DNA of 64,000 nt from Candidatus Aquidulcis sp. (GTDB lineage: Bacteria; Chloroflexota; Anaerolineae; Anaerolineales; UBA4823). The DNA lies in contig DYIZ01000013.1 of assembly GCA_020723385.1 (NCBI GenBank), positions 1-64,000 on the forward strand. Reading direction: 5' to 3'. Positions 1-64,000 of this stretch are shown one piece after another (the stretch's first letter is position 1; each line of letters opens with the position of its first letter). The translations under genes and the position numbers were made by a program. A model generated the notes under the pieces. The model was not told where the DNA came from and searched no databases. It was given only the letters and a program-made list of their open reading frames with translations.

Positions 1-87
1 GCGCTGTTCGACCGGTACAGCCAGAGCGGCCTGCTGCAAGAGAATTATCAAACCTGGCTGATTCTTGGTTCAGTTGTTAAATTCTAA
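1..87 (+). CDS. C-terminal fragment of an upstream CDS (unknown product)
   Basis: Frame 1 open from base 1 to TAA at 85-87 (ALFDRYSQSGLLQENYQTWLILGSVVKF*). Confidence 0.45.
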   Translation, partial: ALFDRYSQSGLLQENYQTWLILGSVVKF

Positions 88-104
88 CCCGAACGCCCAA
101 GTAA

Positions 105-174
105 AACAGGGATGATCAGGATAGACAGGATAATCGCTCAGAATCAAATCCTGTTTATCCTTCCTATCCCTGTT
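105..174. repeat. imperfect inverted repeat (AACAGGGATgatcAGGATAgACAGGATAA ... TCCTGTTTATCCTtcCTATCCCTGTT)
   Basis: Arms read directly; lies upstream of the 194 CDS. Confidence 0.6.
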
Positions 175-193
175 AAATTCAAGGAGACACCTC

Positions 194-958
194 ATGCTCA
201 TTGCACTTACCCGCGAAGTCAGCCCTGCCATCACCCAGTGCGAGTTGACCCATCTCGAACGCCAGCCGATTGATTATGCGCTGGCTTGTAAACAGCACAG
301 CGCTTACCAGGCTGCGCTGGAAGATCTCGGCTGCAAGGTAGACCGCCTGATTTCCAGGCCAGATATGCCCGACTCGGTGTTCATCGAAGATACCGCCATT
401 GTGCTTGACGAAATTGCCATCATCACCCGGCCTGGCGCGGACTCGCGCAAGCGGGAAACCGCCAGCGTCGCCAGGGCGCTTGAAGCGTACCGCAGGCTGT
501 GCTTCATCGAAACCCCTGGCACGGTGGACGGCGGCGATGTGCTGTGCATCGGCAAGACGCTCTATGTGGGATTATCCAGCCGCAGCAACCAGGCTGCCAT
601 CGAGCAGATGCAGGGTTTCCTGGCGCCGTATGGTTACACGGTGAAAGGCGTCACCGTCACCGGCTGTCTGCATTTGAAATCAGCCGTAGCGCAAGCGGCC
701 CAGGACACGCTGCTCATCAACCGGAATTGGGTTGACCCGGCAGTTTTCGGCGACATGAAATTGATTGACGTGGATCCGGCAGAGCCTTACGCCGCCAATG
801 TGATCTTTTTAAGCAGCGGGTTACTGTACCCCACCAGCTTCCCGCGTACCCGTGAAAAGCTGGCCGCGCTCGGCGCTCGAATAAAAGCGGTGGACGTCTC
901 CGAGCTGCAAAAAGCCGAAGGCGCGGTGACGTGCTGTAGTTTGATCTTCAACAGCTAA
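194..958 (+). CDS. dimethylarginine dimethylaminohydrolase / amidinotransferase family protein
   Basis: 254 aa; D-x-VFIEDTA, GTVDGGDVL, LHLKSAV and AEGAVTCCSL motifs typical of DDAH; RBS AAGGAG upstream. Confidence 0.85.
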   Translation: MLIALTREVSPAITQCELTHLERQPIDYALACKQHSAYQAALEDLGCKVDRLISRPDMPDSVFIEDTAIVLDEIAIITRPGADSRKRETASVARALEAYRRLCFIETPGTVDGGDVLCIGKTLYVGLSSRSNQAAIEQMQGFLAPYGYTVKGVTVTGCLHLKSAVAQAAQDTLLINRNWVDPAVFGDMKLIDVDPAEPYAANVIFLSSGLLYPTSFPRTREKLAALGARIKAVDVSELQKAEGAVTCCSLIFNS

Positions 959-979
959 TGATCGAGCCGCAGGATTCCA

Positions 980-1549
980 ATGTCTGACCGCCAATTTCTG
1001 CTCTCGCTCGATAAAGAGACGCTCGTGGGCCTGCTCGAAGATCAGGCCAAAAACTGGTTGGCGCATGACGGTCTGTGGTTCCAGGCCGTCGAACAACGCT
1101 TTGGATTGGAAACAGCCGTCCAGTTAGACAAGGAAGCCTGGATCGCATTTACCCAGATCGAGGCGCGGCGCATCATGCAACGGATTGGGATAGCGCCCGG
1201 CGGGGGCCTCGCCGCCCTCGAGAAGGCGCTCCGCTTTCGGCTGTATGCCCAACTCAACGAGCAGTCGCTCCACCGTCTCGACGAGCGCACCCTGCGGTTC
1301 GAGATGAACACCTGCCGGGTGCAATCCACCCGCCAGCGTAAGGGTCTGCCTGACTTCCCGTGCAAACCAGTCGGTTTGGCTGAATACGCCTATTTCGCGC
1401 ATACGATTGACCCGCGCATCCGCACCCGCCCCATTGCATGCCCGCCTGACCCGCACCCAGAGAGTTTTTTCTGCGCCTGGCTGTTTACGCTGGAAAGCGA
1501 GCCGATCCCGGAGGGTGAGGTGCTGCCAAATACAAAGCAAGGAGGCTGA
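980..1549 (+). CDS. conserved hypothetical protein, DUF6125-like
   Basis: 189 aa; N-terminus resembles DUF6125 cytosolic proteins (LVGLLEDQAKNWLAHDGLWFQAVE). Confidence 0.6.
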   Translation: MSDRQFLLSLDKETLVGLLEDQAKNWLAHDGLWFQAVEQRFGLETAVQLDKEAWIAFTQIEARRIMQRIGIAPGGGLAALEKALRFRLYAQLNEQSLHRLDERTLRFEMNTCRVQSTRQRKGLPDFPCKPVGLAEYAYFAHTIDPRIRTRPIACPPDPHPESFFCAWLFTLESEPIPEGEVLPNTKQGG

Positions 1550-1560
1550 AAAATTACCTT

Positions 1561-2280
1561 ATGCAACTATACTTCATCCGCCACGCACAATCTGCCAACA
1601 ACCTGCTTTGGGATAAGACCGGCTCGGGCAAAGGGCGCAGTTGCGATCCTGCCCTGACCGATGTCGGCCAACAGCAGGCGAGATACCTGGCTGATTTTCT
1701 CTTGCAAGGCAACCCCGGGCTGTCGTGGAATGGCCGGGATGCTCAGAATGTCGCCGGTTTTGGACTCACCCATCTCTACACCAGCTTGATGCTGCGCGCA
1801 GTTGAAACCGGGATGATTCTCGCTGAAAAATTGGGTTTACCGCTCACAGCCTGGCCCGATCTGCACGAGGGGGGTGGTATCTATCTGGATGATGATCAGG
1901 AAAACCCGGTCGGCCAGCCCGGTAACAACCGGGAATACTTCGAAAGTCATTACCCAAAGCTGGGCTTACCAGATACACTTGGCCCCGATGGCTGGTGGAA
2001 CCGCCCTTTCGAGCCGCGCGAAGACCGCCCTGTGCGCGCCCGCCGTCTTCTGGATGAGCTGCATGACCGTCATGGCGGCACAGAGCATCGCGTAGCGGTT
2101 ATCGGCCATGGCGGATTTTATAATCATATTCTGGCGGTGTTGCTCAATCTGCCTACCAAAGAAGGTTACTGGTTCGTGCTCAACAATGCTGCTATTACCC
2201 GTATTGATTTTCCTGGGGAATGGATAGATGTGGTTTACATGAACCGCGCCGAGTTTTTGCCCCGGGATATGATTACTTGA
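1561..2280 (+). CDS. histidine phosphatase family protein
   Basis: 239 aa; N-terminal LYFIRHAQS (RHG motif) and VAVIGHGGF second His. Confidence 0.85.
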   Translation: MQLYFIRHAQSANNLLWDKTGSGKGRSCDPALTDVGQQQARYLADFLLQGNPGLSWNGRDAQNVAGFGLTHLYTSLMLRAVETGMILAEKLGLPLTAWPDLHEGGGIYLDDDQENPVGQPGNNREYFESHYPKLGLPDTLGPDGWWNRPFEPREDRPVRARRLLDELHDRHGGTEHRVAVIGHGGFYNHILAVLLNLPTKEGYWFVLNNAAITRIDFPGEWIDVVYMNRAEFLPRDMIT

Positions 2281-2314
2281 GTTATTCAAATCTTATCGGT
2301 AGGAGTTATTACCA

Positions 2315-3148
2315 GTGTCCCGCACAAAACATCTTTACGATTTCATCAGCCGCCTGTGGCCCTTAACCCGCACCGCCTTCCGCATGAGCCGCCAGCCCAT
2401 CGTCGGCCAGGTCATCCAGCCTTTTTATAGCACTCGCCTCCATCAAGCCACGATCATTCCGGTCAACGAAGCTGTCGCCACGGGTGACAATGTCGCTTTA
2501 CCGTATACGCTGCTCGAATCGTTAGCGCAGCGCGCCTCAGCCCGCTTCCTCATGGCTGACTGCCTGTGCCGGTCAAGCCACGATTGTCAGAGCCACCCGC
2601 ACACCCTCGGCTGCCTCTATCTCGGCGACGGGGCGGCGCAAATCAACCCAAAAATGGGCCGCCTGGCGACCGTTGACGAGTCCCTGGCACACATCCAGAC
2701 CGCGATGAGTAGCGGCTTGATGCCGCTCATCGTTCACACCGTCTTCGACGCTTACCTGCTAGGCATCAATTACAACCGGATGCTCACCATCTGCTTTTGC
2801 TGTGATTGCTGCTGCGCCGTGCGCAATGGCCTTCGGCTCGGACCATCGAAATTCAGGAATATCGTTCAGCGACTGCCGGGGGTAAGCGTGGAGATCACCA
2901 CAGACTGCATCGAATGCGGTCGCTGCCAGGAAGTTTGTCATGTGCGGGCGATCACCCTGCCCTCACAGGATCATGGTTTGGGTATGGTCAGCGACGATTG
3001 CAAGGGGTGCGGCGAATGTGTGGCAGCCTGCCCCGTTGGGGCAATCCACCTGCGGGTAGACGACGAGACGCAGGTGCTCAGCCAGCTTATGCTGCGCATC
3101 GAAAAACGCACCGACATTGGAAACGATAAATCCACCAAACGTGTATAA
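2315..3148 (+). CDS. 4Fe-4S dicluster-type iron-sulfur protein
   Basis: 277 aa; C-terminal CIECGRCQEVCHV and CKGCGECVAACPVGA motifs plus extra Cys clusters (CLCRSSHDC, CFCCDCCC). Confidence 0.8.
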   Translation: MSRTKHLYDFISRLWPLTRTAFRMSRQPIVGQVIQPFYSTRLHQATIIPVNEAVATGDNVALPYTLLESLAQRASARFLMADCLCRSSHDCQSHPHTLGCLYLGDGAAQINPKMGRLATVDESLAHIQTAMSSGLMPLIVHTVFDAYLLGINYNRMLTICFCCDCCCAVRNGLRLGPSKFRNIVQRLPGVSVEITTDCIECGRCQEVCHVRAITLPSQDHGLGMVSDDCKGCGECVAACPVGAIHLRVDDETQVLSQLMLRIEKRTDIGNDKSTKRV

Positions 3149-3180
3149 TTGTTTAAACAAAATCGAAAGGAGAAGCCGAC

Positions 3181-3648
3181 ATGAAAGGGAATGACCAGGT
3201 CATCGCTACACTGAACGATCTCTTGTCTGATGAGCTAACCGCAATCAGCCAATATATGGTTCACGCCGAAATGTGTGACAACTGGCGCTACGAGAAACTT
3301 GCCAAAGCCGCCGAGGGGCGGGCCATAGACGAGATGAAACATGCCGAAAAACTCATCGGGCGTATCCTGTTCCTGGAAGGCATCCCGGTGGTGAGCAATT
3401 TGAAGAAAATCCACATCGGGATTGATGTCCCCAGCCAACATGAGAACGACACAGATGCCGAAGTAGACGCAGTAAAAGTCTATAACGCCGCCATCAAGAT
3501 AACCGTTGATGCCAGCGACAATGGCACGCGTGAGCTGCTCGAGTCAATTCTCAAGGATGAGGAAGCTCATCTCGATTGGCTCGAAGCCCAGCTCTCCCAG
3601 ATCGAACAAATGGGTATCCAGACCTATCTTGTCGAGCAGATTGGATAA
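3181..3648 (+). CDS. bfr: bacterioferritin
   Basis: 155 aa; ferritin-like four-helix sequence with ELTAISQY, DEMKHAE and DEEAHLDW iron ligands. Confidence 0.88.
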   Translation: MKGNDQVIATLNDLLSDELTAISQYMVHAEMCDNWRYEKLAKAAEGRAIDEMKHAEKLIGRILFLEGIPVVSNLKKIHIGIDVPSQHENDTDAEVDAVKVYNAAIKITVDASDNGTRELLESILKDEEAHLDWLEAQLSQIEQMGIQTYLVEQIG

Positions 3649-3671
3649 CGATTGGGCAGGCAGAAGATCAC

Positions 3672-3707
3672 GCTGGCCCTGGCATACGCGACTATGCCAG
3701 GGCCAGC
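3672..3707. terminator. perfect hairpin between convergent bfr and GH1 genes
   Basis: GCTGGCCCTGGCATA-CGCGAC-TATGCCAGGGCCAGC. Confidence 0.65.
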
Positions 3708-3732
3708 TCACCCAAGGAGAAGAAGATATCGT

Positions 3733-5124
3733 TTAGATCGTCAATCCATTACCGGCAATTACCTGCCGGTACCACAGGGCGCTGTCTTTGGGTAACCGTT
3801 TTTGGGTGGCAAAATCAACCCAATACAGGCCGAAGCGCTGGGCGAAGCCGTGCGCCCACTCGAAATTATCCATAATTGACCAGGTAAAATATCCAGCCAG
3901 CGGCACGCCATTTTGAATAGCCCGGTGAGCCGCTTCCAGATGGCTGCGCAGGTATGCGATGCGCCGCTCGTCGTGGATTTGCCCGGCAGCATCCGGCCCG
4001 TCGGAATAGCTGGCGCCGTTTTCGGTGATGTAGATCTTGCGCGGCTGATATTCGTAGTTGACGCGGTTGAGCAGGCGGTACAGCCCCTCGGGGAAGACCT
4101 CCCAGCGCATCTCCGTCCACTCTGATTCGGGGGCGACGTGGACCGTCCGAGGCTGGTTCTGATGCTCAGGAATCACCGGACTGCGCTGCACCGACCGGCT
4201 GTAATAGTTCACTCCCAGGAAATCTATCGGTTGGGCAATCGCCTGCAGATCGCCGGATTTGACAAAGCCCCAATCGCCGTCGGTGAGGGGAATCGTTGGC
4301 GGCAGAAAACCTTGGGCCGCATATTCGAGCACCTTATCAGCCGGATAACCGCGCCCAAACACGGGATCGAGGAACCAGCGGTTGAAGAAGCCGTCGAAAT
4401 AACGGAAAGCATCGTAATCCTCCGGGCTGGGCGAGGCCGGCTCAGTGGGGATCAAATTGAGAACGATGCCCACCTCCGACTGCGGGCTGTTGCGCCGGAT
4501 GGCTGGCAAAGCCAGGCCATGCCCTAAAAGCAAATGATGCGCAGCCGCAAGGGCGGATTTCCAATCATGATGCCCGGGGGCGTGCTCGCCAATCTGATAT
4601 CCCAGCAGGCTCGAACACCACGGCTCATTGAGCGTCATCCAATGCTTCACGCGGTCGCCCAGGCGGCGGGAGACAACGTCGGCGTATTCGACGAACGCTT
4701 CGGCAGTCGCCCGCGCCGGCCAGCCGCCTTCATCCTGCAAGGCTTGCGGCAAATCCCAATGGTAGAGCGTGACAAACGGCTGGATTCCGGCTTCGAGCAG
4801 TCCATCCACCAGCCGGGAATAGAAATCTAGGCCTTTCGGATTGACTGCGCCGCGTCCTTGGGGGAGGATACGCGGCCATGAGATCGAGAACCGGTAGCCA
4901 TTTACTCCCAATTCCTTGTGAATGGCAATGTCCTCCTGCCAGCGATGATAGTGGTCGCAGGCCACGTTGCCCATTTCGCCCCGCTCGATATGGCCGGGCG
5001 TGTGTGAAAACCGATCCCAAATGGATTCGCCTTTGCCGTCTTCGTTCCAGGCCCCTTCGATTTGATACGAGGAGGTGGCTGTGCCCCAGAAAAAGCCCTG
5101 GGGAAATTTGAGTTTCGTTGTCAT
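3733..5124 (-). CDS. beta-glucosidase, GH1
   Basis: Starts MTTKLKFPQGFFWGTATSSYQIEGAW; TLNEPW acid/base and YITENGA nucleophile motifs; start chosen at 5124 rather than 5199. Confidence 0.93.
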   Translation of the reverse strand: MTTKLKFPQGFFWGTATSSYQIEGAWNEDGKGESIWDRFSHTPGHIERGEMGNVACDHYHRWQEDIAIHKELGVNGYRFSISWPRILPQGRGAVNPKGLDFYSRLVDGLLEAGIQPFVTLYHWDLPQALQDEGGWPARATAEAFVEYADVVSRRLGDRVKHWMTLNEPWCSSLLGYQIGEHAPGHHDWKSALAAAHHLLLGHGLALPAIRRNSPQSEVGIVLNLIPTEPASPSPEDYDAFRYFDGFFNRWFLDPVFGRGYPADKVLEYAAQGFLPPTIPLTDGDWGFVKSGDLQAIAQPIDFLGVNYYSRSVQRSPVIPEHQNQPRTVHVAPESEWTEMRWEVFPEGLYRLLNRVNYEYQPRKIYITENGASYSDGPDAAGQIHDERRIAYLRSHLEAAHRAIQNGVPLAGYFTWSIMDNFEWAHGFAQRFGLYWVDFATQKRLPKDSALWYRQVIAGNGLTI

Positions 5125-5208
5125 GAGTAGGGTTCCTTGTTTCGATTTGTAGTCTAGGGCCTTGCGCCCGTGCCTTGAGCCTGTTTTAACCGCCCACAAG
5201 GGGCTAGG

Positions 5209-5658
5209 CTACAAGCTTACGTGCCTCGCGCCGTCTTTCCAGCAATCCCGAGCCAGTTCTATAATCTGCTGCTTCTGCTCATCCGACAGCTTGATCTCTG
5301 GTGAGTTGTGGTTATCGGTGTCCCGGTTTTCGATGATCAACACCATCGCATCCGGGTCGAGAGTGTGGGTGTGCCAGCTTCCTTTTTTGACGTTGTACAG
5401 CTTCATCGGCTGCATGTCTACAGCGTGAATGACAGTAATTTGCTGGCTGCCTTCGCCAAAGAACAGGATGCACCGTCCCTCGAGTAAAACGAACACCTCA
5501 TCGGTTTCATCGTGGCGCTGCATTTTACCGATATTTTGTGGCAGCAGTTCGTCAATATAACGCAGGATCGCTACCCGCCAGGCTTCGTAATCCACCAGGG
5601 GTTGGTATCCAATCCCGCGGAATTCGCGAATTTCGAGAAAAGATTCAGTCAGAGCCAT
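5209..5658 (-). CDS. cupin-domain protein
   Basis: 149 aa; cupin pattern HDETDEVFVLLEGRCILFFG ... GSWHTHTLDPDAMVLIIE. Confidence 0.75.
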   Translation of the reverse strand: MALTESFLEIREFRGIGYQPLVDYEAWRVAILRYIDELLPQNIGKMQRHDETDEVFVLLEGRCILFFGEGSQQITVIHAVDMQPMKLYNVKKGSWHTHTLDPDAMVLIIENRDTDNHNSPEIKLSDEQKQQIIELARDCWKDGARHVSL

Positions 5659-5687
5659 TACAAAACCTCCAACCGTTGAAAAGAGTC

Positions 5688-5766
5688 AACGCAAAGTCGC
5701 AAAGTTGCAGAGACGCGGAGTTTTATTATTTCTCTCTGCGACTCAAAAACTCTGCGACTCTGCGTT
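5688..5766. repeat. imperfect inverted repeat upstream of the cupin gene (AACGCAAAGTCGCAAAG ... CTCTGCGACTCTGCGTT)
   Basis: Arms read directly. Confidence 0.6.
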
Positions 5767-5800
5767 AAATCTTTCTGCATATCCGGTAGATCACAGTTTC

Positions 5801-8525
5801 TCATATCACGCGCTCCAATGCCACATCCAGCCGGTGACGGCGCCGCGCGGCGAGCGAGGCGATCAACTGGCGGGGCAGGATCACGCCGCGTCCATCCAAT
5901 GCCACGGTCACAGCATCGCCATCAATTGTCACACCCCGGACAGCGTATTGCCCATAATCCAACCGGCCAGGGTTGTGAAATACGATTTCCAGGTCGCGCC
6001 CGGCAAATTGGGTCAGCACCGCCGCCTCCCCCGCCCCATTGAATTGTTCAGCCGCCAGTTTCGGATCGAGCGCCAGGCTGCCCATGCACGCCGCGCACCC
6101 CGAAAACCTGGGTCAGCAGGGTCAGCAGGTACCAGCTTGCCGACCCGGTGAGATACGTGTACAGCCCGCGCCCGCCCGGCTCGACGTATTCGGGGAGACC
6201 AGGGTAAATGCGCGCGAGCGGGAAATCCTGGCAGTGGCAGTACAATCCATGCAAGGCCCGGTAGCCTTCACGCACGAAACCGCGCTGGTAGAGCGCATTG
6301 GCGTACATCACGTGCATGTGGCTGAACATAGCCCCGTTTTCCTTGTGGCCGTAGGCATAACCGAAGCAGCGCCCCAGGTTATGGGGCATCTCGCCAAAGG
6401 ATGTATTCAGCCGGTAACCGCCGGTTTCAGCATCGTACAGATAACGATCGGCGGCGCGGACGATTTGACCGGCTTGCTCATCAGTGGCGACGGCTCCCAT
6501 CAGGGTGAAAACCTGGCCGGTGAGGGTCATGCGCACCCCGTTGGGGTGATCGCCCTCGACGCGCTGCCCGTCATCGTCGTAATAACCGTTGAACCAGCCA
6601 AATCCGTCTCGATCCTGGAGCCACTCGTCGGCTCGCAGGTGCGCGTAAAGCCAATCGGCCTTGGCTTTCAGATCATCCGAGAGGGAGCGCAGCCCGATGC
6701 GTGCAGTTTCCCCGCTGGCTTTTTGCTGCCCGGCGGAGAAATACGCCGCCAGGCGCGCCTGCTTGGCCTCGGGCAAGGCGTAATCCACCGGAGCTGAGAG
6801 CGTATCCAGCAGCGGCAGCAGCTCGACCGCCAAATCCACCTCGGGCGCGACACGTTTCTCCAATTCGAGCAGGAGCTGGCTCAAATCGAGCAAATTGCTG
6901 GCGTACAGCGCCGTAAACGCCACACTCTCACCTCGGCTGGGAGCCATATCCAGCCCATCGTTCCAATCAGCATTCTCCAACAGCATATTGTTGTGCGCGC
7001 CGACGTTGAAGAACGCGACCAGGTGCTGGACGAGGAGGTGCTCGAGAATGCTGCCCCGATAGATTTCACCCGAGGCAGTTCGCAACTGCGTGCCCTGCTC
7101 CGGCTGCCAGGATTCGTCAACCTGGCGGGCGCGGCAGATATGCTGATCCTTGAAATAGGCTTGCTGGTGCAGCAGGAAAGCCAGGTCGCCGCTCTGATCA
7201 ATGTACAGGCGCGTGGTCAGGTAAGGCCACGCGCCGTGATCCATCCACACGCGGGCGATATTGTTGCGGTCGGCGGCAAACTCACCGGGCCGCGCCCCGA
7301 TGATGGTGGCATTCGTCCCATCCAGGCGCACACCGGCGAAATAATCGAACAACAGCCCGCCAACCGACTCCGGTTCCATCATCAGCAGCGCCAGGCAGTC
7401 TTGCCACAGGTCACGCCAGCCGCGCCCGCCGCGCCCATAATCGTGTGCAGGCAGGAACGAGTTGCCGTACAGGCGGCGCAGCACCGGCTGGAGCGCCACC
7501 CACTTCAGCCACATATCGAAAGACCGCTCGCCGGTGCGAAAATCGAGCGCCATCTGTTTCTTCTGCCAATGGCGGGTGTTGCGCTGAAACCAATCATCGA
7601 AGAGCGCTGCGCTGCCGTAGCGGGCGGTCAGCGCCGCGGGGTCGCCGCCGCGCCCGGTGATTGCCAGGATAACGATATACGCCTGCGAACCACCCGGGGG
7701 CAGCGTCACCTGCCGGAAGCGCAGCCCCCCCATGGCCTCGCAGCCTTCGCGCTCGCTCCCGGCAGCGTAAACCACAGGCAGGTTTTCGACCACCGCCCGC
7801 GGCCAATCCAGGCAGCCGCCCTCGCCCACGAATTCGGCCAGCGTGGGGAAAAAACCTTCCGGGGGAGTCCCATCGCCTTCCGCGCCGAGCGCACTGTAAG
7901 CAGTGCTATTCGGCGTGTGGCCGCGCTCATCGAACGACAGCGTCGGGCAAACGGTGACGCCATACTCGCTGGTTCGAATGCGATGCAACAGCGCCGTGAC
8001 GTGCCGGTGATCTCGTAAATTGTCGGCGGAACGGCCGTAGAGCGGGATGGCGGCGGTGGGCGTGAGGGTCAGCGGCTGGCTGGAAATATTGGTTAGCGTG
8101 ACTTTCAGCAATTCGACGCGGTCGTCGCTGGGCGGGACGAAGCTGGTTAGCTCGGCGCGCAGCCCCATGGTTTCCGACTGCCGGGTGAGGCGGTGCCAGA
8201 GCGGGCCTGCCGTGAGCGCGGTCGTTTCATCGCTGCCGGGCTGGCGGGCAATCTGCGCCGCTGAAGCGCCCGCTGCCGACCAGGCGCCATGCCCCTCGAC
8301 ATACACCCAGAAATTGCGCCCACTGCGAGAGTGATGCAAATCTTCCAGCGAGACGGGAGCCAACAGGAAGTGATGCTGGTCGCTTTTCAGGTCGCCGTGC
8401 AGGGTGGGCGTGATGGAGGCCATCATGCGCGCCTCGTTGACCAGCGGGAAATAGAGGTAACTGGTTTGCTGAGGTTCGTCCAGCTCGAACGTGCCCCATT
8501 CGTCCAAGAAGCGCCACTGGTTCAT
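5801..8525 (-). CDS. GH94-type glycoside phosphorylase with apparent C-terminal frameshift (ORF 6048..8525 plus 5801..6085)
   Basis: HNNMLLENADWNDGLD motif; C-terminal 94 aa (MGSLALDPKLAAEQFNGAGEAAVLTQFAGRDLEIVFHNP...) continues in another frame. Confidence 0.8.
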
Positions 8526-11500
8526 GCTGCGCCCCCTTTGAGGGCAAACTCAACGTGAATGGCTGTCACCAGCCCCCGGCGCGCCATGTCAGCGTAAGGC
8601 GCGCCGATCAATCCGCCGGGAATCTCGACAGTGCTTCCGTCGGCGAGGTGCAGGGTGTTCCTCGTGACTGCCAGCCCCGGCAAATCCCGGTTCGCTCCCG
8701 CGTTTGCTCCCCCATCCGCTCCCCCATTTGTTCCCGCCGGACGACGCGGTTGCGCGCAACCGGCGTCCGGCGGCTCAGGCGTGGACTTTCGTCCACTTGG
8801 AGCTATAGTCTTTGATTGATCGCTTCTGCCAAAAGTATCCAATCGTCCGGGATTGTGATAAGTCACCATGCAGTTACCGAGAAACTGGAAAGACAGCGCG
8901 CCCTCCTCGGTGAACAACCATCCCGGGAGGATGGGACGCAGCGACAGGCAAAGCTGCCCCTCCCGAACAACGAACGGCTGCAACCCGGCCATCATCATGT
9001 GCCAGATGCTTAGAAATTCCGCCGTCGAGCCGCTCAACCGGGCGACGAACCCGCCGCCGTGCAGGCTCTCATCGGGATGAGCGCTGCTGACGATGAAAGA
9101 CGAGTTCTCCAGCGGGCTGCGCCCATAAACCTTCGGGTCAAGGAAAGGCGGCAGGGCGTGGGGTAGCTCCTGGAAGAATTCCTCGTACAGCCCGGCTTTG
9201 AGCATTTCCAGCAAATATTTGAATTCCATGTGCAGCCAGATGGACTCGTTCTCCAGCCAGCCGGGGGTAAAGGCGCGGGCGCGGCCGATGGCGGCGGGCT
9301 GATCGGCGAGCGAGGCGTTGACTTTGTACATTTTCAGCTTCGCGTCGAACAGCGGGCTGGATTTGACCTGCTGGTAAAGCTGGCGCGCCGCCTCGGGGGA
9401 TTTTTGCAGCTTGAGGGCGTGCACTGGCCCCTCGAGAAACGCAGGTAACGCCCGCGGCTGAAAACGGGTGGCGCGCACGCGGGAGCGTCCTTGCCCATCG
9501 GTCAATTCCTGGCCTTGTGCATCCTGTAGAATCTCGTAGGCTTCAACGTCGAAGGTGAAATATGTTGGCGGGAAACCGCCGTTCAGTTCCACCGCGCGGG
9601 TGATGCCCGCCTGCACCTTCGCCAGAAAAGCCTGGAGGATTCCCGCCAGCTCGCCGAAGCTGATCAGCTTGCACAGGCCATCGAAACCCAGGCAAATCCG
9701 CTTGCGGTAGGCTTCTCTTTCTGAAGCAACCGCGTCCCAATACTCGAAGTCGCGCTCTGGCCTTTTGGATGCGGTGAACGCCCGCAGGTGTGCGGCGATC
9801 TTGACAAGCAACTCATGTACTTCCAGCGGCAGTTCCGCCGAACATTGGCCTTTTTCCTTCATCGCCGCCAGCAAAAACTCCAGCAGGCGCTGTAACTCGT
9901 AGGATTCGGGGATCGAGGAGCCGAAGAGCGCTGGCAGCCCGTTGAGAGCGTCGTACCAGCCGGGTTTACCGGCCTCCATCTCGATGCCCATCCCCCACGG
10001 GTCGAGCGTGGCAAATTTGATCATAGCCAGGCTGACCAGCTTGACGAACAATGTGGTGCGGTAGACCTCGCCGCGCCCGTGGTCGCTCCGCATCAGGTGC
10101 GGCGATTCGCTGCGCGTGGCGATGAGGGCTGCTTTTTGCTCGTCTTCGGCCACCGCGTTGAGCTGCCGCACACCGCTGCCCACCAGCACGTATTTTTCGG
10201 CGCGCGGGCAAACGATGTGGGGGTTATCGTAAAACGTGTAAACCGGCTCATCGTGCAGCAGCGCGTCCTTGCGCTCCGGGTAGATCGCCAGGTAAGCCTC
10301 GATCAAATCGAGGTTGTATGTCCAATGGTCAATCCAATACCCCTCACCGGGGTCGGCTTCGAAGTGCTGTTCGGCTTCGGTCAGAACACGCTTCAAGAAT
10401 TCGGCGGGCGCGATCTCAAGGGGGAGATCATGATCAGCGATGAATTTGAGCAGCTCGCCGGGGGTGAACGGGCGGGCGAGGATGCTCTCCAGGATTTCGG
10501 GCGACCCGGTCAATGCCAGCAGTCCCGCCCGCCGGGCCAGCGGCGCCGTAAACCGGCTGCCGCGAATCACCAGCGGGTTGTAACCATCGGCCTGGATCAG
10601 ATTGACGAACGAAACAATGTCGAAATTACCCACCTGCGGATTCAACATCACATCGCAGCGCCGGTTTTGATTCACATCGCGGTACGCGCCATTGCCCTGC
10701 GAATACGGCTCAGCGGCCTGGAAGAAGGCGTTGTAATCCCGTTCAAGGTCGCCATGGCGGCGTGAGTAAATGTGATAGATAAACGGCTTTTCGCTGCTTC
10801 CCAGGCAGACAGGCCAGCCGCCGCGCAGCACGTTGTCGAGGAAATTCTGCTGGCAGTAGGCATCGAACAAAACCAGCCCAGTATGAGTGGAAACCGTATT
10901 GCTCAGATCGGCCGTCAGGCGGCTGGCTTCGATGCGTTTCTCGCGCAGGTAGCCGGGCTGAGTCAGGCGGCCACGCAGCCCGTTGGCGATCTCGACGCTG
11001 CGGGCGTAACCGACGAGGGCCGACAGCGTGATCGATTCGCCCTCCCCAAGGTTGAACGGCGCGCCAAAGAAGCCGCACGGCGTCTGGCCGGAAGCGACCT
11101 GCCGCTGCTGGAGAAGTTCAACCAACGGGCGCTGCAAGAAACCCTGGGGGAGGCTCAACGAGGTGTCTTGAGAAAAGACGAGGCGGGGGTCAACGATAGC
11201 GGGGAGCAGTACGCCCCCTTTCGCCAGCCCATCCCCCATCGGAGTTCTTCCGATGGGGGAGGCCGGGAGGGGGTCCGTGAATGCCAGGTAGAAATACCCA
11301 GCCTGGAATTCTTCCACCTCGGCAGTATCAGCGATGCTGGCGTGGACACGGTAGAATGGAACGCCTGCTTCGAGGTTAAAGACCGACATCCAGGCTTCTA
11401 CGGTGCGGCTCATTTCCTTGAGAAACCAGTGACCAACCCCACAAGGAACCACTACCGGCAGGCCGTCCAATACCTCACCCGCTATGGGTTGGGAGGCAGT

Positions 11501-11974
11501 GTTGGTGAGAGTCACCTGCCGCGCCAGCGCAGGGAAGTTTTCGCCGGGCACGATGAAATACAGCACGCTGATGCGCAGGCCAAGCTCCGGGTTGATTTCC
11601 GATAATTCCAACTCGTTCAAACCGATTGCCATACGCTGGCAGCAAGCAGAATCCGGCTGGAGGCCGGCAAACGGCTCATAGAAATCAAACCGAGCCGCCT
11701 GGCTTGCCGCGCTTTCCGTATAAATCTTGATGAATGTGCGAAACCCGGTAAAAGGTGTCGTTTGGTAGGCTTTGTTCGCCGGTTGAAACTCCAATATCGG
11801 CTTATCCTTGCTCTCGATGCCAAAACTGGCGATTGCCTGCCCCCGGTTGACGTAGAACGCCCACATGGGAACCCCATGCGGGCCGGCGATCCCCGGCAGG
11901 AAACTGGAAAATGGCCGCCGGGAGGCGTAATTCTCGATCACGAAGCGGTTGAACTCGTCGAAGTAGAAATCCAT
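8522..11974 (-). CDS. large GH94 phosphorylase, 1,2-beta-oligoglucan phosphorylase (SOGP)-like
   Basis: Starts MDFYFDEFNRFVIENYASRRPFSSFLPGIAG; GYWIDHWTYNLDLIEAYL motif; ~1150 aa; start chosen at 11974 directly after the DUF4380 gene; 4-nt ATGA overlap with the 8525 start. Confidence 0.75.
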   Translation of the reverse strand: MDFYFDEFNRFVIENYASRRPFSSFLPGIAGPHGVPMWAFYVNRGQAIASFGIESKDKPILEFQPANKAYQTTPFTGFRTFIKIYTESAASQAARFDFYEPFAGLQPDSACCQRMAIGLNELELSEINPELGLRISVLYFIVPGENFPALARQVTLTNTASQPIAGEVLDGLPVVVPCGVGHWFLKEMSRTVEAWMSVFNLEAGVPFYRVHASIADTAEVEEFQAGYFYLAFTDPLPASPIGRTPMGDGLAKGGVLLPAIVDPRLVFSQDTSLSLPQGFLQRPLVELLQQRQVASGQTPCGFFGAPFNLGEGESITLSALVGYARSVEIANGLRGRLTQPGYLREKRIEASRLTADLSNTVSTHTGLVLFDAYCQQNFLDNVLRGGWPVCLGSSEKPFIYHIYSRRHGDLERDYNAFFQAAEPYSQGNGAYRDVNQNRRCDVMLNPQVGNFDIVSFVNLIQADGYNPLVIRGSRFTAPLARRAGLLALTGSPEILESILARPFTPGELLKFIADHDLPLEIAPAEFLKRVLTEAEQHFEADPGEGYWIDHWTYNLDLIEAYLAIYPERKDALLHDEPVYTFYDNPHIVCPRAEKYVLVGSGVRQLNAVAEDEQKAALIATRSESPHLMRSDHGRGEVYRTTLFVKLVSLAMIKFATLDPWGMGIEMEAGKPGWYDALNGLPALFGSSIPESYELQRLLEFLLAAMKEKGQCSAELPLEVHELLVKIAAHLRAFTASKRPERDFEYWDAVASEREAYRKRICLGFDGLCKLISFGELAGILQAFLAKVQAGITRAVELNGGFPPTYFTFDVEAYEILQDAQGQELTDGQGRSRVRATRFQPRALPAFLEGPVHALKLQKSPEAARQLYQQVKSSPLFDAKLKMYKVNASLADQPAAIGRARAFTPGWLENESIWLHMEFKYLLEMLKAGLYEEFFQELPHALPPFLDPKVYGRSPLENSSFIVSSAHPDESLHGGGFVARLSGSTAEFLSIWHMMMAGLQPFVVREGQLCLSLRPILPGWLFTEEGALSFQFLGNCMVTYHNPGRLDTFGRSDQSKTIAPSGRKSTPEPPDAGCAQPRRPAGTNGGADGGANAGANRDLPGLAVTRNTLHLADGSTVEIPGGLIGAPYADMARRGLVTAIHVEFALKGGAA
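8734..8773. repeat. in-frame palindrome inside the SOGP-like CDS
   Basis: CCGCCGGACGACGCGGTTGCGCGCAACCGGCGTCCGGCGG; its core also occurs at 34069-34098. Confidence 0.8.
11229..11273. repeat. in-frame palindromic repeat inside the SOGP-like CDS
   Basis: CATCCCCCATCGGAGTTCTTCCGATGGGGGAGGCCGGGAGGGGG; encodes PLPASPIGRTPMGDG. Confidence 0.7.
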
Positions 11975-11976
11975 AA

Positions 11977-12879
11977 TCAGGGGATAGGGACCTCGGCGAC
12001 TAAAGTGCGCACCGCCTCGATGGTCATCTCTTTCTCTAAACCAGTGCGAATCTCCCAAGTCTCGCTGTGGTTTATTTCGCTTCCGGGCGCCAATCGCTGC
12101 AATGGGCCGAGGGTTTCCAGCTCGAAGAAGCGGAAATTTGCATACACTTCCACGTTGCAGCCGAAATCCACAAGCGGGAGATCGGGCTGGGGGATAAAAC
12201 GTTTGACCAGCATAGTTCCGTTGCGCAGATAGGCAGCCCAGCCGTGGGTATTGAAATATCCGATTTTGAACGGCGAGGGGGCGGCTTCATTGCCGAGGGG
12301 CAGGCCTCGCACGAGCACGACATCATCATGCCATTCCAGACGGGGATCATCGAAATGAGTGTACGGCCAGAAAGCAAAGCGCCGGTTGGGGGCAAACGGG
12401 TTGCCGTCCACATCGCCTTGTGGCTGCGGCAGGATCGCCACACCGCCCAATGGAAGCTGCGTGATGCCCCAAGGGGCCAATTCTACCGGCCACGCTCCCT
12501 CATTCCGCAGGCAATGCGCCAGAGTCAGCACTGGGCGGTCAGGATGGAGATGGATTTCCAGGCTTTTACGAATACCGGTGAGCGCTTCGATGGGGCCAAT
12601 CAGACGCACGCCGTCTGACAATTCATCGAGCGTCAAGCCGCCGTCATCGGGGATATAGGTACGCGGGGAAAATTCCGGAGCGTGCCATAGGCGATGACCG
12701 CCCCAGGTGTTGTATCTGCCGCCGGGAGTCGTCCAGAAAACGTCGGGCGTCTCGGCGAGCAAGTTCTCCGCCGAGCTGGCGACCATCAACCGGACAAGCC
12801 GCGGCCCGCTCTCTGCGAGAACGTCTACACTCAGGTGGGATGAAGAATACCGGCGAACCGGCTGGCCATAATAATCCAT
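11977..12879 (-). CDS. DUF4380-like / aldose-epimerase-fold protein
   Basis: 300 aa; GGRYNTWGGHRLWHAPE and LAPWGITQLPLGGVAILPQP patterns. Confidence 0.6.
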   Translation of the reverse strand: MDYYGQPVRRYSSSHLSVDVLAESGPRLVRLMVASSAENLLAETPDVFWTTPGGRYNTWGGHRLWHAPEFSPRTYIPDDGGLTLDELSDGVRLIGPIEALTGIRKSLEIHLHPDRPVLTLAHCLRNEGAWPVELAPWGITQLPLGGVAILPQPQGDVDGNPFAPNRRFAFWPYTHFDDPRLEWHDDVVLVRGLPLGNEAAPSPFKIGYFNTHGWAAYLRNGTMLVKRFIPQPDLPLVDFGCNVEVYANFRFFELETLGPLQRLAPGSEINHSETWEIRTGLEKEMTIEAVRTLVAEVPIP

Positions 12880-12881
12880 CT

Positions 12882-14069
12882 TTATCTTCCGCTCAACACC
12901 AGATCCAACCGGCGGGCCAACTGCCCCAGGTTGGAATCCACCATGTCAACCAGGTTCGCCTGCGGGCGGCGCAGCACTTCCGTCCAAATCTGGCATAGTG
13001 AATCAGACAGGCGCTCTTCCACCAACCCCCACAACGGGATCAGGCGGAAGGTGCGCCCGATTTGCAGCTCCCGGTGAAGATGCTGGGTAATGGGGTCTGT
13101 CGTATACGGCGGCGAGGCGAGCACGTCCTGGCGCGCCGGGAGCAGGCTGATATTCCGCAGGTTGTTCTTCTGAAAATCACAACTGGACAGGAAATTGACC
13201 AGAGCCAGCGATTCTCGCAGGTGCGTGGTGTGCTGCCACACGACCAGGTTCGAGCCGCCGATGAAGGGCACGCCAGGCGGGAAGGTAACCCCGGAGACGG
13301 CGCGCACATCAGGCAGCGAGATCCACTCGCGCAGCAGCCAGGGGCCGCTGATCGTCACGGCGGCCTTTCCGGTCGCGTAAAACGCATCAGACGGGACATC
13401 ATCCAGATCACGGGCTTCGCCTGTCAGGAATTGCCCCAGCTCGAAATACTGCCGGAGACCAGCGCAGGCTTTTGGCTCGTGAAACGTGGCGTGTTTACCA
13501 TCCGGGCTGACAAATTGTCCTCCTGCTCCCCACACCCAGGCGGCAGCGTTGTGTATGTTCATCCGGGTCTTGTGAGTTGGGATCACCAGGGGGTGGGCAA
13601 CCCCGCTGTCTTTGAGCCGCTGAAGGGTGGCGATCAGACTTTGGTGCGTGGTGAAAGCTGTGGTTTCGTCTATCCCGGCTTTCGCCAGGATATCACGACG
13701 ATAGAACAGCAGCCGCGAATCCACCAGCCAGGGGATTGACCAGACCTGCGGGCTGCCGACCAGCATTCCGCCTTCCCAAGCCGATTTCAGGAAGATTTCC
13801 GGCCCGCCGAGACCGTCAATCTCAGCCTTCGAGAAAGGATGCAGGACACTCATTCCGGCCAAATCGCTGGCCCAGGTGTTGCCAATCTCGGAAACATCCG
13901 GGCCGTGTTTGTAAATGGCAACGCGCACCAGCTCCGACCAGGCATCTTTCCACGCCAGCATTTTGATGTTGACATGGATATGAGTCTGCCGCTCGAAATC
14001 CTTCAGCGCCTGTTGAAGGTCGGCAAGCGCTGTTTGCATGGAAATGACAGAAAATTCGATCTCGACCAT
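12882..14069 (-). CDS. carbohydrate solute-binding-protein-like protein lacking a signal peptide
   Basis: 395 aa; SBP family 1-like pattern (WSIPWLVDSRLLFYRRDILAKAGI, FIGGSNLVVWQ); N-terminus MVEIEFSVISMQTALADLQQ directly follows AGGAGG. Confidence 0.8.
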   Translation of the reverse strand: MVEIEFSVISMQTALADLQQALKDFERQTHIHVNIKMLAWKDAWSELVRVAIYKHGPDVSEIGNTWASDLAGMSVLHPFSKAEIDGLGGPEIFLKSAWEGGMLVGSPQVWSIPWLVDSRLLFYRRDILAKAGIDETTAFTTHQSLIATLQRLKDSGVAHPLVIPTHKTRMNIHNAAAWVWGAGGQFVSPDGKHATFHEPKACAGLRQYFELGQFLTGEARDLDDVPSDAFYATGKAAVTISGPWLLREWISLPDVRAVSGVTFPPGVPFIGGSNLVVWQHTTHLRESLALVNFLSSCDFQKNNLRNISLLPARQDVLASPPYTTDPITQHLHRELQIGRTFRLIPLWGLVEERLSDSLCQIWTEVLRRPQANLVDMVDSNLGQLARRLDLVLSGR

Positions 14070-14079
14070 AGATTTCCTC

Positions 14080-16530
14080 CTAACCGAGGGTGACTAAAAC
14101 CTGATGGGCGCCCCCATCCAGGAACAGGGGGAGTGTATTCCCCGAAATGGCTTTCCCGTCCACGAGCATGGAGGCGACGCCTTTATTCACATGCCTGGGA
14201 TTGGCAACCGAAATGTTATAGGTCGTCCCGCGGAAAACGCGGGTGACGGTAAATTCATCCCACGCAGCGGGGATGCACGGGTCTACCACCAACCCGGTGT
14301 ATGACGGTCGAATGCCCAGGAGGTATTGCGTGCCAGCCTGATAGGCCCACGAAGCGGTACCGGAGAGCCACGAGTTGCGCCCCAAACCAAACTGGGGATG
14401 CTCGTCGGCCAGAATATTCTGCGGGTACACGTATGGCTCGACTTCGAACTCGTCTATCTTGTCATTCTTGCCCACCGGGTTGATCTGGCGGTAATACGCA
14501 TACGCCCTGTCGCCGTGCCCGGCCAGGGTTTCAGCGATGATGACCCAGGGATTGACGTGCAGGAAGATGCCGCCATTTTCTTTAGCGCCGGGCGGGTAAG
14601 TGGTGATGCCGCCCTGGCGGGGGTTGAAACCGTTGAAACCCGGCGCAGACAGTTTGATGCCGTTACGCGTGTTGAGCCGGTGGTAAACGGCTTCCAAGGC
14701 TGGTATCGCCCGTTCGGGGGCGGCGAACCCGCTGATGACGGGCCAGGCCTGGCCGTAGGCGTAAATTTGGCCATAGCGGTTGCGCTGTGAGCCAAGCGGC
14801 GTGCCATCAGCATCGAAGTAGCTCAGAAACCATTCGCCATCCCAGGCATGTTGGTTGACCAAATTTTTCATCTCGTCGTAGCTGGCGCGATAGGCATCGG
14901 CAGCGGCGGTTTCGTTCATGAACTGGGCCAGAGCGCTCATCTCTAACAAGGCTTTGCCGTAGATGTTGGCCGTAAACAACGATTCCGCGCCGGTCGCCAG
15001 GTTCATCGTGTCATTCCAGTCGGCGAAACCCAGGCGGGGCAGGCCATGCGCGCCGGCATCCCGCTGGGTAAAGGCGACCGCCCGCTTCAGGTGATCGCTC
15101 ACGGGGCAGCTTTCCAGCGGCCGCCCGGAGCCATTTTTCTCATAGAATGGTACAACCTCGTCGAGAAAAGTCAGGTCGCCGGTCTCTTTCAGGTAAGCGG
15201 TCACTGCCAGCACAATCCACAGGTGATCGTCACTGTAATAATGCAAGCGGTCGTCCCGTTCGAGCGCGTCGCCCTCGCTGGCCTCCATCGAAAGCGGGTT
15301 GAACTGGTGATAAGCCGAGCCATCCCGCCGCTGGATCGAGAGCAGTTGGCGGATGAAGGTTTTCGAGTCTTCGGGCGCAGACGACACGACTGCCATCACA
15401 TCCTGCGAGCCGTCGCGGCAGCCGATGCCGCGCGATCCCAGCCCAAGCTGGTAATACGACAGGTACCGCGACCAGTTTTTGGTGATGAAACACTGGCGCG
15501 GGTTATGGATATTCAACATCGAGTCGAGGGCGGGATCGGGGGTGTGAACCTGGAATTTCGAAAGATAGCCATCCCAGAAGCGGGATAACTCCGCCAGGGC
15601 GGAGTCAACCGCCTCCGGGGTGCGATAACGCTCGATGGCAGGCCGCGCCGCATCGAGAGTGGATTCCTGCCCAAGCTGGGTGATCAGCCGGCGCGTCTCG
15701 CCGGGCTGCAGAACGCCAAGATGATGCAGCAATGCGGCAATGTTGTCGCCGCGCTGGGCTTCGTAATTGCTCAATTCTGGCTGATGCAAGCTGAGGGGAT
15801 CGGCCCAAGTGCCGTATTCGTGATCGCCCAAAAAGCGGGCGCGGTCGGTCTCGAAAGAAGAAACGGGCAGATTGGAAGTGAAATAGTTGACCTTAAAATC
15901 ACGGAACATGAATGGGTATTGCAACAGCACAACCTGCCCACCCGGCTCACGGGCGGCGCGGCTCTGCATGGTTTGCGGCACCCAATCGGCGTTGGTGTAC
16001 TGTTTGAGGGCATCCGGGTGGGTGTATTCCAACACCGGGATGGCATCCACCTCGATGGAAGCGCCGGAAACATTGGTAATGCGAATATCCCGGATTTCGC
16101 GCCCATCCCCTATCGGGACGAAGATCGTCGCTTCCGTGCGCAGCCCGAAGAATTCCGAGATGATACGAGTGTAGCCCAGCCCAACGTGGCATTCGTAAAG
16201 GTCATAGGCGTCGAGGGTGGGGACGAAGAAAGGGGAGAAGATGCGGTGAATCCCCTGTCCCCTATCCCATTCACCGAGGGGGGAAGGGATAAGGGATAAG
16301 GGAATCCGGAGGTAAAGGGTTTCACCTTTGAATTCGGAGGCGGGTAGCTGCTGGATGTATTTGGTGATCCGGCTGAGAGTGGGGTCGCCTTTGCAGATCA
16401 GCGCCCCGCCGGTTTGATCCACAAACCCGCCAAAGGCCAGCGTACCGACGTAGTTGATCCACTTCACCGGCGTCTTGGGATTGGTGATCACATACTCTCG
16501 GTTTTTGTCGTCGAAGTATCCGTAATCCAT
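14080..16530 (-). CDS. GH94-type phosphorylase (cellobiose/laminaribiose phosphorylase-like)
   Basis: 816 aa; MDYGYFDDKNREYVITNPKTPVKWINYVG N-terminus; GFADWNDTMNL motif. Confidence 0.85.
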   Translation of the reverse strand: MDYGYFDDKNREYVITNPKTPVKWINYVGTLAFGGFVDQTGGALICKGDPTLSRITKYIQQLPASEFKGETLYLRIPLSLIPSPLGEWDRGQGIHRIFSPFFVPTLDAYDLYECHVGLGYTRIISEFFGLRTEATIFVPIGDGREIRDIRITNVSGASIEVDAIPVLEYTHPDALKQYTNADWVPQTMQSRAAREPGGQVVLLQYPFMFRDFKVNYFTSNLPVSSFETDRARFLGDHEYGTWADPLSLHQPELSNYEAQRGDNIAALLHHLGVLQPGETRRLITQLGQESTLDAARPAIERYRTPEAVDSALAELSRFWDGYLSKFQVHTPDPALDSMLNIHNPRQCFITKNWSRYLSYYQLGLGSRGIGCRDGSQDVMAVVSSAPEDSKTFIRQLLSIQRRDGSAYHQFNPLSMEASEGDALERDDRLHYYSDDHLWIVLAVTAYLKETGDLTFLDEVVPFYEKNGSGRPLESCPVSDHLKRAVAFTQRDAGAHGLPRLGFADWNDTMNLATGAESLFTANIYGKALLEMSALAQFMNETAAADAYRASYDEMKNLVNQHAWDGEWFLSYFDADGTPLGSQRNRYGQIYAYGQAWPVISGFAAPERAIPALEAVYHRLNTRNGIKLSAPGFNGFNPRQGGITTYPPGAKENGGIFLHVNPWVIIAETLAGHGDRAYAYYRQINPVGKNDKIDEFEVEPYVYPQNILADEHPQFGLGRNSWLSGTASWAYQAGTQYLLGIRPSYTGLVVDPCIPAAWDEFTVTRVFRGTTYNISVANPRHVNKGVASMLVDGKAISGNTLPLFLDGGAHQVLVTLG
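16252..16302. repeat. in-frame repeat inside GH94 CDS (CCCCTGTCCCCTATCCC...GGGATAAGGGATAAGGG)
   Basis: Imperfect inverted repeat read directly; encodes LSLIPSPLGEWDRGQG. Confidence 0.65.
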
Positions 16531-16544
16531 CGAGCTTCCTTCCT

Positions 16545-17849
16545 TTATCCAGTCCAGAAATCGAATGTAAACAAAGCTGCCAACAATCCCATCAGTAAAA
16601 TACTCGCCACACTCCAGGCGCGGTCGAAAACTTCCTTTTCTCCCCAGCGCCCCAGAACGATGAAAACTGACGGCGCCGCCAGGATGTAGCGATGCATCCC
16701 TTGGGCTACGCCGCTCGACAGGGAAAACAGGATGACGGCGATCCCAAACAACGAAATCGCCGGGTAACGTCCCCAGGTTCTGATGCAGGCGAATAAGGCG
16801 AACAAAATCGCGGCGAACTCGAGTGAATAATACACCCGAGTCTGCGGATTCTCACCAAACAAAGAGAAAACTGCCTGCCCCCAGGCCTCGATTGACTGCC
16901 CGACCGCCAGCAAGCCGCGGCTGAAAAAGCGCTCTTCCACGATCCCAAACGGGCCGCCCAGCGCCACTCGCCAGACCAGGTAGGCCCACACCGGGCTGAG
17001 GGCCAGGAGCAGGCGCCCGATCATTTTCCACGAGAAATGCCATTCGAGGCCTTCGCGGAAATTCTTCAGCCAGCTCGATTCGTCGGCGGCAGACAAGCCT
17101 TGCATCTCCGCCAGCCAGGTGAATAGGAAGGGGATCACGAGCAGCCCGCCAGCGGCGCGCGTCCAGGTGGCGCAAACCGCCAGAAGAGCCGCCAAAATCC
17201 ATTGTCGGCGGCGCAGCATCGCCAGCGCCCCAAACGTCAGCCCGATGAACAGCCCCTCCGTATAAATTTGCGCGAGGAAAAAAGCGGATGGAAAGATGAG
17301 CAAATAAAAGGCAGCCCGCCAGCCGCCGGAGTCGCCCAATTCTTGGCGGGTAAAATCGTATAATGCCAGCGCGGCCATCAGCGCCCCGAGCAGCGAGACG
17401 CACACACCCGACAGGGTCGCAGTGGCAATTGGAGTCAGGCCAAGCACCTTCAGCGGGAAGGAGAGCACACGCGTCGCCAGCGGGTAGAACGGGAAGAAGG
17501 CGTAATTCATCGAGTAGCAAGGCCCACTCTCGTTTGGTCCACACAACCTCGGAGCTTCCCAGGTGTAATCGGCGGGGATGGCGCGCATCGCCGGATCAGC
17601 GTAGCCGCCGACCGCAATCGAGAGGTAATATTCCGAATCCCAGGCAACATGGGAATTGAGGAAAGGCTCGAGCAGGTAGGGCTGATTCTTGTGGCTGGTT
17701 CGTTTCGTCTCGTTGGCGGTCCAGTTCAACACGGTGTCGGGCCGTTCGAGGGAAAAGCGCGCCTGGACAATGGCCTGGTACGCAACCAGAATGATCGCCC
17801 AGGCCAGCCAGAGACGTATGATTTTCAGATAGTGTGGTTTCGTTGTCAT
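16545..17849 (-). CDS. PIG-V-like mannosyltransferase / membrane glycosyltransferase
   Basis: 434 aa polytopic; SHVAWDSEYYLSIAVGGY, NYAFFPFYPLATR and SAFFLAQIYTEGLF motifs. Confidence 0.7.
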   Translation of the reverse strand: MTTKPHYLKIIRLWLAWAIILVAYQAIVQARFSLERPDTVLNWTANETKRTSHKNQPYLLEPFLNSHVAWDSEYYLSIAVGGYADPAMRAIPADYTWEAPRLCGPNESGPCYSMNYAFFPFYPLATRVLSFPLKVLGLTPIATATLSGVCVSLLGALMAALALYDFTRQELGDSGGWRAAFYLLIFPSAFFLAQIYTEGLFIGLTFGALAMLRRRQWILAALLAVCATWTRAAGGLLVIPFLFTWLAEMQGLSAADESSWLKNFREGLEWHFSWKMIGRLLLALSPVWAYLVWRVALGGPFGIVEERFFSRGLLAVGQSIEAWGQAVFSLFGENPQTRVYYSLEFAAILFALFACIRTWGRYPAISLFGIAVILFSLSSGVAQGMHRYILAAPSVFIVLGRWGEKEVFDRAWSVASILLMGLLAALFTFDFWTG

Positions 17850-19081
17850 GGGTTCAGATATCGCTCGCTCGCCAGCCGGGATTGATAAACTGCCAGCGAG
17901 TCGGGGTCAGAATCAACCCGCCAGTCGGCTTCCTTGTTGATATTAAACCACACTGCGGCGCGAACGTTGACCCGGGTTTCGATGGCGTCGAACCAGGCGT
18001 TGATCCACTCCGGTTTGGTCATGCCGTAAGCCGGGTCGGAATGCGCCGGGTCGGCGGCAGCGGATTCGCCGATCATCACCGGTTTGCGGTCGCCGAACAG
18101 CTTGTAAACCTGATCCAGCGCCGGGCCGGGGTCGGTGCGCCCCCAGCCTTTCATCAGCCCATAGAAATCCACAGCCACCCAATCCACGTACTCGTCGCCG
18201 GGATAGTAGGCTTCGAGGGCATTCCAGGTCTCGTTGGGAACAGAATACGCATTGGGACACCACACCCAAACGATATTGGCGGCCCCAATCTCTTTCACCA
18301 TCACCTCATGGAGATGCCGCCAAGCTTTGACGTACTGCTGTGGATCATCGCCGTTGTCGTCGCCCGACCAGGGATACCAGTTGCCGTTCATCTCATGGCC
18401 CCAGCGCAGGAAAATGGGTTTGCCGTAGGCTTTCGCCCCCTCGGCGAAGTTGCGGATGGTGGAGTCTTCGTCGCCGTCAATCACGGCTTGCAGCACGGTT
18501 TTTTGGGTGAAGATGCGCGGCTCCCAGCCGACCATCAGTGTAATACCCAGACCATCGCTGATATCGAGCTGCCGCTGGATGTTGCTCCAGCCGATGCCCC
18601 AATCGTAGAAAACCAGTTGCAGCACCGGCATCTTGCCGACCGTTTCCCCAAAAGTTTCCAGCTTCTCAGCCGAGGCGAGAAAATTCGAGCCTTGCGGCAC
18701 AAAGATGCCATTCAATACCCGCCCCGGCTCTGGAAGCAGGGTGCGGGCATCCGCGGGGAGCGGCGCAAAATCAGAAGGGGAAGTGGGGGTGGGCATAAGA
18801 GTCGGGGTGGCCATCACTGTGGGCGAAACCACCGGGGATTGCGGCGATCCGCAGGCGGCTACAAAAAAGAGCAGAATAAACAGACAAGGAAGGTGTGATC
18901 GAACGCCAGAACCGGAACTGTCATTCCGAGCCGTTCTTCGGCGAGGAATCCCTGAATCAATTGCCAGGTTTTGCTGACACAGGCAGGAAAACCCTGTCGT
19001 ATCAGGGATTCCTCGTCGCGAAAAGTGCTCCTCGGAATGACAAAGCCACCTTTCAAGGGAAGAGAATAGTTCCCTAATCAT
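17846..19081 (-). CDS. GH26-like lipoprotein glycosidase (mannanase family); N-terminus interrupted by a repeat
   Basis: RWGHEMNGNWYPWSGDDNG (GH26 acid/base) and GESAAADPAHSD; lipobox FVAAC; nearest in-frame ATG is at 19081, upstream of the repeat. Confidence 0.7.
   Translation of the reverse strand: MIRELFSSLERWLCHSEEHFSRRGIPDTTGFSCLCQQNLAIDSGIPRRRTARNDSSGSGVRSHLPCLFILLFFVAACGSPQSPVVSPTVMATPTLMPTPTSPSDFAPLPADARTLLPEPGRVLNGIFVPQGSNFLASAEKLETFGETVGKMPVLQLVFYDWGIGWSNIQRQLDISDGLGITLMVGWEPRIFTQKTVLQAVIDGDEDSTIRNFAEGAKAYGKPIFLRWGHEMNGNWYPWSGDDNGDDPQQYVKAWRHLHEVMVKEIGAANIVWVWCPNAYSVPNETWNALEAYYPGDEYVDWVAVDFYGLMKGWGRTDPGPALDQVYKLFGDRKPVMIGESAAADPAHSDPAYGMTKPEWINAWFDAIETRVNVRAAVWFNINKEADWRVDSDPDSLAVYQSRLASERYLNP
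18919..19042. repeat. 124-bp inverted-repeat element (MITE/REP-like)
   Basis: Left arm TGTCATTCCGAGccgttcttcggcGAGGAATCCCTGA; right arm reverse complement TGTCATTCCGAGgagcacttttcgcgacGAGGAATCCCTGA. Confidence 0.8.
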
Positions 19082-21044
19082 TCGCACAATCCAGAATAAC
19101 CGGCGAGGCGTCTTTCGCGTCGAGGCCGTACCCATACGGAAACAGCGGCGCGTCGCAGCCATCAGTGGGCAGGGTAGCAAAATCGAAAGGAAGCTGGCTG
19201 TCGGCGCGCGGCCAGGAATAGGGCAGCTTGCCGGTGAATGCGAAATCGCCGAAGAGCACATCCGCCACACCCTGCCCCTCCGTGCCGGGCAGCCAGGCTG
19301 CTACCAGCGCATCCATCTGCAGGAGCTGATCGGTCAACACCAGGGGGCGTCCCGAAACGATCACCACGATCAGCCGGGCGACATGCGGGCGAAGGTTGTT
19401 GAGCGTGTTCACATCGGTAGCCGAGAGCGCCAGGGTGGCCTCGTCGCCCACACCCTCGGTGTAGGGTTTTTCACCGATCACGGCGATGCCAATATCCGCC
19501 ATACCCTCGAACTGGCCTAATTTCTTGTATTCGACCTTTGCAGCAGCGGAGACCGCGGCTTCGATACCCTCTAAAATCGTCGTTCCAGGGGTAATCGCGC
19601 CTTCCTTGCCCTGCCAATCAATCGTCCAGCCGCCGCACTGGCGGCCAATGTCATCGGCGGCCGCGCCTGCCACGTAGATCAGCGGAGTATCCTTCGCCAG
19701 GGGCAGCACGCCGCCCTCGTTTTTCAGCAGCACCAGCGACTGGCGCACCGCATCCCGCGCCAGGGCAAGATGCTCATCCGAGCGAACCGTCGCCTGCCAG
19801 GCCGGGTCCGGCATAGGGTTTTCGAAAAGCCCGAGGGCGAATTTTGCCGTCAGGATGCGCCGCACGGCGTCGTCAATACGCGCTATGGGCACATCGCCCT
19901 TATCCACTGCCTGCTTCAAAGTTTTGATAAAGGTCACATAATCGTAAGGAACCATGACCATATCCAGCCCGGCGTTGATCGAGGTTACCACAGCGGTCTT
20001 GTAATTGCTGGAAATCTGGTCAATGGCCTGCCAATCGGAAACCAGAAAGCCATCGAAACCCAGCTCACCTTTCAGGACATCGGTCAGCAGGTACTTTTGG
20101 GCGTGCATCTTCGTCCCGTTCCAACTGCTGAACGAGACCATGATGCTCATCGCCCCGGCGTCAACCGCGGCTTTGTAAGGCGGCAGGTACAACGCCCGAA
20201 CAGCGGCCTCGTCCACCTGCATGTCGCCCTGATCGAGCTGATAGGGATGGTCGAAGATATTTTGGATGGACGTTCCCCAGGCGGTGCCGCCGTCGCCGAG
20301 GAAGTGCTTGGGGGTGGCGAGAGCGAACAAAGATTGACCAGGGGTGGTGACCCCTGTGGGAGTTTGCATCCCCTTGAGGTAGGCGACGCTCAAGGTTGTC
20401 ACCAATTCCGTATTTTCGGCGTAACTCTCGTAAGTCCGCCCCCAACGAATATCCTGCGGCACAGCGACCACCGGCGCAAAATTCCAGGGAACGCCGGTAG
20501 CGAGCATCTCCTCGGCGGTGGCGCGGCCGATGGCTTCGACCAGCTCGGGGTTGTGCGCGGCTCCCAGGCCAATCTGCTGCGAGAAAATCGTCGCGCCCTT
20601 GAGGTTGCCGTGTCCATGAACCGCATCCACCCCGTAGATCATCGGAATGCCCAGCCGGGTTTGGAGCGCCGCCTGCTGGTAGCCATTGACCATCCCGTAC
20701 CAGCCAGCGACTGTGTTGTTCCCATCGGGCGAGCCGCCCCCACCGCTCAACACCGAGCCGATGAAGTATTTGGTCACATCGGCAGGTTGAATACTGTTTT
20801 TCTCGACCTGGGTCATCTGCCCGATCTTCTCTTCGAGCGTCATGCGCGAGAGCAAATCCTGGACGCGGGTTTCGATGGGCTGGCTGGGGTCGGTGTAAAG
20901 CGCCGGCTGTGATTCAGGCGTCGAGGCGGGCGCGCTGGCAGCCGTGCTGGAAGGAACGGCTGGTGTGGCAAGCGGTGTGGGTGTTCCCCCACATGATGTG
21001 AGCAGAAAAATGACAATGGTCAGGAAGAACAGAACACGGCGCAT
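19074..21044 (-). CDS. beta-glucosidase, GH3, lipoprotein
   Basis: 656 aa; lipobox LLTSCGG; KHFLGDGGT and GFLVSDWQAI nucleophile motif. Confidence 0.92.
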   Translation of the reverse strand: MRRVLFFLTIVIFLLTSCGGTPTPLATPAVPSSTAASAPASTPESQPALYTDPSQPIETRVQDLLSRMTLEEKIGQMTQVEKNSIQPADVTKYFIGSVLSGGGGSPDGNNTVAGWYGMVNGYQQAALQTRLGIPMIYGVDAVHGHGNLKGATIFSQQIGLGAAHNPELVEAIGRATAEEMLATGVPWNFAPVVAVPQDIRWGRTYESYAENTELVTTLSVAYLKGMQTPTGVTTPGQSLFALATPKHFLGDGGTAWGTSIQNIFDHPYQLDQGDMQVDEAAVRALYLPPYKAAVDAGAMSIMVSFSSWNGTKMHAQKYLLTDVLKGELGFDGFLVSDWQAIDQISSNYKTAVVTSINAGLDMVMVPYDYVTFIKTLKQAVDKGDVPIARIDDAVRRILTAKFALGLFENPMPDPAWQATVRSDEHLALARDAVRQSLVLLKNEGGVLPLAKDTPLIYVAGAAADDIGRQCGGWTIDWQGKEGAITPGTTILEGIEAAVSAAAKVEYKKLGQFEGMADIGIAVIGEKPYTEGVGDEATLALSATDVNTLNNLRPHVARLIVVIVSGRPLVLTDQLLQMDALVAAWLPGTEGQGVADVLFGDFAFTGKLPYSWPRADSQLPFDFATLPTDGCDAPLFPYGYGLDAKDASPVILDCAND

Positions 21045-21060
21045 GGTTGACCTCGATAAC

Positions 21061-23655
21061 TCAGGACAAAACGACTTTCACCGACACTTCTTTCACACCA
21101 TCGGGTGGCAGCGGAATGATATTGCCCGTGATAGGCTGCCCGTCAACGGTTATGGAGGCGCAGCGTTCATGACTGCCCCATCTTCCATTGGGCGAAGGGA
21201 GATGCTCCACCCGGATGAGATACGTCACCCCGCGGAAACGGCGCACCGCGGTAAAGCCATGCCAGCCGTGCGGGATCACAGGATCAACCTGCAAGCCGTC
21301 GTAAGTTGGGCGGATGCCCAAAATCCATTGGCTGATGGCGACAAAATTCCAGGCGGCAGTGCCGGTCAGCCAGGAGTTTTTCGCCTCGCCGTGGGTGGGC
21401 GCGTCGCGCCCGGCGATCATCTGAGCGTAGACATACGGCTCGCAGCGGTGGATTTCGCTGATCGGCTCCCGCGCCGAGGGGTTGATGCGCAGGTAATAAT
21501 CATGCGCCTGGTCGCCGTTGCCAGAGGCGGCCTCGGCGATCATGATCCAGGGGTTGGTGTGGCAGAATATCCCGGCGTTTTCTTTGTAGCCCGGCGGGTA
21601 CGAGGAAATCTCGCCCAGGTGCAGGTAGTATCGAGAGAACGCGGGCTGTTGTACCACGATGCCGTGCGCTGTGGCGAGGCGCTCCCGGACGGAAGCCAAC
21701 GCCCGGGTGGTCTTCCCCTCATCGGCTCCGATGCCCGCCATCACGCAAATGCCTTGCGGCTCGACGAAAATCTGCCCCTCGGCGCACTGGCGCGATCCCA
21801 CCGGATTCCCAAAATCATCGTACGCCCGGCGGAACCAGTCGCCGTCCCAGCCGTGCTGTAAAACAACATCTGCCATGCGCACTGCGAGGGTTTTATACTC
21901 TGTTGAAGGTTGAAAGTTGAATGTTGAGGGGCTACTTTCAACCTTCGACCTGCAACTTTCAACGATCACTGCCATTTCCTTGCATGCCAGCACGAACAGC
22001 CCGCCAATGAACACTGACTCGGCGACTTTGCCATCCTTGTTGGTGGTGGTCTGGAAAGATTGACCAGGGGTAGCCGAAAATGCGTTGAGGTTGAGACAGT
22101 CATTCCAATCGGCGCGGCCGATGAGTGGCAGGCCATGCGGGCCGAGGCGGTCGAGGGTGTACTGGAGGCTGCGCTGCAAGTGGTCGAGAAGCGGTTGTTC
22201 GGAGCCGGGCTGGTTATCGTAAGTCGCCGGCTCGTCCAATATAGCCCAATCGCCGGTCTCTTTGATGTACGAGGCGACAGCCAGGATCAGCCAGAGCGGG
22301 TCATCGTTGAAATTCGAGCCGACATCGTTATTGCCGCGTTTGGTGAGCGGCTGATATTGGTGATAAGCGCCGCCGGTGGGAAGCTGGGTGGCAGCAATAT
22401 CAAGGATGCGCTGGCGTGCCCGGTCGGGAATCATGTGAACGAAGCCGAGCAAATCCTGGGCGGAGTCGCGGAAGCCCATGCCGCGTCCGATGCCGCTCTC
22501 GAAGTACGAGGCCGAGCGGGACATATTGAACGTGATCATGCACTGGTAGGCGTTCCAGATGTTGACCATACGGTTGGTGTGGGGATCGGGCGTCTCCACC
22601 TGGAAGCGGGTCAACAGGTCATCCCAATGGGCGCGCAAATCCTCGAATGCCGTCTCGACATTGGCCGGATTGAGATAATGGGAAAGGATAGGCTTGACCG
22701 TGCGCTTATTGATTATCTGCGAAGCGGGTGGATCGAACTTATCATCCGGGGAATTCTCGTGGTAACCGAGGATGAAGATGATCTGCCGGGATTCCCCAGG
22801 CTGGAGGGTCAACCGGGTTTGCAACACCCCCACCGGCGACCAACCGTGGGCGACGGAGTTTTCGCATTGGCCGCGTTCCACCGCCCGCGGGCGATCCCAC
22901 CCGCGGTACGGGCCGAGGAAAGCTTCGCGCTGCGTGTCGAACCCCGCAACCGGCGCGGAGCAGGCGAAATAGGAAAAATGGTCGCGCCGCTCGCGGTATT
23001 CAGTTTTATGGTAGATGACTTTGCCCTCACCTCCAGCCCCATTATTCTTTGCCAGCGCTCTCCCGAGAGGAGAGGGGAAAGATTCTATCTCCACCTCGCC
23101 AGTGGAAAAATTGCGCTGGAAGTTGGTGGCGTCGTCCCAGGCATCCCACAAGCAGAATTCGACGCTGCCGAAAACAGATAAATCAGCGGGCGCGGTGCGG
23201 TGATTGGTGATCGTAAGCTGCCAGATTTCGAGCGTCGCCCCGAGCGGGACGAAATAACGGGTCTGCGCCTCGATACCGGTATAGGTCGAACCGATGATGG
23301 TGTAACCCATTCCATGGCGGCAGGTGTAACCCTGGAGATCAGCCTGCGTGGGCTGCCAGGAGGGGGACCAGTACAGACGTTCCGGCGGAACGTCTCTACC
23401 CCGTTCCGGTTGAACGTCTGTACCATCATCCCGAAGGTAGATATACCGTCCCCCCGTATCCACCGATGCGTTGTTGTAACGATAGCGGGTCAGGCGGCGC
23501 AGGCGGGCGTCGCGATAGAAACTGTAGCCGCCTGCCGTGTTGGAGATGAGGCCAAAATAATCTTCGCTGCCCAGGTAATTGATCCAGGGCAGCGGCGTGT
23601 CGGGCCGGGTAATGACGTATTCGCGGTGGGTGTCGTCGAAGTAGCCGTATTGCAT
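21061..23655 (-). CDS. GH94 phosphorylase (cellobiose phosphorylase-like)
   Basis: 864 aa; MQYGYFDDTHREYVITRPDTPLPWINYLG; LIGRADWNDCLNLNAFS motif. Confidence 0.9.
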   Translation of the reverse strand: MQYGYFDDTHREYVITRPDTPLPWINYLGSEDYFGLISNTAGGYSFYRDARLRRLTRYRYNNASVDTGGRYIYLRDDGTDVQPERGRDVPPERLYWSPSWQPTQADLQGYTCRHGMGYTIIGSTYTGIEAQTRYFVPLGATLEIWQLTITNHRTAPADLSVFGSVEFCLWDAWDDATNFQRNFSTGEVEIESFPSPLGRALAKNNGAGGEGKVIYHKTEYRERRDHFSYFACSAPVAGFDTQREAFLGPYRGWDRPRAVERGQCENSVAHGWSPVGVLQTRLTLQPGESRQIIFILGYHENSPDDKFDPPASQIINKRTVKPILSHYLNPANVETAFEDLRAHWDDLLTRFQVETPDPHTNRMVNIWNAYQCMITFNMSRSASYFESGIGRGMGFRDSAQDLLGFVHMIPDRARQRILDIAATQLPTGGAYHQYQPLTKRGNNDVGSNFNDDPLWLILAVASYIKETGDWAILDEPATYDNQPGSEQPLLDHLQRSLQYTLDRLGPHGLPLIGRADWNDCLNLNAFSATPGQSFQTTTNKDGKVAESVFIGGLFVLACKEMAVIVESCRSKVESSPSTFNFQPSTEYKTLAVRMADVVLQHGWDGDWFRRAYDDFGNPVGSRQCAEGQIFVEPQGICVMAGIGADEGKTTRALASVRERLATAHGIVVQQPAFSRYYLHLGEISSYPPGYKENAGIFCHTNPWIMIAEAASGNGDQAHDYYLRINPSAREPISEIHRCEPYVYAQMIAGRDAPTHGEAKNSWLTGTAAWNFVAISQWILGIRPTYDGLQVDPVIPHGWHGFTAVRRFRGVTYLIRVEHLPSPNGRWGSHERCASITVDGQPITGNIIPLPPDGVKEVSVKVVLS
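21901..21963. repeat. in-frame repeat inside GH94 CDS (TGTTGAAGGTTGAAAGTTGAA...TTCAACCTTCGACCTGCAACTTTCAAC)
   Basis: Read directly; encodes VESCRSKVESSPSTFNFQPSTE. Confidence 0.75.
23022..23077. repeat. in-frame repeat inside GH94 CDS (GCCCTCACCTCCAGCCCC...CTCTCCCGAGAGGAGAGGGG)
   Basis: Same family as 34643-34684 (reverse complement); encodes FPSPLGRALAKNNGAGGEGK. Confidence 0.7.
23371..23423. repeat. in-frame palindromic repeat inside GH94 CDS (GTACAGACGTTCCGGCGGAACGTCTCTAC...GTTGAACGTCTGTACC)
   Basis: Read directly; encodes GTDVQPERGRDVPPERLY. Confidence 0.8.
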
Positions 23656-23680
23656 AAATAATCATCCAAAAGAGGTTTTG

Positions 23681-23790
23681 GCTCTCCCGCCTTCGGCGGG
23701 AAATGTCCCAGATTTGGGGTGTGTGGGCGTGCTACGCACGCCCACACACCCCAAATCTGGAGATTCCTCCCGTTGGTAACGGGAGAGCCT
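23681..23790. repeat. nested inverted repeat with cruciform potential
   Basis: Outer arms GGCTCTCCCG/CGGGAGAGCC; perfect 25-bp central stem CCAGATTTGGGGTGTGTGGGCGTGC-TAC-GCACGCCCACACACCCCAAATCTGG (23709-23761); two small side hairpins. Confidence 0.9.
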
Positions 23791-23796
23791 TAATTT

Positions 23797-25215
23797 TCAA
23801 GGACCGATCACGAGCAAAGTCACCGACAGCGCAGGCAGATTCAGCGGGGCGTCGAGCGGGGTTGGATCAATCAACTCGGCGTTATGCTCTGCGTCGAGCC
23901 GCCAGGTCTCTGCGGGGCCGGAGGCGGTGAAATTGGCGAGAACCAGTGGTTTTTTGGCGTCTTCATCGCCCAGGTTGACGATCATCAGCGTCAGCGCGCC
24001 GTCTTCACGGCGCGCAGCGTAGATGCGAACAGCTTCATCGTCGGAAGAGGCGTAAACCAGCTCGGAGCCAAACTGCTTGTAAAGCGGGTAAACGTAATAG
24101 GACGGACGCGGGCCGCGCGTCGCCATCAACCCCGCCCCGCCCCCGCCCGCCAGTCCAAACTGAGCGACAATATCCACCCGCTGGGCGATCAGCCGTCCAA
24201 GAACGTCTGCCCACCAGATGGCGTTGGCAAACGAGTCGGGGGTGCCTTCTTTGCCGGCGCGGGTCGCCCAATTCGAGTTGACTTCGGTGACGGCGATGGG
24301 CAGATCACGCCCGGTGGTCTCACGAATCAACGCCCGCAGGTTGGGGATGATCGTATCCCATTCGGCGGAGGAACGCAGCAGCTCGTTTGGAGAGGGGTCA
24401 TAGGTCCCGAAGGGATAACGATGAATGGCAACAACATCCACCAAATCGCCGTTGGCGACCAGGAATTCGCGCAGCCAATCTTTGTTATGCGCGTCGGTCG
24501 GGTCTTCAAAGGGCCGCCCGGTGAATTGGTGCATCTCCGGGCCAACCAGCACAATCGTCGGGTCAACCGCTTCCATTGCCAGGGCAAACTCGCGCCACTG
24601 TTGGTTGTACGTAACGGTGTCGTAGCCTTCGAGCTTGCGGTTGGTAGCATACAGGCTGGGTTCGTTGCCGATCCCCCAATATTTGATGCCGTAGCCTTTG
24701 GTCACATTGGCATATTCGACCCAGTACGCGGCGCTTTCAGGCTTGGCTTTGAACAGCTTGACATTCACCATCGGTTCAGCGCCGAGCTGGCGGCACAGGG
24801 CAATGTACTCATCCAGCCGGGCTTCGGCCAGCACATACTCGTCACCCCAGTTGCCGCCGGGGAAACGCAGGAAAGTGAATCCCGCCGATTCGATGTACGG
24901 CATCATGCTCTTGGTGAGGTCCTGCCACGGGCCGGTATTGGTGCCATAAACCAGGGGATTGATCGGCCCGAGAGCGAGCGCGGCGTCAACGAAGAGTGCG
25001 CCGGGAACAGCGGTCGGCTTCGGCGTGGGGGATGGCAGGCTGGGGAGCATGGGGGTGGCGGTAACCGCGGGGGTGGCGGTCTCCAACGGGAGCAGCGAGA
25101 CTTCCGGAGTTGGAGTCCCGACCGGCCCCGGCCCGCCGCAGGCAGTCAACACAAACAGGGCAAACAGGGTATTCAGAATTGGCGCGGCAATCCGACGGAG
25201 ATTCATCCTGTCCAT
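23797..25215 (-). CDS. clan GH-A-type glycosidase lipoprotein (GH51/GH39/GH79-like)
   Basis: 472 aa; lipobox VLTACGG, Pro/Thr linker, FLRFPGGNWGDEY, GIGNEPS acid/base and AVTEVNSNW nucleophile. Confidence 0.7.
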   Translation of the reverse strand: MDRMNLRRIAAPILNTLFALFVLTACGGPGPVGTPTPEVSLLPLETATPAVTATPMLPSLPSPTPKPTAVPGALFVDAALALGPINPLVYGTNTGPWQDLTKSMMPYIESAGFTFLRFPGGNWGDEYVLAEARLDEYIALCRQLGAEPMVNVKLFKAKPESAAYWVEYANVTKGYGIKYWGIGNEPSLYATNRKLEGYDTVTYNQQWREFALAMEAVDPTIVLVGPEMHQFTGRPFEDPTDAHNKDWLREFLVANGDLVDVVAIHRYPFGTYDPSPNELLRSSAEWDTIIPNLRALIRETTGRDLPIAVTEVNSNWATRAGKEGTPDSFANAIWWADVLGRLIAQRVDIVAQFGLAGGGGAGLMATRGPRPSYYVYPLYKQFGSELVYASSDDEAVRIYAARREDGALTLMIVNLGDEDAKKPLVLANFTASGPAETWRLDAEHNAELIDPTPLDAPLNLPALSVTLLVIGP

Positions 25216-25228
25216 ACCATGTCTGGTT

Positions 25229-26134
25229 TTACTTCACCGCGCCAGCCGTCAGGCCGCTGATGAATTGCTTTTGCAGAAGGAGGAACATGACCGCAATCGG
25301 GATCGTGATCACCACCGATGCAGCCGCCATGAGATCATAGCGCAACTGCGTTCCCGATGCGCCAAAAACAAACTGGCGGATGCCCACCGGGACGGTTTTC
25401 ACTCCCAGGGTATAGCCAAAGAACAGCTCGTTCCAGGCGGTCATGAAAATGTAAATGGCAGTAGAAGCGATGCCCGGCCCGGCTAAGGGTAGCGAAATGC
25501 GCCAAAATGCGGTGAAGCGCGTCGCCCCATCCACCATGGCCTGCTCTTCCAGGTCAGGCGGCAGGTTGGCGAAGAAGCCGCGCAGAATCCAGATCGAGAT
25601 GGGGGTGAAGAATCCCACGTACAGGCATATCACCCCAAAATTCGAGCCAACCATGGGTATGCCGAAGGTATTCTTGATCCACAGAAATGTCAGATAGAGC
25701 GGGATGAAAAACAGCGAGCCGGGGATAATCTGCGTGCCCAACACCGCCAGGCTGTATGCGTCGGCACCGGGAAAGCGAAAGCGCGCCAGGGCGTAACCGG
25801 CCAAGGCAGCGAAGAATGTGGCGACGAGAGTCGTCGAGCCAACAACGATGATACTGTTGACGAACAGCGGCCCAAACTTGATTTGCCGCCACATTTCGGG
25901 GTAATTCTTGAAATTCCAGACCTCCGGAATGACCGGGGCGGTAGGATTGGTAATCTCACCGCGCCCTTTGAACGAGGCCAATATTATGTAGAAAATGGGG
26001 ATCAAGATGATGAACACGATCACCCACAGCAAAAGATCGAGCAGCCGGTTGACGATGACCGAACGAATTTTTGCAGCCCGAATGGAGGGGTATCGGGTGG
26101 GCTTAAGGGGCATAGAGGTTTGTACAGTAGCCAT
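25229..26134 (-). CDS. carbohydrate ABC transporter permease (MalG-like)
   Basis: 301 aa polytopic; EQAMVDGATRFTAFWRISLPLAGPG EAA loop. Confidence 0.9.
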   Translation of the reverse strand: MATVQTSMPLKPTRYPSIRAAKIRSVIVNRLLDLLLWVIVFIILIPIFYIILASFKGRGEITNPTAPVIPEVWNFKNYPEMWRQIKFGPLFVNSIIVVGSTTLVATFFAALAGYALARFRFPGADAYSLAVLGTQIIPGSLFFIPLYLTFLWIKNTFGIPMVGSNFGVICLYVGFFTPISIWILRGFFANLPPDLEEQAMVDGATRFTAFWRISLPLAGPGIASTAIYIFMTAWNELFFGYTLGVKTVPVGIRQFVFGASGTQLRYDLMAAASVVITIPIAVMFLLLQKQFISGLTAGAVK

Positions 26135-26153
26135 GACAGGTCTCCTTCCAGGC

Positions 26154-27290
26154 TCACTCGCTGATCATACTCGAACGGAATAACCAATAAAACAGGCCAA
26201 TCGCCACCAGCGCGATCAGTGTCATCAAAACCGATGCGGCTGCGCCATACCCATACAACTGGTTGTTGAATGTCTGGCGGACGATGACGATCAGCAGCAG
26301 GTTGACGTGCTTGCCCAGATCGAGGGCAGTATTGAACATGGAGGTCGCGATGTTGTAGGGGCCAAATCCGAAGAAGTTATATATGATGCCGAACATGGTG
26401 GTAATGACCATAATTGGCTTGAGATAAGGTAAAGTGATGTAGCGGAATCTCTGCCAACCATTGGCCCCGTCCACAGAAGCGGCCTCGTATAAATCCTGGG
26501 GGATCACCTGCAAGTTGGCGAGCAGCATCACCGTAGGGAATGGTAAACCGCTCCACATGCCGGCAATGATCAGGGCCGTACGGGCGTTAGGACCGATGAG
26601 CCAGGAAATTGGTTTGGGGTTGAGCAGCCAGGCAATGGTCTTGGGATTGAATTCCCAAAACCAAAATATCTTATCCATGCCAGTCAACAGCCAAGTCAGG
26701 ATGGTATGCAGAAAAGTCTGAAAACCATCCGGGACCATCGTCATAAAGTCCAGGTAGAAGCGGTTGGCCAGACCTCCCCGCTGGAGCCAGATGAACTGGA
26801 AGACAATGCCGACGACAAAGGTTGGCACGACCCACGGGAGCAGCACCAGCGTGCGGGCCAGGCCGCGCCCCCAGAATTTACGGTTGAGCAGCAGCGCCAG
26901 GATCAAACCGATCCCCAATGTGCCAATTTGTAGCCAGAGGCAGAACCAAAACGAGTTGATCAGCGCCTGAAACAGGCCTTTGATGTTGGCGTCTCCGGTG
27001 CCCAAAACGATCCCGCCGATGATCTTCTCGTAGTGAGCGAAGCCCACAAACGGCGCACGCAGGTATTGCAACAGGGTGCGCACGTTGAGATCGAGCAGTG
27101 ACATATACAACGCCTGCACGGTCGGGATGATGTGGATCAACAGCATGGCGAGCACCGCCGGGAGGATGAAAACGTAGGCCATGCGGTGCTGGAAAATTCG
27201 CCGGAAGATGTTTCTGCGTCTTTCCCGGGGGGCTTTCGGTTTCATACTCTGCTGTAAGGTCTTGGTCAAGGACATCAGTCTGCTATCCAT
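26154..27290 (-). CDS. carbohydrate ABC transporter permease (MalF-like)
   Basis: 378 aa polytopic; LYEAASVDGANGWQRFRYITLPYLKP EAA loop. Confidence 0.9.
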   Translation of the reverse strand: MDSRLMSLTKTLQQSMKPKAPRERRRNIFRRIFQHRMAYVFILPAVLAMLLIHIIPTVQALYMSLLDLNVRTLLQYLRAPFVGFAHYEKIIGGIVLGTGDANIKGLFQALINSFWFCLWLQIGTLGIGLILALLLNRKFWGRGLARTLVLLPWVVPTFVVGIVFQFIWLQRGGLANRFYLDFMTMVPDGFQTFLHTILTWLLTGMDKIFWFWEFNPKTIAWLLNPKPISWLIGPNARTALIIAGMWSGLPFPTVMLLANLQVIPQDLYEAASVDGANGWQRFRYITLPYLKPIMVITTMFGIIYNFFGFGPYNIATSMFNTALDLGKHVNLLLIVIVRQTFNNQLYGYGAAASVLMTLIALVAIGLFYWLFRSSMISE

Positions 27291-27378
27291 GGGCTGCTCC
27301 TTTTTCGATCAAACGAACTGGGCAGGGGCTACCTGATTTCAGTATGAACCCCTGCCCTGTAATCATAAATCCGATTGA

Positions 27379-27420
27379 GGAGGCAGACAAGTAGATTCGT
27401 AATCGTTCTTGCCTGCCTCC
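27379..27420 (-). promoter_or_regulatory. intercistronic hairpin between SBP and permease genes
   Basis: GGAGGCAGACAAG...CTTGCCTGCCTCC immediately downstream of the SBP stop on -. Confidence 0.55.
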
Positions 27421-27436
27421 GTAGAGTCACATGAAA

Positions 27437-30121
27437 CTATTTGAGCAGCTCATTGACTGCCGCAGCAGCCTCGTCGAGCTTGGCTTTGATTGCTTCCGCG
27501 GTGATCGGGGTACCGAGACCAGCGGCGGCTACATCTTCCCAGATGCTCTGGATGGCGGTCTGCAGGGTGTTCTCGACAGCGCCCCACTGAGCAATCGGCA
27601 TGGGGGTTTTGCCCTTGGCCGCAGCGGAGATGAAGACCTGGAACAAAGGATCATCAGCGAAGTAAGGATCCTTCTGGCCATCATTCGAAGCGGGCAGCAT
27701 GGAAACGGCAGTTGAGTAGCGAACCTGCGATTCCTTGCCAGCCAGGAACTTCACAAACTCGAAAGCCTGGTCTGGATACTGGCAGGTATTGAAGATACCG
27801 AGGTTGGAGCCACCGACGAAGGTGTACTGCCCACCAGGGCCAGCCGGCATTTCGGCGACACCGAAGTTCTCGGAGACAACCGCAGGCCAGGCTGCATCAC
27901 CCGTGGCACGCGAGTTCGCAATTTCCCAAGGGCCAGCAAAAATCATCGCCGCACGACCACCGTTGAATTCACCCTCTGCCGAAGCCGAGTTCAACTCCAG
28001 CGTGTTCTCAGGGGTCAATCCATTGGCGAATAGCGAGGTGTACATTGCCATAGCATCAACTGAATCGCTGGAGGCAAATGCAGCCGCGCTGCCATCGGAA
28101 GTCAGCAGATCGCCGCCGAAAGCCCAGATCCACATCGAAGCATTCTGCCACACGTTCCAGTCATTCTTTCCGGGGTGAACGAACGCTGCGATCGGGCTGC
28201 CTTCTGCATCCGTCAGATTCAAATCACGAATCTTGCCCATCGCCGCTACAAACGAGTCCACATCCTTGAAGGCTTCCGCTTCCGTCAGCCCTGCCTGCTC
28301 GAGAATATCCTTGCGGTACCCAATCGCACGCACATCCGCAAACCACGGGATCGTCGCTACGTTGCCCTCAAAGACACTCGATTCCCACGAGGCGTTCACA
28401 AAGTTTTCCGCACCACCCACCGCTGCAACTTCTTCAGCAGTGTAGAAGCGCAACCCGCCCATCGCTGCAAACGTCGGCACCCAGGTCGTGCCGAGCTGCG
28501 ACACGCAGGGGCCTTCACCACCCTGGGAAGCGGTCTGGATCTTGCCATAGGCATCGCCCCAGCCAACCACCTCAGCGGTGATTTTGATCTCAGGATGAAG
28601 TTTTTCGAACTCCGCAATTTCTACGTCAATCATGCCCTGAGGATCTGAGCCGTTCGGCATGATCCACATGGTGAATTCAGCAGCTTCGAGTGTCTTGGGA
28701 GGCTCGGCAGTCGGAGCCGGAGCGCCCAACACATCGTTGACGCTGGTGGCTGCTTCGAGCAGCTTGGTCTGGATAACATCTTTACCCAGTTCGGTCCCGA
28801 CGCCAGCGGCAGCTACTTCTTCCCAAATGCCCTGGATAGCGGTCTGGAGGGTGTTCTCGACAGCGCCCCACTGAGCAATCGGCATGGGGGTCTTGCCCTT
28901 GGCCGCAGCGGAGATGAAGACCTGGAACAGAGGATCATCAGCGAAGTAGGGATCCTTCTGGCCGTCATTCGAAGCGGGCAGCATAGAAACGGCAGTTGAG
29001 TAGCGAACCTGCGATTCCTTGCCAGCCAGGTATTGGACCAGTTTTACCGCAGCATCCGGGTATTGGCAGGTTTTGAAGATACCGAGGTTGGAGCCACCGA
29101 CGAAGGTGTATTGCCCACCAGGGCCAGCCGGCATTTCGGCGACGCTGAAGTTCTCGGAGACAACCGCAGGCCAGGCGGCATCACCTGTGGCGCGGGAGTT
29201 CGCAATTTCCCACGGGCCAGCGAAGACCATCGCTGCACGACCACCATTGAATTCACCCTCTGCCGAAGCCGAGTTCAACTCCAGCGTGTTCTCAGGGGTC
29301 AATCCATTGGCGAATAGCGAGGTGTACATTGCCATAGCATCAACTGAATCGCTGGAGGCAAATGCAGCCGCGCTGCCATCGGAAGTCAGCAGATCGCCGC
29401 CGAAAGCCCAGATCCACATCGAAGCATTCTGCCACACGTTCCAGTCGTTCTTTCCGGGGTGAACGAACGCTGCGATCGGGCTGCCTTCCGCGTCAGTCAG
29501 GTTCAAGTCGCGGATCTTGCCCATCGCTGCAACCATCGAGTCCAGATCCTTGAAGGCTTCGGCTTCTGTCAATCCAGCCTGTTCGAGAATATCCTTGCGG
29601 TAACCAATTGCACGAACATCCGCAAACCACGGGATCGTCGCAACATTGCCCTCGAAGACGCTCGATTCCCACGACGCCTTCACGAAGGTCTCTGCGCCGC
29701 CCACTGCAGCAACTTCCTCTGCCGTGAAGAAGCGCAACCCGCCCATCGCAGCAAAGGTCGGCACCCAGGTCGTGCCAAACTGTGACACGCAGGGGCCTTC
29801 ACCACCCTGGGAAGCGGTCTGGATCTTGCCATAGGCATCGCCCCAGCCAACCACCTCAGCAGTGACTTTGATGTCGGGATTCAGTTCCATGAATGCAGCC
29901 AATTCGGCGTCAATCATGCCCTGCGGATCTGAGCCGTTCGGCATGATCCACATCTTCAATTCGACACCACCCGCCGGGGGCGTGGTGGGTTTTGTCTCAG
30001 CCGTCGGCACAGCGGTCGGCTGAACGACTTCGGTGGGTTCCTCGGTGGGCTTGCCACATGCGGTCAAGACCATACTGAAGACGACCACCAGGCTCAAAAT
30101 AACCATCAAATAGCGTTTCAT
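27437..30121 (-). CDS. ABC transporter solute-binding lipoprotein with two tandem SBP domains
   Basis: 894 aa; lipobox VLTACGK; MWIMPNGSDPQGMID...TASQGGEGPCVSQ...FVGGSNLGIF occurs twice, offset 1284 nt. Confidence 0.93.
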   Translation of the reverse strand: MKRYLMVILSLVVVFSMVLTACGKPTEEPTEVVQPTAVPTAETKPTTPPAGGVELKMWIMPNGSDPQGMIDAELAAFMELNPDIKVTAEVVGWGDAYGKIQTASQGGEGPCVSQFGTTWVPTFAAMGGLRFFTAEEVAAVGGAETFVKASWESSVFEGNVATIPWFADVRAIGYRKDILEQAGLTEAEAFKDLDSMVAAMGKIRDLNLTDAEGSPIAAFVHPGKNDWNVWQNASMWIWAFGGDLLTSDGSAAAFASSDSVDAMAMYTSLFANGLTPENTLELNSASAEGEFNGGRAAMVFAGPWEIANSRATGDAAWPAVVSENFSVAEMPAGPGGQYTFVGGSNLGIFKTCQYPDAAVKLVQYLAGKESQVRYSTAVSMLPASNDGQKDPYFADDPLFQVFISAAAKGKTPMPIAQWGAVENTLQTAIQGIWEEVAAAGVGTELGKDVIQTKLLEAATSVNDVLGAPAPTAEPPKTLEAAEFTMWIMPNGSDPQGMIDVEIAEFEKLHPEIKITAEVVGWGDAYGKIQTASQGGEGPCVSQLGTTWVPTFAAMGGLRFYTAEEVAAVGGAENFVNASWESSVFEGNVATIPWFADVRAIGYRKDILEQAGLTEAEAFKDVDSFVAAMGKIRDLNLTDAEGSPIAAFVHPGKNDWNVWQNASMWIWAFGGDLLTSDGSAAAFASSDSVDAMAMYTSLFANGLTPENTLELNSASAEGEFNGGRAAMIFAGPWEIANSRATGDAAWPAVVSENFGVAEMPAGPGGQYTFVGGSNLGIFNTCQYPDQAFEFVKFLAGKESQVRYSTAVSMLPASNDGQKDPYFADDPLFQVFISAAAKGKTPMPIAQWGAVENTLQTAIQSIWEDVAAAGLGTPITAEAIKAKLDEAAAAVNELLK
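27963..28162. repeat. ~200-nt block identical to 29247-29446 (intragenic duplication)
   Basis: Compared base by base by eye; first differences at 27962/29246 and 28163/29447. Confidence 0.85.
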
Positions 30122-30161
30122 TTTGCTTCTCCTTCTAGAAAGTGTTAGTTGAACGGTTTTT

Positions 30162-30177
30162 GTGGGAGCGCTCCCAC
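30162..30177. promoter_or_regulatory. LacI-type operator upstream of the SBP gene
   Basis: Perfect 16-bp palindrome GTGGGAGCGCTCCCAC. Confidence 0.8.
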
Positions 30178-30229
30178 GCGGCTGTAAAATAACTGCTCTG
30201 GGCGGTTTTTCTCCTTCGGAAACACCTCC

Positions 30230-31237
30230 TCAACGGTTTGCCGAGCCGCATGAGGCTCGGATTACTAATTCAGTTGGTAAAATAACACGACGTGGCGATG
30301 GATCGGGGTGCTCCATCATATCTATCAATGTCTCAGCAGCCACCGCGCCGGCTCGCGCGATGGGTTGGCGGATTGTCGTCAACGGTGGTTCGGTGCGTGC
30401 TGCGAAAGGCATATCGTCGAAACTGACAGCGGCGATATCTTGAGGAACACGCAAACCGGCATCGCGGATCATACGCAACGCGCCAACCGCCATCGCATCG
30501 CTGGCGGCGAATACAGCTTCTGGCTGCCGAGAAATCAGGCGCTGCATGGCGGCATAACCGCCGTCTTCGGTGAAATCGCCCTCTACGATCAAATCTGGGT
30601 CTGCCGGCAGGCCCCACTGCCGCAATGCTGCGCGATACCCTTCCAGGCGGTCAATCCCCGCAATCATGTTGTGTGGGCCGGTAATTGTCGCAATCCTGCG
30701 ATAACCTAATCGAAGCAGATGAGCGACGATCTCGCGCGCGCTGTTTTGATTATCTACGTCAACGTAACTGACCTGGAGTTTCGATGGATGCCGCCCAATC
30801 AAAATGAACGGCATATCCGCATCGGTCAATGCTTCGAGAAGCGGATCGTCCAGGAGCGAAGAAGCCAACACCACCCCATCAATGAATTTATTATTCAATA
30901 CCTGGCGAACGGTGCGCCGTTCGTAATCGGGATCGGCGACCCACAGCATGACCGAGTGGTCGTGCGCATTGCAGGCCGATGAAACGCCCTGGATCAACAA
31001 GGGGAAATACGGATCGGAAAACAGGCGGCTGACCCCCATCGGGATAACAAGACCGAGGACGTGGGTGCGCCCCCCTGCCAGGCTGCGCGCCACAGCGTTA
31101 GGCTGGTAATTGAGTCGCTGAATGATTTCTTGCACCCGCTCACGGGTAAGCGGGCTAACGCGGGCATCACGATTGATAACCCGAGAGACGGTCGAGCGTG
31201 AAACACCACTGAGTTTAGCGATTTCTTCGAGTTTCAT
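30230..31237 (-). CDS. LacI family transcriptional regulator
   Basis: 335 aa; MKLEEIAKLSGVSRSTVSRVINRDARVSPLTRERV HTH; FDDMPFA, TTIRQP. Confidence 0.95.
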   Translation of the reverse strand: MKLEEIAKLSGVSRSTVSRVINRDARVSPLTRERVQEIIQRLNYQPNAVARSLAGGRTHVLGLVIPMGVSRLFSDPYFPLLIQGVSSACNAHDHSVMLWVADPDYERRTVRQVLNNKFIDGVVLASSLLDDPLLEALTDADMPFILIGRHPSKLQVSYVDVDNQNSAREIVAHLLRLGYRRIATITGPHNMIAGIDRLEGYRAALRQWGLPADPDLIVEGDFTEDGGYAAMQRLISRQPEAVFAASDAMAVGALRMIRDAGLRVPQDIAAVSFDDMPFAARTEPPLTTIRQPIARAGAVAAETLIDMMEHPDPSPRRVILPTELVIRASCGSANR

Positions 31238-31250
31238 CGTTGCCGGAATT

Positions 31251-31264
31251 TGGGAGCGCTCTCA
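31251..31264. promoter_or_regulatory. LacI-type operator just upstream of lacI
   Basis: TGGGAGCGCTCTCA, one mismatch from palindrome. Confidence 0.7.
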
Positions 31265-31342
31265 TATAATCGTATAAAAAAGGACAATAAATGCCCGTTT
31301 TGCTTTGTTTTTATTCCATTTTGCACAAGGATTGCTCGCGAT

Positions 31343-31356
31343 TGGGAGCGCTCCCA
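31343..31356. promoter_or_regulatory. LacI-type operator in the divergent intergenic region
   Basis: Perfect palindrome TGGGAGCGCTCCCA followed by TATAAT at 31361. Confidence 0.75.
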
Positions 31357-31722
31357 CAGATATAATACATGAGATTTTCTGGCGTGTCAAGTATGAATTC
31401 CCAACTTTTAGGCCATCTTCGACCAGAGATTTATAAAACGCGTCGGATTCCAACGAATTCAGTAAAATACCTCACTAAAACGACAAGATCACAGGTCATC
31501 GAGTTGGAGTAAAAAATATCCGCTTGGAAAGTCAGAAAACAAAGAAGGTACAAGTGCCGCGAACATCTTTTCCTACCTTCCTTGCTTCCTTAGAGAAAAA
31601 GCGACGCGGCTCAACTGAAGTGAAACACACCCAAAACGACGATTGTGCCTTAGAACGATTTTCCGCCAGGCCACAAGCGGCTTACAACAAGGTGAAATCT
31701 TTCACCTGAAAGGCATGACACC

Positions 31723-32853
31723 ATGATCCCAATTGACCAATTCCAATCTAAAACCCCTCATCTGCTGGCGCTGCTCACAAAGCTGGTCGAGGTCGAATCC
31801 CCCTCCACCGATAAAAGCGCAGTTGACCGCCTGGGAACGATGATCGCCCAGGAGATGGGCAGGTTGGGCGCAGTGGTAACTGTTGAAACTCACGCCGATG
31901 CCGGAAATAATATCGTCGGACGTTGGGCCAACAATTCCGAGGAGAATGGCATCCTGATCTTGTGTCACATGGATACCGTATTCAATCTCGGTACCCTGGC
32001 GCAGCGCCCGGTGCGCATCGAAAATGGGCGGTTTTACGGCCCCGGCGCGCTGGATATGAAAGCTGGCATCGCCATTGCTTTGACAGCGCTCACCGTTTTG
32101 AAAGATTCCAACGATTGGCCCCCACGCCCAATCACATTCCTTTGTACTTCCGATGAAGAAATAGGCAGCCAGCATTCGCGGGCATTGATCGAGAGCCTGG
32201 CGACTGAATCCACGTTGGTGCTCTGCCTAGAACCAGCGCTCCCCGATGGCGCAGTGAAGACCGCCCGTAAAGGCACCGGGGATATCGAGATCACCGCCTA
32301 CGGGGTCGCGGCCCATGCGGGAGGCGATCACGCCCGAGGGGTCAATGCCATCGAGGAATTATCCCACCACATCCTGGCTGTTCAACGCCTGACCGATTAC
32401 GACCGGGGGACGACAGTCAGCATCGGGCATGTAAGAGGCGGCACCCGCAGCAACGTCATCCCCGACCGGGCCTGGGCGCTGGCAGACGTGCGCATCATGG
32501 ATCCTGCCGAGGCCGATCGCTTGCGCACCTGGACCGATCAACTCCAACCGGTGCTCAAAGGCGCCCGCGTCGCCGCATCTCTCAGCTTGAACCGCCCTCC
32601 GATGCCGCGCGACCCACAGATGGCAGAGACTTTCCAGCGAGTGCAGGCCATCGGACAAAAAATTGGTTTATCGCTGACCGAGGGCAGCACCGGCGGCGCC
32701 TCCGACGCTAACTTCGTCGCGCCGCTGGGCATCCCGGTGCTGGATGGGCTGGGGCCAGCCGGTGAAGGCGCACACGCCGAGCAAGAATATGTCACCATTG
32801 CCAGCCTGCCCGAGCGCACCGCCCTGCTCGCTGCTATTTTGACCGAGTGGTGA
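31723..32853 (+). CDS. M20 family metallopeptidase (glutamate carboxypeptidase-like)
   Basis: 376 aa; ILCHMDTVF, GALDMKAGIA, FLCTSDEEIGS, GGASDANF. Confidence 0.9.
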   Translation: MIPIDQFQSKTPHLLALLTKLVEVESPSTDKSAVDRLGTMIAQEMGRLGAVVTVETHADAGNNIVGRWANNSEENGILILCHMDTVFNLGTLAQRPVRIENGRFYGPGALDMKAGIAIALTALTVLKDSNDWPPRPITFLCTSDEEIGSQHSRALIESLATESTLVLCLEPALPDGAVKTARKGTGDIEITAYGVAAHAGGDHARGVNAIEELSHHILAVQRLTDYDRGTTVSIGHVRGGTRSNVIPDRAWALADVRIMDPAEADRLRTWTDQLQPVLKGARVAASLSLNRPPMPRDPQMAETFQRVQAIGQKIGLSLTEGSTGGASDANFVAPLGIPVLDGLGPAGEGAHAEQEYVTIASLPERTALLAAILTEW

Positions 32854-32858
32854 ACCAA

Positions 32859-32889
32859 GACCTCACAGGTTTTGAAAACCTGTGAGGTC
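32859..32889. terminator. bidirectional terminator-like hairpin between convergent genes
   Basis: Perfect 15-bp stem GACCTCACAGGTTTT-G-AAAACCTGTGAGGTC. Confidence 0.75.
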
Positions 32890-32896
32890 ACCTCGA

Positions 32897-34003
32897 TTAT
32901 TCCAGCGCAATGAAGATTTTATCCAGCCCCATATAGCCCCCATCGAAAACCAACATCAGCCCGCGGGCGTTGACCGGCGCTTCGATCTTGGCCTGCGTCA
33001 CCATCTGGCCGCCCGGAAAGATAGTCGAATTGGGCATTGAAAAATAAGACCCATAGTAAAAACCATCGGCGTCTTTCAACCAGATTGCATAATCCGAATT
33101 GATTTCCACATCCTGTGTGCCTTGATTCTGGAATACGAGGTCAATGGCGACATACTTGCATCCCAGAGATGACAGGCTGTCGGGAGGCGGGAAAGTGACG
33201 CCGGTGGCCTGGATAGTCAGGCTGCCAAGCTGGACCACATCGCCTACTTTATAAATCACCGGCTGGCGCTCGCCCTCGAGCGGGGCTGGCGCGGCGACCG
33301 CCGCCGGGTTGGGGCCAAGATCCCAGATGATGCGGCTGGCTGGATAGCCATAATAATCATCCGGGTTCAGGACGAGCAGCGATGGCTGCCCCTCGATGAA
33401 AAACTGCATTGAGACACGGGCACGCTCGCCCGCCGACAAATTCTCCGCGCCGGCGGCGTAGCTATCCTGCCCCTGAACGTCTTTTGACGTGAAGGAATTG
33501 GCAATATAAACCGGACTGCTGCTACGATTGATCGTGAGCAGATCAACAACAAGCGTTTTAGGCATAAACGGATCCTGAACCACGTTCCAGCCCAGCACGA
33601 TCCAGGTAATTTCGCCATAATCTACCCGCTCACCGATGGCATGGGTGTCGGGCGACGGTGTGTAGGCAGGCAGCGGCAGTACGTCAGTCGGCGCGACCTC
33701 CATGCCGCCGCCTGTTGCGCCTCCGACCACAGTTGTCGCAATCGCGGCCTGCGTGGCGCTCACGTCGCCAATGACGCTCACCAATGTTGCCATCGCAGTC
33801 AAGCGAGCGCCTGGCTCTGCCCCTCCTCCGGGCGCGGCCGGCGTACCCATCGAGGCAACCGTGGCCTGCAGAGCCTGGACGGTGCCTATCGGGTCACGCT
33901 CTTGCACCGGTTCGGGGGTCGTGACACTCTTGGCTGCCGGCAGCCCACAAGCCAGTGAAGCAAGCACAAGCAAGCTAAGTGCAAAAATGAATTGTCTCTT
34001 CAT
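32897..34003 (-). CDS. lipoprotein with DUF4352-like C-terminal domain
   Basis: Starts MKRQFIFALSLLVLASLACGLPA (lipobox LASLAC); C-terminal GCKYVAIDLVFQNQGTQDVEIN; start placed at 34003. Confidence 0.7.
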   Translation of the reverse strand: MKRQFIFALSLLVLASLACGLPAAKSVTTPEPVQERDPIGTVQALQATVASMGTPAAPGGGAEPGARLTAMATLVSVIGDVSATQAAIATTVVGGATGGGMEVAPTDVLPLPAYTPSPDTHAIGERVDYGEITWIVLGWNVVQDPFMPKTLVVDLLTINRSSSPVYIANSFTSKDVQGQDSYAAGAENLSAGERARVSMQFFIEGQPSLLVLNPDDYYGYPASRIIWDLGPNPAAVAAPAPLEGERQPVIYKVGDVVQLGSLTIQATGVTFPPPDSLSSLGCKYVAIDLVFQNQGTQDVEINSDYAIWLKDADGFYYGSYFSMPNSTIFPGGQMVTQAKIEAPVNARGLMLVFDGGYMGLDKIFIALE

Positions 34004-34068
34004 TCCAATTTCTCCTGACAAGTCTTTGGGGTTTTGGGGTTTCTGGAATTTGCCGTGACACTTGCGGT

Positions 34069-34102
34069 GGACGACGCGGTTGCGCGCAACCGGCGTCCGC
34101 CG
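34069..34102. repeat. palindromic repeat shared with 8739-8768
   Basis: GGACGACGCGGTTGCGCGCAACCGGCGTCCGCCG. Confidence 0.8.
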
Positions 34103-34378
34103 CCCCAGATATGGGTGTGAACCGCTTGACATTGATTTCTCTTTTTATTAAACCGTAACCCGCGACACCTGTCACCCTGCTTTGGGTTGGAATCGTCTGC
34201 CTACTTTAGTGCGTGACACTCATCCTTATCCCCTATCCCCTGACCTCTGTCCGATAGCGAGCCGGATACGCTGGCGTTATAATGCAAAGGCATCCCACAA
34301 TCAGCCTTCATCCACACAACCCAGCGTTCAACTTAATTCCCGGTCACAAAACCATTCGGCCAGACGGAGGGTTTCTCG

Positions 34379-37111
34379 ATGAAACGGACGATCGCCATCC
34401 TGTTGTCGTTCACACTTCTATTCAGCCAGCCGCGCATCATCTCCGGCCAACAAATTTCTGCCGCTGCAAAGCCAATATCGCCTGCCGCCAGCGATTGGTG
34501 GGACGCTGGCTGGCCCTATCGAATCCGCGTGACAGCCAGCGGAAGCGGCATCGTTCAGGCATCCATCAATTTCACCAACGTCTTTGCCAGCCTCGGCCTG
34601 AACCACGCCCTGCTCGACCTGCGCTCGATTCGCGTCGTCGCATCCCCTCTCCCAGAATTGGGAGAGGGGGCAGGGGGTGAGGGCAGCCTGCCCTACGCCG
34701 AAACCTACTCCACCCTCCTCCCCGATGCCGAAACCCTCGGACGTTGGGGCATCAACGATGACGGCTACGTGCGCCTCGACCCAACCCGTTTCACCCAGGG
34801 CGCGGCATCGCTTCACGCCGTCATCACCAACACCGTCGGGGGGTACGGCTACCCCGGAGCTGAATACCACCCCGCCGCCCTGACCAACTGGAGCGCCTAC
34901 GAAATCCTGCTGTACGACATCTGGCCCGAAGTCAACGCCTCGGCGCTCGACCAGGCTCCCGACCTGTACTGGTTCAAGCTGTACAACGCCTGCGGCGGCT
35001 CATCCGTCACGCAGGGCGGCCCGCCGCTGGCGCTCGACCGCTGGAATTACGTCTCTGTCTCGCTCAACCCGCTCGATTCCTGCTGGCCGCCTCAGCTCGA
35101 CCTCGACACCATCACCCGCGTGGAATTCCACACCCGAGACAATCTCGACGGCGACGCCAGCGGCCCCAACGGCTGGTATGACGATGGCGACGTGCTCTCC
35201 CTGTGGTTCGACAACCTGCGGCTGGTGGATCAGGATTCGGGGGCGATCCGCTGGCAGACCGTGGCAGGCGTAACCGAATATGACATTTATTTCGACGTGT
35301 TGACCCACGAGGGCCACCCGCTCCCGGAGGTTGATCCCGCGCTCGGCGCGGCGACCCTCACCGGCGGAATCGGGACTCCTGAGAGCGGGGGATACTATCA
35401 TCAGGTCGAGGGCGCGTCGGGCCTGGGGAGCCTGAAAATCTGGTCAGCGCCCACGGTCGAGAAAATCCTGCAAACAATGGCCGCCCCCGCCGACAGCGCC
35501 CCCCTTGAAATTTCAGCCGCCCGCGGGGAATTCGAGCCATTCCAAATCGTCGTCCGGTCCCCCACGGCTCAGGATCTCGCTGTCTCTGCCAGCGCGTTCA
35601 CCTCCGGGAGTAGCGTCATCCCCGCCCCCGCCATCCACCGGGTTGATTACGTCAACATCACCACTATCGGCGATTCCTACGACCGTCTCGGCCTGTGGCC
35701 TGATCCGCTCTGGCCGCTCGACAACCCGGCGACGGTCAGCTTTCCCGCAGGATCGAACCAGCCCCTGTGGTTCACCGTCCAGGTTCCCTGGAACGCCGCG
35801 CCTGGCAATTACTCAGGGGCCGTCGCTATCGGCGGCGCGACGATTCCCATCCATCTCACCGTTTGGGACTTCAGCCTGCCGCGCGCCATCCATCTCGATT
35901 CGGAGTGGGGTTTCAGTTGGAGCAGTGTGGTGGAAGATTATTACCAGGGCTACGGGGATTGGGATTGTTATTGGGAGCTGGTGGAGGCTTTCAAGCAGGA
36001 TTTCATCAATCACCGGCTGATACCCAAAGGGGTGGCGTGGCCCGCCGGGCTGAACTACCCCGGCGGGATCGAATACGACTGCAACGGCAACCTCGACGCT
36101 GACGCCTGGGGCGATTGGGATTTCGCCACCATCGGCGGGCGCTACATCCACGGCGAGGGAGGCTTCAACGACGGCTACGGCTTTCCTGTCTTTTTGGGAT
36201 TGGCCACCCGCGACAATTACCCGCCAGACAGCCTGCCCTACTCGTTTTGCGGTATAGATCGGGATGGTGTGCTCGGCTCAACCGAATACCAGGCCAAGTG
36301 GACGCAGTATCTCTCCGCGTTGGACGATTGCCTCGTATCGGATGGCTACACGAATGCCTATTATCACATCGTCAACGAGCCGCAGAGTTGGGACGATTAC
36401 ACCATCGTCGGGCAAATCTCGGCGCTCACCGAGGCGGCCGCGCCCCACCTGCGGCAACTGATCAGCGAGCAAGTCGAACCGGAGATGTATAACTACCCCG
36501 GCGCGAAGATTGACATCTGGATGCCGACCATCAGCAACTACGAGCCAGTGAAGAGCCACGACCGTCAATCGAACCACGGCGAGCAGGTGTGGTGGTACTA
36601 CCTGTACGGCGACGACCCCCCGCTGCCCAATCCAATCCTGATGAGCCATCCCGGCCTCGAAGCGCGTCTCACCCCCTGGCTGGCCTGGGCCGAGCGGGTA
36701 GATGGTCTGCTGCATTACCAGGCAACCGATTGGAATCCAAATCCCTGGGATAACGCCAACGTGACCGGGCAGGATAACGGCGACGGCTTTTTCTTCTACC
36801 CGCCGCGCAAGGATGGGGCCAACCTGGATTACTGCGGGCAGAACGGCAACCGGTTGGTGCCCTCCATCCGGTGGGAGAATCTGCGAGACGGAATGGAAGA
36901 TTACGAATACCTGTGGCTCCTGTCCGGCGACCCGCAGATTGGCGAGGCCAATCCCGCCGATGGCTACGTAGCGCAAATCGTCCAATCACGCACGTTGTTC
37001 AGCCACGTGCCAACCGATCTCGATGAAACCCGCGCCGCGCTGGCGCAGGCGCTCAGCATCCCCCGGTTGAAAATCTACCTGCCGGTCGCCCGGCGCGAAT
37101 CGGGAAAATAG
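34379..37111 (+). CDS. secreted DUF4091-like glycoside hydrolase with N-terminal accessory domain
   Basis: 910 aa; signal-like N-terminus MKRTIAILLSFTLLFSQ; WWDAGWPYRIRVT; C-terminal IRWENLRDGMEDYEYLWLL typical of DUF4091. Confidence 0.75.
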   Translation: MKRTIAILLSFTLLFSQPRIISGQQISAAAKPISPAASDWWDAGWPYRIRVTASGSGIVQASINFTNVFASLGLNHALLDLRSIRVVASPLPELGEGAGGEGSLPYAETYSTLLPDAETLGRWGINDDGYVRLDPTRFTQGAASLHAVITNTVGGYGYPGAEYHPAALTNWSAYEILLYDIWPEVNASALDQAPDLYWFKLYNACGGSSVTQGGPPLALDRWNYVSVSLNPLDSCWPPQLDLDTITRVEFHTRDNLDGDASGPNGWYDDGDVLSLWFDNLRLVDQDSGAIRWQTVAGVTEYDIYFDVLTHEGHPLPEVDPALGAATLTGGIGTPESGGYYHQVEGASGLGSLKIWSAPTVEKILQTMAAPADSAPLEISAARGEFEPFQIVVRSPTAQDLAVSASAFTSGSSVIPAPAIHRVDYVNITTIGDSYDRLGLWPDPLWPLDNPATVSFPAGSNQPLWFTVQVPWNAAPGNYSGAVAIGGATIPIHLTVWDFSLPRAIHLDSEWGFSWSSVVEDYYQGYGDWDCYWELVEAFKQDFINHRLIPKGVAWPAGLNYPGGIEYDCNGNLDADAWGDWDFATIGGRYIHGEGGFNDGYGFPVFLGLATRDNYPPDSLPYSFCGIDRDGVLGSTEYQAKWTQYLSALDDCLVSDGYTNAYYHIVNEPQSWDDYTIVGQISALTEAAAPHLRQLISEQVEPEMYNYPGAKIDIWMPTISNYEPVKSHDRQSNHGEQVWWYYLYGDDPPLPNPILMSHPGLEARLTPWLAWAERVDGLLHYQATDWNPNPWDNANVTGQDNGDGFFFYPPRKDGANLDYCGQNGNRLVPSIRWENLRDGMEDYEYLWLLSGDPQIGEANPADGYVAQIVQSRTLFSHVPTDLDETRAALAQALSIPRLKIYLPVARRESGK
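34643..34684. repeat. in-frame repeat inside DUF4091-like CDS
   Basis: CCCCTCTCCCAGAATTGGGAGAGGGGGCAGGGGGTGAGGG; encodes SPLPELGEGAGGEGS. Confidence 0.75.
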
Positions 37112-37122
37112 TGAGGGATATC

Positions 37123-37173
37123 CGAAAATTTGATGATTGGGCGTGCGAAACTCGCCCAATCATCAAATTTTCG
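37123..37173 (+). terminator. hairpin after the DUF4091-like gene
   Basis: Perfect 21-bp stem CGAAAATTTGATGATTGGGCG ... CGCCCAATCATCAAATTTTCG. Confidence 0.75.
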
Positions 37174-37264
37174 ACTCTCCTCTTTCCCGCGCAGTTGAGC
37201 GAGTTGTGATACCATTATGAGGGGTATGTTTGTTTGCTTGTAAGAATCAAGGAGGTCGCGAAAA

Positions 37265-38365
37265 ATGAATGCTCAATCCGCCCCAATTTTGGGTTTCGTC
37301 ACAGAATATTTCGGCCGGCAGCGTTCGGTCAAGCCCGCCCAGTTCGCAGATAACGAGCTGATCAAGCCGATCACGCCGTTGAAAACTTACTTCCTTTTCG
37401 GCGCTTATCTCAACCTTCCCCCAAATGTTGCTGCGGTTGTCACTTACACCGATGGGCAGCAAACCATGTTCCGCACGGGCGGCTTGCTTACTTTGCCGCC
37501 CGGCTCATATGGGTTGCAATATGTGGATATACGCCAGCAGCGGACTTACCTGCCCGACGTGCGCGCCGACACGCTCGACGCCTGGCAGGTAACCCTGGCG
37601 CTCGACATCACCTGGCAGGTGCGCACACCCTTGCAGATCGTCACAACGAACCGGCCTTACCAGGCGCTCATCAACGAATGCCGCGCCGCGGCGATCAATT
37701 TTATTCAATCGAGGAACCACGATAAATTGATCCCGGCGCGGGAAGGCACGCCTCTTGAAGATACCGAAATCTCCGAAGCTATCCTGAACCAGTTGCGGGC
37801 CAGCCCAACCCTCAATGGTTTCCATATTTACGGCATCAAAGTCCTCGAACGGCGCGGCGACCCGCTTCGGCTGGATAAAATTCGCGAATCCAATGTTGAG
37901 CAAACCAAATACCAGCAAGCCCTGCTCGTGGAAAACGAAAAACTCAAGCTCGAGCTACAAAAGCTCCAGCAGCAAGTTTCTCTCACCCAGCAGCGCGGTG
38001 AGGTGGCTATGCAGGAGGCGCGCGCCAGCCAGCAGGTCAGCAAAGCCCAGGCCGAATCGCAAGCCGATGTGTCGGACATCTTGCTGCGCATGAGACGGCA
38101 GGCCATCGAGTTGGAAAACCTCAGCCGGGAGCAGAAATTCGAGCAGGAGAAATTCCTCAAAGGCCTCGATACGATCAGCCAGTTCGCAAGCATGTTCACC
38201 CAGCTTCAGATGACGCCCGGCCTGCAGCGCAGCATGGATGATAATTCGCTGGACGCGATGACCCGTCTGATGAAAGCCATGCTGCAAGCCCTTCCGGCAA
38301 ACGAAAGCGGCGCGCCAACGACCAATGTGCTCCCGGCCGTCAACTTGCGCAGCCTGGATAAATAG
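37265..38365 (+). CDS. SPFH/Band 7-like protein with C-terminal coiled coil
   Basis: 366 aa; beta-rich N-terminus (LPPGSYGLQYVDIRQQRTYLPDVRADTLDAWQVTLALDITWQV) followed by a long Gln/Glu/Lys-rich helix. Confidence 0.6.
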   Translation: MNAQSAPILGFVTEYFGRQRSVKPAQFADNELIKPITPLKTYFLFGAYLNLPPNVAAVVTYTDGQQTMFRTGGLLTLPPGSYGLQYVDIRQQRTYLPDVRADTLDAWQVTLALDITWQVRTPLQIVTTNRPYQALINECRAAAINFIQSRNHDKLIPAREGTPLEDTEISEAILNQLRASPTLNGFHIYGIKVLERRGDPLRLDKIRESNVEQTKYQQALLVENEKLKLELQKLQQQVSLTQQRGEVAMQEARASQQVSKAQAESQADVSDILLRMRRQAIELENLSREQKFEQEKFLKGLDTISQFASMFTQLQMTPGLQRSMDDNSLDAMTRLMKAMLQALPANESGAPTTNVLPAVNLRSLDK

Positions 38366-38392
38366 GCCTATTTCATTTGTCTGACAGGCGTG

Positions 38393-38448
38393 CTGAGCGC
38401 AGTCGAAGCATGCCGCTGATGATCGCTGCACCCTTCGACTGCGCTCAG
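38393..38448. repeat. inverted repeat CTGAGCGCAGTCGAAG...CTTCGACTGCGCTCAG
   Basis: Perfect 16-bp arms; same family at 46294-46360. Confidence 0.85.
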
Positions 38449-38491
38449 GGTGCTTTTCACAGAAATTGGGGACGACAAATAAGGAGGCGCA

Positions 38492-39688
38492 TTGGACATT
38501 GGTTGGCTGGAAATAACCCCGGGACGGCAAGAGAATTGGGAAACACTCGAACCAGCCTTCGGCCAGCCAGCAGGCGATGGCTGGCATGCCCAATTTGCTT
38601 CACTCATTCGTGTCAGGCCCATGGATCAACGCGCCAAACGCAAGTGGGGCTTCAACCTCGGCGCGCTGCTCGACGAGGCCATCGAACGCCAGCGGCTGTT
38701 CATCCAATCCCGCCATTTTTCCGGCGTCCCCGAAATGGGCGACGAGCCGCCCGAGCGGCGCACCATCGCCCTGCGCGCTATCCATCATCCCCAGGCCGAA
38801 CGCCTGCAGCTTGTGCTGGTCGCCAAAGTCTGGGGGGCGACCCTCGAGGCAGTCCGCCAGGCCGCCACAGATCATTGGCACGAGATCCATTCGACCTTCC
38901 CCACCGATTATGAGCTGATTCCCGCCCGCTCGCTGGAATCTTTCTACAATCTGGCCGGCTGGCGCATCCTGCAAGACGCCGCCCAGCCCAACACCATCGC
39001 TGAAATCCAACGCTACGAAAACGTGCTCAATACCGGCAGCGACAAAATGTACCTGCTCGGAGCGTGGAAATATACCAACACCTCCAACGAGCAAACCTGG
39101 CGCACCCTGCAAGGCGCAGACCGGCGCATTCTGTACAATGTCACCCTGCGCCCCACTGTGCTGGACGAGTTGGAACAAGCCGCCCTGCTGGTTATCGCCC
39201 AATATGCCGAGAAAATTGCCAGCCAGGCCACGCTGCCCAACGTCAAACCCTATGCGGAGTTCGCTGCTAAAAACTACGCTTACCTGCTCCAACAATTGCG
39301 TAAACCTTTCATTGTCCAGGCGCAGGTTGTTGCACCGGAAGGTTTGCCGGAATATCTGCCGCGCAACATCGGTTACGCCATGACTTACCGCAACGATCGC
39401 GAGCCGACCACACCGGGATTTCAGATCACTCGCCCGGCAAACGCTGCTGAAGTCGCCGCCTGGCGGGCCAATCTCATCTGGCTCGAACCCGAAGTTGCTA
39501 CCGGGCCAGTAATTGACCCGCGTTTTGTCCGGGTGCGGAAGATGACCGATGCTTACGAGGCGCGCGGCCTGCTCTGCCTGCCCTTCCCGCCCGACAGCGA
39601 ACTGCCGGACGTGCATTTCGCTGAAAAAATCGAAGAGCCGGAAGTTCGTAGTGACGGCATTAGCCGTCCGGAAACGGGCGGCGACTAA
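38492..39688 (+). CDS. hypothetical protein; last ~16 codons and stop lie within a repeat
   Basis: 398 aa; TTG start with AAGGAGG RBS; no recognised domain. Confidence 0.65.
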   Translation: MDIGWLEITPGRQENWETLEPAFGQPAGDGWHAQFASLIRVRPMDQRAKRKWGFNLGALLDEAIERQRLFIQSRHFSGVPEMGDEPPERRTIALRAIHHPQAERLQLVLVAKVWGATLEAVRQAATDHWHEIHSTFPTDYELIPARSLESFYNLAGWRILQDAAQPNTIAEIQRYENVLNTGSDKMYLLGAWKYTNTSNEQTWRTLQGADRRILYNVTLRPTVLDELEQAALLVIAQYAEKIASQATLPNVKPYAEFAAKNYAYLLQQLRKPFIVQAQVVAPEGLPEYLPRNIGYAMTYRNDREPTTPGFQITRPANAAEVAAWRANLIWLEPEVATGPVIDPRFVRVRKMTDAYEARGLLCLPFPPDSELPDVHFAEKIEEPEVRSDGISRPETGGD

Positions 39689-39707
39689 AGTCGCTACTAC
39701 GAACTTC
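39641..39707. repeat. inverted repeat GAAGTTCGTAGT...ACTACGAACTTC with two internal hairpins
   Basis: GACGGCATTAGCCGTC and GCGACTAAAGTCGC inner hairpins read directly. Confidence 0.8.
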
Positions 39708-39735
39708 ACGACTGAAGCCGCAACTACAAACCAGC

Positions 39736-41955
39736 ATGACCACTTCCAATTCCGTCACCTTCACCGTCGTCAAACATCTGCCTTTCGGGCTGCTGGTTCA
39801 GCTCGAAGATGGGCGCAGCGGCGTCATCCGGGTACGCGAGACCTCGTGGAGCGCCGAGGAGCGTCAAAACTGGCAGCAGATGTTCCCGGCGGGGTGGCAA
39901 TCACGCGCCGTGATCCTGAAAATGGGCGACGACGGACACCTGGAATTGAGCCTGCGATTGGCGCGCAACGATCCCTGGGAGCAGGTTCCGGGCCGCTACC
40001 GCAAGGGGCAGGTGATCCAGGGAGTTGTCACCGGCCTGACGAACTACGGTGTGTTCGTCCAGCTTACCGAGGGCGTCACTGGCTTGCTGCACGCCTCGCA
40101 GCTCCCCGATTGGGTCCAGCCCAACCCATTGGAATTATTCTGGCCCGGCGATCACGTGCGGGTGAAGATCGAACAAATAGACCTGGCGCACCGCCGTATC
40201 AGCCTGGGGCTGGCGACATCTGCCTTGCCAATAGAACCCCAACCGGTTCAGCCGCGCCCCACCCGGCCTGCCACCACCCCACTCGCCGGCAGGTCATCCC
40301 CCAGAATCACGCTCGACCAATTCCTGCGATCCGGATTCCCCCGGCAGTTCATCCTCATCGTCGAGGATGATCCCATTCAATCCACGGCGGTTGCCACCTG
40401 GTTGAGCAAAGTTGGCCAGCGGGTGGTTGTGGCGGCCAATGGGGCTGAAGCGCTTGCCTGGCTCGACCGGGAATGCCCCGACATCGCCCTGGTAGACCTT
40501 GGGCTGCCCGATACCCTGGGGAGCGACCTGGCCCGCCAGATCCGCCAGCGCTGGCCGCAAGTGAAATGCACCCTCGCCACCGACTGGGCGCGCGCCGACG
40601 AGCACACCCGCGATCTGGAAACGTTGAGCGCGGCGGGTGTGGGGCTGCTGCTCAAGCCGCTGCTGCCCGATGATCTGCTGGATCTATTGCAAAATCGAAC
40701 GCTTCCGGCTTCGGTATTAACCGGCGAGCCGATTCAGCCTGCCCTGCGTCAGTTCGATCTGCCCTCGCCGGGACGACAGGCTATGCAAGCTGCGCTGCTC
40801 GCCCTGCTCGACCGCTGCCGGTCGCAAACCAGCTTCGAGGCAGCCTTTCTCTTCGCGGTGGACACTGCCCAGCGAACGGTCGAGATCGTGCAGCGCAGCG
40901 GAGGCGGCGCGATCAATAAGGATGCTTTGCCGTCCGTCATCTACAGCCCGGTGCGTGACGCTGCCGAAGACGGGGAAGTGGTGGCAGTGGAGCGGCTGAC
41001 CGAGCAAGATGCCCGCCGGTTTCGCTACCTGCTGGATTTCTACGGGCTGGCGGCGTGCCTGGGCGTGCCGGTTCCGGCGGGCGCGCCGGTGAAGCACGCC
41101 CTGATGCTGCTCGACAGCCGGACGCGGGCGATCCCCTCCGAAGCGGTTGCTTTCACTCAATCGGCGGCGCTTGCCCTGGGGGCGCTGCTCGACCGGCAGG
41201 CATTCCAAGAGCAGGCTATTCTCGTTCAGCGCACTGCCCTGCTCGGACACCTGACCCGCGGGCTGGTGCATGAGATCAACCATCAACTCAACCCGTTGAT
41301 CTTCTCTGCCGACAGCCTGGAAAAATCACTGGAGGACATCTCTGCGCGGGCCGCTTCGCCCGAGAGCGTGAGGCAAAAGGCGCAGGAAGCTTCCGGCTAC
41401 CTGGCCGATGTGCAAAAAGCGGCGCTCTCGCTGACCAGCACGACGCGGCAGTTCGGGCGTATCCTCACCCGCAACCGTCCGCAGCTTCTGCGGGTGGATG
41501 AGCTGATCCTCGAAACGGCTTATTTGCTGAAGGATGCCAGCCGCCAGGCGAAGGTGAGCATCGAGCTGGCAGCGACCAACGCGCTGGTGTTGGTGCGCAG
41601 TGAAGGTTCGGCCATCGAGCAGGTTTTACTCAACGTGCTGCTCAACGCCGTTCAGCAAATCGGCGAATGCCGCCCCACCAGCGGCGGGTGGGTACAGGTG
41701 CGTATCGAAACCTTTACCCCACCGTCGGGGCAGATCATGTGCCGGATATCGGTCGAAGATAATGGGCCGGGGATTCACCTGCGCCTATGGGAGCAAATCT
41801 TCGAGATTGGTTATTCCACCCGCAAGGAAGGCAGCGGGATGGGGTTATATATCTCCCGCAGCCTGATGGAAGCTGCAGGGGGCAAAATCTATGTGGCGGA
41901 CAGCCACATTTTGAGCGGGACGACTTTTGCGCTCGAGCTGCCCTGCCAGGTATGA
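39736..41955 (+). CDS. S1-S1-REC-GAF-histidine kinase hybrid
   Basis: 739 aa; two S1-type motifs (GQVIQGVVTGLTNYGVFVQLTEGVTGLLHASQL), REC (FILIVEDD...DIALVDLGLPD), H-box GLVHEINHQLNP, HATPase VEDNGPGIHLRLWEQIFEIGYSTRKEGSGMGLYIS. Confidence 0.85.
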   Translation: MTTSNSVTFTVVKHLPFGLLVQLEDGRSGVIRVRETSWSAEERQNWQQMFPAGWQSRAVILKMGDDGHLELSLRLARNDPWEQVPGRYRKGQVIQGVVTGLTNYGVFVQLTEGVTGLLHASQLPDWVQPNPLELFWPGDHVRVKIEQIDLAHRRISLGLATSALPIEPQPVQPRPTRPATTPLAGRSSPRITLDQFLRSGFPRQFILIVEDDPIQSTAVATWLSKVGQRVVVAANGAEALAWLDRECPDIALVDLGLPDTLGSDLARQIRQRWPQVKCTLATDWARADEHTRDLETLSAAGVGLLLKPLLPDDLLDLLQNRTLPASVLTGEPIQPALRQFDLPSPGRQAMQAALLALLDRCRSQTSFEAAFLFAVDTAQRTVEIVQRSGGGAINKDALPSVIYSPVRDAAEDGEVVAVERLTEQDARRFRYLLDFYGLAACLGVPVPAGAPVKHALMLLDSRTRAIPSEAVAFTQSAALALGALLDRQAFQEQAILVQRTALLGHLTRGLVHEINHQLNPLIFSADSLEKSLEDISARAASPESVRQKAQEASGYLADVQKAALSLTSTTRQFGRILTRNRPQLLRVDELILETAYLLKDASRQAKVSIELAATNALVLVRSEGSAIEQVLLNVLLNAVQQIGECRPTSGGWVQVRIETFTPPSGQIMCRISVEDNGPGIHLRLWEQIFEIGYSTRKEGSGMGLYISRSLMEAAGGKIYVADSHILSGTTFALELPCQV

Positions 41956-41964
41956 GAGGCCTGC

Positions 41965-44900
41965 ATGTGCCGTGTTTTGATCCTCGATGACGATCCTTTC
42001 TTTTGCAAAACGATAGCCGAGCCGCTCAACCGGGTTGACGAAGGGCGCAGTTACCACACGGTGAGCGCCACGCGCGTCGAAGATGCGCTGCGGGAAGTCC
42101 GGCTGGCGGTTGAAAGCAGTAAGCCGTTCGATGTTTTGTTGATTGACCTGCGCTTGAGTGAAAACCAGGATGGCATCGAGGTGATGCAAACCCTGCTGCA
42201 CCTCAGCCCATCCTCGGACGCCATTATCCTGACCGGTCTCGATGACAGCCCTGACGCCGGGCTGAGAGCCTACCAGGCCGGGGCTTACCGGTATATCTAC
42301 AAACCGGTGCATCCCAAAGAGCTGGTGCTGCTGCTCCAATCGCTCAGGAACTGGCGCAAAGTGCAGCATGAGCGCAGTTGGCTGCAAGTATTCAACGAAG
42401 TGGCTGAGCAGGCGCTGAACTGCCTCAGCTTTCAAGACGCGGCCCACATCTTTGCGCGCGGAGCGCTTCGGCTGGGTTTCGAGCGGGCGCGCCTGTTCGA
42501 ATTTACCTCCGATTACCCGGATATTTTGGTGGGCGTTTGCCAGGAGGGATGTGAAACGCTGGACGGGTTCGAAGGCGCTTTTTTTGCAATTGCTGAGGCC
42601 GCCTACTTCGAGCGGGCAATCCACACCCGGGAAATACAGTTCTTCAAGGGCCGTGAGTTGGGGCCTGCCTTGATGGAGCGCACCTTCGGAGAGTCTTTCT
42701 CCCCTCCGGTTGGCGAATGGGCCGTATTGCCTTTGTGGATCAGTGAAAAATTTGTCGGCATCATGGTTGTGGATAACGCCTCGCGCGATCATCGCATCCA
42801 CGAGGAGGATCGCAAGCAGTTGCGCCTCTACGCCCGGCTGGTTGCCGGGAACCTGGAGCGCATCCGGCTATATGAACAGGAACGCACCAGCCGCCAAAGA
42901 ATCGAATACATCGCCGAAGAAGCGCGCCGGACAGCCCAGCTCGAAAGCGAAGATGCCCATCGGTTGGACCTTTTGCAACGCGCCAGCGTGGAGCTGCTCA
43001 ACATCGCCAGCCAGGATGAGGAGAAGTTTTGGCTCACCCTGCTGACTCTGGCAACAGCGAACTACGCGCTGGGTTTCAACCGGGCATGGATCTTCCTGGC
43101 GGAAGCCGGCAACACCCGTTTGCAAGGCAAATTGGGCGTTGGCCACCTGGATTCCCAGCGCGCACAAACCGACTGGGAAAAAGACCTCGCCAGTCAGATG
43201 ACATTCGAGCGGTTCCTGCAAGCGCTGCACTCGAATACAGTACAACACACGCCGCTCGAAGGCATGACCCGTGATTTTGCGTTGGAGATCGGCCTGTTTG
43301 GCGGTCTGTTCAAAGAGGTGCTAGCGACAGGTCAGCGAGCAGTCCTGTCGTCAGAGGAAGCCCTGACTCTCCTGCCGGGGCCGTTCAACCGCAAATTCGC
43401 CCCGGGCGACTGCGCCGTGCTGCCCTTCCGGGCCGGTCGGATGGTCATCGGGGTCATGGTGGTAGATAACAAACACGATGGCAAGCCCATCCTGCCCACC
43501 ACCCTCGACCGGCTTGAGACTTTTATCAACATTGCCGGGCTGGTCTGGCAAAATCTGATCCAGCGCAAGCAGCGTGAGGCCCTGCTGGATGCATCGAACG
43601 TTATCCTGGGCAAAGCCAGCCAGCAGCCCCTGGGCGACTCACTGCGCCGTATCTGCGACTCGGCGCGCACCGTCACCGGGGCCGAATGGGCGATCATTTA
43701 CCCATTGAAACCCGGCGGCGGGCCGTATACCTACGATGTGCCCAACGTTGGATACTCCGGCGATTTCAACCCGGGTCAAATCAAGGATAAGCCCCGCCAG
43801 AAGGGCGTCGCGGCCCACATCCTGCGCAGCGGGACTCTGGTCGTGGGGGATGTCGGGCGCACAGAGAACTCGCCCAATGTCGAGAAACTGTCGCAGCACA
43901 AATTCATCCAGCGCAACGGCATCCACGCCCTGATCGGAACACCCATCCGCAGCGTCGAGCGGGAGGAAATGCTCGGAATCCTGTTCCTCAATTACCGCAC
44001 AGCGCAGACGTTCACGCAGCAAGAGATCATGCAAGCCGAGTCTTTCGCCAACCTGGCGGCGCTGGCAATCCTCAATGCCCGCCACGCCGAAAAGGTCAGC
44101 CGCAGCCTGAGAGAGGCGCTCTCCCGGGGCGAGACCAGCCAACGCGAGCTGGAGCTGATCCAGCGGGTGCTGGCTGACTCGTTGGCGAATTCCAGCGAGC
44201 CAGGTGTCATTCAAACTTTGCTGACCAACCTCCGCCGGGCGCTCGACCACCCCGACATCAACCCGGCGCTGGTTCTGCATCACTGGGAAGCCGAGACTCT
44301 GGAAGACGAACCCCGCGAAATCTTATTGCAATACACCCCCGGCCCCGAGGGCGGGGTCATCAAAACGCGCATGGGGGTCAGTGAAGACAAAACAATCCTG
44401 GCGATGCTGCGCAGCAAACATGCGGCAGTCAAAACAATCGGGCGCAGGCTGTATGCTCCCATTGCGTTGGGCCAGACGGTGATCGGCGTGCTATCTGCCG
44501 AGATGGACAACGCAGCCCAGGCCAAAGATTACCAGCCAGTTTTGGAGCGCTTCGCCTTTGCGGCTGCAATGGCGCTGGACAACGCCCGGCAGCAAACTAA
44601 TCTGCACCATGTTCTGGACGCCGCCCAGGCGGTGACCGCGCCAATCAACCTGAATCAGACCCTGACGGCCATCTTGCAAAGTGTGCGCAATGTTTCGCCC
44701 GATCTTTCGACGCTGACGCTGTGGTACCGCGACCCGGAGACTGATTGCATCAAAATGGGGGCGTCTTTCGGCGTGCGCAGTCTGGCCGATCTGACCCAGT
44801 TCGATCCGGGACCGGAGAGCATCGTCTCGAAGGTGATGCGCTCGAAGCGCCCAATTTGGGCTTCTCCCCTGAAAAAGCATCACTTGCTGTGGGGGCGTTT

Positions 44901-46275
44901 CGTTCGGGATGAGAAAATCGTCTCATCGGCGGCTTTCCCGTTGCGCGCCGACAATGTTGATGTGGGGGCGATGTTCTTCAACTACCGCAGCGAGCACTAC
45001 TTCACCGACGAGGAACAAACCATCTTCAACATATTGGCCGAAGTCGTTGCGGCCAGCATCCGCGATGCCCTGCACCTGGAAACCGAGCGCAAGGAGCGCC
45101 GCAGACTGGATGCCGCCCTGCGCACCACCTCCGCGGTCGGCGACTCACTGAGCCTGGTTCAGGTCTTGCAGAAGGTTCTCGCCTTACTGAGAGAATCCTT
45201 CCCCGATACGAATCCCTGCATCCAGACGTTCAACGAAGACGACAACCTGCTCGAATTCATCCCGGCGGTGTGGAATTATTACCGGATTGATAACGAACAA
45301 TACCGCGACCGGCGCAGCCTGCGGCTGGATGAGCGCGCTATCGCCTGCCGGGTGGCCCGGCAGACATTGGCAGAAAAGCGGATGGTCATCGAAAACATTG
45401 GCGATATTCGGGAGGATCCCGATTACCTGCCCCTCATCAGCCAGACCCTGTCTGAGTTGTGCGTCAGCCTGGTAGCCGGAGAAAATCTGCGCGGGGTGCT
45501 GGTGCTGGAACGCGCCCGGCTCAACGGCTTCGAGGCAGAAGATGTGGAATTGGTCAAGGCCATTGCCCAGCAGCTCAGCCTGGCGATCGAACGCGCGCGG
45601 CAGAACGACCAGCTCAGCTTTCGCAGTACCGTAGCGGCAGCCACTGCCTGGGCTGCGGACATCGCTCACGACATCAACCGCGAAGTCGGAGCGATCCGCC
45701 TTTATGCGCACTTGATCGGCGCCGAGAAGGACAAGCCTAACAATATTACTGGCTATGCGCAGAAAATCGAAGAGAGCGCGGCGCGCCTGGCTTCCGCCGG
45801 CCCCTGGCAAATCCCCGAGCCGCGTCCCGTCATCGTGGATACCTTCATCCAGCAATGGGTCGGCGAATTCACCCGCAACAGAAAAGAAACCATCCTGGTG
45901 CAATTCGATTTTCACTGCACCGGCGCAGCCATCCTGACCAACCCATTCGCTTTTCAGCGGGTGCTGCGCCAGCTTGTGCGCAATGCGGCGCAGGCGATGG
46001 AACAACAAACCGAACGAAAATTGACAGTGCGAACCTTCCCCGCCGAGGGGAATTTGATCGAAATCCGTTTCGAGGATACCGGCCCCGGGGTTGAGGAGGA
46101 TATCCGTCCGTTGATACTCCAGCAGCAAGTCACGACCAAATCGGGGCCGGGCGGTTACGGGCTGCTGCTCACCCGCCAGATGATCGAGGACATGGGCGGC
46201 AAGATTCGCCTCCTGCCCAGCCCGCCCGGGGCTGGCGCTATCTTCTCGATCAAGCTGCCCATCCGGCCCGGTTAG
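41965..46275 (+). CDS. REC-multi-GAF sensor histidine kinase
   Basis: 1436 aa; REC (RVLILDDDPFF...VLLIDLRLSENQDG), several GAF segments, IAHDINREVGAIRLYAHL, HATPase RFEDTGPGVEE...GPGGYGLLLTRQMIEDMGGKI. Confidence 0.85.
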   Translation: MCRVLILDDDPFFCKTIAEPLNRVDEGRSYHTVSATRVEDALREVRLAVESSKPFDVLLIDLRLSENQDGIEVMQTLLHLSPSSDAIILTGLDDSPDAGLRAYQAGAYRYIYKPVHPKELVLLLQSLRNWRKVQHERSWLQVFNEVAEQALNCLSFQDAAHIFARGALRLGFERARLFEFTSDYPDILVGVCQEGCETLDGFEGAFFAIAEAAYFERAIHTREIQFFKGRELGPALMERTFGESFSPPVGEWAVLPLWISEKFVGIMVVDNASRDHRIHEEDRKQLRLYARLVAGNLERIRLYEQERTSRQRIEYIAEEARRTAQLESEDAHRLDLLQRASVELLNIASQDEEKFWLTLLTLATANYALGFNRAWIFLAEAGNTRLQGKLGVGHLDSQRAQTDWEKDLASQMTFERFLQALHSNTVQHTPLEGMTRDFALEIGLFGGLFKEVLATGQRAVLSSEEALTLLPGPFNRKFAPGDCAVLPFRAGRMVIGVMVVDNKHDGKPILPTTLDRLETFINIAGLVWQNLIQRKQREALLDASNVILGKASQQPLGDSLRRICDSARTVTGAEWAIIYPLKPGGGPYTYDVPNVGYSGDFNPGQIKDKPRQKGVAAHILRSGTLVVGDVGRTENSPNVEKLSQHKFIQRNGIHALIGTPIRSVEREEMLGILFLNYRTAQTFTQQEIMQAESFANLAALAILNARHAEKVSRSLREALSRGETSQRELELIQRVLADSLANSSEPGVIQTLLTNLRRALDHPDINPALVLHHWEAETLEDEPREILLQYTPGPEGGVIKTRMGVSEDKTILAMLRSKHAAVKTIGRRLYAPIALGQTVIGVLSAEMDNAAQAKDYQPVLERFAFAAAMALDNARQQTNLHHVLDAAQAVTAPINLNQTLTAILQSVRNVSPDLSTLTLWYRDPETDCIKMGASFGVRSLADLTQFDPGPESIVSKVMRSKRPIWASPLKKHHLLWGRFVRDEKIVSSAAFPLRADNVDVGAMFFNYRSEHYFTDEEQTIFNILAEVVAASIRDALHLETERKERRRLDAALRTTSAVGDSLSLVQVLQKVLALLRESFPDTNPCIQTFNEDDNLLEFIPAVWNYYRIDNEQYRDRRSLRLDERAIACRVARQTLAEKRMVIENIGDIREDPDYLPLISQTLSELCVSLVAGENLRGVLVLERARLNGFEAEDVELVKAIAQQLSLAIERARQNDQLSFRSTVAAATAWAADIAHDINREVGAIRLYAHLIGAEKDKPNNITGYAQKIEESAARLASAGPWQIPEPRPVIVDTFIQQWVGEFTRNRKETILVQFDFHCTGAAILTNPFAFQRVLRQLVRNAAQAMEQQTERKLTVRTFPAEGNLIEIRFEDTGPGVEEDIRPLILQQQVTTKSGPGGYGLLLTRQMIEDMGGKIRLLPSPPGAGAIFSIKLPIRPG

Positions 46276-46293
46276 TTTGGGGTGCAAAACGGT

Positions 46294-46360
46294 CTTCGAC
46301 TGCGCTCAGACTGCCTGTATCTGCGCCCTGAGCACATAAGCGCCCTGAGCGCAGTCGAAG
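46294..46360. repeat. inverted repeat CTTCGACTGCGCTCAG...CTGAGCGCAGTCGAAG
   Basis: Perfect 16-bp arms. Confidence 0.85.
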
Positions 46361-46397
46361 GGTACTCTTGCACTAAATCTTATGGGAGTCAGCCATA

Positions 46398-48035
46398 ATG
46401 AGTGATAGCACATCTCAAAATCTGTCCGGTTGCAACCAGGCGCGGGTCCTGGTCGTCGAAAACGAGGACGAATATCGCCAGCTCTACGGAATCCTGCTCA
46501 GGCATTGGGGCTACGAGCCAGTCATTGTCGAAGGTGAAGGCCAGATTCTGTTGGATAACGCAGTGGCGATGAGCCGGGACATGCGCTGCCAATTGGCGCT
46601 GGTGGACATGCGCCTGCTCGACAATTCTGACCCCAATGATGTCAGCGGGCTGGAGCTGGTGCCAAAGTTAAAACCCACCCAATCCATCGTCGTCAGCGGT
46701 TTTGGCGACCATCGCAAGGCGATTATGAGCATCAAACAAATGGGCGCGGTCAGCTTCGTCGGCAAAGAAGACGGGGCCGAAAGCTTGCAGGATGAACTCG
46801 ACCAGGCGGCGCTCAGATTCTGCGCCAGCCGCCGGAAGCTGGAGATCATCCCAGGCCACGTGGGGAAGCAGGTGAACCAGAGTCTCTTTCCCGGCGTGGC
46901 GTCTCCTGCCGAAGACGAACCCGCCGAACTGCTGGCGCGCCTGTTTCCCGAGGCGAATCGCATCTCGGTGGAACGGCTGGACGACCCCGACCGGCAGATG
47001 GTCAGCCGGGCGCCGCGCCCGCGCTCGATGATCTTAATCACCCACGCCGACGATTTCCAGCCGGTAGTGGTCAAACTGGCGCGCGCCCATAAAGTCAAAA
47101 AGGAAGTCGAGCGCTACCGAGAGCACATCGAAGACCGGTTGACCGGCAGCTTCAGCCCGCCGCTGAAAGCCTGGGAGACGTTGTGGGCCGTAGGCGGGAT
47201 GGTTTACCCATTCATCGGCGCGACGACCGTCGAAAACTTTACACGTTATTATGCATCAGCCACAGCGAGCGACATCGAACACAGCCTGGAAATATTCTTC
47301 AAAAGGACATGGTCAGGGCTGTACGCTGCCCGGGCTCAGAACCAGAAAAGGGGTATCTTCGAGGCTTATTGCGATGTTTGGGATCGCGACTGGTTCGATA
47401 CGCGCCTGGCCGCCTTCGAGCCGATCGTCCCGGCGAGCGAGATGCCAGCGCAATGGCGGCATTTGCATGTTCCCGATCCGGTTGCCTGGCTGAAAACGCG
47501 CATCCAAAACAAGGCCAGCCTGCCCAAAACCGCCCTGGCTGTGACGCACGGCGACCTGCACGGCGATAACATGCTGGTTGATGATAACCGCAATATCTGG
47601 GTGATTGATTTCGAGCGCAGCGGGCCTGGCCCGATCTTGCAAGATTTCGTCGAGCTGGAGGCAGACATCATTTGCCGGCTGGCTGGTCTGGCTGATGAGG
47701 ATTTTGCCAGCTTTTACAGCCTATGCCGGGTGGCGGCGCAACCCGAAGGTCTCGGCGACCCGGCAAAACCAACCGCCGGCAATAACCCGGAGCTGCTCAA
47801 AGCCGTGCAGGTGATTGCCGCGCTTCGCCGGCTGGCAAAGGAAGTCACCGGCGAGGAAGACACACAGCAATATCTGTGGGGGCTGCTTTTCAATGCTTTG
47901 TTCCGCGCCACACTGCTCGACCCGAAAACGCAAAAACGCAGTTTGCAGCGGGCGTTGATGATGGCCAGCATCCTGTGTCACCGGCTGGAACACTGGAACG
48001 AACCCTGGCCCCCGGAAAATTGGCCCAATCTATAA
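46398..48035 (+). CDS. REC fused to aminoglycoside-phosphotransferase-like kinase domain
   Basis: 545 aa; REC RVLVVENEDEYR...LALVDMRLL; kinase motifs THGDLHGDNMLVDDNRNIWVIDFERSGPGP. Confidence 0.8.
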   Translation: MSDSTSQNLSGCNQARVLVVENEDEYRQLYGILLRHWGYEPVIVEGEGQILLDNAVAMSRDMRCQLALVDMRLLDNSDPNDVSGLELVPKLKPTQSIVVSGFGDHRKAIMSIKQMGAVSFVGKEDGAESLQDELDQAALRFCASRRKLEIIPGHVGKQVNQSLFPGVASPAEDEPAELLARLFPEANRISVERLDDPDRQMVSRAPRPRSMILITHADDFQPVVVKLARAHKVKKEVERYREHIEDRLTGSFSPPLKAWETLWAVGGMVYPFIGATTVENFTRYYASATASDIEHSLEIFFKRTWSGLYAARAQNQKRGIFEAYCDVWDRDWFDTRLAAFEPIVPASEMPAQWRHLHVPDPVAWLKTRIQNKASLPKTALAVTHGDLHGDNMLVDDNRNIWVIDFERSGPGPILQDFVELEADIICRLAGLADEDFASFYSLCRVAAQPEGLGDPAKPTAGNNPELLKAVQVIAALRRLAKEVTGEEDTQQYLWGLLFNALFRATLLDPKTQKRSLQRALMMASILCHRLEHWNEPWPPENWPNL

Positions 48036-48046
48036 CAGGAAAGGTG

Positions 48047-49402
48047 ATGATTATGTACGAATACGGCCCACAGCACCCATTATCTTACCGGCAAGAAGTC
48101 CTGACTCCCCTTTTCGAGCGCATCCGCGTCGGCGAATCCTGCGTGGTGGTTGGTCCGGCCAGCATGGGGAAGACCCGCCTGCTGGATTTCATGATGCGCC
48201 CGGATGTGCAGGATCACTATCTCGGGAAGCAGTCAGGTGAAACCATTATCCTGCGGGCCGACTGCAACCGGATGGCGCAGGCCAATGAGTGGGGGTTATT
48301 CGAGATGATGCTCACCGCTCTGGTCGAGGGATCGGATCAACGACCGAGATCCCGCAATTACCAAAAGCAGCTCAATGATCTCCGTGAACCTGTCATTTTG
48401 CGGGAAAACGCGCTTTTAGCCAACCGGCATTTGGAATTGGCCGCTCGCAGCCTGATCAAAGAAGCCGGGATGAAGCTGTGTTACGTTATGGATGAGTTCG
48501 ATGAGACTTACCGGCGGTTTCCCGCACTGGCGCTGGCAAAACTGCGCGCCTTGCGGGATCAATATAAGAACCGGCTGTGTTATGTTCTATTGATGCGCAA
48601 TATTCCGGAACGCATCCGTGACCCGGAGGATAGCGAGAGTTTTTACGAGCTATTCTCACGGTGGGTCATTGGGCTTGGCCCGTATAACGATGACGACGCA
48701 GCGCGTATCGAAGCCCAGTTAGAAGACCGCCGCCAGCACAACTTTCCTATGCAGATCAAAACCAACCTGCTGAGGATGGCAGGGGGCCACGCCGGGATGA
48801 TCGGCGCTTTGATGGACATCCTGACCAAACACCCTGAATGGGGCCTCGACCAGGCTAACCTAACCCAATTGGCGGAACAGCCAGCGATATTGGAGGAGTG
48901 CCGAAAATTATGGGAGGGCCTACCCGAGGAGGAGCATTACGGGTTAGCCAACCTCCAGCGGGGGGCTTCGATCCCGGAGAATATCCGCACCCGCCTGGGG
49001 CTGAAGGGACTGGTCAAAACCGACGGAGCCGCTGCCCGCATCATTCCGCCGCTTTTTGGTGAATATATCCGAAAATTCGGGCCATCAGCCCCCGGGCAAG
49101 TCTGGCTCGACGAGAGCGCCCACACGATCCAGGTCGAAGGGCGCATCATCAAAAATTTGACTGCGCTGGAATTCAAACTGGCTGCATTTCTCTATCATCA
49201 CATCGGTCAAATCTGCCGGTGCGATGAAATCCACGAGCAGCTTTTCCCCAACGAGCCGGCATTCACCAACGAGAGCAATACCCGGATTGACACGCTCGTA
49301 CGGCAACTGAGAGACTCTATCGAACTCGATCCATCCCACCCGCGCTACTTGATCGCGGTGCGCGATGTGGGGTATAAGCTGGCTGCGACCGCGGAGGGAT
49401 AA
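48047..49402 (+). CDS. P-loop (STAND/AAA-like) ATPase with C-terminal OmpR-type winged helix
   Basis: Walker A VVVGPASMGKTRLLDF, Walker B-like KLCYVMDEFDE, C-terminal LTALEFKLAAFLYHHIGQICRCDEI...RIDTLVRQLRDSIELDPSHPRYLIAVRDVGYKL; start placed at ATG 48047. Confidence 0.8.
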   Translation: MIMYEYGPQHPLSYRQEVLTPLFERIRVGESCVVVGPASMGKTRLLDFMMRPDVQDHYLGKQSGETIILRADCNRMAQANEWGLFEMMLTALVEGSDQRPRSRNYQKQLNDLREPVILRENALLANRHLELAARSLIKEAGMKLCYVMDEFDETYRRFPALALAKLRALRDQYKNRLCYVLLMRNIPERIRDPEDSESFYELFSRWVIGLGPYNDDDAARIEAQLEDRRQHNFPMQIKTNLLRMAGGHAGMIGALMDILTKHPEWGLDQANLTQLAEQPAILEECRKLWEGLPEEEHYGLANLQRGASIPENIRTRLGLKGLVKTDGAAARIIPPLFGEYIRKFGPSAPGQVWLDESAHTIQVEGRIIKNLTALEFKLAAFLYHHIGQICRCDEIHEQLFPNEPAFTNESNTRIDTLVRQLRDSIELDPSHPRYLIAVRDVGYKLAATAEG

Positions 49403-49412
49403 TCCCGACCGG

Positions 49413-51071
49413 TCAACCGAGAATCGGAGAGGCGGTATCGCTCTCTCCGATTCTCGGTTTTGTTATTGCTTGGTGATGCTGGCGGTGGACGACAGTCCAC
49501 CGTTTGCGGCGTGCGCATTTGAGACAGGGACTGTCGTCCCCTCTGAGCATAGGGGTGAGTGTGCGGTTCAGCTTTGCACGATCAGCACCGGCGAGACCCA
49601 GGTGAGGTCGTCTTTGTTGCGGCGGGCCAATTCCCGCCTCGAGCAGCGCCAGCTCGGGGCTGCCATGATTGGGCAAAGAACGGTAGAAAGCCAGAGTCAT
49701 CACCTGGGCGTTATCAACATCCACCGACCACCGGTACCCCAGAACAGACGGCACGCCGGATTGAATGATACTATCGGCAATTCCCAAGTAATCGTTGTAT
49801 AGCAAATCCTTCGAATCCCCGGTCGAGACTCCATCGCAGCACGTCAGGTGAACCAGGCGGGTATCCGAATTTTCGAGCAGGAAACGCAAATCATTCCCGG
49901 TCAATGGCATTACATTGCCTGAACGCTTCTTGTGTTCCCAAAAGAACAGACTGCTGGTTTCCGAAGAAGATTCTCGGTAGATGCCGTGCCCAATGTAATG
50001 GACAATGTGAAATTTGTTGGCGTTCAACAATTCCTGTACTTCATCACACGATGCATCATCAGTCGGCAGGTATTTCAGATCGAGCCACTTCAATGGAGAC
50101 AGCAATTTCGCCAGGGCAGCCCCCATCTGGTCAATTTCATCCAGCCTCGGCTCCGTGTTCGAGACGAGCAGTAAAACACGCAGCTTATTACCTGTGCGGA
50201 CAAGTTGCCGGATCAAATCAGCAGAAATTGGAACATGGTTGGTCATTACGCCTCGAACCTGGCGCGTCATTGGATGGAGCAATGCCAGATAGTCACTCGC
50301 ATCGTCAGAGAATAAAAATTCGAGTGGTAATCCCACCAGATCGCGGCTGGTCTCGAATGCCAACTGAAGTTTCTGATTCTGGCTAACGCTACCCAAAGCT
50401 CGTTGATAACTGCTCAATACTGGAGGGTGCTGCTCGAACAAGAGCCGGTATAGATCTCGCCCCACAGTCTTGAGAATGAATCGGCCCTTGAGCATATCCA
50501 AAATGTGCTCGTTGCCCCAGGCTTTGAACAAAGTCGAATCGAGATTTAGCAAATTGGGAGAATTGGTCTTAAATCGGATTTTTCCACTCACTTGCAGGTG
50601 AATCCGATGGCCCGGCTCTAAAGAAACGCACAATTCACAATCGTCGCGCTCATACCAAAACGCAGATAGTTGTTGAAATAACACCGCACGGCTGACATAT
50701 TCCAACAACAGGTTGATTTCATTCTTTTGCAGAAAGCCAAAGGCTGGAGAATTTCCTTTTTTGTCCGGCTCGAGCGCGCCGCGCACCATCTCTACATCCG
50801 CATAGCCAGTCAGAATGATCACAGCCGTCGCTGGATATTTTTCGTGGATGTGGTGCATAAGATGAATGCCATCGCGATTATCCTCGTCGGTATCATCCAG
50901 CCGGACATCCAAAACTGCTACTTGAAAAGATTCGGAAGATAGAATCGAGTTTGCTTCTTCCAAACTGGCTGCGGGTATCACATCATATCCATCAGAAACC
51001 AATAAACTCACTAACGTTTGCCTGACATCTGGGAAATCCTCAACAACTAAAATACGGCTTCGTTTTGTCAT
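49413..51071 (-). CDS. REC-CHAT (caspase-like) protease; apparent frameshift near C-terminus
   Basis: 552 aa; REC ILVVEDFPDVRQ...VAVLDVRLDDTDEDNRDG; CHAT His HYIGHGIY and Cys LVHLTCCDG; true C-terminus likely ends at 49568. Confidence 0.82.
   Translation of the reverse strand: MTKRSRILVVEDFPDVRQTLVSLLVSDGYDVIPAASLEEANSILSSESFQVAVLDVRLDDTDEDNRDGIHLMHHIHEKYPATAVIILTGYADVEMVRGALEPDKKGNSPAFGFLQKNEINLLLEYVSRAVLFQQLSAFWYERDDCELCVSLEPGHRIHLQVSGKIRFKTNSPNLLNLDSTLFKAWGNEHILDMLKGRFILKTVGRDLYRLLFEQHPPVLSSYQRALGSVSQNQKLQLAFETSRDLVGLPLEFLFSDDASDYLALLHPMTRQVRGVMTNHVPISADLIRQLVRTGNKLRVLLLVSNTEPRLDEIDQMGAALAKLLSPLKWLDLKYLPTDDASCDEVQELLNANKFHIVHYIGHGIYRESSSETSSLFFWEHKKRSGNVMPLTGNDLRFLLENSDTRLVHLTCCDGVSTGDSKDLLYNDYLGIADSIIQSGVPSVLGYRWSVDVDNAQVMTLAFYRSLPNHGSPELALLEAGIGPPQQRRPHLGLAGADRAKLNRTLTPMLRGDDSPCLKCARRKRWTVVHRQHHQAITKPRIGESDTASPILG
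49417..49457 (+). terminator. rho-independent terminator after the ATPase gene
   Basis: CCGAGAATCGGAGAG...CTCTCCGATTCTCGG followed by TTTTGTT. Confidence 0.85.
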
Positions 51072-51111
51072 GCATTTTCTCCACGCGAAGTAAGAATTCA
51101 GCCTGCAGACC

Positions 51112-52689
51112 CTAATGTTTCAGCCTCTCCGCCACCACGGCCGCGGTAATCAGGGCGTGGTCGCGGTGGGCTGGCTCCATGTCCATCACGGTGACGACTT
51201 TGATGGCATTGAACAGGACTCCGATGAGATAAGCCCGCGCGGCATCGGGGTCGTTTTCGGGCAAGGCCAGCTCGCGGATTTTTTGGATGGCCCGGTGGGC
51301 TTTGTCAATCTCCGGGATGGCTGCCAGCTCCGGTGGAAGCTCGACCCTGCGCAGGTCAGGTGCATTGTAGGAAAGACAATCCCACTCGTAGAGCCGCTTC
51401 CAGTCGCTGCTCTGCACCATCATGAAACGGGTGAAGGTTTCAAAGGAAACGTAATCTTGCAGCAACGGCCCCCGGTCGGCGACGGCGAAATCAATCAGCC
51501 AGGTTTCGTTCCGCTCGTCTACCAGCACGTTGTAGCCGTAGAGGTCGCCGTGAATGATGGCGATTTGGGAGTCGGCCCGCAAATCGGCTGTGAGAGCGAA
51601 TTTCATCGGATCGGGCAGAAGGAACTCTCCTCCCAGCCAGAGTCCCTGGCTGTCGCGGTGAAATGGGTGCCGCCCCGCCATCATGCGCTCCAACGAGCTT
51701 TGCATCACCTCGGATTTGAGGCGCACCAGCCGCATGTAGGTTTCACGCAGGTCGAGTTTGGAATGGGATGTAATAGCGTTACGCCGCCAGGGGAAGCAGG
51801 TTTCCTGGAATAGATTATCGAGGGCCGACAAAACCTGGGCGAGGCCGGCCTCCCGATAGAAGATGGCGAAATCGCGGGTGGCGCCCAAACCCGCGAAGGT
51901 GTACAAAATCCCCGAGAGGCTGCGGGTGCGGGCGAAATGAAGCGTCAGCGGCAGGCGATGCCCGCCCACAATGCCCTGAACCAGCTCCCGGTATTTATGG
52001 CGTTCTTTCTCGACCAGGGCGTGCTCCCCGATCTTGGCGACACGCGCCTCACCGCGTCCCCGCCCGCGGTACCAGGGGGTCACAGCAAAGACAGCCGCCC
52101 CGCTGTAGCCACGTTTCATTGGGCGAACCTCGATCCGCTCGCATTCGTAAAATAGCTTTTGTAGAATTTCGCAGGTTTCTTCAGCCACCTGCCCGGCATC
52201 GGGTTTGGCAATGTCAATAAAGCGGATTTTATTAGCCACATGCGGGATGAATTTTTCGGTATCTTCGATAATGAGTGCATCGTTGATCCGCAGAGCATTG
52301 TCGAATGCCCCTTTCACCTGCTCCGGCAACCGCATGATTTCTGATTTTTGGAGAAAACTGTAAGCCGGAGCAAAACCATTGGAATCCGGCTGGAGCGCTT
52401 CCTGCACCATCCCGACAGTGGCATACCCGGTGAGGATAATCACAGCGACGGTGGGGTCTATGCCATTGATATCGTGCATCAGGGTGATGCCATCCTGATT
52501 GTCCTCATCGGTGTCGTCCAGGCGCACATCCAGCACGGCCACGTGAAAACGCTCGGCCTCGAGCAGCTGCAAGGCTTCAAAACGGCTGGAAGCGGTGCGA
52601 ACGAGATAGCCTCTGTCAGAAAGCAAACCCGACAGCGTTGTACGCATGTCGGGCAGATCGTCAACGAGGAGAACGCGGCCTTTACACAT
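51112..52689 (-). CDS. REC fused to APH-like kinase domain
   Basis: 525 aa; REC VLLVDDLPDMR...VAVLDVRLDDTDEDNQDG; IIHGDLYGYNVLVDERNETWLIDFAVADRGP. Confidence 0.82.
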   Translation of the reverse strand: MCKGRVLLVDDLPDMRTTLSGLLSDRGYLVRTASSRFEALQLLEAERFHVAVLDVRLDDTDEDNQDGITLMHDINGIDPTVAVIILTGYATVGMVQEALQPDSNGFAPAYSFLQKSEIMRLPEQVKGAFDNALRINDALIIEDTEKFIPHVANKIRFIDIAKPDAGQVAEETCEILQKLFYECERIEVRPMKRGYSGAAVFAVTPWYRGRGRGEARVAKIGEHALVEKERHKYRELVQGIVGGHRLPLTLHFARTRSLSGILYTFAGLGATRDFAIFYREAGLAQVLSALDNLFQETCFPWRRNAITSHSKLDLRETYMRLVRLKSEVMQSSLERMMAGRHPFHRDSQGLWLGGEFLLPDPMKFALTADLRADSQIAIIHGDLYGYNVLVDERNETWLIDFAVADRGPLLQDYVSFETFTRFMMVQSSDWKRLYEWDCLSYNAPDLRRVELPPELAAIPEIDKAHRAIQKIRELALPENDPDAARAYLIGVLFNAIKVVTVMDMEPAHRDHALITAAVVAERLKH

Positions 52690-52709
52690 TGCCCCTCACA
52701 AGGTATTGG

Positions 52710-53138
52710 TTATGGTAACACACGTTGAATTGTGGTCAACAATTGTACGATATCGGACTTGGGCACAAAATCCGAAGCCAGCACAAGGCCAGATGCATCC
52801 GGGCCGCGGGTGTACTGCACATCTTCGGTTGTGCCATAGCCAGTGACGATGATGATTTTGATCGAGGGCCAACGGATGCGGATTTTCCGAGCCAGCAACA
52901 AGCCATCTTTGTTATCTTCGTCGGTATCATCCAGGCGCATGTCCACCAGCGCCAGATCGAAGCGACCTGTTTCAAGGATCTGAATCGCTTGATCTGAGGA
53001 TTCCGCCACCTCGACTTCGAATCCTTTGCCCGCCAGCAGGCCGCGCAGGGTAGCGCGCCAATCTGGAAGATCGTCAACCACCAACACCTTGCGCGGTTCT
53101 TTTGTCATGGGATTTCTCCTCGTGGGGATTCCGATCAC
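52710..53138 (-). CDS. stand-alone response-regulator receiver protein
   Basis: 142 aa; KVLVVDDLPDWR...LALVDMRLDDTDEDNKDG...IIIVTGYG...VPKSD. Confidence 0.9.
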   Translation of the reverse strand: MIGIPTRRNPMTKEPRKVLVVDDLPDWRATLRGLLAGKGFEVEVAESSDQAIQILETGRFDLALVDMRLDDTDEDNKDGLLLARKIRIRWPSIKIIIVTGYGTTEDVQYTRGPDASGLVLASDFVPKSDIVQLLTTIQRVLP

Positions 53139-53488
53139 GGCTTCGATGAGAGCGGCAGCAGCTCACGGACGCGATTGAGCAAATCCTCTGACCCAAAGGA
53201 TTTGGGGAAATAACGCACTGCACCCAGGCGGTAGGCGTTGAGCGCTTCCTGCGTGTTGGGCCTGACGGTGGTCACGATCACGCGCTTATCGGCATATTTC
53301 TCGCCGATTTCCTTGATGATATCCAAATGGCCCGAGCTGGCAATCACCAGGTCGAATTGGTCGTCTTCGAGCTGTTTCAAAGCTTCTTCGATGGTGGAGG
53401 CGACAACGATCTCGAATCGGCTCAAATCGTTCTTGACAAAATCAATCCAGCGTGGCTCGTCATCAATGATCAGGATTCGTGTTTTCAT
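53135..53488 (-). CDS. degenerate receiver (pseudo-REC) protein
   Basis: 117 aa; RILIIDDEPRW and YFPKSF retained, but phospho-acceptor region reads FDLVIASSGH. Confidence 0.8.
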   Translation of the reverse strand: MKTRILIIDDEPRWIDFVKNDLSRFEIVVASTIEEALKQLEDDQFDLVIASSGHLDIIKEIGEKYADKRVIVTTVRPNTQEALNAYRLGAVRYFPKSFGSEDLLNRVRELLPLSSKP

Positions 53489-56400
53489 GAGATGCCTCCT
53501 CCCCGGATGGGGATGGTCACCAGCATGACCGTACCCGTCATGCCGGTGGTCTCAATTGTAATATCACCGCCCAGGCTCTGCAAGATCAAGCGGCTCAACC
53601 ACAATCCCAGGCCGGAACCCATCCCTTGCTCTTTTGAGGAGACCGGCTTTACAAACAACCGCTGCCGGATCGAAGGAGGAATGCCAGGACCGGTATCCTG
53701 AACGTGGATCCGAATGAGGTTATCAACCAATTCGCTGGTTACTGTCAATGTACCGCCGCCAGCTTTCATCGCGCGGTAGGCGTTATCCACCAGGTTATTG
53801 ATAACTTCTGAAATTTGACCAATCGGCGCACGGATAACCGTAATTCTTTCATCGAGTTTCTTGACTGTCGTCACAAATGGATGTGTGGTGTCATCCTTCC
53901 AGGCTTTCTGAACCTGGCTGACAATTTCGTCTAGCACCGCATTGATATCTACATCTCCTATTTCGGCGTTTTGCAGCGGTTCTTGAATCCGTGTGATCAA
54001 TTGGGATGTGTACCGGACATTGCGCTCGACGATATCGAGGCACTCCTGAATGGTGGCGTCAGAAGTGTCCACGCGTTCACGCAGCCGGTAGAGGTTGGGA
54101 GGAATGATATTGAGGGTGTTATTGATGCGGTGCTGCAGGGCAGCGGTAGCTGTGCCGAGGACGCCCAACTGTTTATTGGCAATGATCTCTTGCTGAAGCT
54201 GCTTTGTCTCGTTATAGAGGCGAACATTCTCCAAAGCGATGACCGCAGCTTTGGCAATATCTTCCAAAATCTCGAGGTCTTGCTGGCGGAAGCGGTTTTC
54301 GATGGTGGGATGATCAATGCCAATGACACCCACAACCTGACCACCCTTAAGCATTGGAACGGCCATCCAGGAGGCCTTGATATCCTCTCGCTCAGTGCTA
54401 TGCCCAGGCTCAGCAAACCAATCTTCGATTTCTTTACGGGTAGAGAAAAAGATCGGTTTTTTGGTCTCGATGATATATTCTGTACGGCCCTTCCCCGAGA
54501 CTCGTGAAGGCAAATATTTGGGTTGATCGTTAGCGTAAACGAGAGCAAAACGAACCGTATCGGAAAGCTCATCGTACAGCGCAATATACATATTGCTGGT
54601 GTCCATCAATTTGGTGGCCTGATCCCGTATCAGGCTCAACAGTTCTGCCTCCGATAACTGAATATTCGAATTGACCGCGCGATTGAAATCTATCAGGGCC
54701 TCTAAGCGTTGATTGACATGGGTCATGTCGCGGACCATAAAAGCATTGTCCAGGGCGACGGCCGCCTGGTTAGCCATGGCTTGCAAAATTTCCTGATCAT
54801 CGCCGCTGAACACATAATCTTGAGTCGGGTGGTATGCGGCTACCACGCCCAAAACTTTCTCCCCCAACATCATCGGAACGCCTAACCAGGATGCTGAAAT
54901 GGCGCCTGTATATTCTTTATGACCTTTCTTATCGTACCACGCTCTCCCCTCCGCCTGCGTCGAATGTAAAATTGGCTCCTTTGTACGAATGATCTCTTCC
55001 GTTCTTCCTTGACCAGCTTTCCGGGGTTGATAGGCTTTTGTGCTGACAATATCTGCTTGTCTGCCGTTGAGGTAAACCAGACCAAAACGCACATAATCGG
55101 TTGCCTCGTCATACAAGGCGATATACATATTGCTCGTGTCCATCAGGTCACTGGCATGTTGATGAATCAAATCGAGCACCTGCTCTTCCGTCAAGCGCAA
55201 GCCTTGCGTCACCTCACTGCTGAATTTAACCAGCGCCTCTAGTTTTTGATTCCTGGCGTAAAACAGGCGTGAATTATCCAGCGCAATTGCAGCCTGGTTG
55301 GCGAGCGCTTGCAGGATGATTTTGTCATCCTCACTGTAAACATAATCATTGGTTGGATGATAAGTCGCAACCACACCGACAACTTTATCTGCGACCAGCA
55401 TCGGAACACCTAGCCACGATGCCAAAGGCTGGCCGATATATTCGCCGTGACCAGGTTGAGCATACCACGCCATACCTTCAGCTTGAGTAGCATGGAAAAG
55501 GGACCGTTTGGTCCGAATAATTTCCTCGGTCTTCCCGCTACCCGCCTTGCGGGGCTGCCAGCCTTTCTCTTGAGCTATTTCTATTTTCCTCCCGTCAACA
55601 AAGGCCAGCCCGAAACGAACGGTATCCGTTGTCTCGTCGTACAGGGCAATATACATATTTCTGGTATCCATCAACTGGCTGGCTTTATTGTGAATCAACT
55701 CGAGAATTTCATGCTCTCTGAGGCGAATGCCTTGGGTCAGCTCCAAACCAACTTCATTGACCGCCCGCGTAACTTCGTACAACCGGGCATTGCGCAGTGC
55801 AATGGCCGCCTGGTTAGCCAAAATCATCGCCAATTCCTGGGCGTCATCATTGAAAGCTTCTTTCTGCGCGCTTTCAGCATTGAGCACCCCCACCAGCTCA
55901 TTGCCGACCAGCAATGGCACATCCAGCTCAGCCAGGGTCGATTCGACATCCTTCCGGTAACGATCATCCACTGTCACATCATTGGCGCATATCAATTCAC
56001 GCTTTGCGGCAGCCCCCCCCATCAATCCCTCTCCAACCTTGATGCTGGCGCCTTTCGCCTTGCCAATCGCATACTGGAATTCCAGCTCATTGGTAGTTTT
56101 ATTCAGCAATGCAATCGAGCCAACCTCACACCCCAGCATTTCCAGCGATTGCGCCAGGATAGTCTGTAATAAAACATCCTTATCGAGAATACTGGCAATG
56201 TTTCGCGATATTTTTTGCAGCGTCTGCCGCTGCTCGAAGAGGCGCTTATTATGGATTGCAACAGCAGCCTGGCTGGCAAAAAGCTCGATCAACTCTCGTT
56301 GGGATGACAGGAAAGTCTGCGGCGTGCGGAAGTTGGCGAATAAGATGCCGACCAATTCGGTTCCAACGATCAGCGGGATAGCGGATGAGGATCTTACCTT

Positions 56401-57753
56401 CTCGCGAACAACGAACCGCTCTTCGGGACGATCTACTCGATCCACTGTGAAATCTTTGGTGAGATCGCCTGGCCCCTGGGAATTGAGAATGTAAGCCGGT
56501 TTCCGGCTCTTCACAATTGTCCAAACGACATCGTCGGCATAAACTTTATCTTTCGCTACAGTTTGAACAAATTTTTCACCGGCTTCGATGGGCGGCAATA
56601 CAAAATCATTTCGTTGTTGAATAAACTCATAAAAAACGACTAGGTCTGCACCCAGCACATTTTTGGCGGTTTCGACAATATCCTTGAGAATGTCCCGCAC
56701 CGTGATGGGCGTAGCCGGCTTGGTGAGCAGCGTCGAGCCGACTTCGTGCAGCCGCTTGAGCGCCTCGGCCCGGCGGGTGATCTGCTGGTACAGGCGGGCG
56801 TTGTCAATCGCCACCGCGGCCTGGTTGGCGAACACCCGGATGGTGTCTTTTTCCTCCTCGCTGAACTGGTGCGGGGTGCGGAAATTGACATACAGGATTC
56901 CCAAGACACGCTCGGTCACCTTGAGGGAAATCCCCATGAATGCTTTGATATCCTCTCGCTTGATAAATGGGCTTTCCAACATCGCAGGGTCTTCAGCCTG
57001 GATGTCACCACGCACCACTTCTAGCTCCCGTTTGACATAAACGGCCATCCCACCCTCACGGCGCGGTTTTTCGTTGAGATGCAGCGATGTATTCAACCCA
57101 AAAGCAGCCACGCTCTTTTGATCGTAAAATTCCTCGTTCTCGGGATCGTAAGGATACACCACCGCACAGTCAGCGCCGGTCACATCGCAAGCGCCCTTGA
57201 CCACTTGTTCCAGCACCTGCATCGGGGAACCAGAAGCCAACTGCTCGAACACCTCCCCCGTCTCGATCAACCGCCGCAGCGTCTTGCGCCGCTTTTCCGC
57301 CTCGAGTGTCAAACCCACCTGGGCGGAATAACTGCTCAACAATTGCCGCTCCAGCTCCGTAAACTCTTTGACCACAAACGAATAAATGCATACGACACCA
57401 ATCACCGTATCGCCCACTTTGATCGGGAGAATGAGCGCAGAACGCCAGCCCTGTTCCTTGGCAAAATCCTTGTATTTCCACAGCGGGTCGGTCAGAATAT
57501 CATGAACAATTACCATTTTGCCCGTCTGAAACGCCTGTCCGGTTACAGTTGGCGTGTCAAAACCCAGGAAGGCCGTTTCAATGTATGACTTTGGCAAACC
57601 GATCGCAGCCTTAATGCGAAGTGTGTGCGCGGTTTCATCCGGGACCCACACGCTGATGGGCAAATTGAGCACCCGATTGATCGATTCGACCATCGTTTGG
57701 AAAATATCTATCGGCTCGGTGGTTTTTCCGTTCTGCAATTGTTCGAGACCCAT
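53485..57753 (-). CDS. multi-GAF sensor histidine kinase
   Basis: ~1420 aa; repeated GAF units; LQHRINNTLNIIPPNLYRLRE and HATPase VQDTGPGIPPSIRQRLFVKPVSSKEQGMGSGLGLWLS; start at 57753 with GGAGG RBS. Confidence 0.88.
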   Translation of the reverse strand: MGLEQLQNGKTTEPIDIFQTMVESINRVLNLPISVWVPDETAHTLRIKAAIGLPKSYIETAFLGFDTPTVTGQAFQTGKMVIVHDILTDPLWKYKDFAKEQGWRSALILPIKVGDTVIGVVCIYSFVVKEFTELERQLLSSYSAQVGLTLEAEKRRKTLRRLIETGEVFEQLASGSPMQVLEQVVKGACDVTGADCAVVYPYDPENEEFYDQKSVAAFGLNTSLHLNEKPRREGGMAVYVKRELEVVRGDIQAEDPAMLESPFIKREDIKAFMGISLKVTERVLGILYVNFRTPHQFSEEEKDTIRVFANQAAVAIDNARLYQQITRRAEALKRLHEVGSTLLTKPATPITVRDILKDIVETAKNVLGADLVVFYEFIQQRNDFVLPPIEAGEKFVQTVAKDKVYADDVVWTIVKSRKPAYILNSQGPGDLTKDFTVDRVDRPEERFVVREKVRSSSAIPLIVGTELVGILFANFRTPQTFLSSQRELIELFASQAAVAIHNKRLFEQRQTLQKISRNIASILDKDVLLQTILAQSLEMLGCEVGSIALLNKTTNELEFQYAIGKAKGASIKVGEGLMGGAAAKRELICANDVTVDDRYRKDVESTLAELDVPLLVGNELVGVLNAESAQKEAFNDDAQELAMILANQAAIALRNARLYEVTRAVNEVGLELTQGIRLREHEILELIHNKASQLMDTRNMYIALYDETTDTVRFGLAFVDGRKIEIAQEKGWQPRKAGSGKTEEIIRTKRSLFHATQAEGMAWYAQPGHGEYIGQPLASWLGVPMLVADKVVGVVATYHPTNDYVYSEDDKIILQALANQAAIALDNSRLFYARNQKLEALVKFSSEVTQGLRLTEEQVLDLIHQHASDLMDTSNMYIALYDEATDYVRFGLVYLNGRQADIVSTKAYQPRKAGQGRTEEIIRTKEPILHSTQAEGRAWYDKKGHKEYTGAISASWLGVPMMLGEKVLGVVAAYHPTQDYVFSGDDQEILQAMANQAAVALDNAFMVRDMTHVNQRLEALIDFNRAVNSNIQLSEAELLSLIRDQATKLMDTSNMYIALYDELSDTVRFALVYANDQPKYLPSRVSGKGRTEYIIETKKPIFFSTRKEIEDWFAEPGHSTEREDIKASWMAVPMLKGGQVVGVIGIDHPTIENRFRQQDLEILEDIAKAAVIALENVRLYNETKQLQQEIIANKQLGVLGTATAALQHRINNTLNIIPPNLYRLRERVDTSDATIQECLDIVERNVRYTSQLITRIQEPLQNAEIGDVDINAVLDEIVSQVQKAWKDDTTHPFVTTVKKLDERITVIRAPIGQISEVINNLVDNAYRAMKAGGGTLTVTSELVDNLIRIHVQDTGPGIPPSIRQRLFVKPVSSKEQGMGSGLGLWLSRLILQSLGGDITIETTGMTGTVMLVTIPIRGGGIS

Positions 57754-57754
57754 T

Positions 57755-59122
57755 TCAATTCCTCCCGGCGCTGTGAACTGCCCGCCAGTGAAAATCATCC
57801 ACCAATGATTGGTGGTAATCGTTCTCCCGAAAAGCCAGCCCTCGCCGGTCCAGCTCCACTCGGGTGATCAAATGGGGCATTCCCCATTCCTTTTCCAGAT
57901 AAGCAATCTGACAACCGGTCAGCGTTTGCCCCTGGTTCTTATGCAATAATCGCTGGAAACACCGCTGGCCGCGCGCCAACGTTTTCGAAAATCGCTCGGT
58001 CTCGGCTGTGAAGTAAGCCAGCAAGCGCGCTTTCACCCAGGGGTCACAACAAACCGAGGAAACATTTTGCGAGACGCAATCCAACATGACCGGCAAAAAA
58101 TTGGGAGATTGGATTCCAAGCAAAAGCTGCCGCGTGATCACCCCGCGGATCAGCATTTTGATGATGCGCTGCCGCCCATCCTTGCCCGGAGGGGGCGCGC
58201 CGTCAGCCACCAGGCAGTACAGGCCCTTGAGATAGTCCGCTATGACCCGCTCGCTGGCTGCGGCCAGCGCCGCCGGAAGATCGTCTGCCCGGACGAAAGC
58301 GCGGATGCTCTCGATAATGGGCTGGTACAGATCGGTATCGAAGACGGAGGGCGCGTTTTGCAGGATCATCGCCACCCGCTCGGAGCCGATCACCGTCTCG
58401 GTGAAGGGATCGTTCATCGGGAGGAAGCTCCGCCGGTCGGGGCCAAGCTCCCGGCAGATGAACAGCGAATTGGAGAACTCCACGAACCGCCCGCATTTGC
58501 ATCCAGGGCGGCAATCCGCCCCACAGGCTCGCTCCCGCCCCCGGTCGTAGAAAAGCTCCGTGTTGGGGCCGCACTTCCGGGGAGGGGCGCTCCCCTCGAT
58601 GCCGTTACCCTGGATCCAGTAATTGCTCTCGGCCCCCAGCCCAACGACCCGCTCTTCGGGTACGCCCACTTCCAGCCAAGCCCGCCGGGCCAGGTCATCC
58701 TCGGGCATAGGATTCCCCATCACATCGCCGCCCTTGAAATACGATACCCAGATGCGTTCCCGGTTTACCCCCAACACCATCGTCGCCAGCCGCCACATCC
58801 GGCGGATCGTCTCGGTTTTGCCGTTCGGCCCGAACTCGAACGCCCCCGGCATCTCGAACAGGCTGAGATGTACATCATCCGACCCAACTTTGTCGAGATC
58901 GAAATGGCGAAAACACTCTTGAACCAACACATATTGGTTACCATCCCGGCGAGGCGATTGGGACAAGGAGGTTTCCACCTGCACCAGACCGGCGCTCATC
59001 ACGAACGACATTGGGATGGATGCATCCAGCAACGGGGCGCGGGGCAACTGCTGGTACCCCAGCCCCTCGTAATATTTGACAAAACGCTGGCGGATCACAT
59101 TCGAATCCATGCGGCCTTTCAC
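57755..59122 (-). CDS. stand-alone alanyl-tRNA synthetase catalytic-core-like protein
   Basis: 455 aa; IRQRFVKYYEGLGYQQLPRAPLL...FVMSAGLVQVE...LSLFEMPGAFEFG...ESNYWIQGNGIEGSAPPRKCGPNTELFYDRG parallels AlaRS class II motifs; no obvious editing or C-Ala domain. Confidence 0.75.
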   Translation of the reverse strand: MKGRMDSNVIRQRFVKYYEGLGYQQLPRAPLLDASIPMSFVMSAGLVQVETSLSQSPRRDGNQYVLVQECFRHFDLDKVGSDDVHLSLFEMPGAFEFGPNGKTETIRRMWRLATMVLGVNRERIWVSYFKGGDVMGNPMPEDDLARRAWLEVGVPEERVVGLGAESNYWIQGNGIEGSAPPRKCGPNTELFYDRGRERACGADCRPGCKCGRFVEFSNSLFICRELGPDRRSFLPMNDPFTETVIGSERVAMILQNAPSVFDTDLYQPIIESIRAFVRADDLPAALAAASERVIADYLKGLYCLVADGAPPPGKDGRQRIIKMLIRGVITRQLLLGIQSPNFLPVMLDCVSQNVSSVCCDPWVKARLLAYFTAETERFSKTLARGQRCFQRLLHKNQGQTLTGCQIAYLEKEWGMPHLITRVELDRRGLAFRENDYHQSLVDDFHWRAVHSAGRN

Positions 59123-59134
59123 CCCAAAAACGAA

Positions 59135-59282
59135 GAGCCTGCCCGGATTGCAGGCTTTGGCCTGCCTGCTTCAGCGGACTGAAGTCCGCAATCCAGAGAT
59201 TTACAATTACGAGCCTGCCCGGATTGCAGGCTTTAGCCTGCTTGCCTCAGCGGACTGAAGTCCGCAATCCAGAGGTTTACAG
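59135..59282. repeat. two tandem ~72-bp palindrome-containing repeats (76-bp period)
   Basis: GAGCCTGCCCGGATTGCAGGCTTTRGCCTGC...CAGCGGACTGAAGTCCGCAATCCAGAG at 59135 and 59211. Confidence 0.9.
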
Positions 59283-59487
59283 TCAAGTATTGAAAGCGTA
59301 CCTGCTCACCTTTAGTGTACAGCAACCTTCGACCTTTTGCAATAGATTTTCGGTACTCGAAAATGATAGGCGCATCCTTTCATCCGAAAATTTAAGCATG
59401 TTGTCGGTTTCACTTCACCCCCCGCGTGCTATAATCCGACCATACTGGTTATATTCGCCCTATCCCCGACTGCGCCGCATCTTACCC

Positions 59488-62400
59488 ATGTCCTTTGTCC
59501 ACCTCCACGTTCACTCCGAATATTCTCTGCTCGACGGCTTCAGCAACATCAAGAAGCTGGTAGCCCGCGCCAAAGCGCTGGGGATGCCCGCCTTGGGCCT
59601 CACCGATCACGGTACGATGTTTGGCGTGATTGATTTCTACAACGCGGCCATGTCTGCCGGGATCAAGCCGATCATTGGCATCGAGGCCTACCTGGCTTCC
59701 CGTACCATGAAGGAGCGCAACCCCCAGGAGGACAAGAAATCCACCCACATCCTGCTCCTGGCCGAAAACCAGACCGGATACCATAATCTGTTACAGCTTG
59801 CCAGCGCGGCGCAGCTCGAAGGATTCTATTACTACCCACGTGTTGACCATGAACGGCTCGCCCAATTCTCTGAAGGGCTGATCTGCTCATCGGGCTGCAT
59901 GTCTGCCGAGGTGCCGCGTCTCATTCAGCAGGGCAACATGGACGGGGCGCGCAAGACCCTCGATTGGTACTACGAAACCTTTGGGAAAGATAATTTCTTC
60001 CTCGAGTTGCAATCCCATGACATCCCCGAGCTGGAGCAGATCAACAAGAGTTTGCTCGACCTGGGGAGGCGCTACGACGCCCGCTTCATCGCCACCAACG
60101 ACGTTCACTACATCAACCGGGAGGATGCCCGCCTGCAGGACATCCTGCTCGCCATTCAAACCGGCTGCGTGCTCTCCGATCCCAACCGGATGCGCATGAC
60201 CGACAACAGCTACTACCTGCGCACGGCGGAGGAAATGACCAGCTTGTTTGCCGGAGTGCCCGACGCGCTCAATAACACGCTGCTCATCGCCGAACGCTGC
60301 AACGTTGACCTGGGATTCAAGGGTTACCACCTGCCGAATTTCGACGTGCCCGAGGGCTGCACCCCCGAGAGCTATCTCCGGGAGTTGTGCGAGACCGGGT
60401 TACAGCGGCGTTTTGGCGCACGGGCCGGGGACGCGGTATACCGCCAGCGGCTCGAGTACGAATTGGGCATCATCCACACGATGGGTTTCGACACGTATTT
60501 CCTGATTGTGTGGGATTTGTGCCGCTACGCGCGCGAGCAGGGAATCTGGTACAACGCGCGTGGTTCAGCCGCCGGCTCGATCGTGGCCTACTGCCTCGAT
60601 ATTACCGTGGTGGACCCAATCGAACACGGTCTCATCTTCGAGCGGTTTCTCAACCCTGGGCGCATCTCCATGCCCGACATTGACCTGGACTTCCGTGACG
60701 ACCGCCGCGCCGATATGCTCGAATACACCGCCCACAAATACGGCGATGACAAAGTGGCGCAGATCATCACCTTTGGCACGCTCGGCGCACGCGCCGCTAT
60801 CCGCGATGTGGGCCGGGTGATGGACATCCCCCTGAGCGAGGTGGACAAAGCCGCCAAACTGATCCCCAACATCCCCGGCAAGCCGGTCAGCATCCAGGAT
60901 GCGCTCGAAGAAGTCCCCGAATTCAAAAAACTCTACGATTCCGAAGAATTCCTGCACGATCTGATTGACACCGCCAGCCAGATGGAAGGCGTGGTACGCA
61001 ATGCCGGCACGCACGCCGCCGGGGTGGTCATCACTGACAAACCGGTAGCCGAATATCTCCCCTTGCACCGTCCCACCGGGCAATCGGCCGAAGAATCGCC
61101 CATCAAAGCTGTGACTCAATTCGAGATGGGTATCCTCGACTCGCTGGGCTTGCTCAAAGTGGATTTCCTCGGGCTGGCGACGCTCACCATCATGGCAAGG
61201 GCCTGCGACCTGATCCGCCAGCGGCACGGCATCACCTTCGATCTCACCAACATCCCGGTGGATGATCCTGCAACCTACGAGCTGATGGGACGCGGCGATA
61301 CGGCTGGGGTATTCCAGGTCGAAGGCAACGGTATGCGCCGCTGGCTGGTGCAGATGAAGCCCAAAGAGCTGGCCAACGTCATCGCCATGGTGGCCCTATT
61401 CCGCCCCGGCCCGATGGATTTCATCCCCGGCTACATCCGCCGGATGCATGGCGAGGAAAAGGTAGATTACCGCCATCCGCTGCTGGAACCCATTTTCAAG
61501 GAGACTTACGGGTATCCGGTCTATCAGGAACAGTTGATGTTCGCGGCGATCAACCTGGCCGGGTATACCCCTTCGGAATCCGACGAGCTGCGCAAAGCCA
61601 TCTCGAAAAAACAAAAAGACAAGCTGCTGAAGCACCGCGAAAAATTCATCAAAGGCGCCAGGGAAAAGGATATTGCCGAGGACACCGCCGCAGCCATTTT
61701 CGATGATTGGGAAGAATTTGCGCGCTACGGATTCAATAAATGTTTGCCTGGCGACACCGAAGTGGTAGATTATGCCACCGGCCGGCTCGTCAGGATCGAG
61801 GATATTTATACGGGTAAAGCTCATCTCGGAAAGACCGTATCGTGTGATACCCAGGCGCTTCGCCTGCAAACCGGGCAGGTATCGAACGTTATGGAAAATG
61901 GCGTCAAACCGGTTTTTCGTCTGACAACGGCCCTTGGCCGTCGCATCGAGGCAACTGCAAATCATCCCTTTTACACATATAATGGCTGGGAAATTCTCGA
62001 TCACTTGCAAGCGGGTGATATGATCGCCACGCCACGCTGCATCCCGCTCAATGGACAGGCTGAATGGCCTGACCATGAAGTGATTGCTCTCGGGCATTTG
62101 TTGGCCGAAGGAAACTTATGCCATCCAAATTCCGTGTATTTTTACAGCCAGGATGATGACCAAGTGGCCGATTTTATCCATGCGGCCGAGCAATTCGACA
62201 ATGTTCACTGCACTTCAGCACTTTACAAAGGCACCTGGTCTGTCTATGCCAGTCGAGCAGATCGAAAGATCATCCCAGGTATCGTTCTGTGGGCACAAAG
62301 GATGGGGATTTGGGGTAAAAATGCCCGCCAAAAAGAAATCCCGGCGGCCGGTTTCGAACTTAATAACCGCCAAATTGGCCTGCTCATCAGCCGTATGTGG

Positions 62401-64000
62401 GAAGGCGATGGGCACATTGATGTCCCTGGGCGCAGTTTGTTCTATGCGACTGCATCGGAACGTATGGCGCGGCAACTACAGCATTTGCTTCTGCGGCTGG
62501 GAATCGTCAGCCGGCTGCGACAAGTGACTTTTCCCTACAAAGATGGTCGCACTGGCTATCAGCTTTTCATAACCAACAATAAAAATATCGTCGCCTTTGC
62601 ACAGCAGATTGGCTGCTATTTCATAAGCGATAAACGTAAACGTGCGCTTGATACGCTGACCCTGGCCGGGAATCTCGAAGTGGGTACCCGCGATATCGTA
62701 CCGCTTGCTGCAAAAGCGTTGATCCGCACCGCTAAGAAAAACCGCGGCGTCACCTGGCCAGAGATGAATGCTGCCTGTGGCGTTGCCCAACGCGAATTCT
62801 ACCCGGCGCACACAATCACCAAACGCGGCTATACACGCGAAACGGTTGGCCGCCTGGCAGCTTATTTCGATGATCCCGCCCTTCGCCGGTTGGCCGACAA
62901 CGATATCTATTGGGACGAAATCGTTGCGATTGAATACGTGGGCGAAAAACAGACTTATGATCTGGAAGTGGCCGATCTGCACAATTTCGTCGCCAACGAT
63001 ATTCTGGTTCATAACAGTCACGCAGCCGACTACGGCATCATCGCCGTTCAGACGGGCTACCTGAAATGCCATTACCCGGTCGAGTACATGACCGCCCTCA
63101 TGTCAGTGACCAAAAACGAGACCGAAAAGGTGGCCTGGTACGCCGCTGACTGCCGACGCATGGGGATTGACGTGATGCCGCCCGATGTCAACCACAGCGG
63201 GTGGGATTTCACCATCGAGGATTGCCCGGACGATAAAAAAGGCGGTTGCAAATCCGTGATCCGCTTTGGGCTTGGGGCAATCAAAAACGTCGGGCAGGGC
63301 GCGGTAGAGGTAGTCATTGCTACCCGCGAAAAGGGCGGCGCTTTCAAGGATGTCAACGATTTCGCCCGCCGGGTGGATTTACGCCAGGTGGGTAAACGCG
63401 CCCTCGAGAGCATGATTCGCGTGGGGGCGATGGATTCCTTCGGTTCCCGCCCATCCCTTTTGGCTGCGCTCGACACGATCATGTCGGTCAACGCCGCCAA
63501 TTTCCGCGCCGCGGAGGCCGGGCAGCTTTCCCTGTTTGGCGCGCACACCGGCGTGACCGATGAAGTCCACCTGCCCAAAGTCGTCACCGAAGTCAGCCGG
63601 CGCGAAATTCTCAATTGGGAGCGTGAGCTGATCGGCCTGTACGTTTCCGACCATCCGCTCAGCCCGGTGATGGATCTATTGAACCAGACGGTCTCGCACT
63701 TCGCCGGGCAGTTGGCCGACGCCAACCATGGCGAGCGGGTGCGCGTGGCGGGCCTGGTCACCCGGATGCGCAACCACCAGACCAAAACCGGCGCACAGAT
63801 GGCTTTTGTCACCATCGAAGACATCCAGGGCAATATCGAATTGGTGATCTTCCCGCGCACCTGGGAAAAAGTGCAGTCCATGATCGAATTCGACAAGATC
63901 ATCCTGGTGGACGGTAAAGTGGATAACGCCGAGGGCACCGACCCGAAGGTGCTGGTAGATGCGATCACGACCGAATTTAAAGTCACAACGTCGGTCGAAT
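59488..64000 (+). CDS. dnaE: DNA polymerase III subunit alpha with in-frame intein (3' truncated by window)
   Basis: MSFVHLHVHSEYSLLDGFSNIKKLVARAKALGMPALGLTDHGTMFG...PDIDLDFRDDRR...ALFRPGPMDFIPGYIRRMHG; open to the window end, so absent from the ORF track. Confidence 0.95.
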   Translation, partial: MSFVHLHVHSEYSLLDGFSNIKKLVARAKALGMPALGLTDHGTMFGVIDFYNAAMSAGIKPIIGIEAYLASRTMKERNPQEDKKSTHILLLAENQTGYHNLLQLASAAQLEGFYYYPRVDHERLAQFSEGLICSSGCMSAEVPRLIQQGNMDGARKTLDWYYETFGKDNFFLELQSHDIPELEQINKSLLDLGRRYDARFIATNDVHYINREDARLQDILLAIQTGCVLSDPNRMRMTDNSYYLRTAEEMTSLFAGVPDALNNTLLIAERCNVDLGFKGYHLPNFDVPEGCTPESYLRELCETGLQRRFGARAGDAVYRQRLEYELGIIHTMGFDTYFLIVWDLCRYAREQGIWYNARGSAAGSIVAYCLDITVVDPIEHGLIFERFLNPGRISMPDIDLDFRDDRRADMLEYTAHKYGDDKVAQIITFGTLGARAAIRDVGRVMDIPLSEVDKAAKLIPNIPGKPVSIQDALEEVPEFKKLYDSEEFLHDLIDTASQMEGVVRNAGTHAAGVVITDKPVAEYLPLHRPTGQSAEESPIKAVTQFEMGILDSLGLLKVDFLGLATLTIMARACDLIRQRHGITFDLTNIPVDDPATYELMGRGDTAGVFQVEGNGMRRWLVQMKPKELANVIAMVALFRPGPMDFIPGYIRRMHGEEKVDYRHPLLEPIFKETYGYPVYQEQLMFAAINLAGYTPSESDELRKAISKKQKDKLLKHREKFIKGAREKDIAEDTAAAIFDDWEEFARYGFNKCLPGDTEVVDYATGRLVRIEDIYTGKAHLGKTVSCDTQALRLQTGQVSNVMENGVKPVFRLTTALGRRIEATANHPFYTYNGWEILDHLQAGDMIATPRCIPLNGQAEWPDHEVIALGHLLAEGNLCHPNSVYFYSQDDDQVADFIHAAEQFDNVHCTSALYKGTWSVYASRADRKIIPGIVLWAQRMGIWGKNARQKEIPAAGFELNNRQIGLLISRMWEGDGHIDVPGRSLFYATASERMARQLQHLLLRLGIVSRLRQVTFPYKDGRTGYQLFITNNKNIVAFAQQIGCYFISDKRKRALDTLTLAGNLEVGTRDIVPLAAKALIRTAKKNRGVTWPEMNAACGVAQREFYPAHTITKRGYTRETVGRLAAYFDDPALRRLADNDIYWDEIVAIEYVGEKQTYDLEVADLHNFVANDILVHNSHAADYGIIAVQTGYLKCHYPVEYMTALMSVTKNETEKVAWYAADCRRMGIDVMPPDVNHSGWDFTIEDCPDDKKGGCKSVIRFGLGAIKNVGQGAVEVVIATREKGGAFKDVNDFARRVDLRQVGKRALESMIRVGAMDSFGSRPSLLAALDTIMSVNAANFRAAEAGQLSLFGAHTGVTDEVHLPKVVTEVSRREILNWERELIGLYVSDHPLSPVMDLLNQTVSHFAGQLADANHGERVRVAGLVTRMRNHQTKTGAQMAFVTIEDIQGNIELVIFPRTWEKVQSMIEFDKIILVDGKVDNAEGTDPKVLVDAITTEFKVTTSVE
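61741..63015 (+). mobile_element. DnaE intein with LAGLIDADG-type endonuclease domain
   Basis: YGFNK|CLPGDTEVVDYATG ... ATANHPFYTYNGWEILDHLQAGDMIATP ... LGHLLAEGNL/LLISRMWEGDGHID ... TYDLEVADLHNFVANDILVHN|SHAADYG; 425 aa in frame. Confidence 0.95.

What the first reader, a model, noticed from the sequence alone, without database searches (positions are those of the whole stretch)
37265..59122. Candidate undescribed signalling/conflict cluster: phosphorelay linked to CHAT protease, APH-like kinases, ATPase-HTH and AlaRS-like protein
Seen: about 12 consecutive genes in two convergent arms meeting near 49.41 kb. Six REC domains and three histidine kinases occur with REC fused to unusual effectors (CHAT caspase-like, APH-like kinase twice), an ATPase-winged helix, S1 domains and an AlaRS-core-like protein. 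Tight 4-nt overlaps (53135-53138, 53485-53488) support co-expression. Known: CHAT proteases, STAND ATPases and ternary-complex-type modules are associated with bacterial NTP-dependent conflict/programmed-response systems. Inference: stress- or invader-sensing kinases phosphorylate RECs that license proteolysis and small-molecule or protein phosphorylation.
Basis: partly seen in the sequence, partly recalled or inferred. Interest (0 to 1): 0.85.

Follow-up and report, generated by a model that had tools for sequence, protein, structure and literature searches.

The report
Chloroflexota phosphorelay with swappable death effectors
A set of genes found so far only in the bacterial phylum Chloroflexota links internal sensor kinases to a kinase-like switch protein whose tail is swapped between relatives for cell-killing domains (caspase-type proteases, TIR) or a DNA-binding domain, which suggests a programmed stress or infection response not described in the papers searched.

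Summary
In detail: 12 consecutive genes in two convergent arms separated by a strong hairpin at 49.41-49.47 kb (seven REC domains, three histidine kinases, REC-CHAT, two REC-TCAD9/APH, S1, AAA-wHTH, AlaRS-like). It is two related modules plus a passenger. Arm 1 (SPFH, VirB4-N-terminal-like protein, S1-REC-GAF-HK, REC-GAFn-HK, REC-TCAD9, AAA-wHTH) is a collinear cassette recovered at 27 named loci, all Chloroflexota, and patchy (18 of 249 class genomes, own included). Arm 2 (GAF7-HK, two RECs, REC-TCAD9, REC-CHAT) is a related branch; HK plus REC-TCAD9 pairs recur elsewhere, this REC-CHAT does not. Of 52 REC-TCAD9 proteins, the 51 with the acceptor Asp all have a kinase beside them; the one without a kinase has Asn there. 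In relatives REC-TCAD9 is fused to caspase (C14), CHAT+TIR-like, TIR, wHTH or AAA. Best reading: a cytoplasmic phosphorelay licensing an APH-fold switch with interchangeable proteolytic, TIR or transcriptional outputs; it works like Detocs. Phage defence is unproven: flanks are metabolic, and no copy was found on phages, plasmids or viral contigs. The AlaRS-like gene is degenerate and not conserved with the modules.

The parts
37265..38365 (+). SPFH/Band 7 protein, first gene of the Anaerolineales-type cassette
   Evidence: Pfam PF01145 just at threshold; homologue directly upstream of the VirB4-NTD-like gene in 13 further loci
38492..39688 (+). Family without Pfam/NCBIfam match; predicted fold resembles the N-terminal domain of VirB4/TrwK, without the ATPase domain
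   Evidence: no Pfam or NCBIfam hit; 14 homologues in the same place; model pLDDT 80; Foldseek E 2e-5, probability 1.0, TM only 0.39
39736..41955 (+). S1-REC-GAF-histidine kinase, defining kinase of the cassette, cytoplasmic
   Evidence: Pfam; H512-E-x-N H-box and SPVRDxAED motif invariant; 27 loci, all Chloroflexota; no TM segment
41965..46275 (+). REC-GAFn-histidine kinase
   Evidence: Pfam; next gene after S1HK in 23/23 uncut loci
46398..48035 (+). REC-TCAD9: receiver joined to an APH-fold kinase (K226, E236, HGD386, N391, D404 invariant; acceptor D70)
   Evidence: PF19974 E 2e-28, APH 4e-10; invariant residues; model pLDDT 84, Foldseek to maltokinase, MTR kinase and APH
48047..49402 (+). 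AAA/STAND-like ATPase with C-terminal OmpR-type winged helix
   Evidence: Pfam AAA_16 and Trans_reg_C; Walker A GK and DEFD-type Walker B conserved; wHTH absent in most Anaerolineales copies
49412..49465 (.). Hairpin with T-rich tail on the + strand, likely terminator between the arms
   Evidence: -36.1 kcal/mol
49413..51071 (-). REC-CHAT: receiver fused to caspase-like protease (H in YIGHG, C in LTCCDG); C-terminus frameshifted, natural end about 49568
   Evidence: Pfam CHAT 1e-22, REC 4e-15; frameshift
51112..52689 (-). REC-TCAD9b; its REC is 57% identical to that of REC-CHAT
   Evidence: Pfam; REC comparison
52710..53138 (-). Stand-alone REC1, same REC clade (44% and 40%), possible phosphate sink or shuttle
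53135..53488 (-). Stand-alone REC2, acceptor Asp replaced (pseudo-receiver)
53485..57798 (-). GAFx7-histidine kinase of arm 2
   Evidence: 7 GAF and HATPase; QHRIN H-box
57755..59122 (-). AlaRS-core-like protein without editing domain; degenerate, probably not part of the system
   Evidence: PF01411 8e-62; motif and tRNA-contact positions altered; not linked to kinases elsewhere

Best explanation
The region carries two related phosphorelay modules built around REC-TCAD9. Cytoplasmic sensor kinases (in arm 1 the S1-REC-GAF-HK plus REC-GAFn-HK pair, in arm 2 the GAF7-HK) detect an internal signal through GAF and S1 domains and pass phosphate to the receiver of REC-TCAD9 (inferred; the catalytic residues are present). 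Phosphorylation releases the APH-fold domain, an apparently active kinase, which together with an adjacent AAA/STAND ATPase commits the cell to a programmed response (inferred). The output is modular: in relatives the effector is fused to REC-TCAD9 (caspase, CHAT+TIR-like, TIR, wHTH or AAA; shown); here it is supplied as AAA-wHTH in arm 1 and as a separate REC-CHAT in arm 2, whose receiver is so close to those of REC-TCAD9b and REC1 that all three are probably served by the same kinase. REC1 probably acts as a phosphate sink or shuttle that sets the threshold, as DtcB does in Detocs. Whether the trigger is phage infection or another stress is open.
For: Collinear cassette in 27 named loci, all Chloroflexota, with gene gaps mostly -4 to +15 nt. 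Patchy: 18 of 249 class genomes, the window's included. Of 52 REC-bearing TCAD9 proteins in non-redundant loci, the 51 with the acceptor Asp all have a same-strand HK within 3 genes; the only one without an HK (L193) has Asn at that position (VINARL); the 6 intact REC-less TCAD9 hits have none. APH catalytic residues invariant. Effector swaps: C14 caspase (L127/L158), CHAT (L146) with a ThsB-like TIR tail, TIR (L188), wHTH (L183, L184, L186, L187, L189), AAA (L203); protease His/Cys pairs present. CHAT is rare in this genome, 6 matches in 6.4 Mb. REC clade 57/44/40%. No membrane-like segment apart from a GAF core strand.
Against: No experiment. Most cassettes (Anaerolineales) have no killing domain in the operon, and several have only wHTH, so plain gene regulation may be the ancestral role. 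Flanks are metabolic genes rather than defence islands; no match to REC-TCAD9 in the phage and plasmid collections and none to S1HK in viral contigs. The three death-effector fusion types were each seen in one lineage. The window's own CHAT gene has a frameshift. Kinase substrate and signal are unknown.
Confidence: 0.55

Rival explanations
1. An ordinary, elaborate regulatory phosphorelay for metabolism or stress: the output is transcription through wHTH, and the CHAT, caspase and TIR fusions are sporadic side branches without a death role.
For: wHTH is fused to REC-TCAD9 in five divergent loci or to the AAA partner; flanks are metabolic, such as PFOR, cytochrome c552, permease, sugar hydrolases; no mobile-element copies found.
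Against: Three different death-type effectors entered the same slot, which is typical of conflict systems; CHAT is rare in the genome; a second, CHAT-carrying arm lies beside the cassette here, and an AAA-CHAT gene lies close by in L124.
Confidence: 0.3
2. All 12 genes, including the AlaRS-like protein, form one invader-sensing conflict system, as first proposed.
For: Tight head-to-tail order in arm 2, with the AlaRS-like gene first.
Against: AlaRS-core proteins elsewhere have no kinase or CHAT neighbours of this kind; arm 1 occurs without arm 2; the AlaRS-like protein is a long degenerate branch.
Confidence: 0.07
3. A branch of the VMAP/MoxR-vWA ternary systems from which the TCAD9 name comes.
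For: TCAD9 is a Pfam family named for those systems; APH-type kinases and receivers are listed among their effectors.
Against: No MoxR or vWA gene in the cluster; the source paper reports no histidine kinases among the vWA-linked effectors.
Confidence: 0.05

Closest known systems
Detocs, defensive two-component system (DtcA kinase, DtcB buffer receiver, DtcC receiver-effector)
   Same: Histidine kinase, stand-alone receiver and receiver-effector fusion in one operon; arm 2 has this layout (PMC11728103, PMC11249213)
   Different: CHAT, caspase or TIR instead of the PNP ATP nucleosidase; an APH-fold TCAD9 switch and AAA/STAND partner; GAF/S1 sensors, two kinases in arm 1; homology to Dtc proteins not tested
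VMAP / MoxR-vWA ternary conflict systems (Kaur et al. 2020, PMC7159879)
   Same: APH-type kinase, receivers, STAND ATPases, caspase-type and TIR effectors, variable effector slot; TCAD9 is named for them
   Different: No MoxR or vWA core; histidine kinases are integral here, whereas none was found among the vWA-linked effectors
iSTAND2/TERNS3 systems (PMC8195603)
   Same: Receiver, aminoglycoside-type kinase, TIR and STAND domains in variable effector modules
   Different: There receivers occur independently of histidine kinases; here every REC-TCAD9 with an acceptor Asp neighbours one

Membership tests
Two-component phosphorelay | Kinases with phospho-acceptor His and ATP-binding boxes; receivers with acceptor Asp | tested here: met
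   H-boxes and N/G boxes in all three kinases; Asp in 6 of 7 receivers, lost in REC2
Detocs | Kinase + stand-alone receiver + receiver-effector in one operon | tested here: met
   Arm 2: GAF7-HK, REC1/REC2, REC-CHAT; arm 1 has no stand-alone receiver
Detocs | PNP (ATP nucleosidase) effector of the best-described system | tested here: not met
   Effector is CHAT; no PNP domain
Detocs | Sequence homology to DtcA/B/C | not tested
   No Dtc sequence at hand; PADLOC-DB 2023 gave no Detocs-named hit, and whether it holds Detocs models was not checked
Detocs | Protects against phage | not testable with these tools
   needs experiment
VMAP/MoxR-vWA ternary system | MoxR AAA+ and vWA genes | tested here: not met
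   No such domain among the 12 genes
VMAP/MoxR-vWA ternary system | TCAD9 domain | tested here: met
   Two proteins above the Pfam cut-off
APH-like kinase | Catalytic Lys, Glu, HGD..N and Asp; kinase fold | tested here: met
   Invariant in 22 sequences (Glu in 52 as E236); fold match to maltokinase, MTR kinase, APH
CHAT protease | His/Cys dyad | tested here: met
   YIGHG and LTCCDG read from the sequence; C-terminal strand frameshifted
Alanyl-tRNA synthetase | Motif 3 DTGMGLER, YDTYGFP region, editing domain | tested here: not met
   ETVIGSER, EKEWGMP, no editing domain; class II core itself is present

The most novel reading that the evidence does not exclude
A new family of phosphorelay-triggered cell-suicide systems in which a receiver-gated APH-fold kinase (TCAD9) is the central switch and caspase, CHAT or TIR domains are interchangeable effectors, restricted to Chloroflexota and independent of MoxR-vWA systems.
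Probability: 0.4. Interest if true: 0.85.

Novelty: new variant of a known kind. Interest (0 to 1): 0.72.

Why it matters
It would put histidine-kinase phosphorelays in direct control of caspase-type and TIR effectors, and it supplies a signal source for the TCAD9 domain, so far known mainly as an effector-associated module without a cognate kinase. The pairing of REC-TCAD9 with kinases, and the single exception that has lost both the kinase and the acceptor Asp, make a clean, testable prediction.

Tried and rejected
AlaRS as a component: rejected as a conserved one. Split AlaRS with the C117 protein: that protein looks AlaX-like (tRNA_SAD, DHHA1); no full AlaRS was found in the assembly, but the genome is 95.6% complete, so left open. 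I first took the window AlaRS-like protein for a member of a short-AlaRS clade; the tree puts it on a long branch of its own. A first TCAD9 alignment was too diverse for a pattern scan. Counts of S1HK in the 400-genome phylum search are lower bounds, as only 2 candidates per genome were scored. Other phyla could not be sampled by the genome search; the genome contigs pattern scan covers them but misses diverged members. PADLOC hits on the window proteins reach only generic REC or CHAT parts. A binomial estimate of the protease association uses an assumed gene number and an assumed event count; its probability rises from 3e-5 to 0.07 over the background rates tried, so I do not rely on it. No paper describing this cassette was found in the searches made.

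Full report
Observation. The 12 genes at 37265-59122 are real ORFs with the domains described. There are seven REC domains; REC2 lacks its acceptor Asp. All three kinases keep their H, N and G boxes, and no protein shows a convincing membrane segment. The arms meet at a strong hairpin (49412-49465); the REC-CHAT ORF has a 1-nt frameshift shortly before its natural end.

Arm 1 is a conserved cassette. An alignment of S1-REC-GAF-HK used against one genome per GTDB species returned 27 true loci, all Chloroflexota: Anaerolineales, Roseilinea, Thermoflexales and Chloroflexia such as Viridilinea. The five further hits, in other phyla, were partial and weak, and carried no cassette. The order S1HK, REC-GAF-HK, REC-TCAD9 holds in every locus not cut by a contig end (23/23 and 22/22), usually followed by the AAA gene; 14 also have the SPFH gene, the VirB4-N-terminal-like gene, or both, upstream (one of them with its SPFH side at a contig end), and 9 do not. 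In the class 18 of 249 genomes carry it, the window's own included; diverged members keep the kinase-kinase-TCAD9 core. The unknown 398-aa protein resembles the VirB4/TrwK N-terminal domain (Foldseek E 2e-5, TM 0.39, so a remote match).

Receiver and kinase go together. Over non-redundant loci and the window, 52 REC-bearing TCAD9 proteins were found. In 51 a same-strand histidine kinase lies within three genes, and all 51 have Asp at the acceptor position; the one without such a kinase (L193) has Asn there. Six REC-less TCAD9 hits have no such kinase (one of them at a truncated contig); two further REC-less hits are halves of split genes. The rows share ancestry and some come from related genomes, so these are not 51 independent events. 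Several of the loci were also found by searching with a kinase, which favours a kinase neighbour; the loci found by TCAD9 alone show the same pattern.

Effector slot. The C-terminus of REC-TCAD9 differs between lineages: nothing (window, most Anaerolineales), C14 caspase (L127/L158), CHAT with a TIR-like tail (L146), TIR (L188), wHTH (five diverged loci), AAA (L203). The caspase and CHAT domains keep their His/Cys pairs. REC-less TCAD9 also occurs fused to STAND-TPR. TCAD9 has an APH-type fold and invariant catalytic residues.

Arm 2. GAF7-HK, REC2, REC1, REC-TCAD9b and REC-CHAT run head to tail. The receivers of REC-CHAT, REC-TCAD9b and REC1 form a clade (57, 44, 40% identity), which suggests a shared kinase. 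HK plus REC-TCAD9 pairs of this sort occur elsewhere, with a stand-alone REC in some. No second REC-CHAT of this type appeared in 251 phylum genomes.

AlaRS-like gene. It lacks the editing domain, has altered motif 3 and altered positions in the region that contacts tRNA-Ala (the role of that region is from general knowledge), and sits on a very long branch. Short AlaRS proteins elsewhere are not beside such kinases. It is treated as a neighbour.

What is known. TCAD9 is named for the MoxR-vWA conflict systems, where receivers and APH kinases occur but histidine kinases were not found (PMC7159879, PMC8195603). Detocs has kinase, buffer receiver and receiver-effector (PMC11728103, PMC11249213) and is the closest in logic. 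No paper with this gene set was found in the searches made; subscription papers and preprints were not searched.

Limits. All evidence is from sequence and predicted structure. The genome context is metabolic, not a defence island, and no match was found in phage, plasmid or viral collections. A role in infection is therefore an inference from the effector types only.

Noticed in passing
window 3733-37111: Sugar-degradation region next to the cluster: GH1, three GH94, GH3, GH123, ABC transporter and binding protein genes.
   Followed up: partly
window 59487 onward: A long + strand gene directly to the right of the cluster reads as DNA polymerase III alpha (dnaE); judged by eye from the sequence.
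   Followed up: no
window 59135-59286: A direct repeat of about 72 bp in two copies (67 of 72 identical, offset 76) between the AlaRS-like gene and dnaE.
   Followed up: partly
G000:C174 (L083): A second, REC-less TCAD9 protein divergent from an AAA/STAND-wHTH gene in the same genome.
   Followed up: partly
G000:C117 (L082): AlaX-like protein with tRNA_SAD and DHHA1 domains; no full-length AlaRS was found in this assembly.
   Followed up: partly
L124:858-7514: AAA-CHAT, AAA-TPR and radical SAM genes converge on the cassette in a same-order genome; similar convergent genes in L139 and L150.
   Followed up: partly
L188:5849-7975: REC-TCAD9-TIR in a single protein, the clearest immune-type fusion.
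   Followed up: yes
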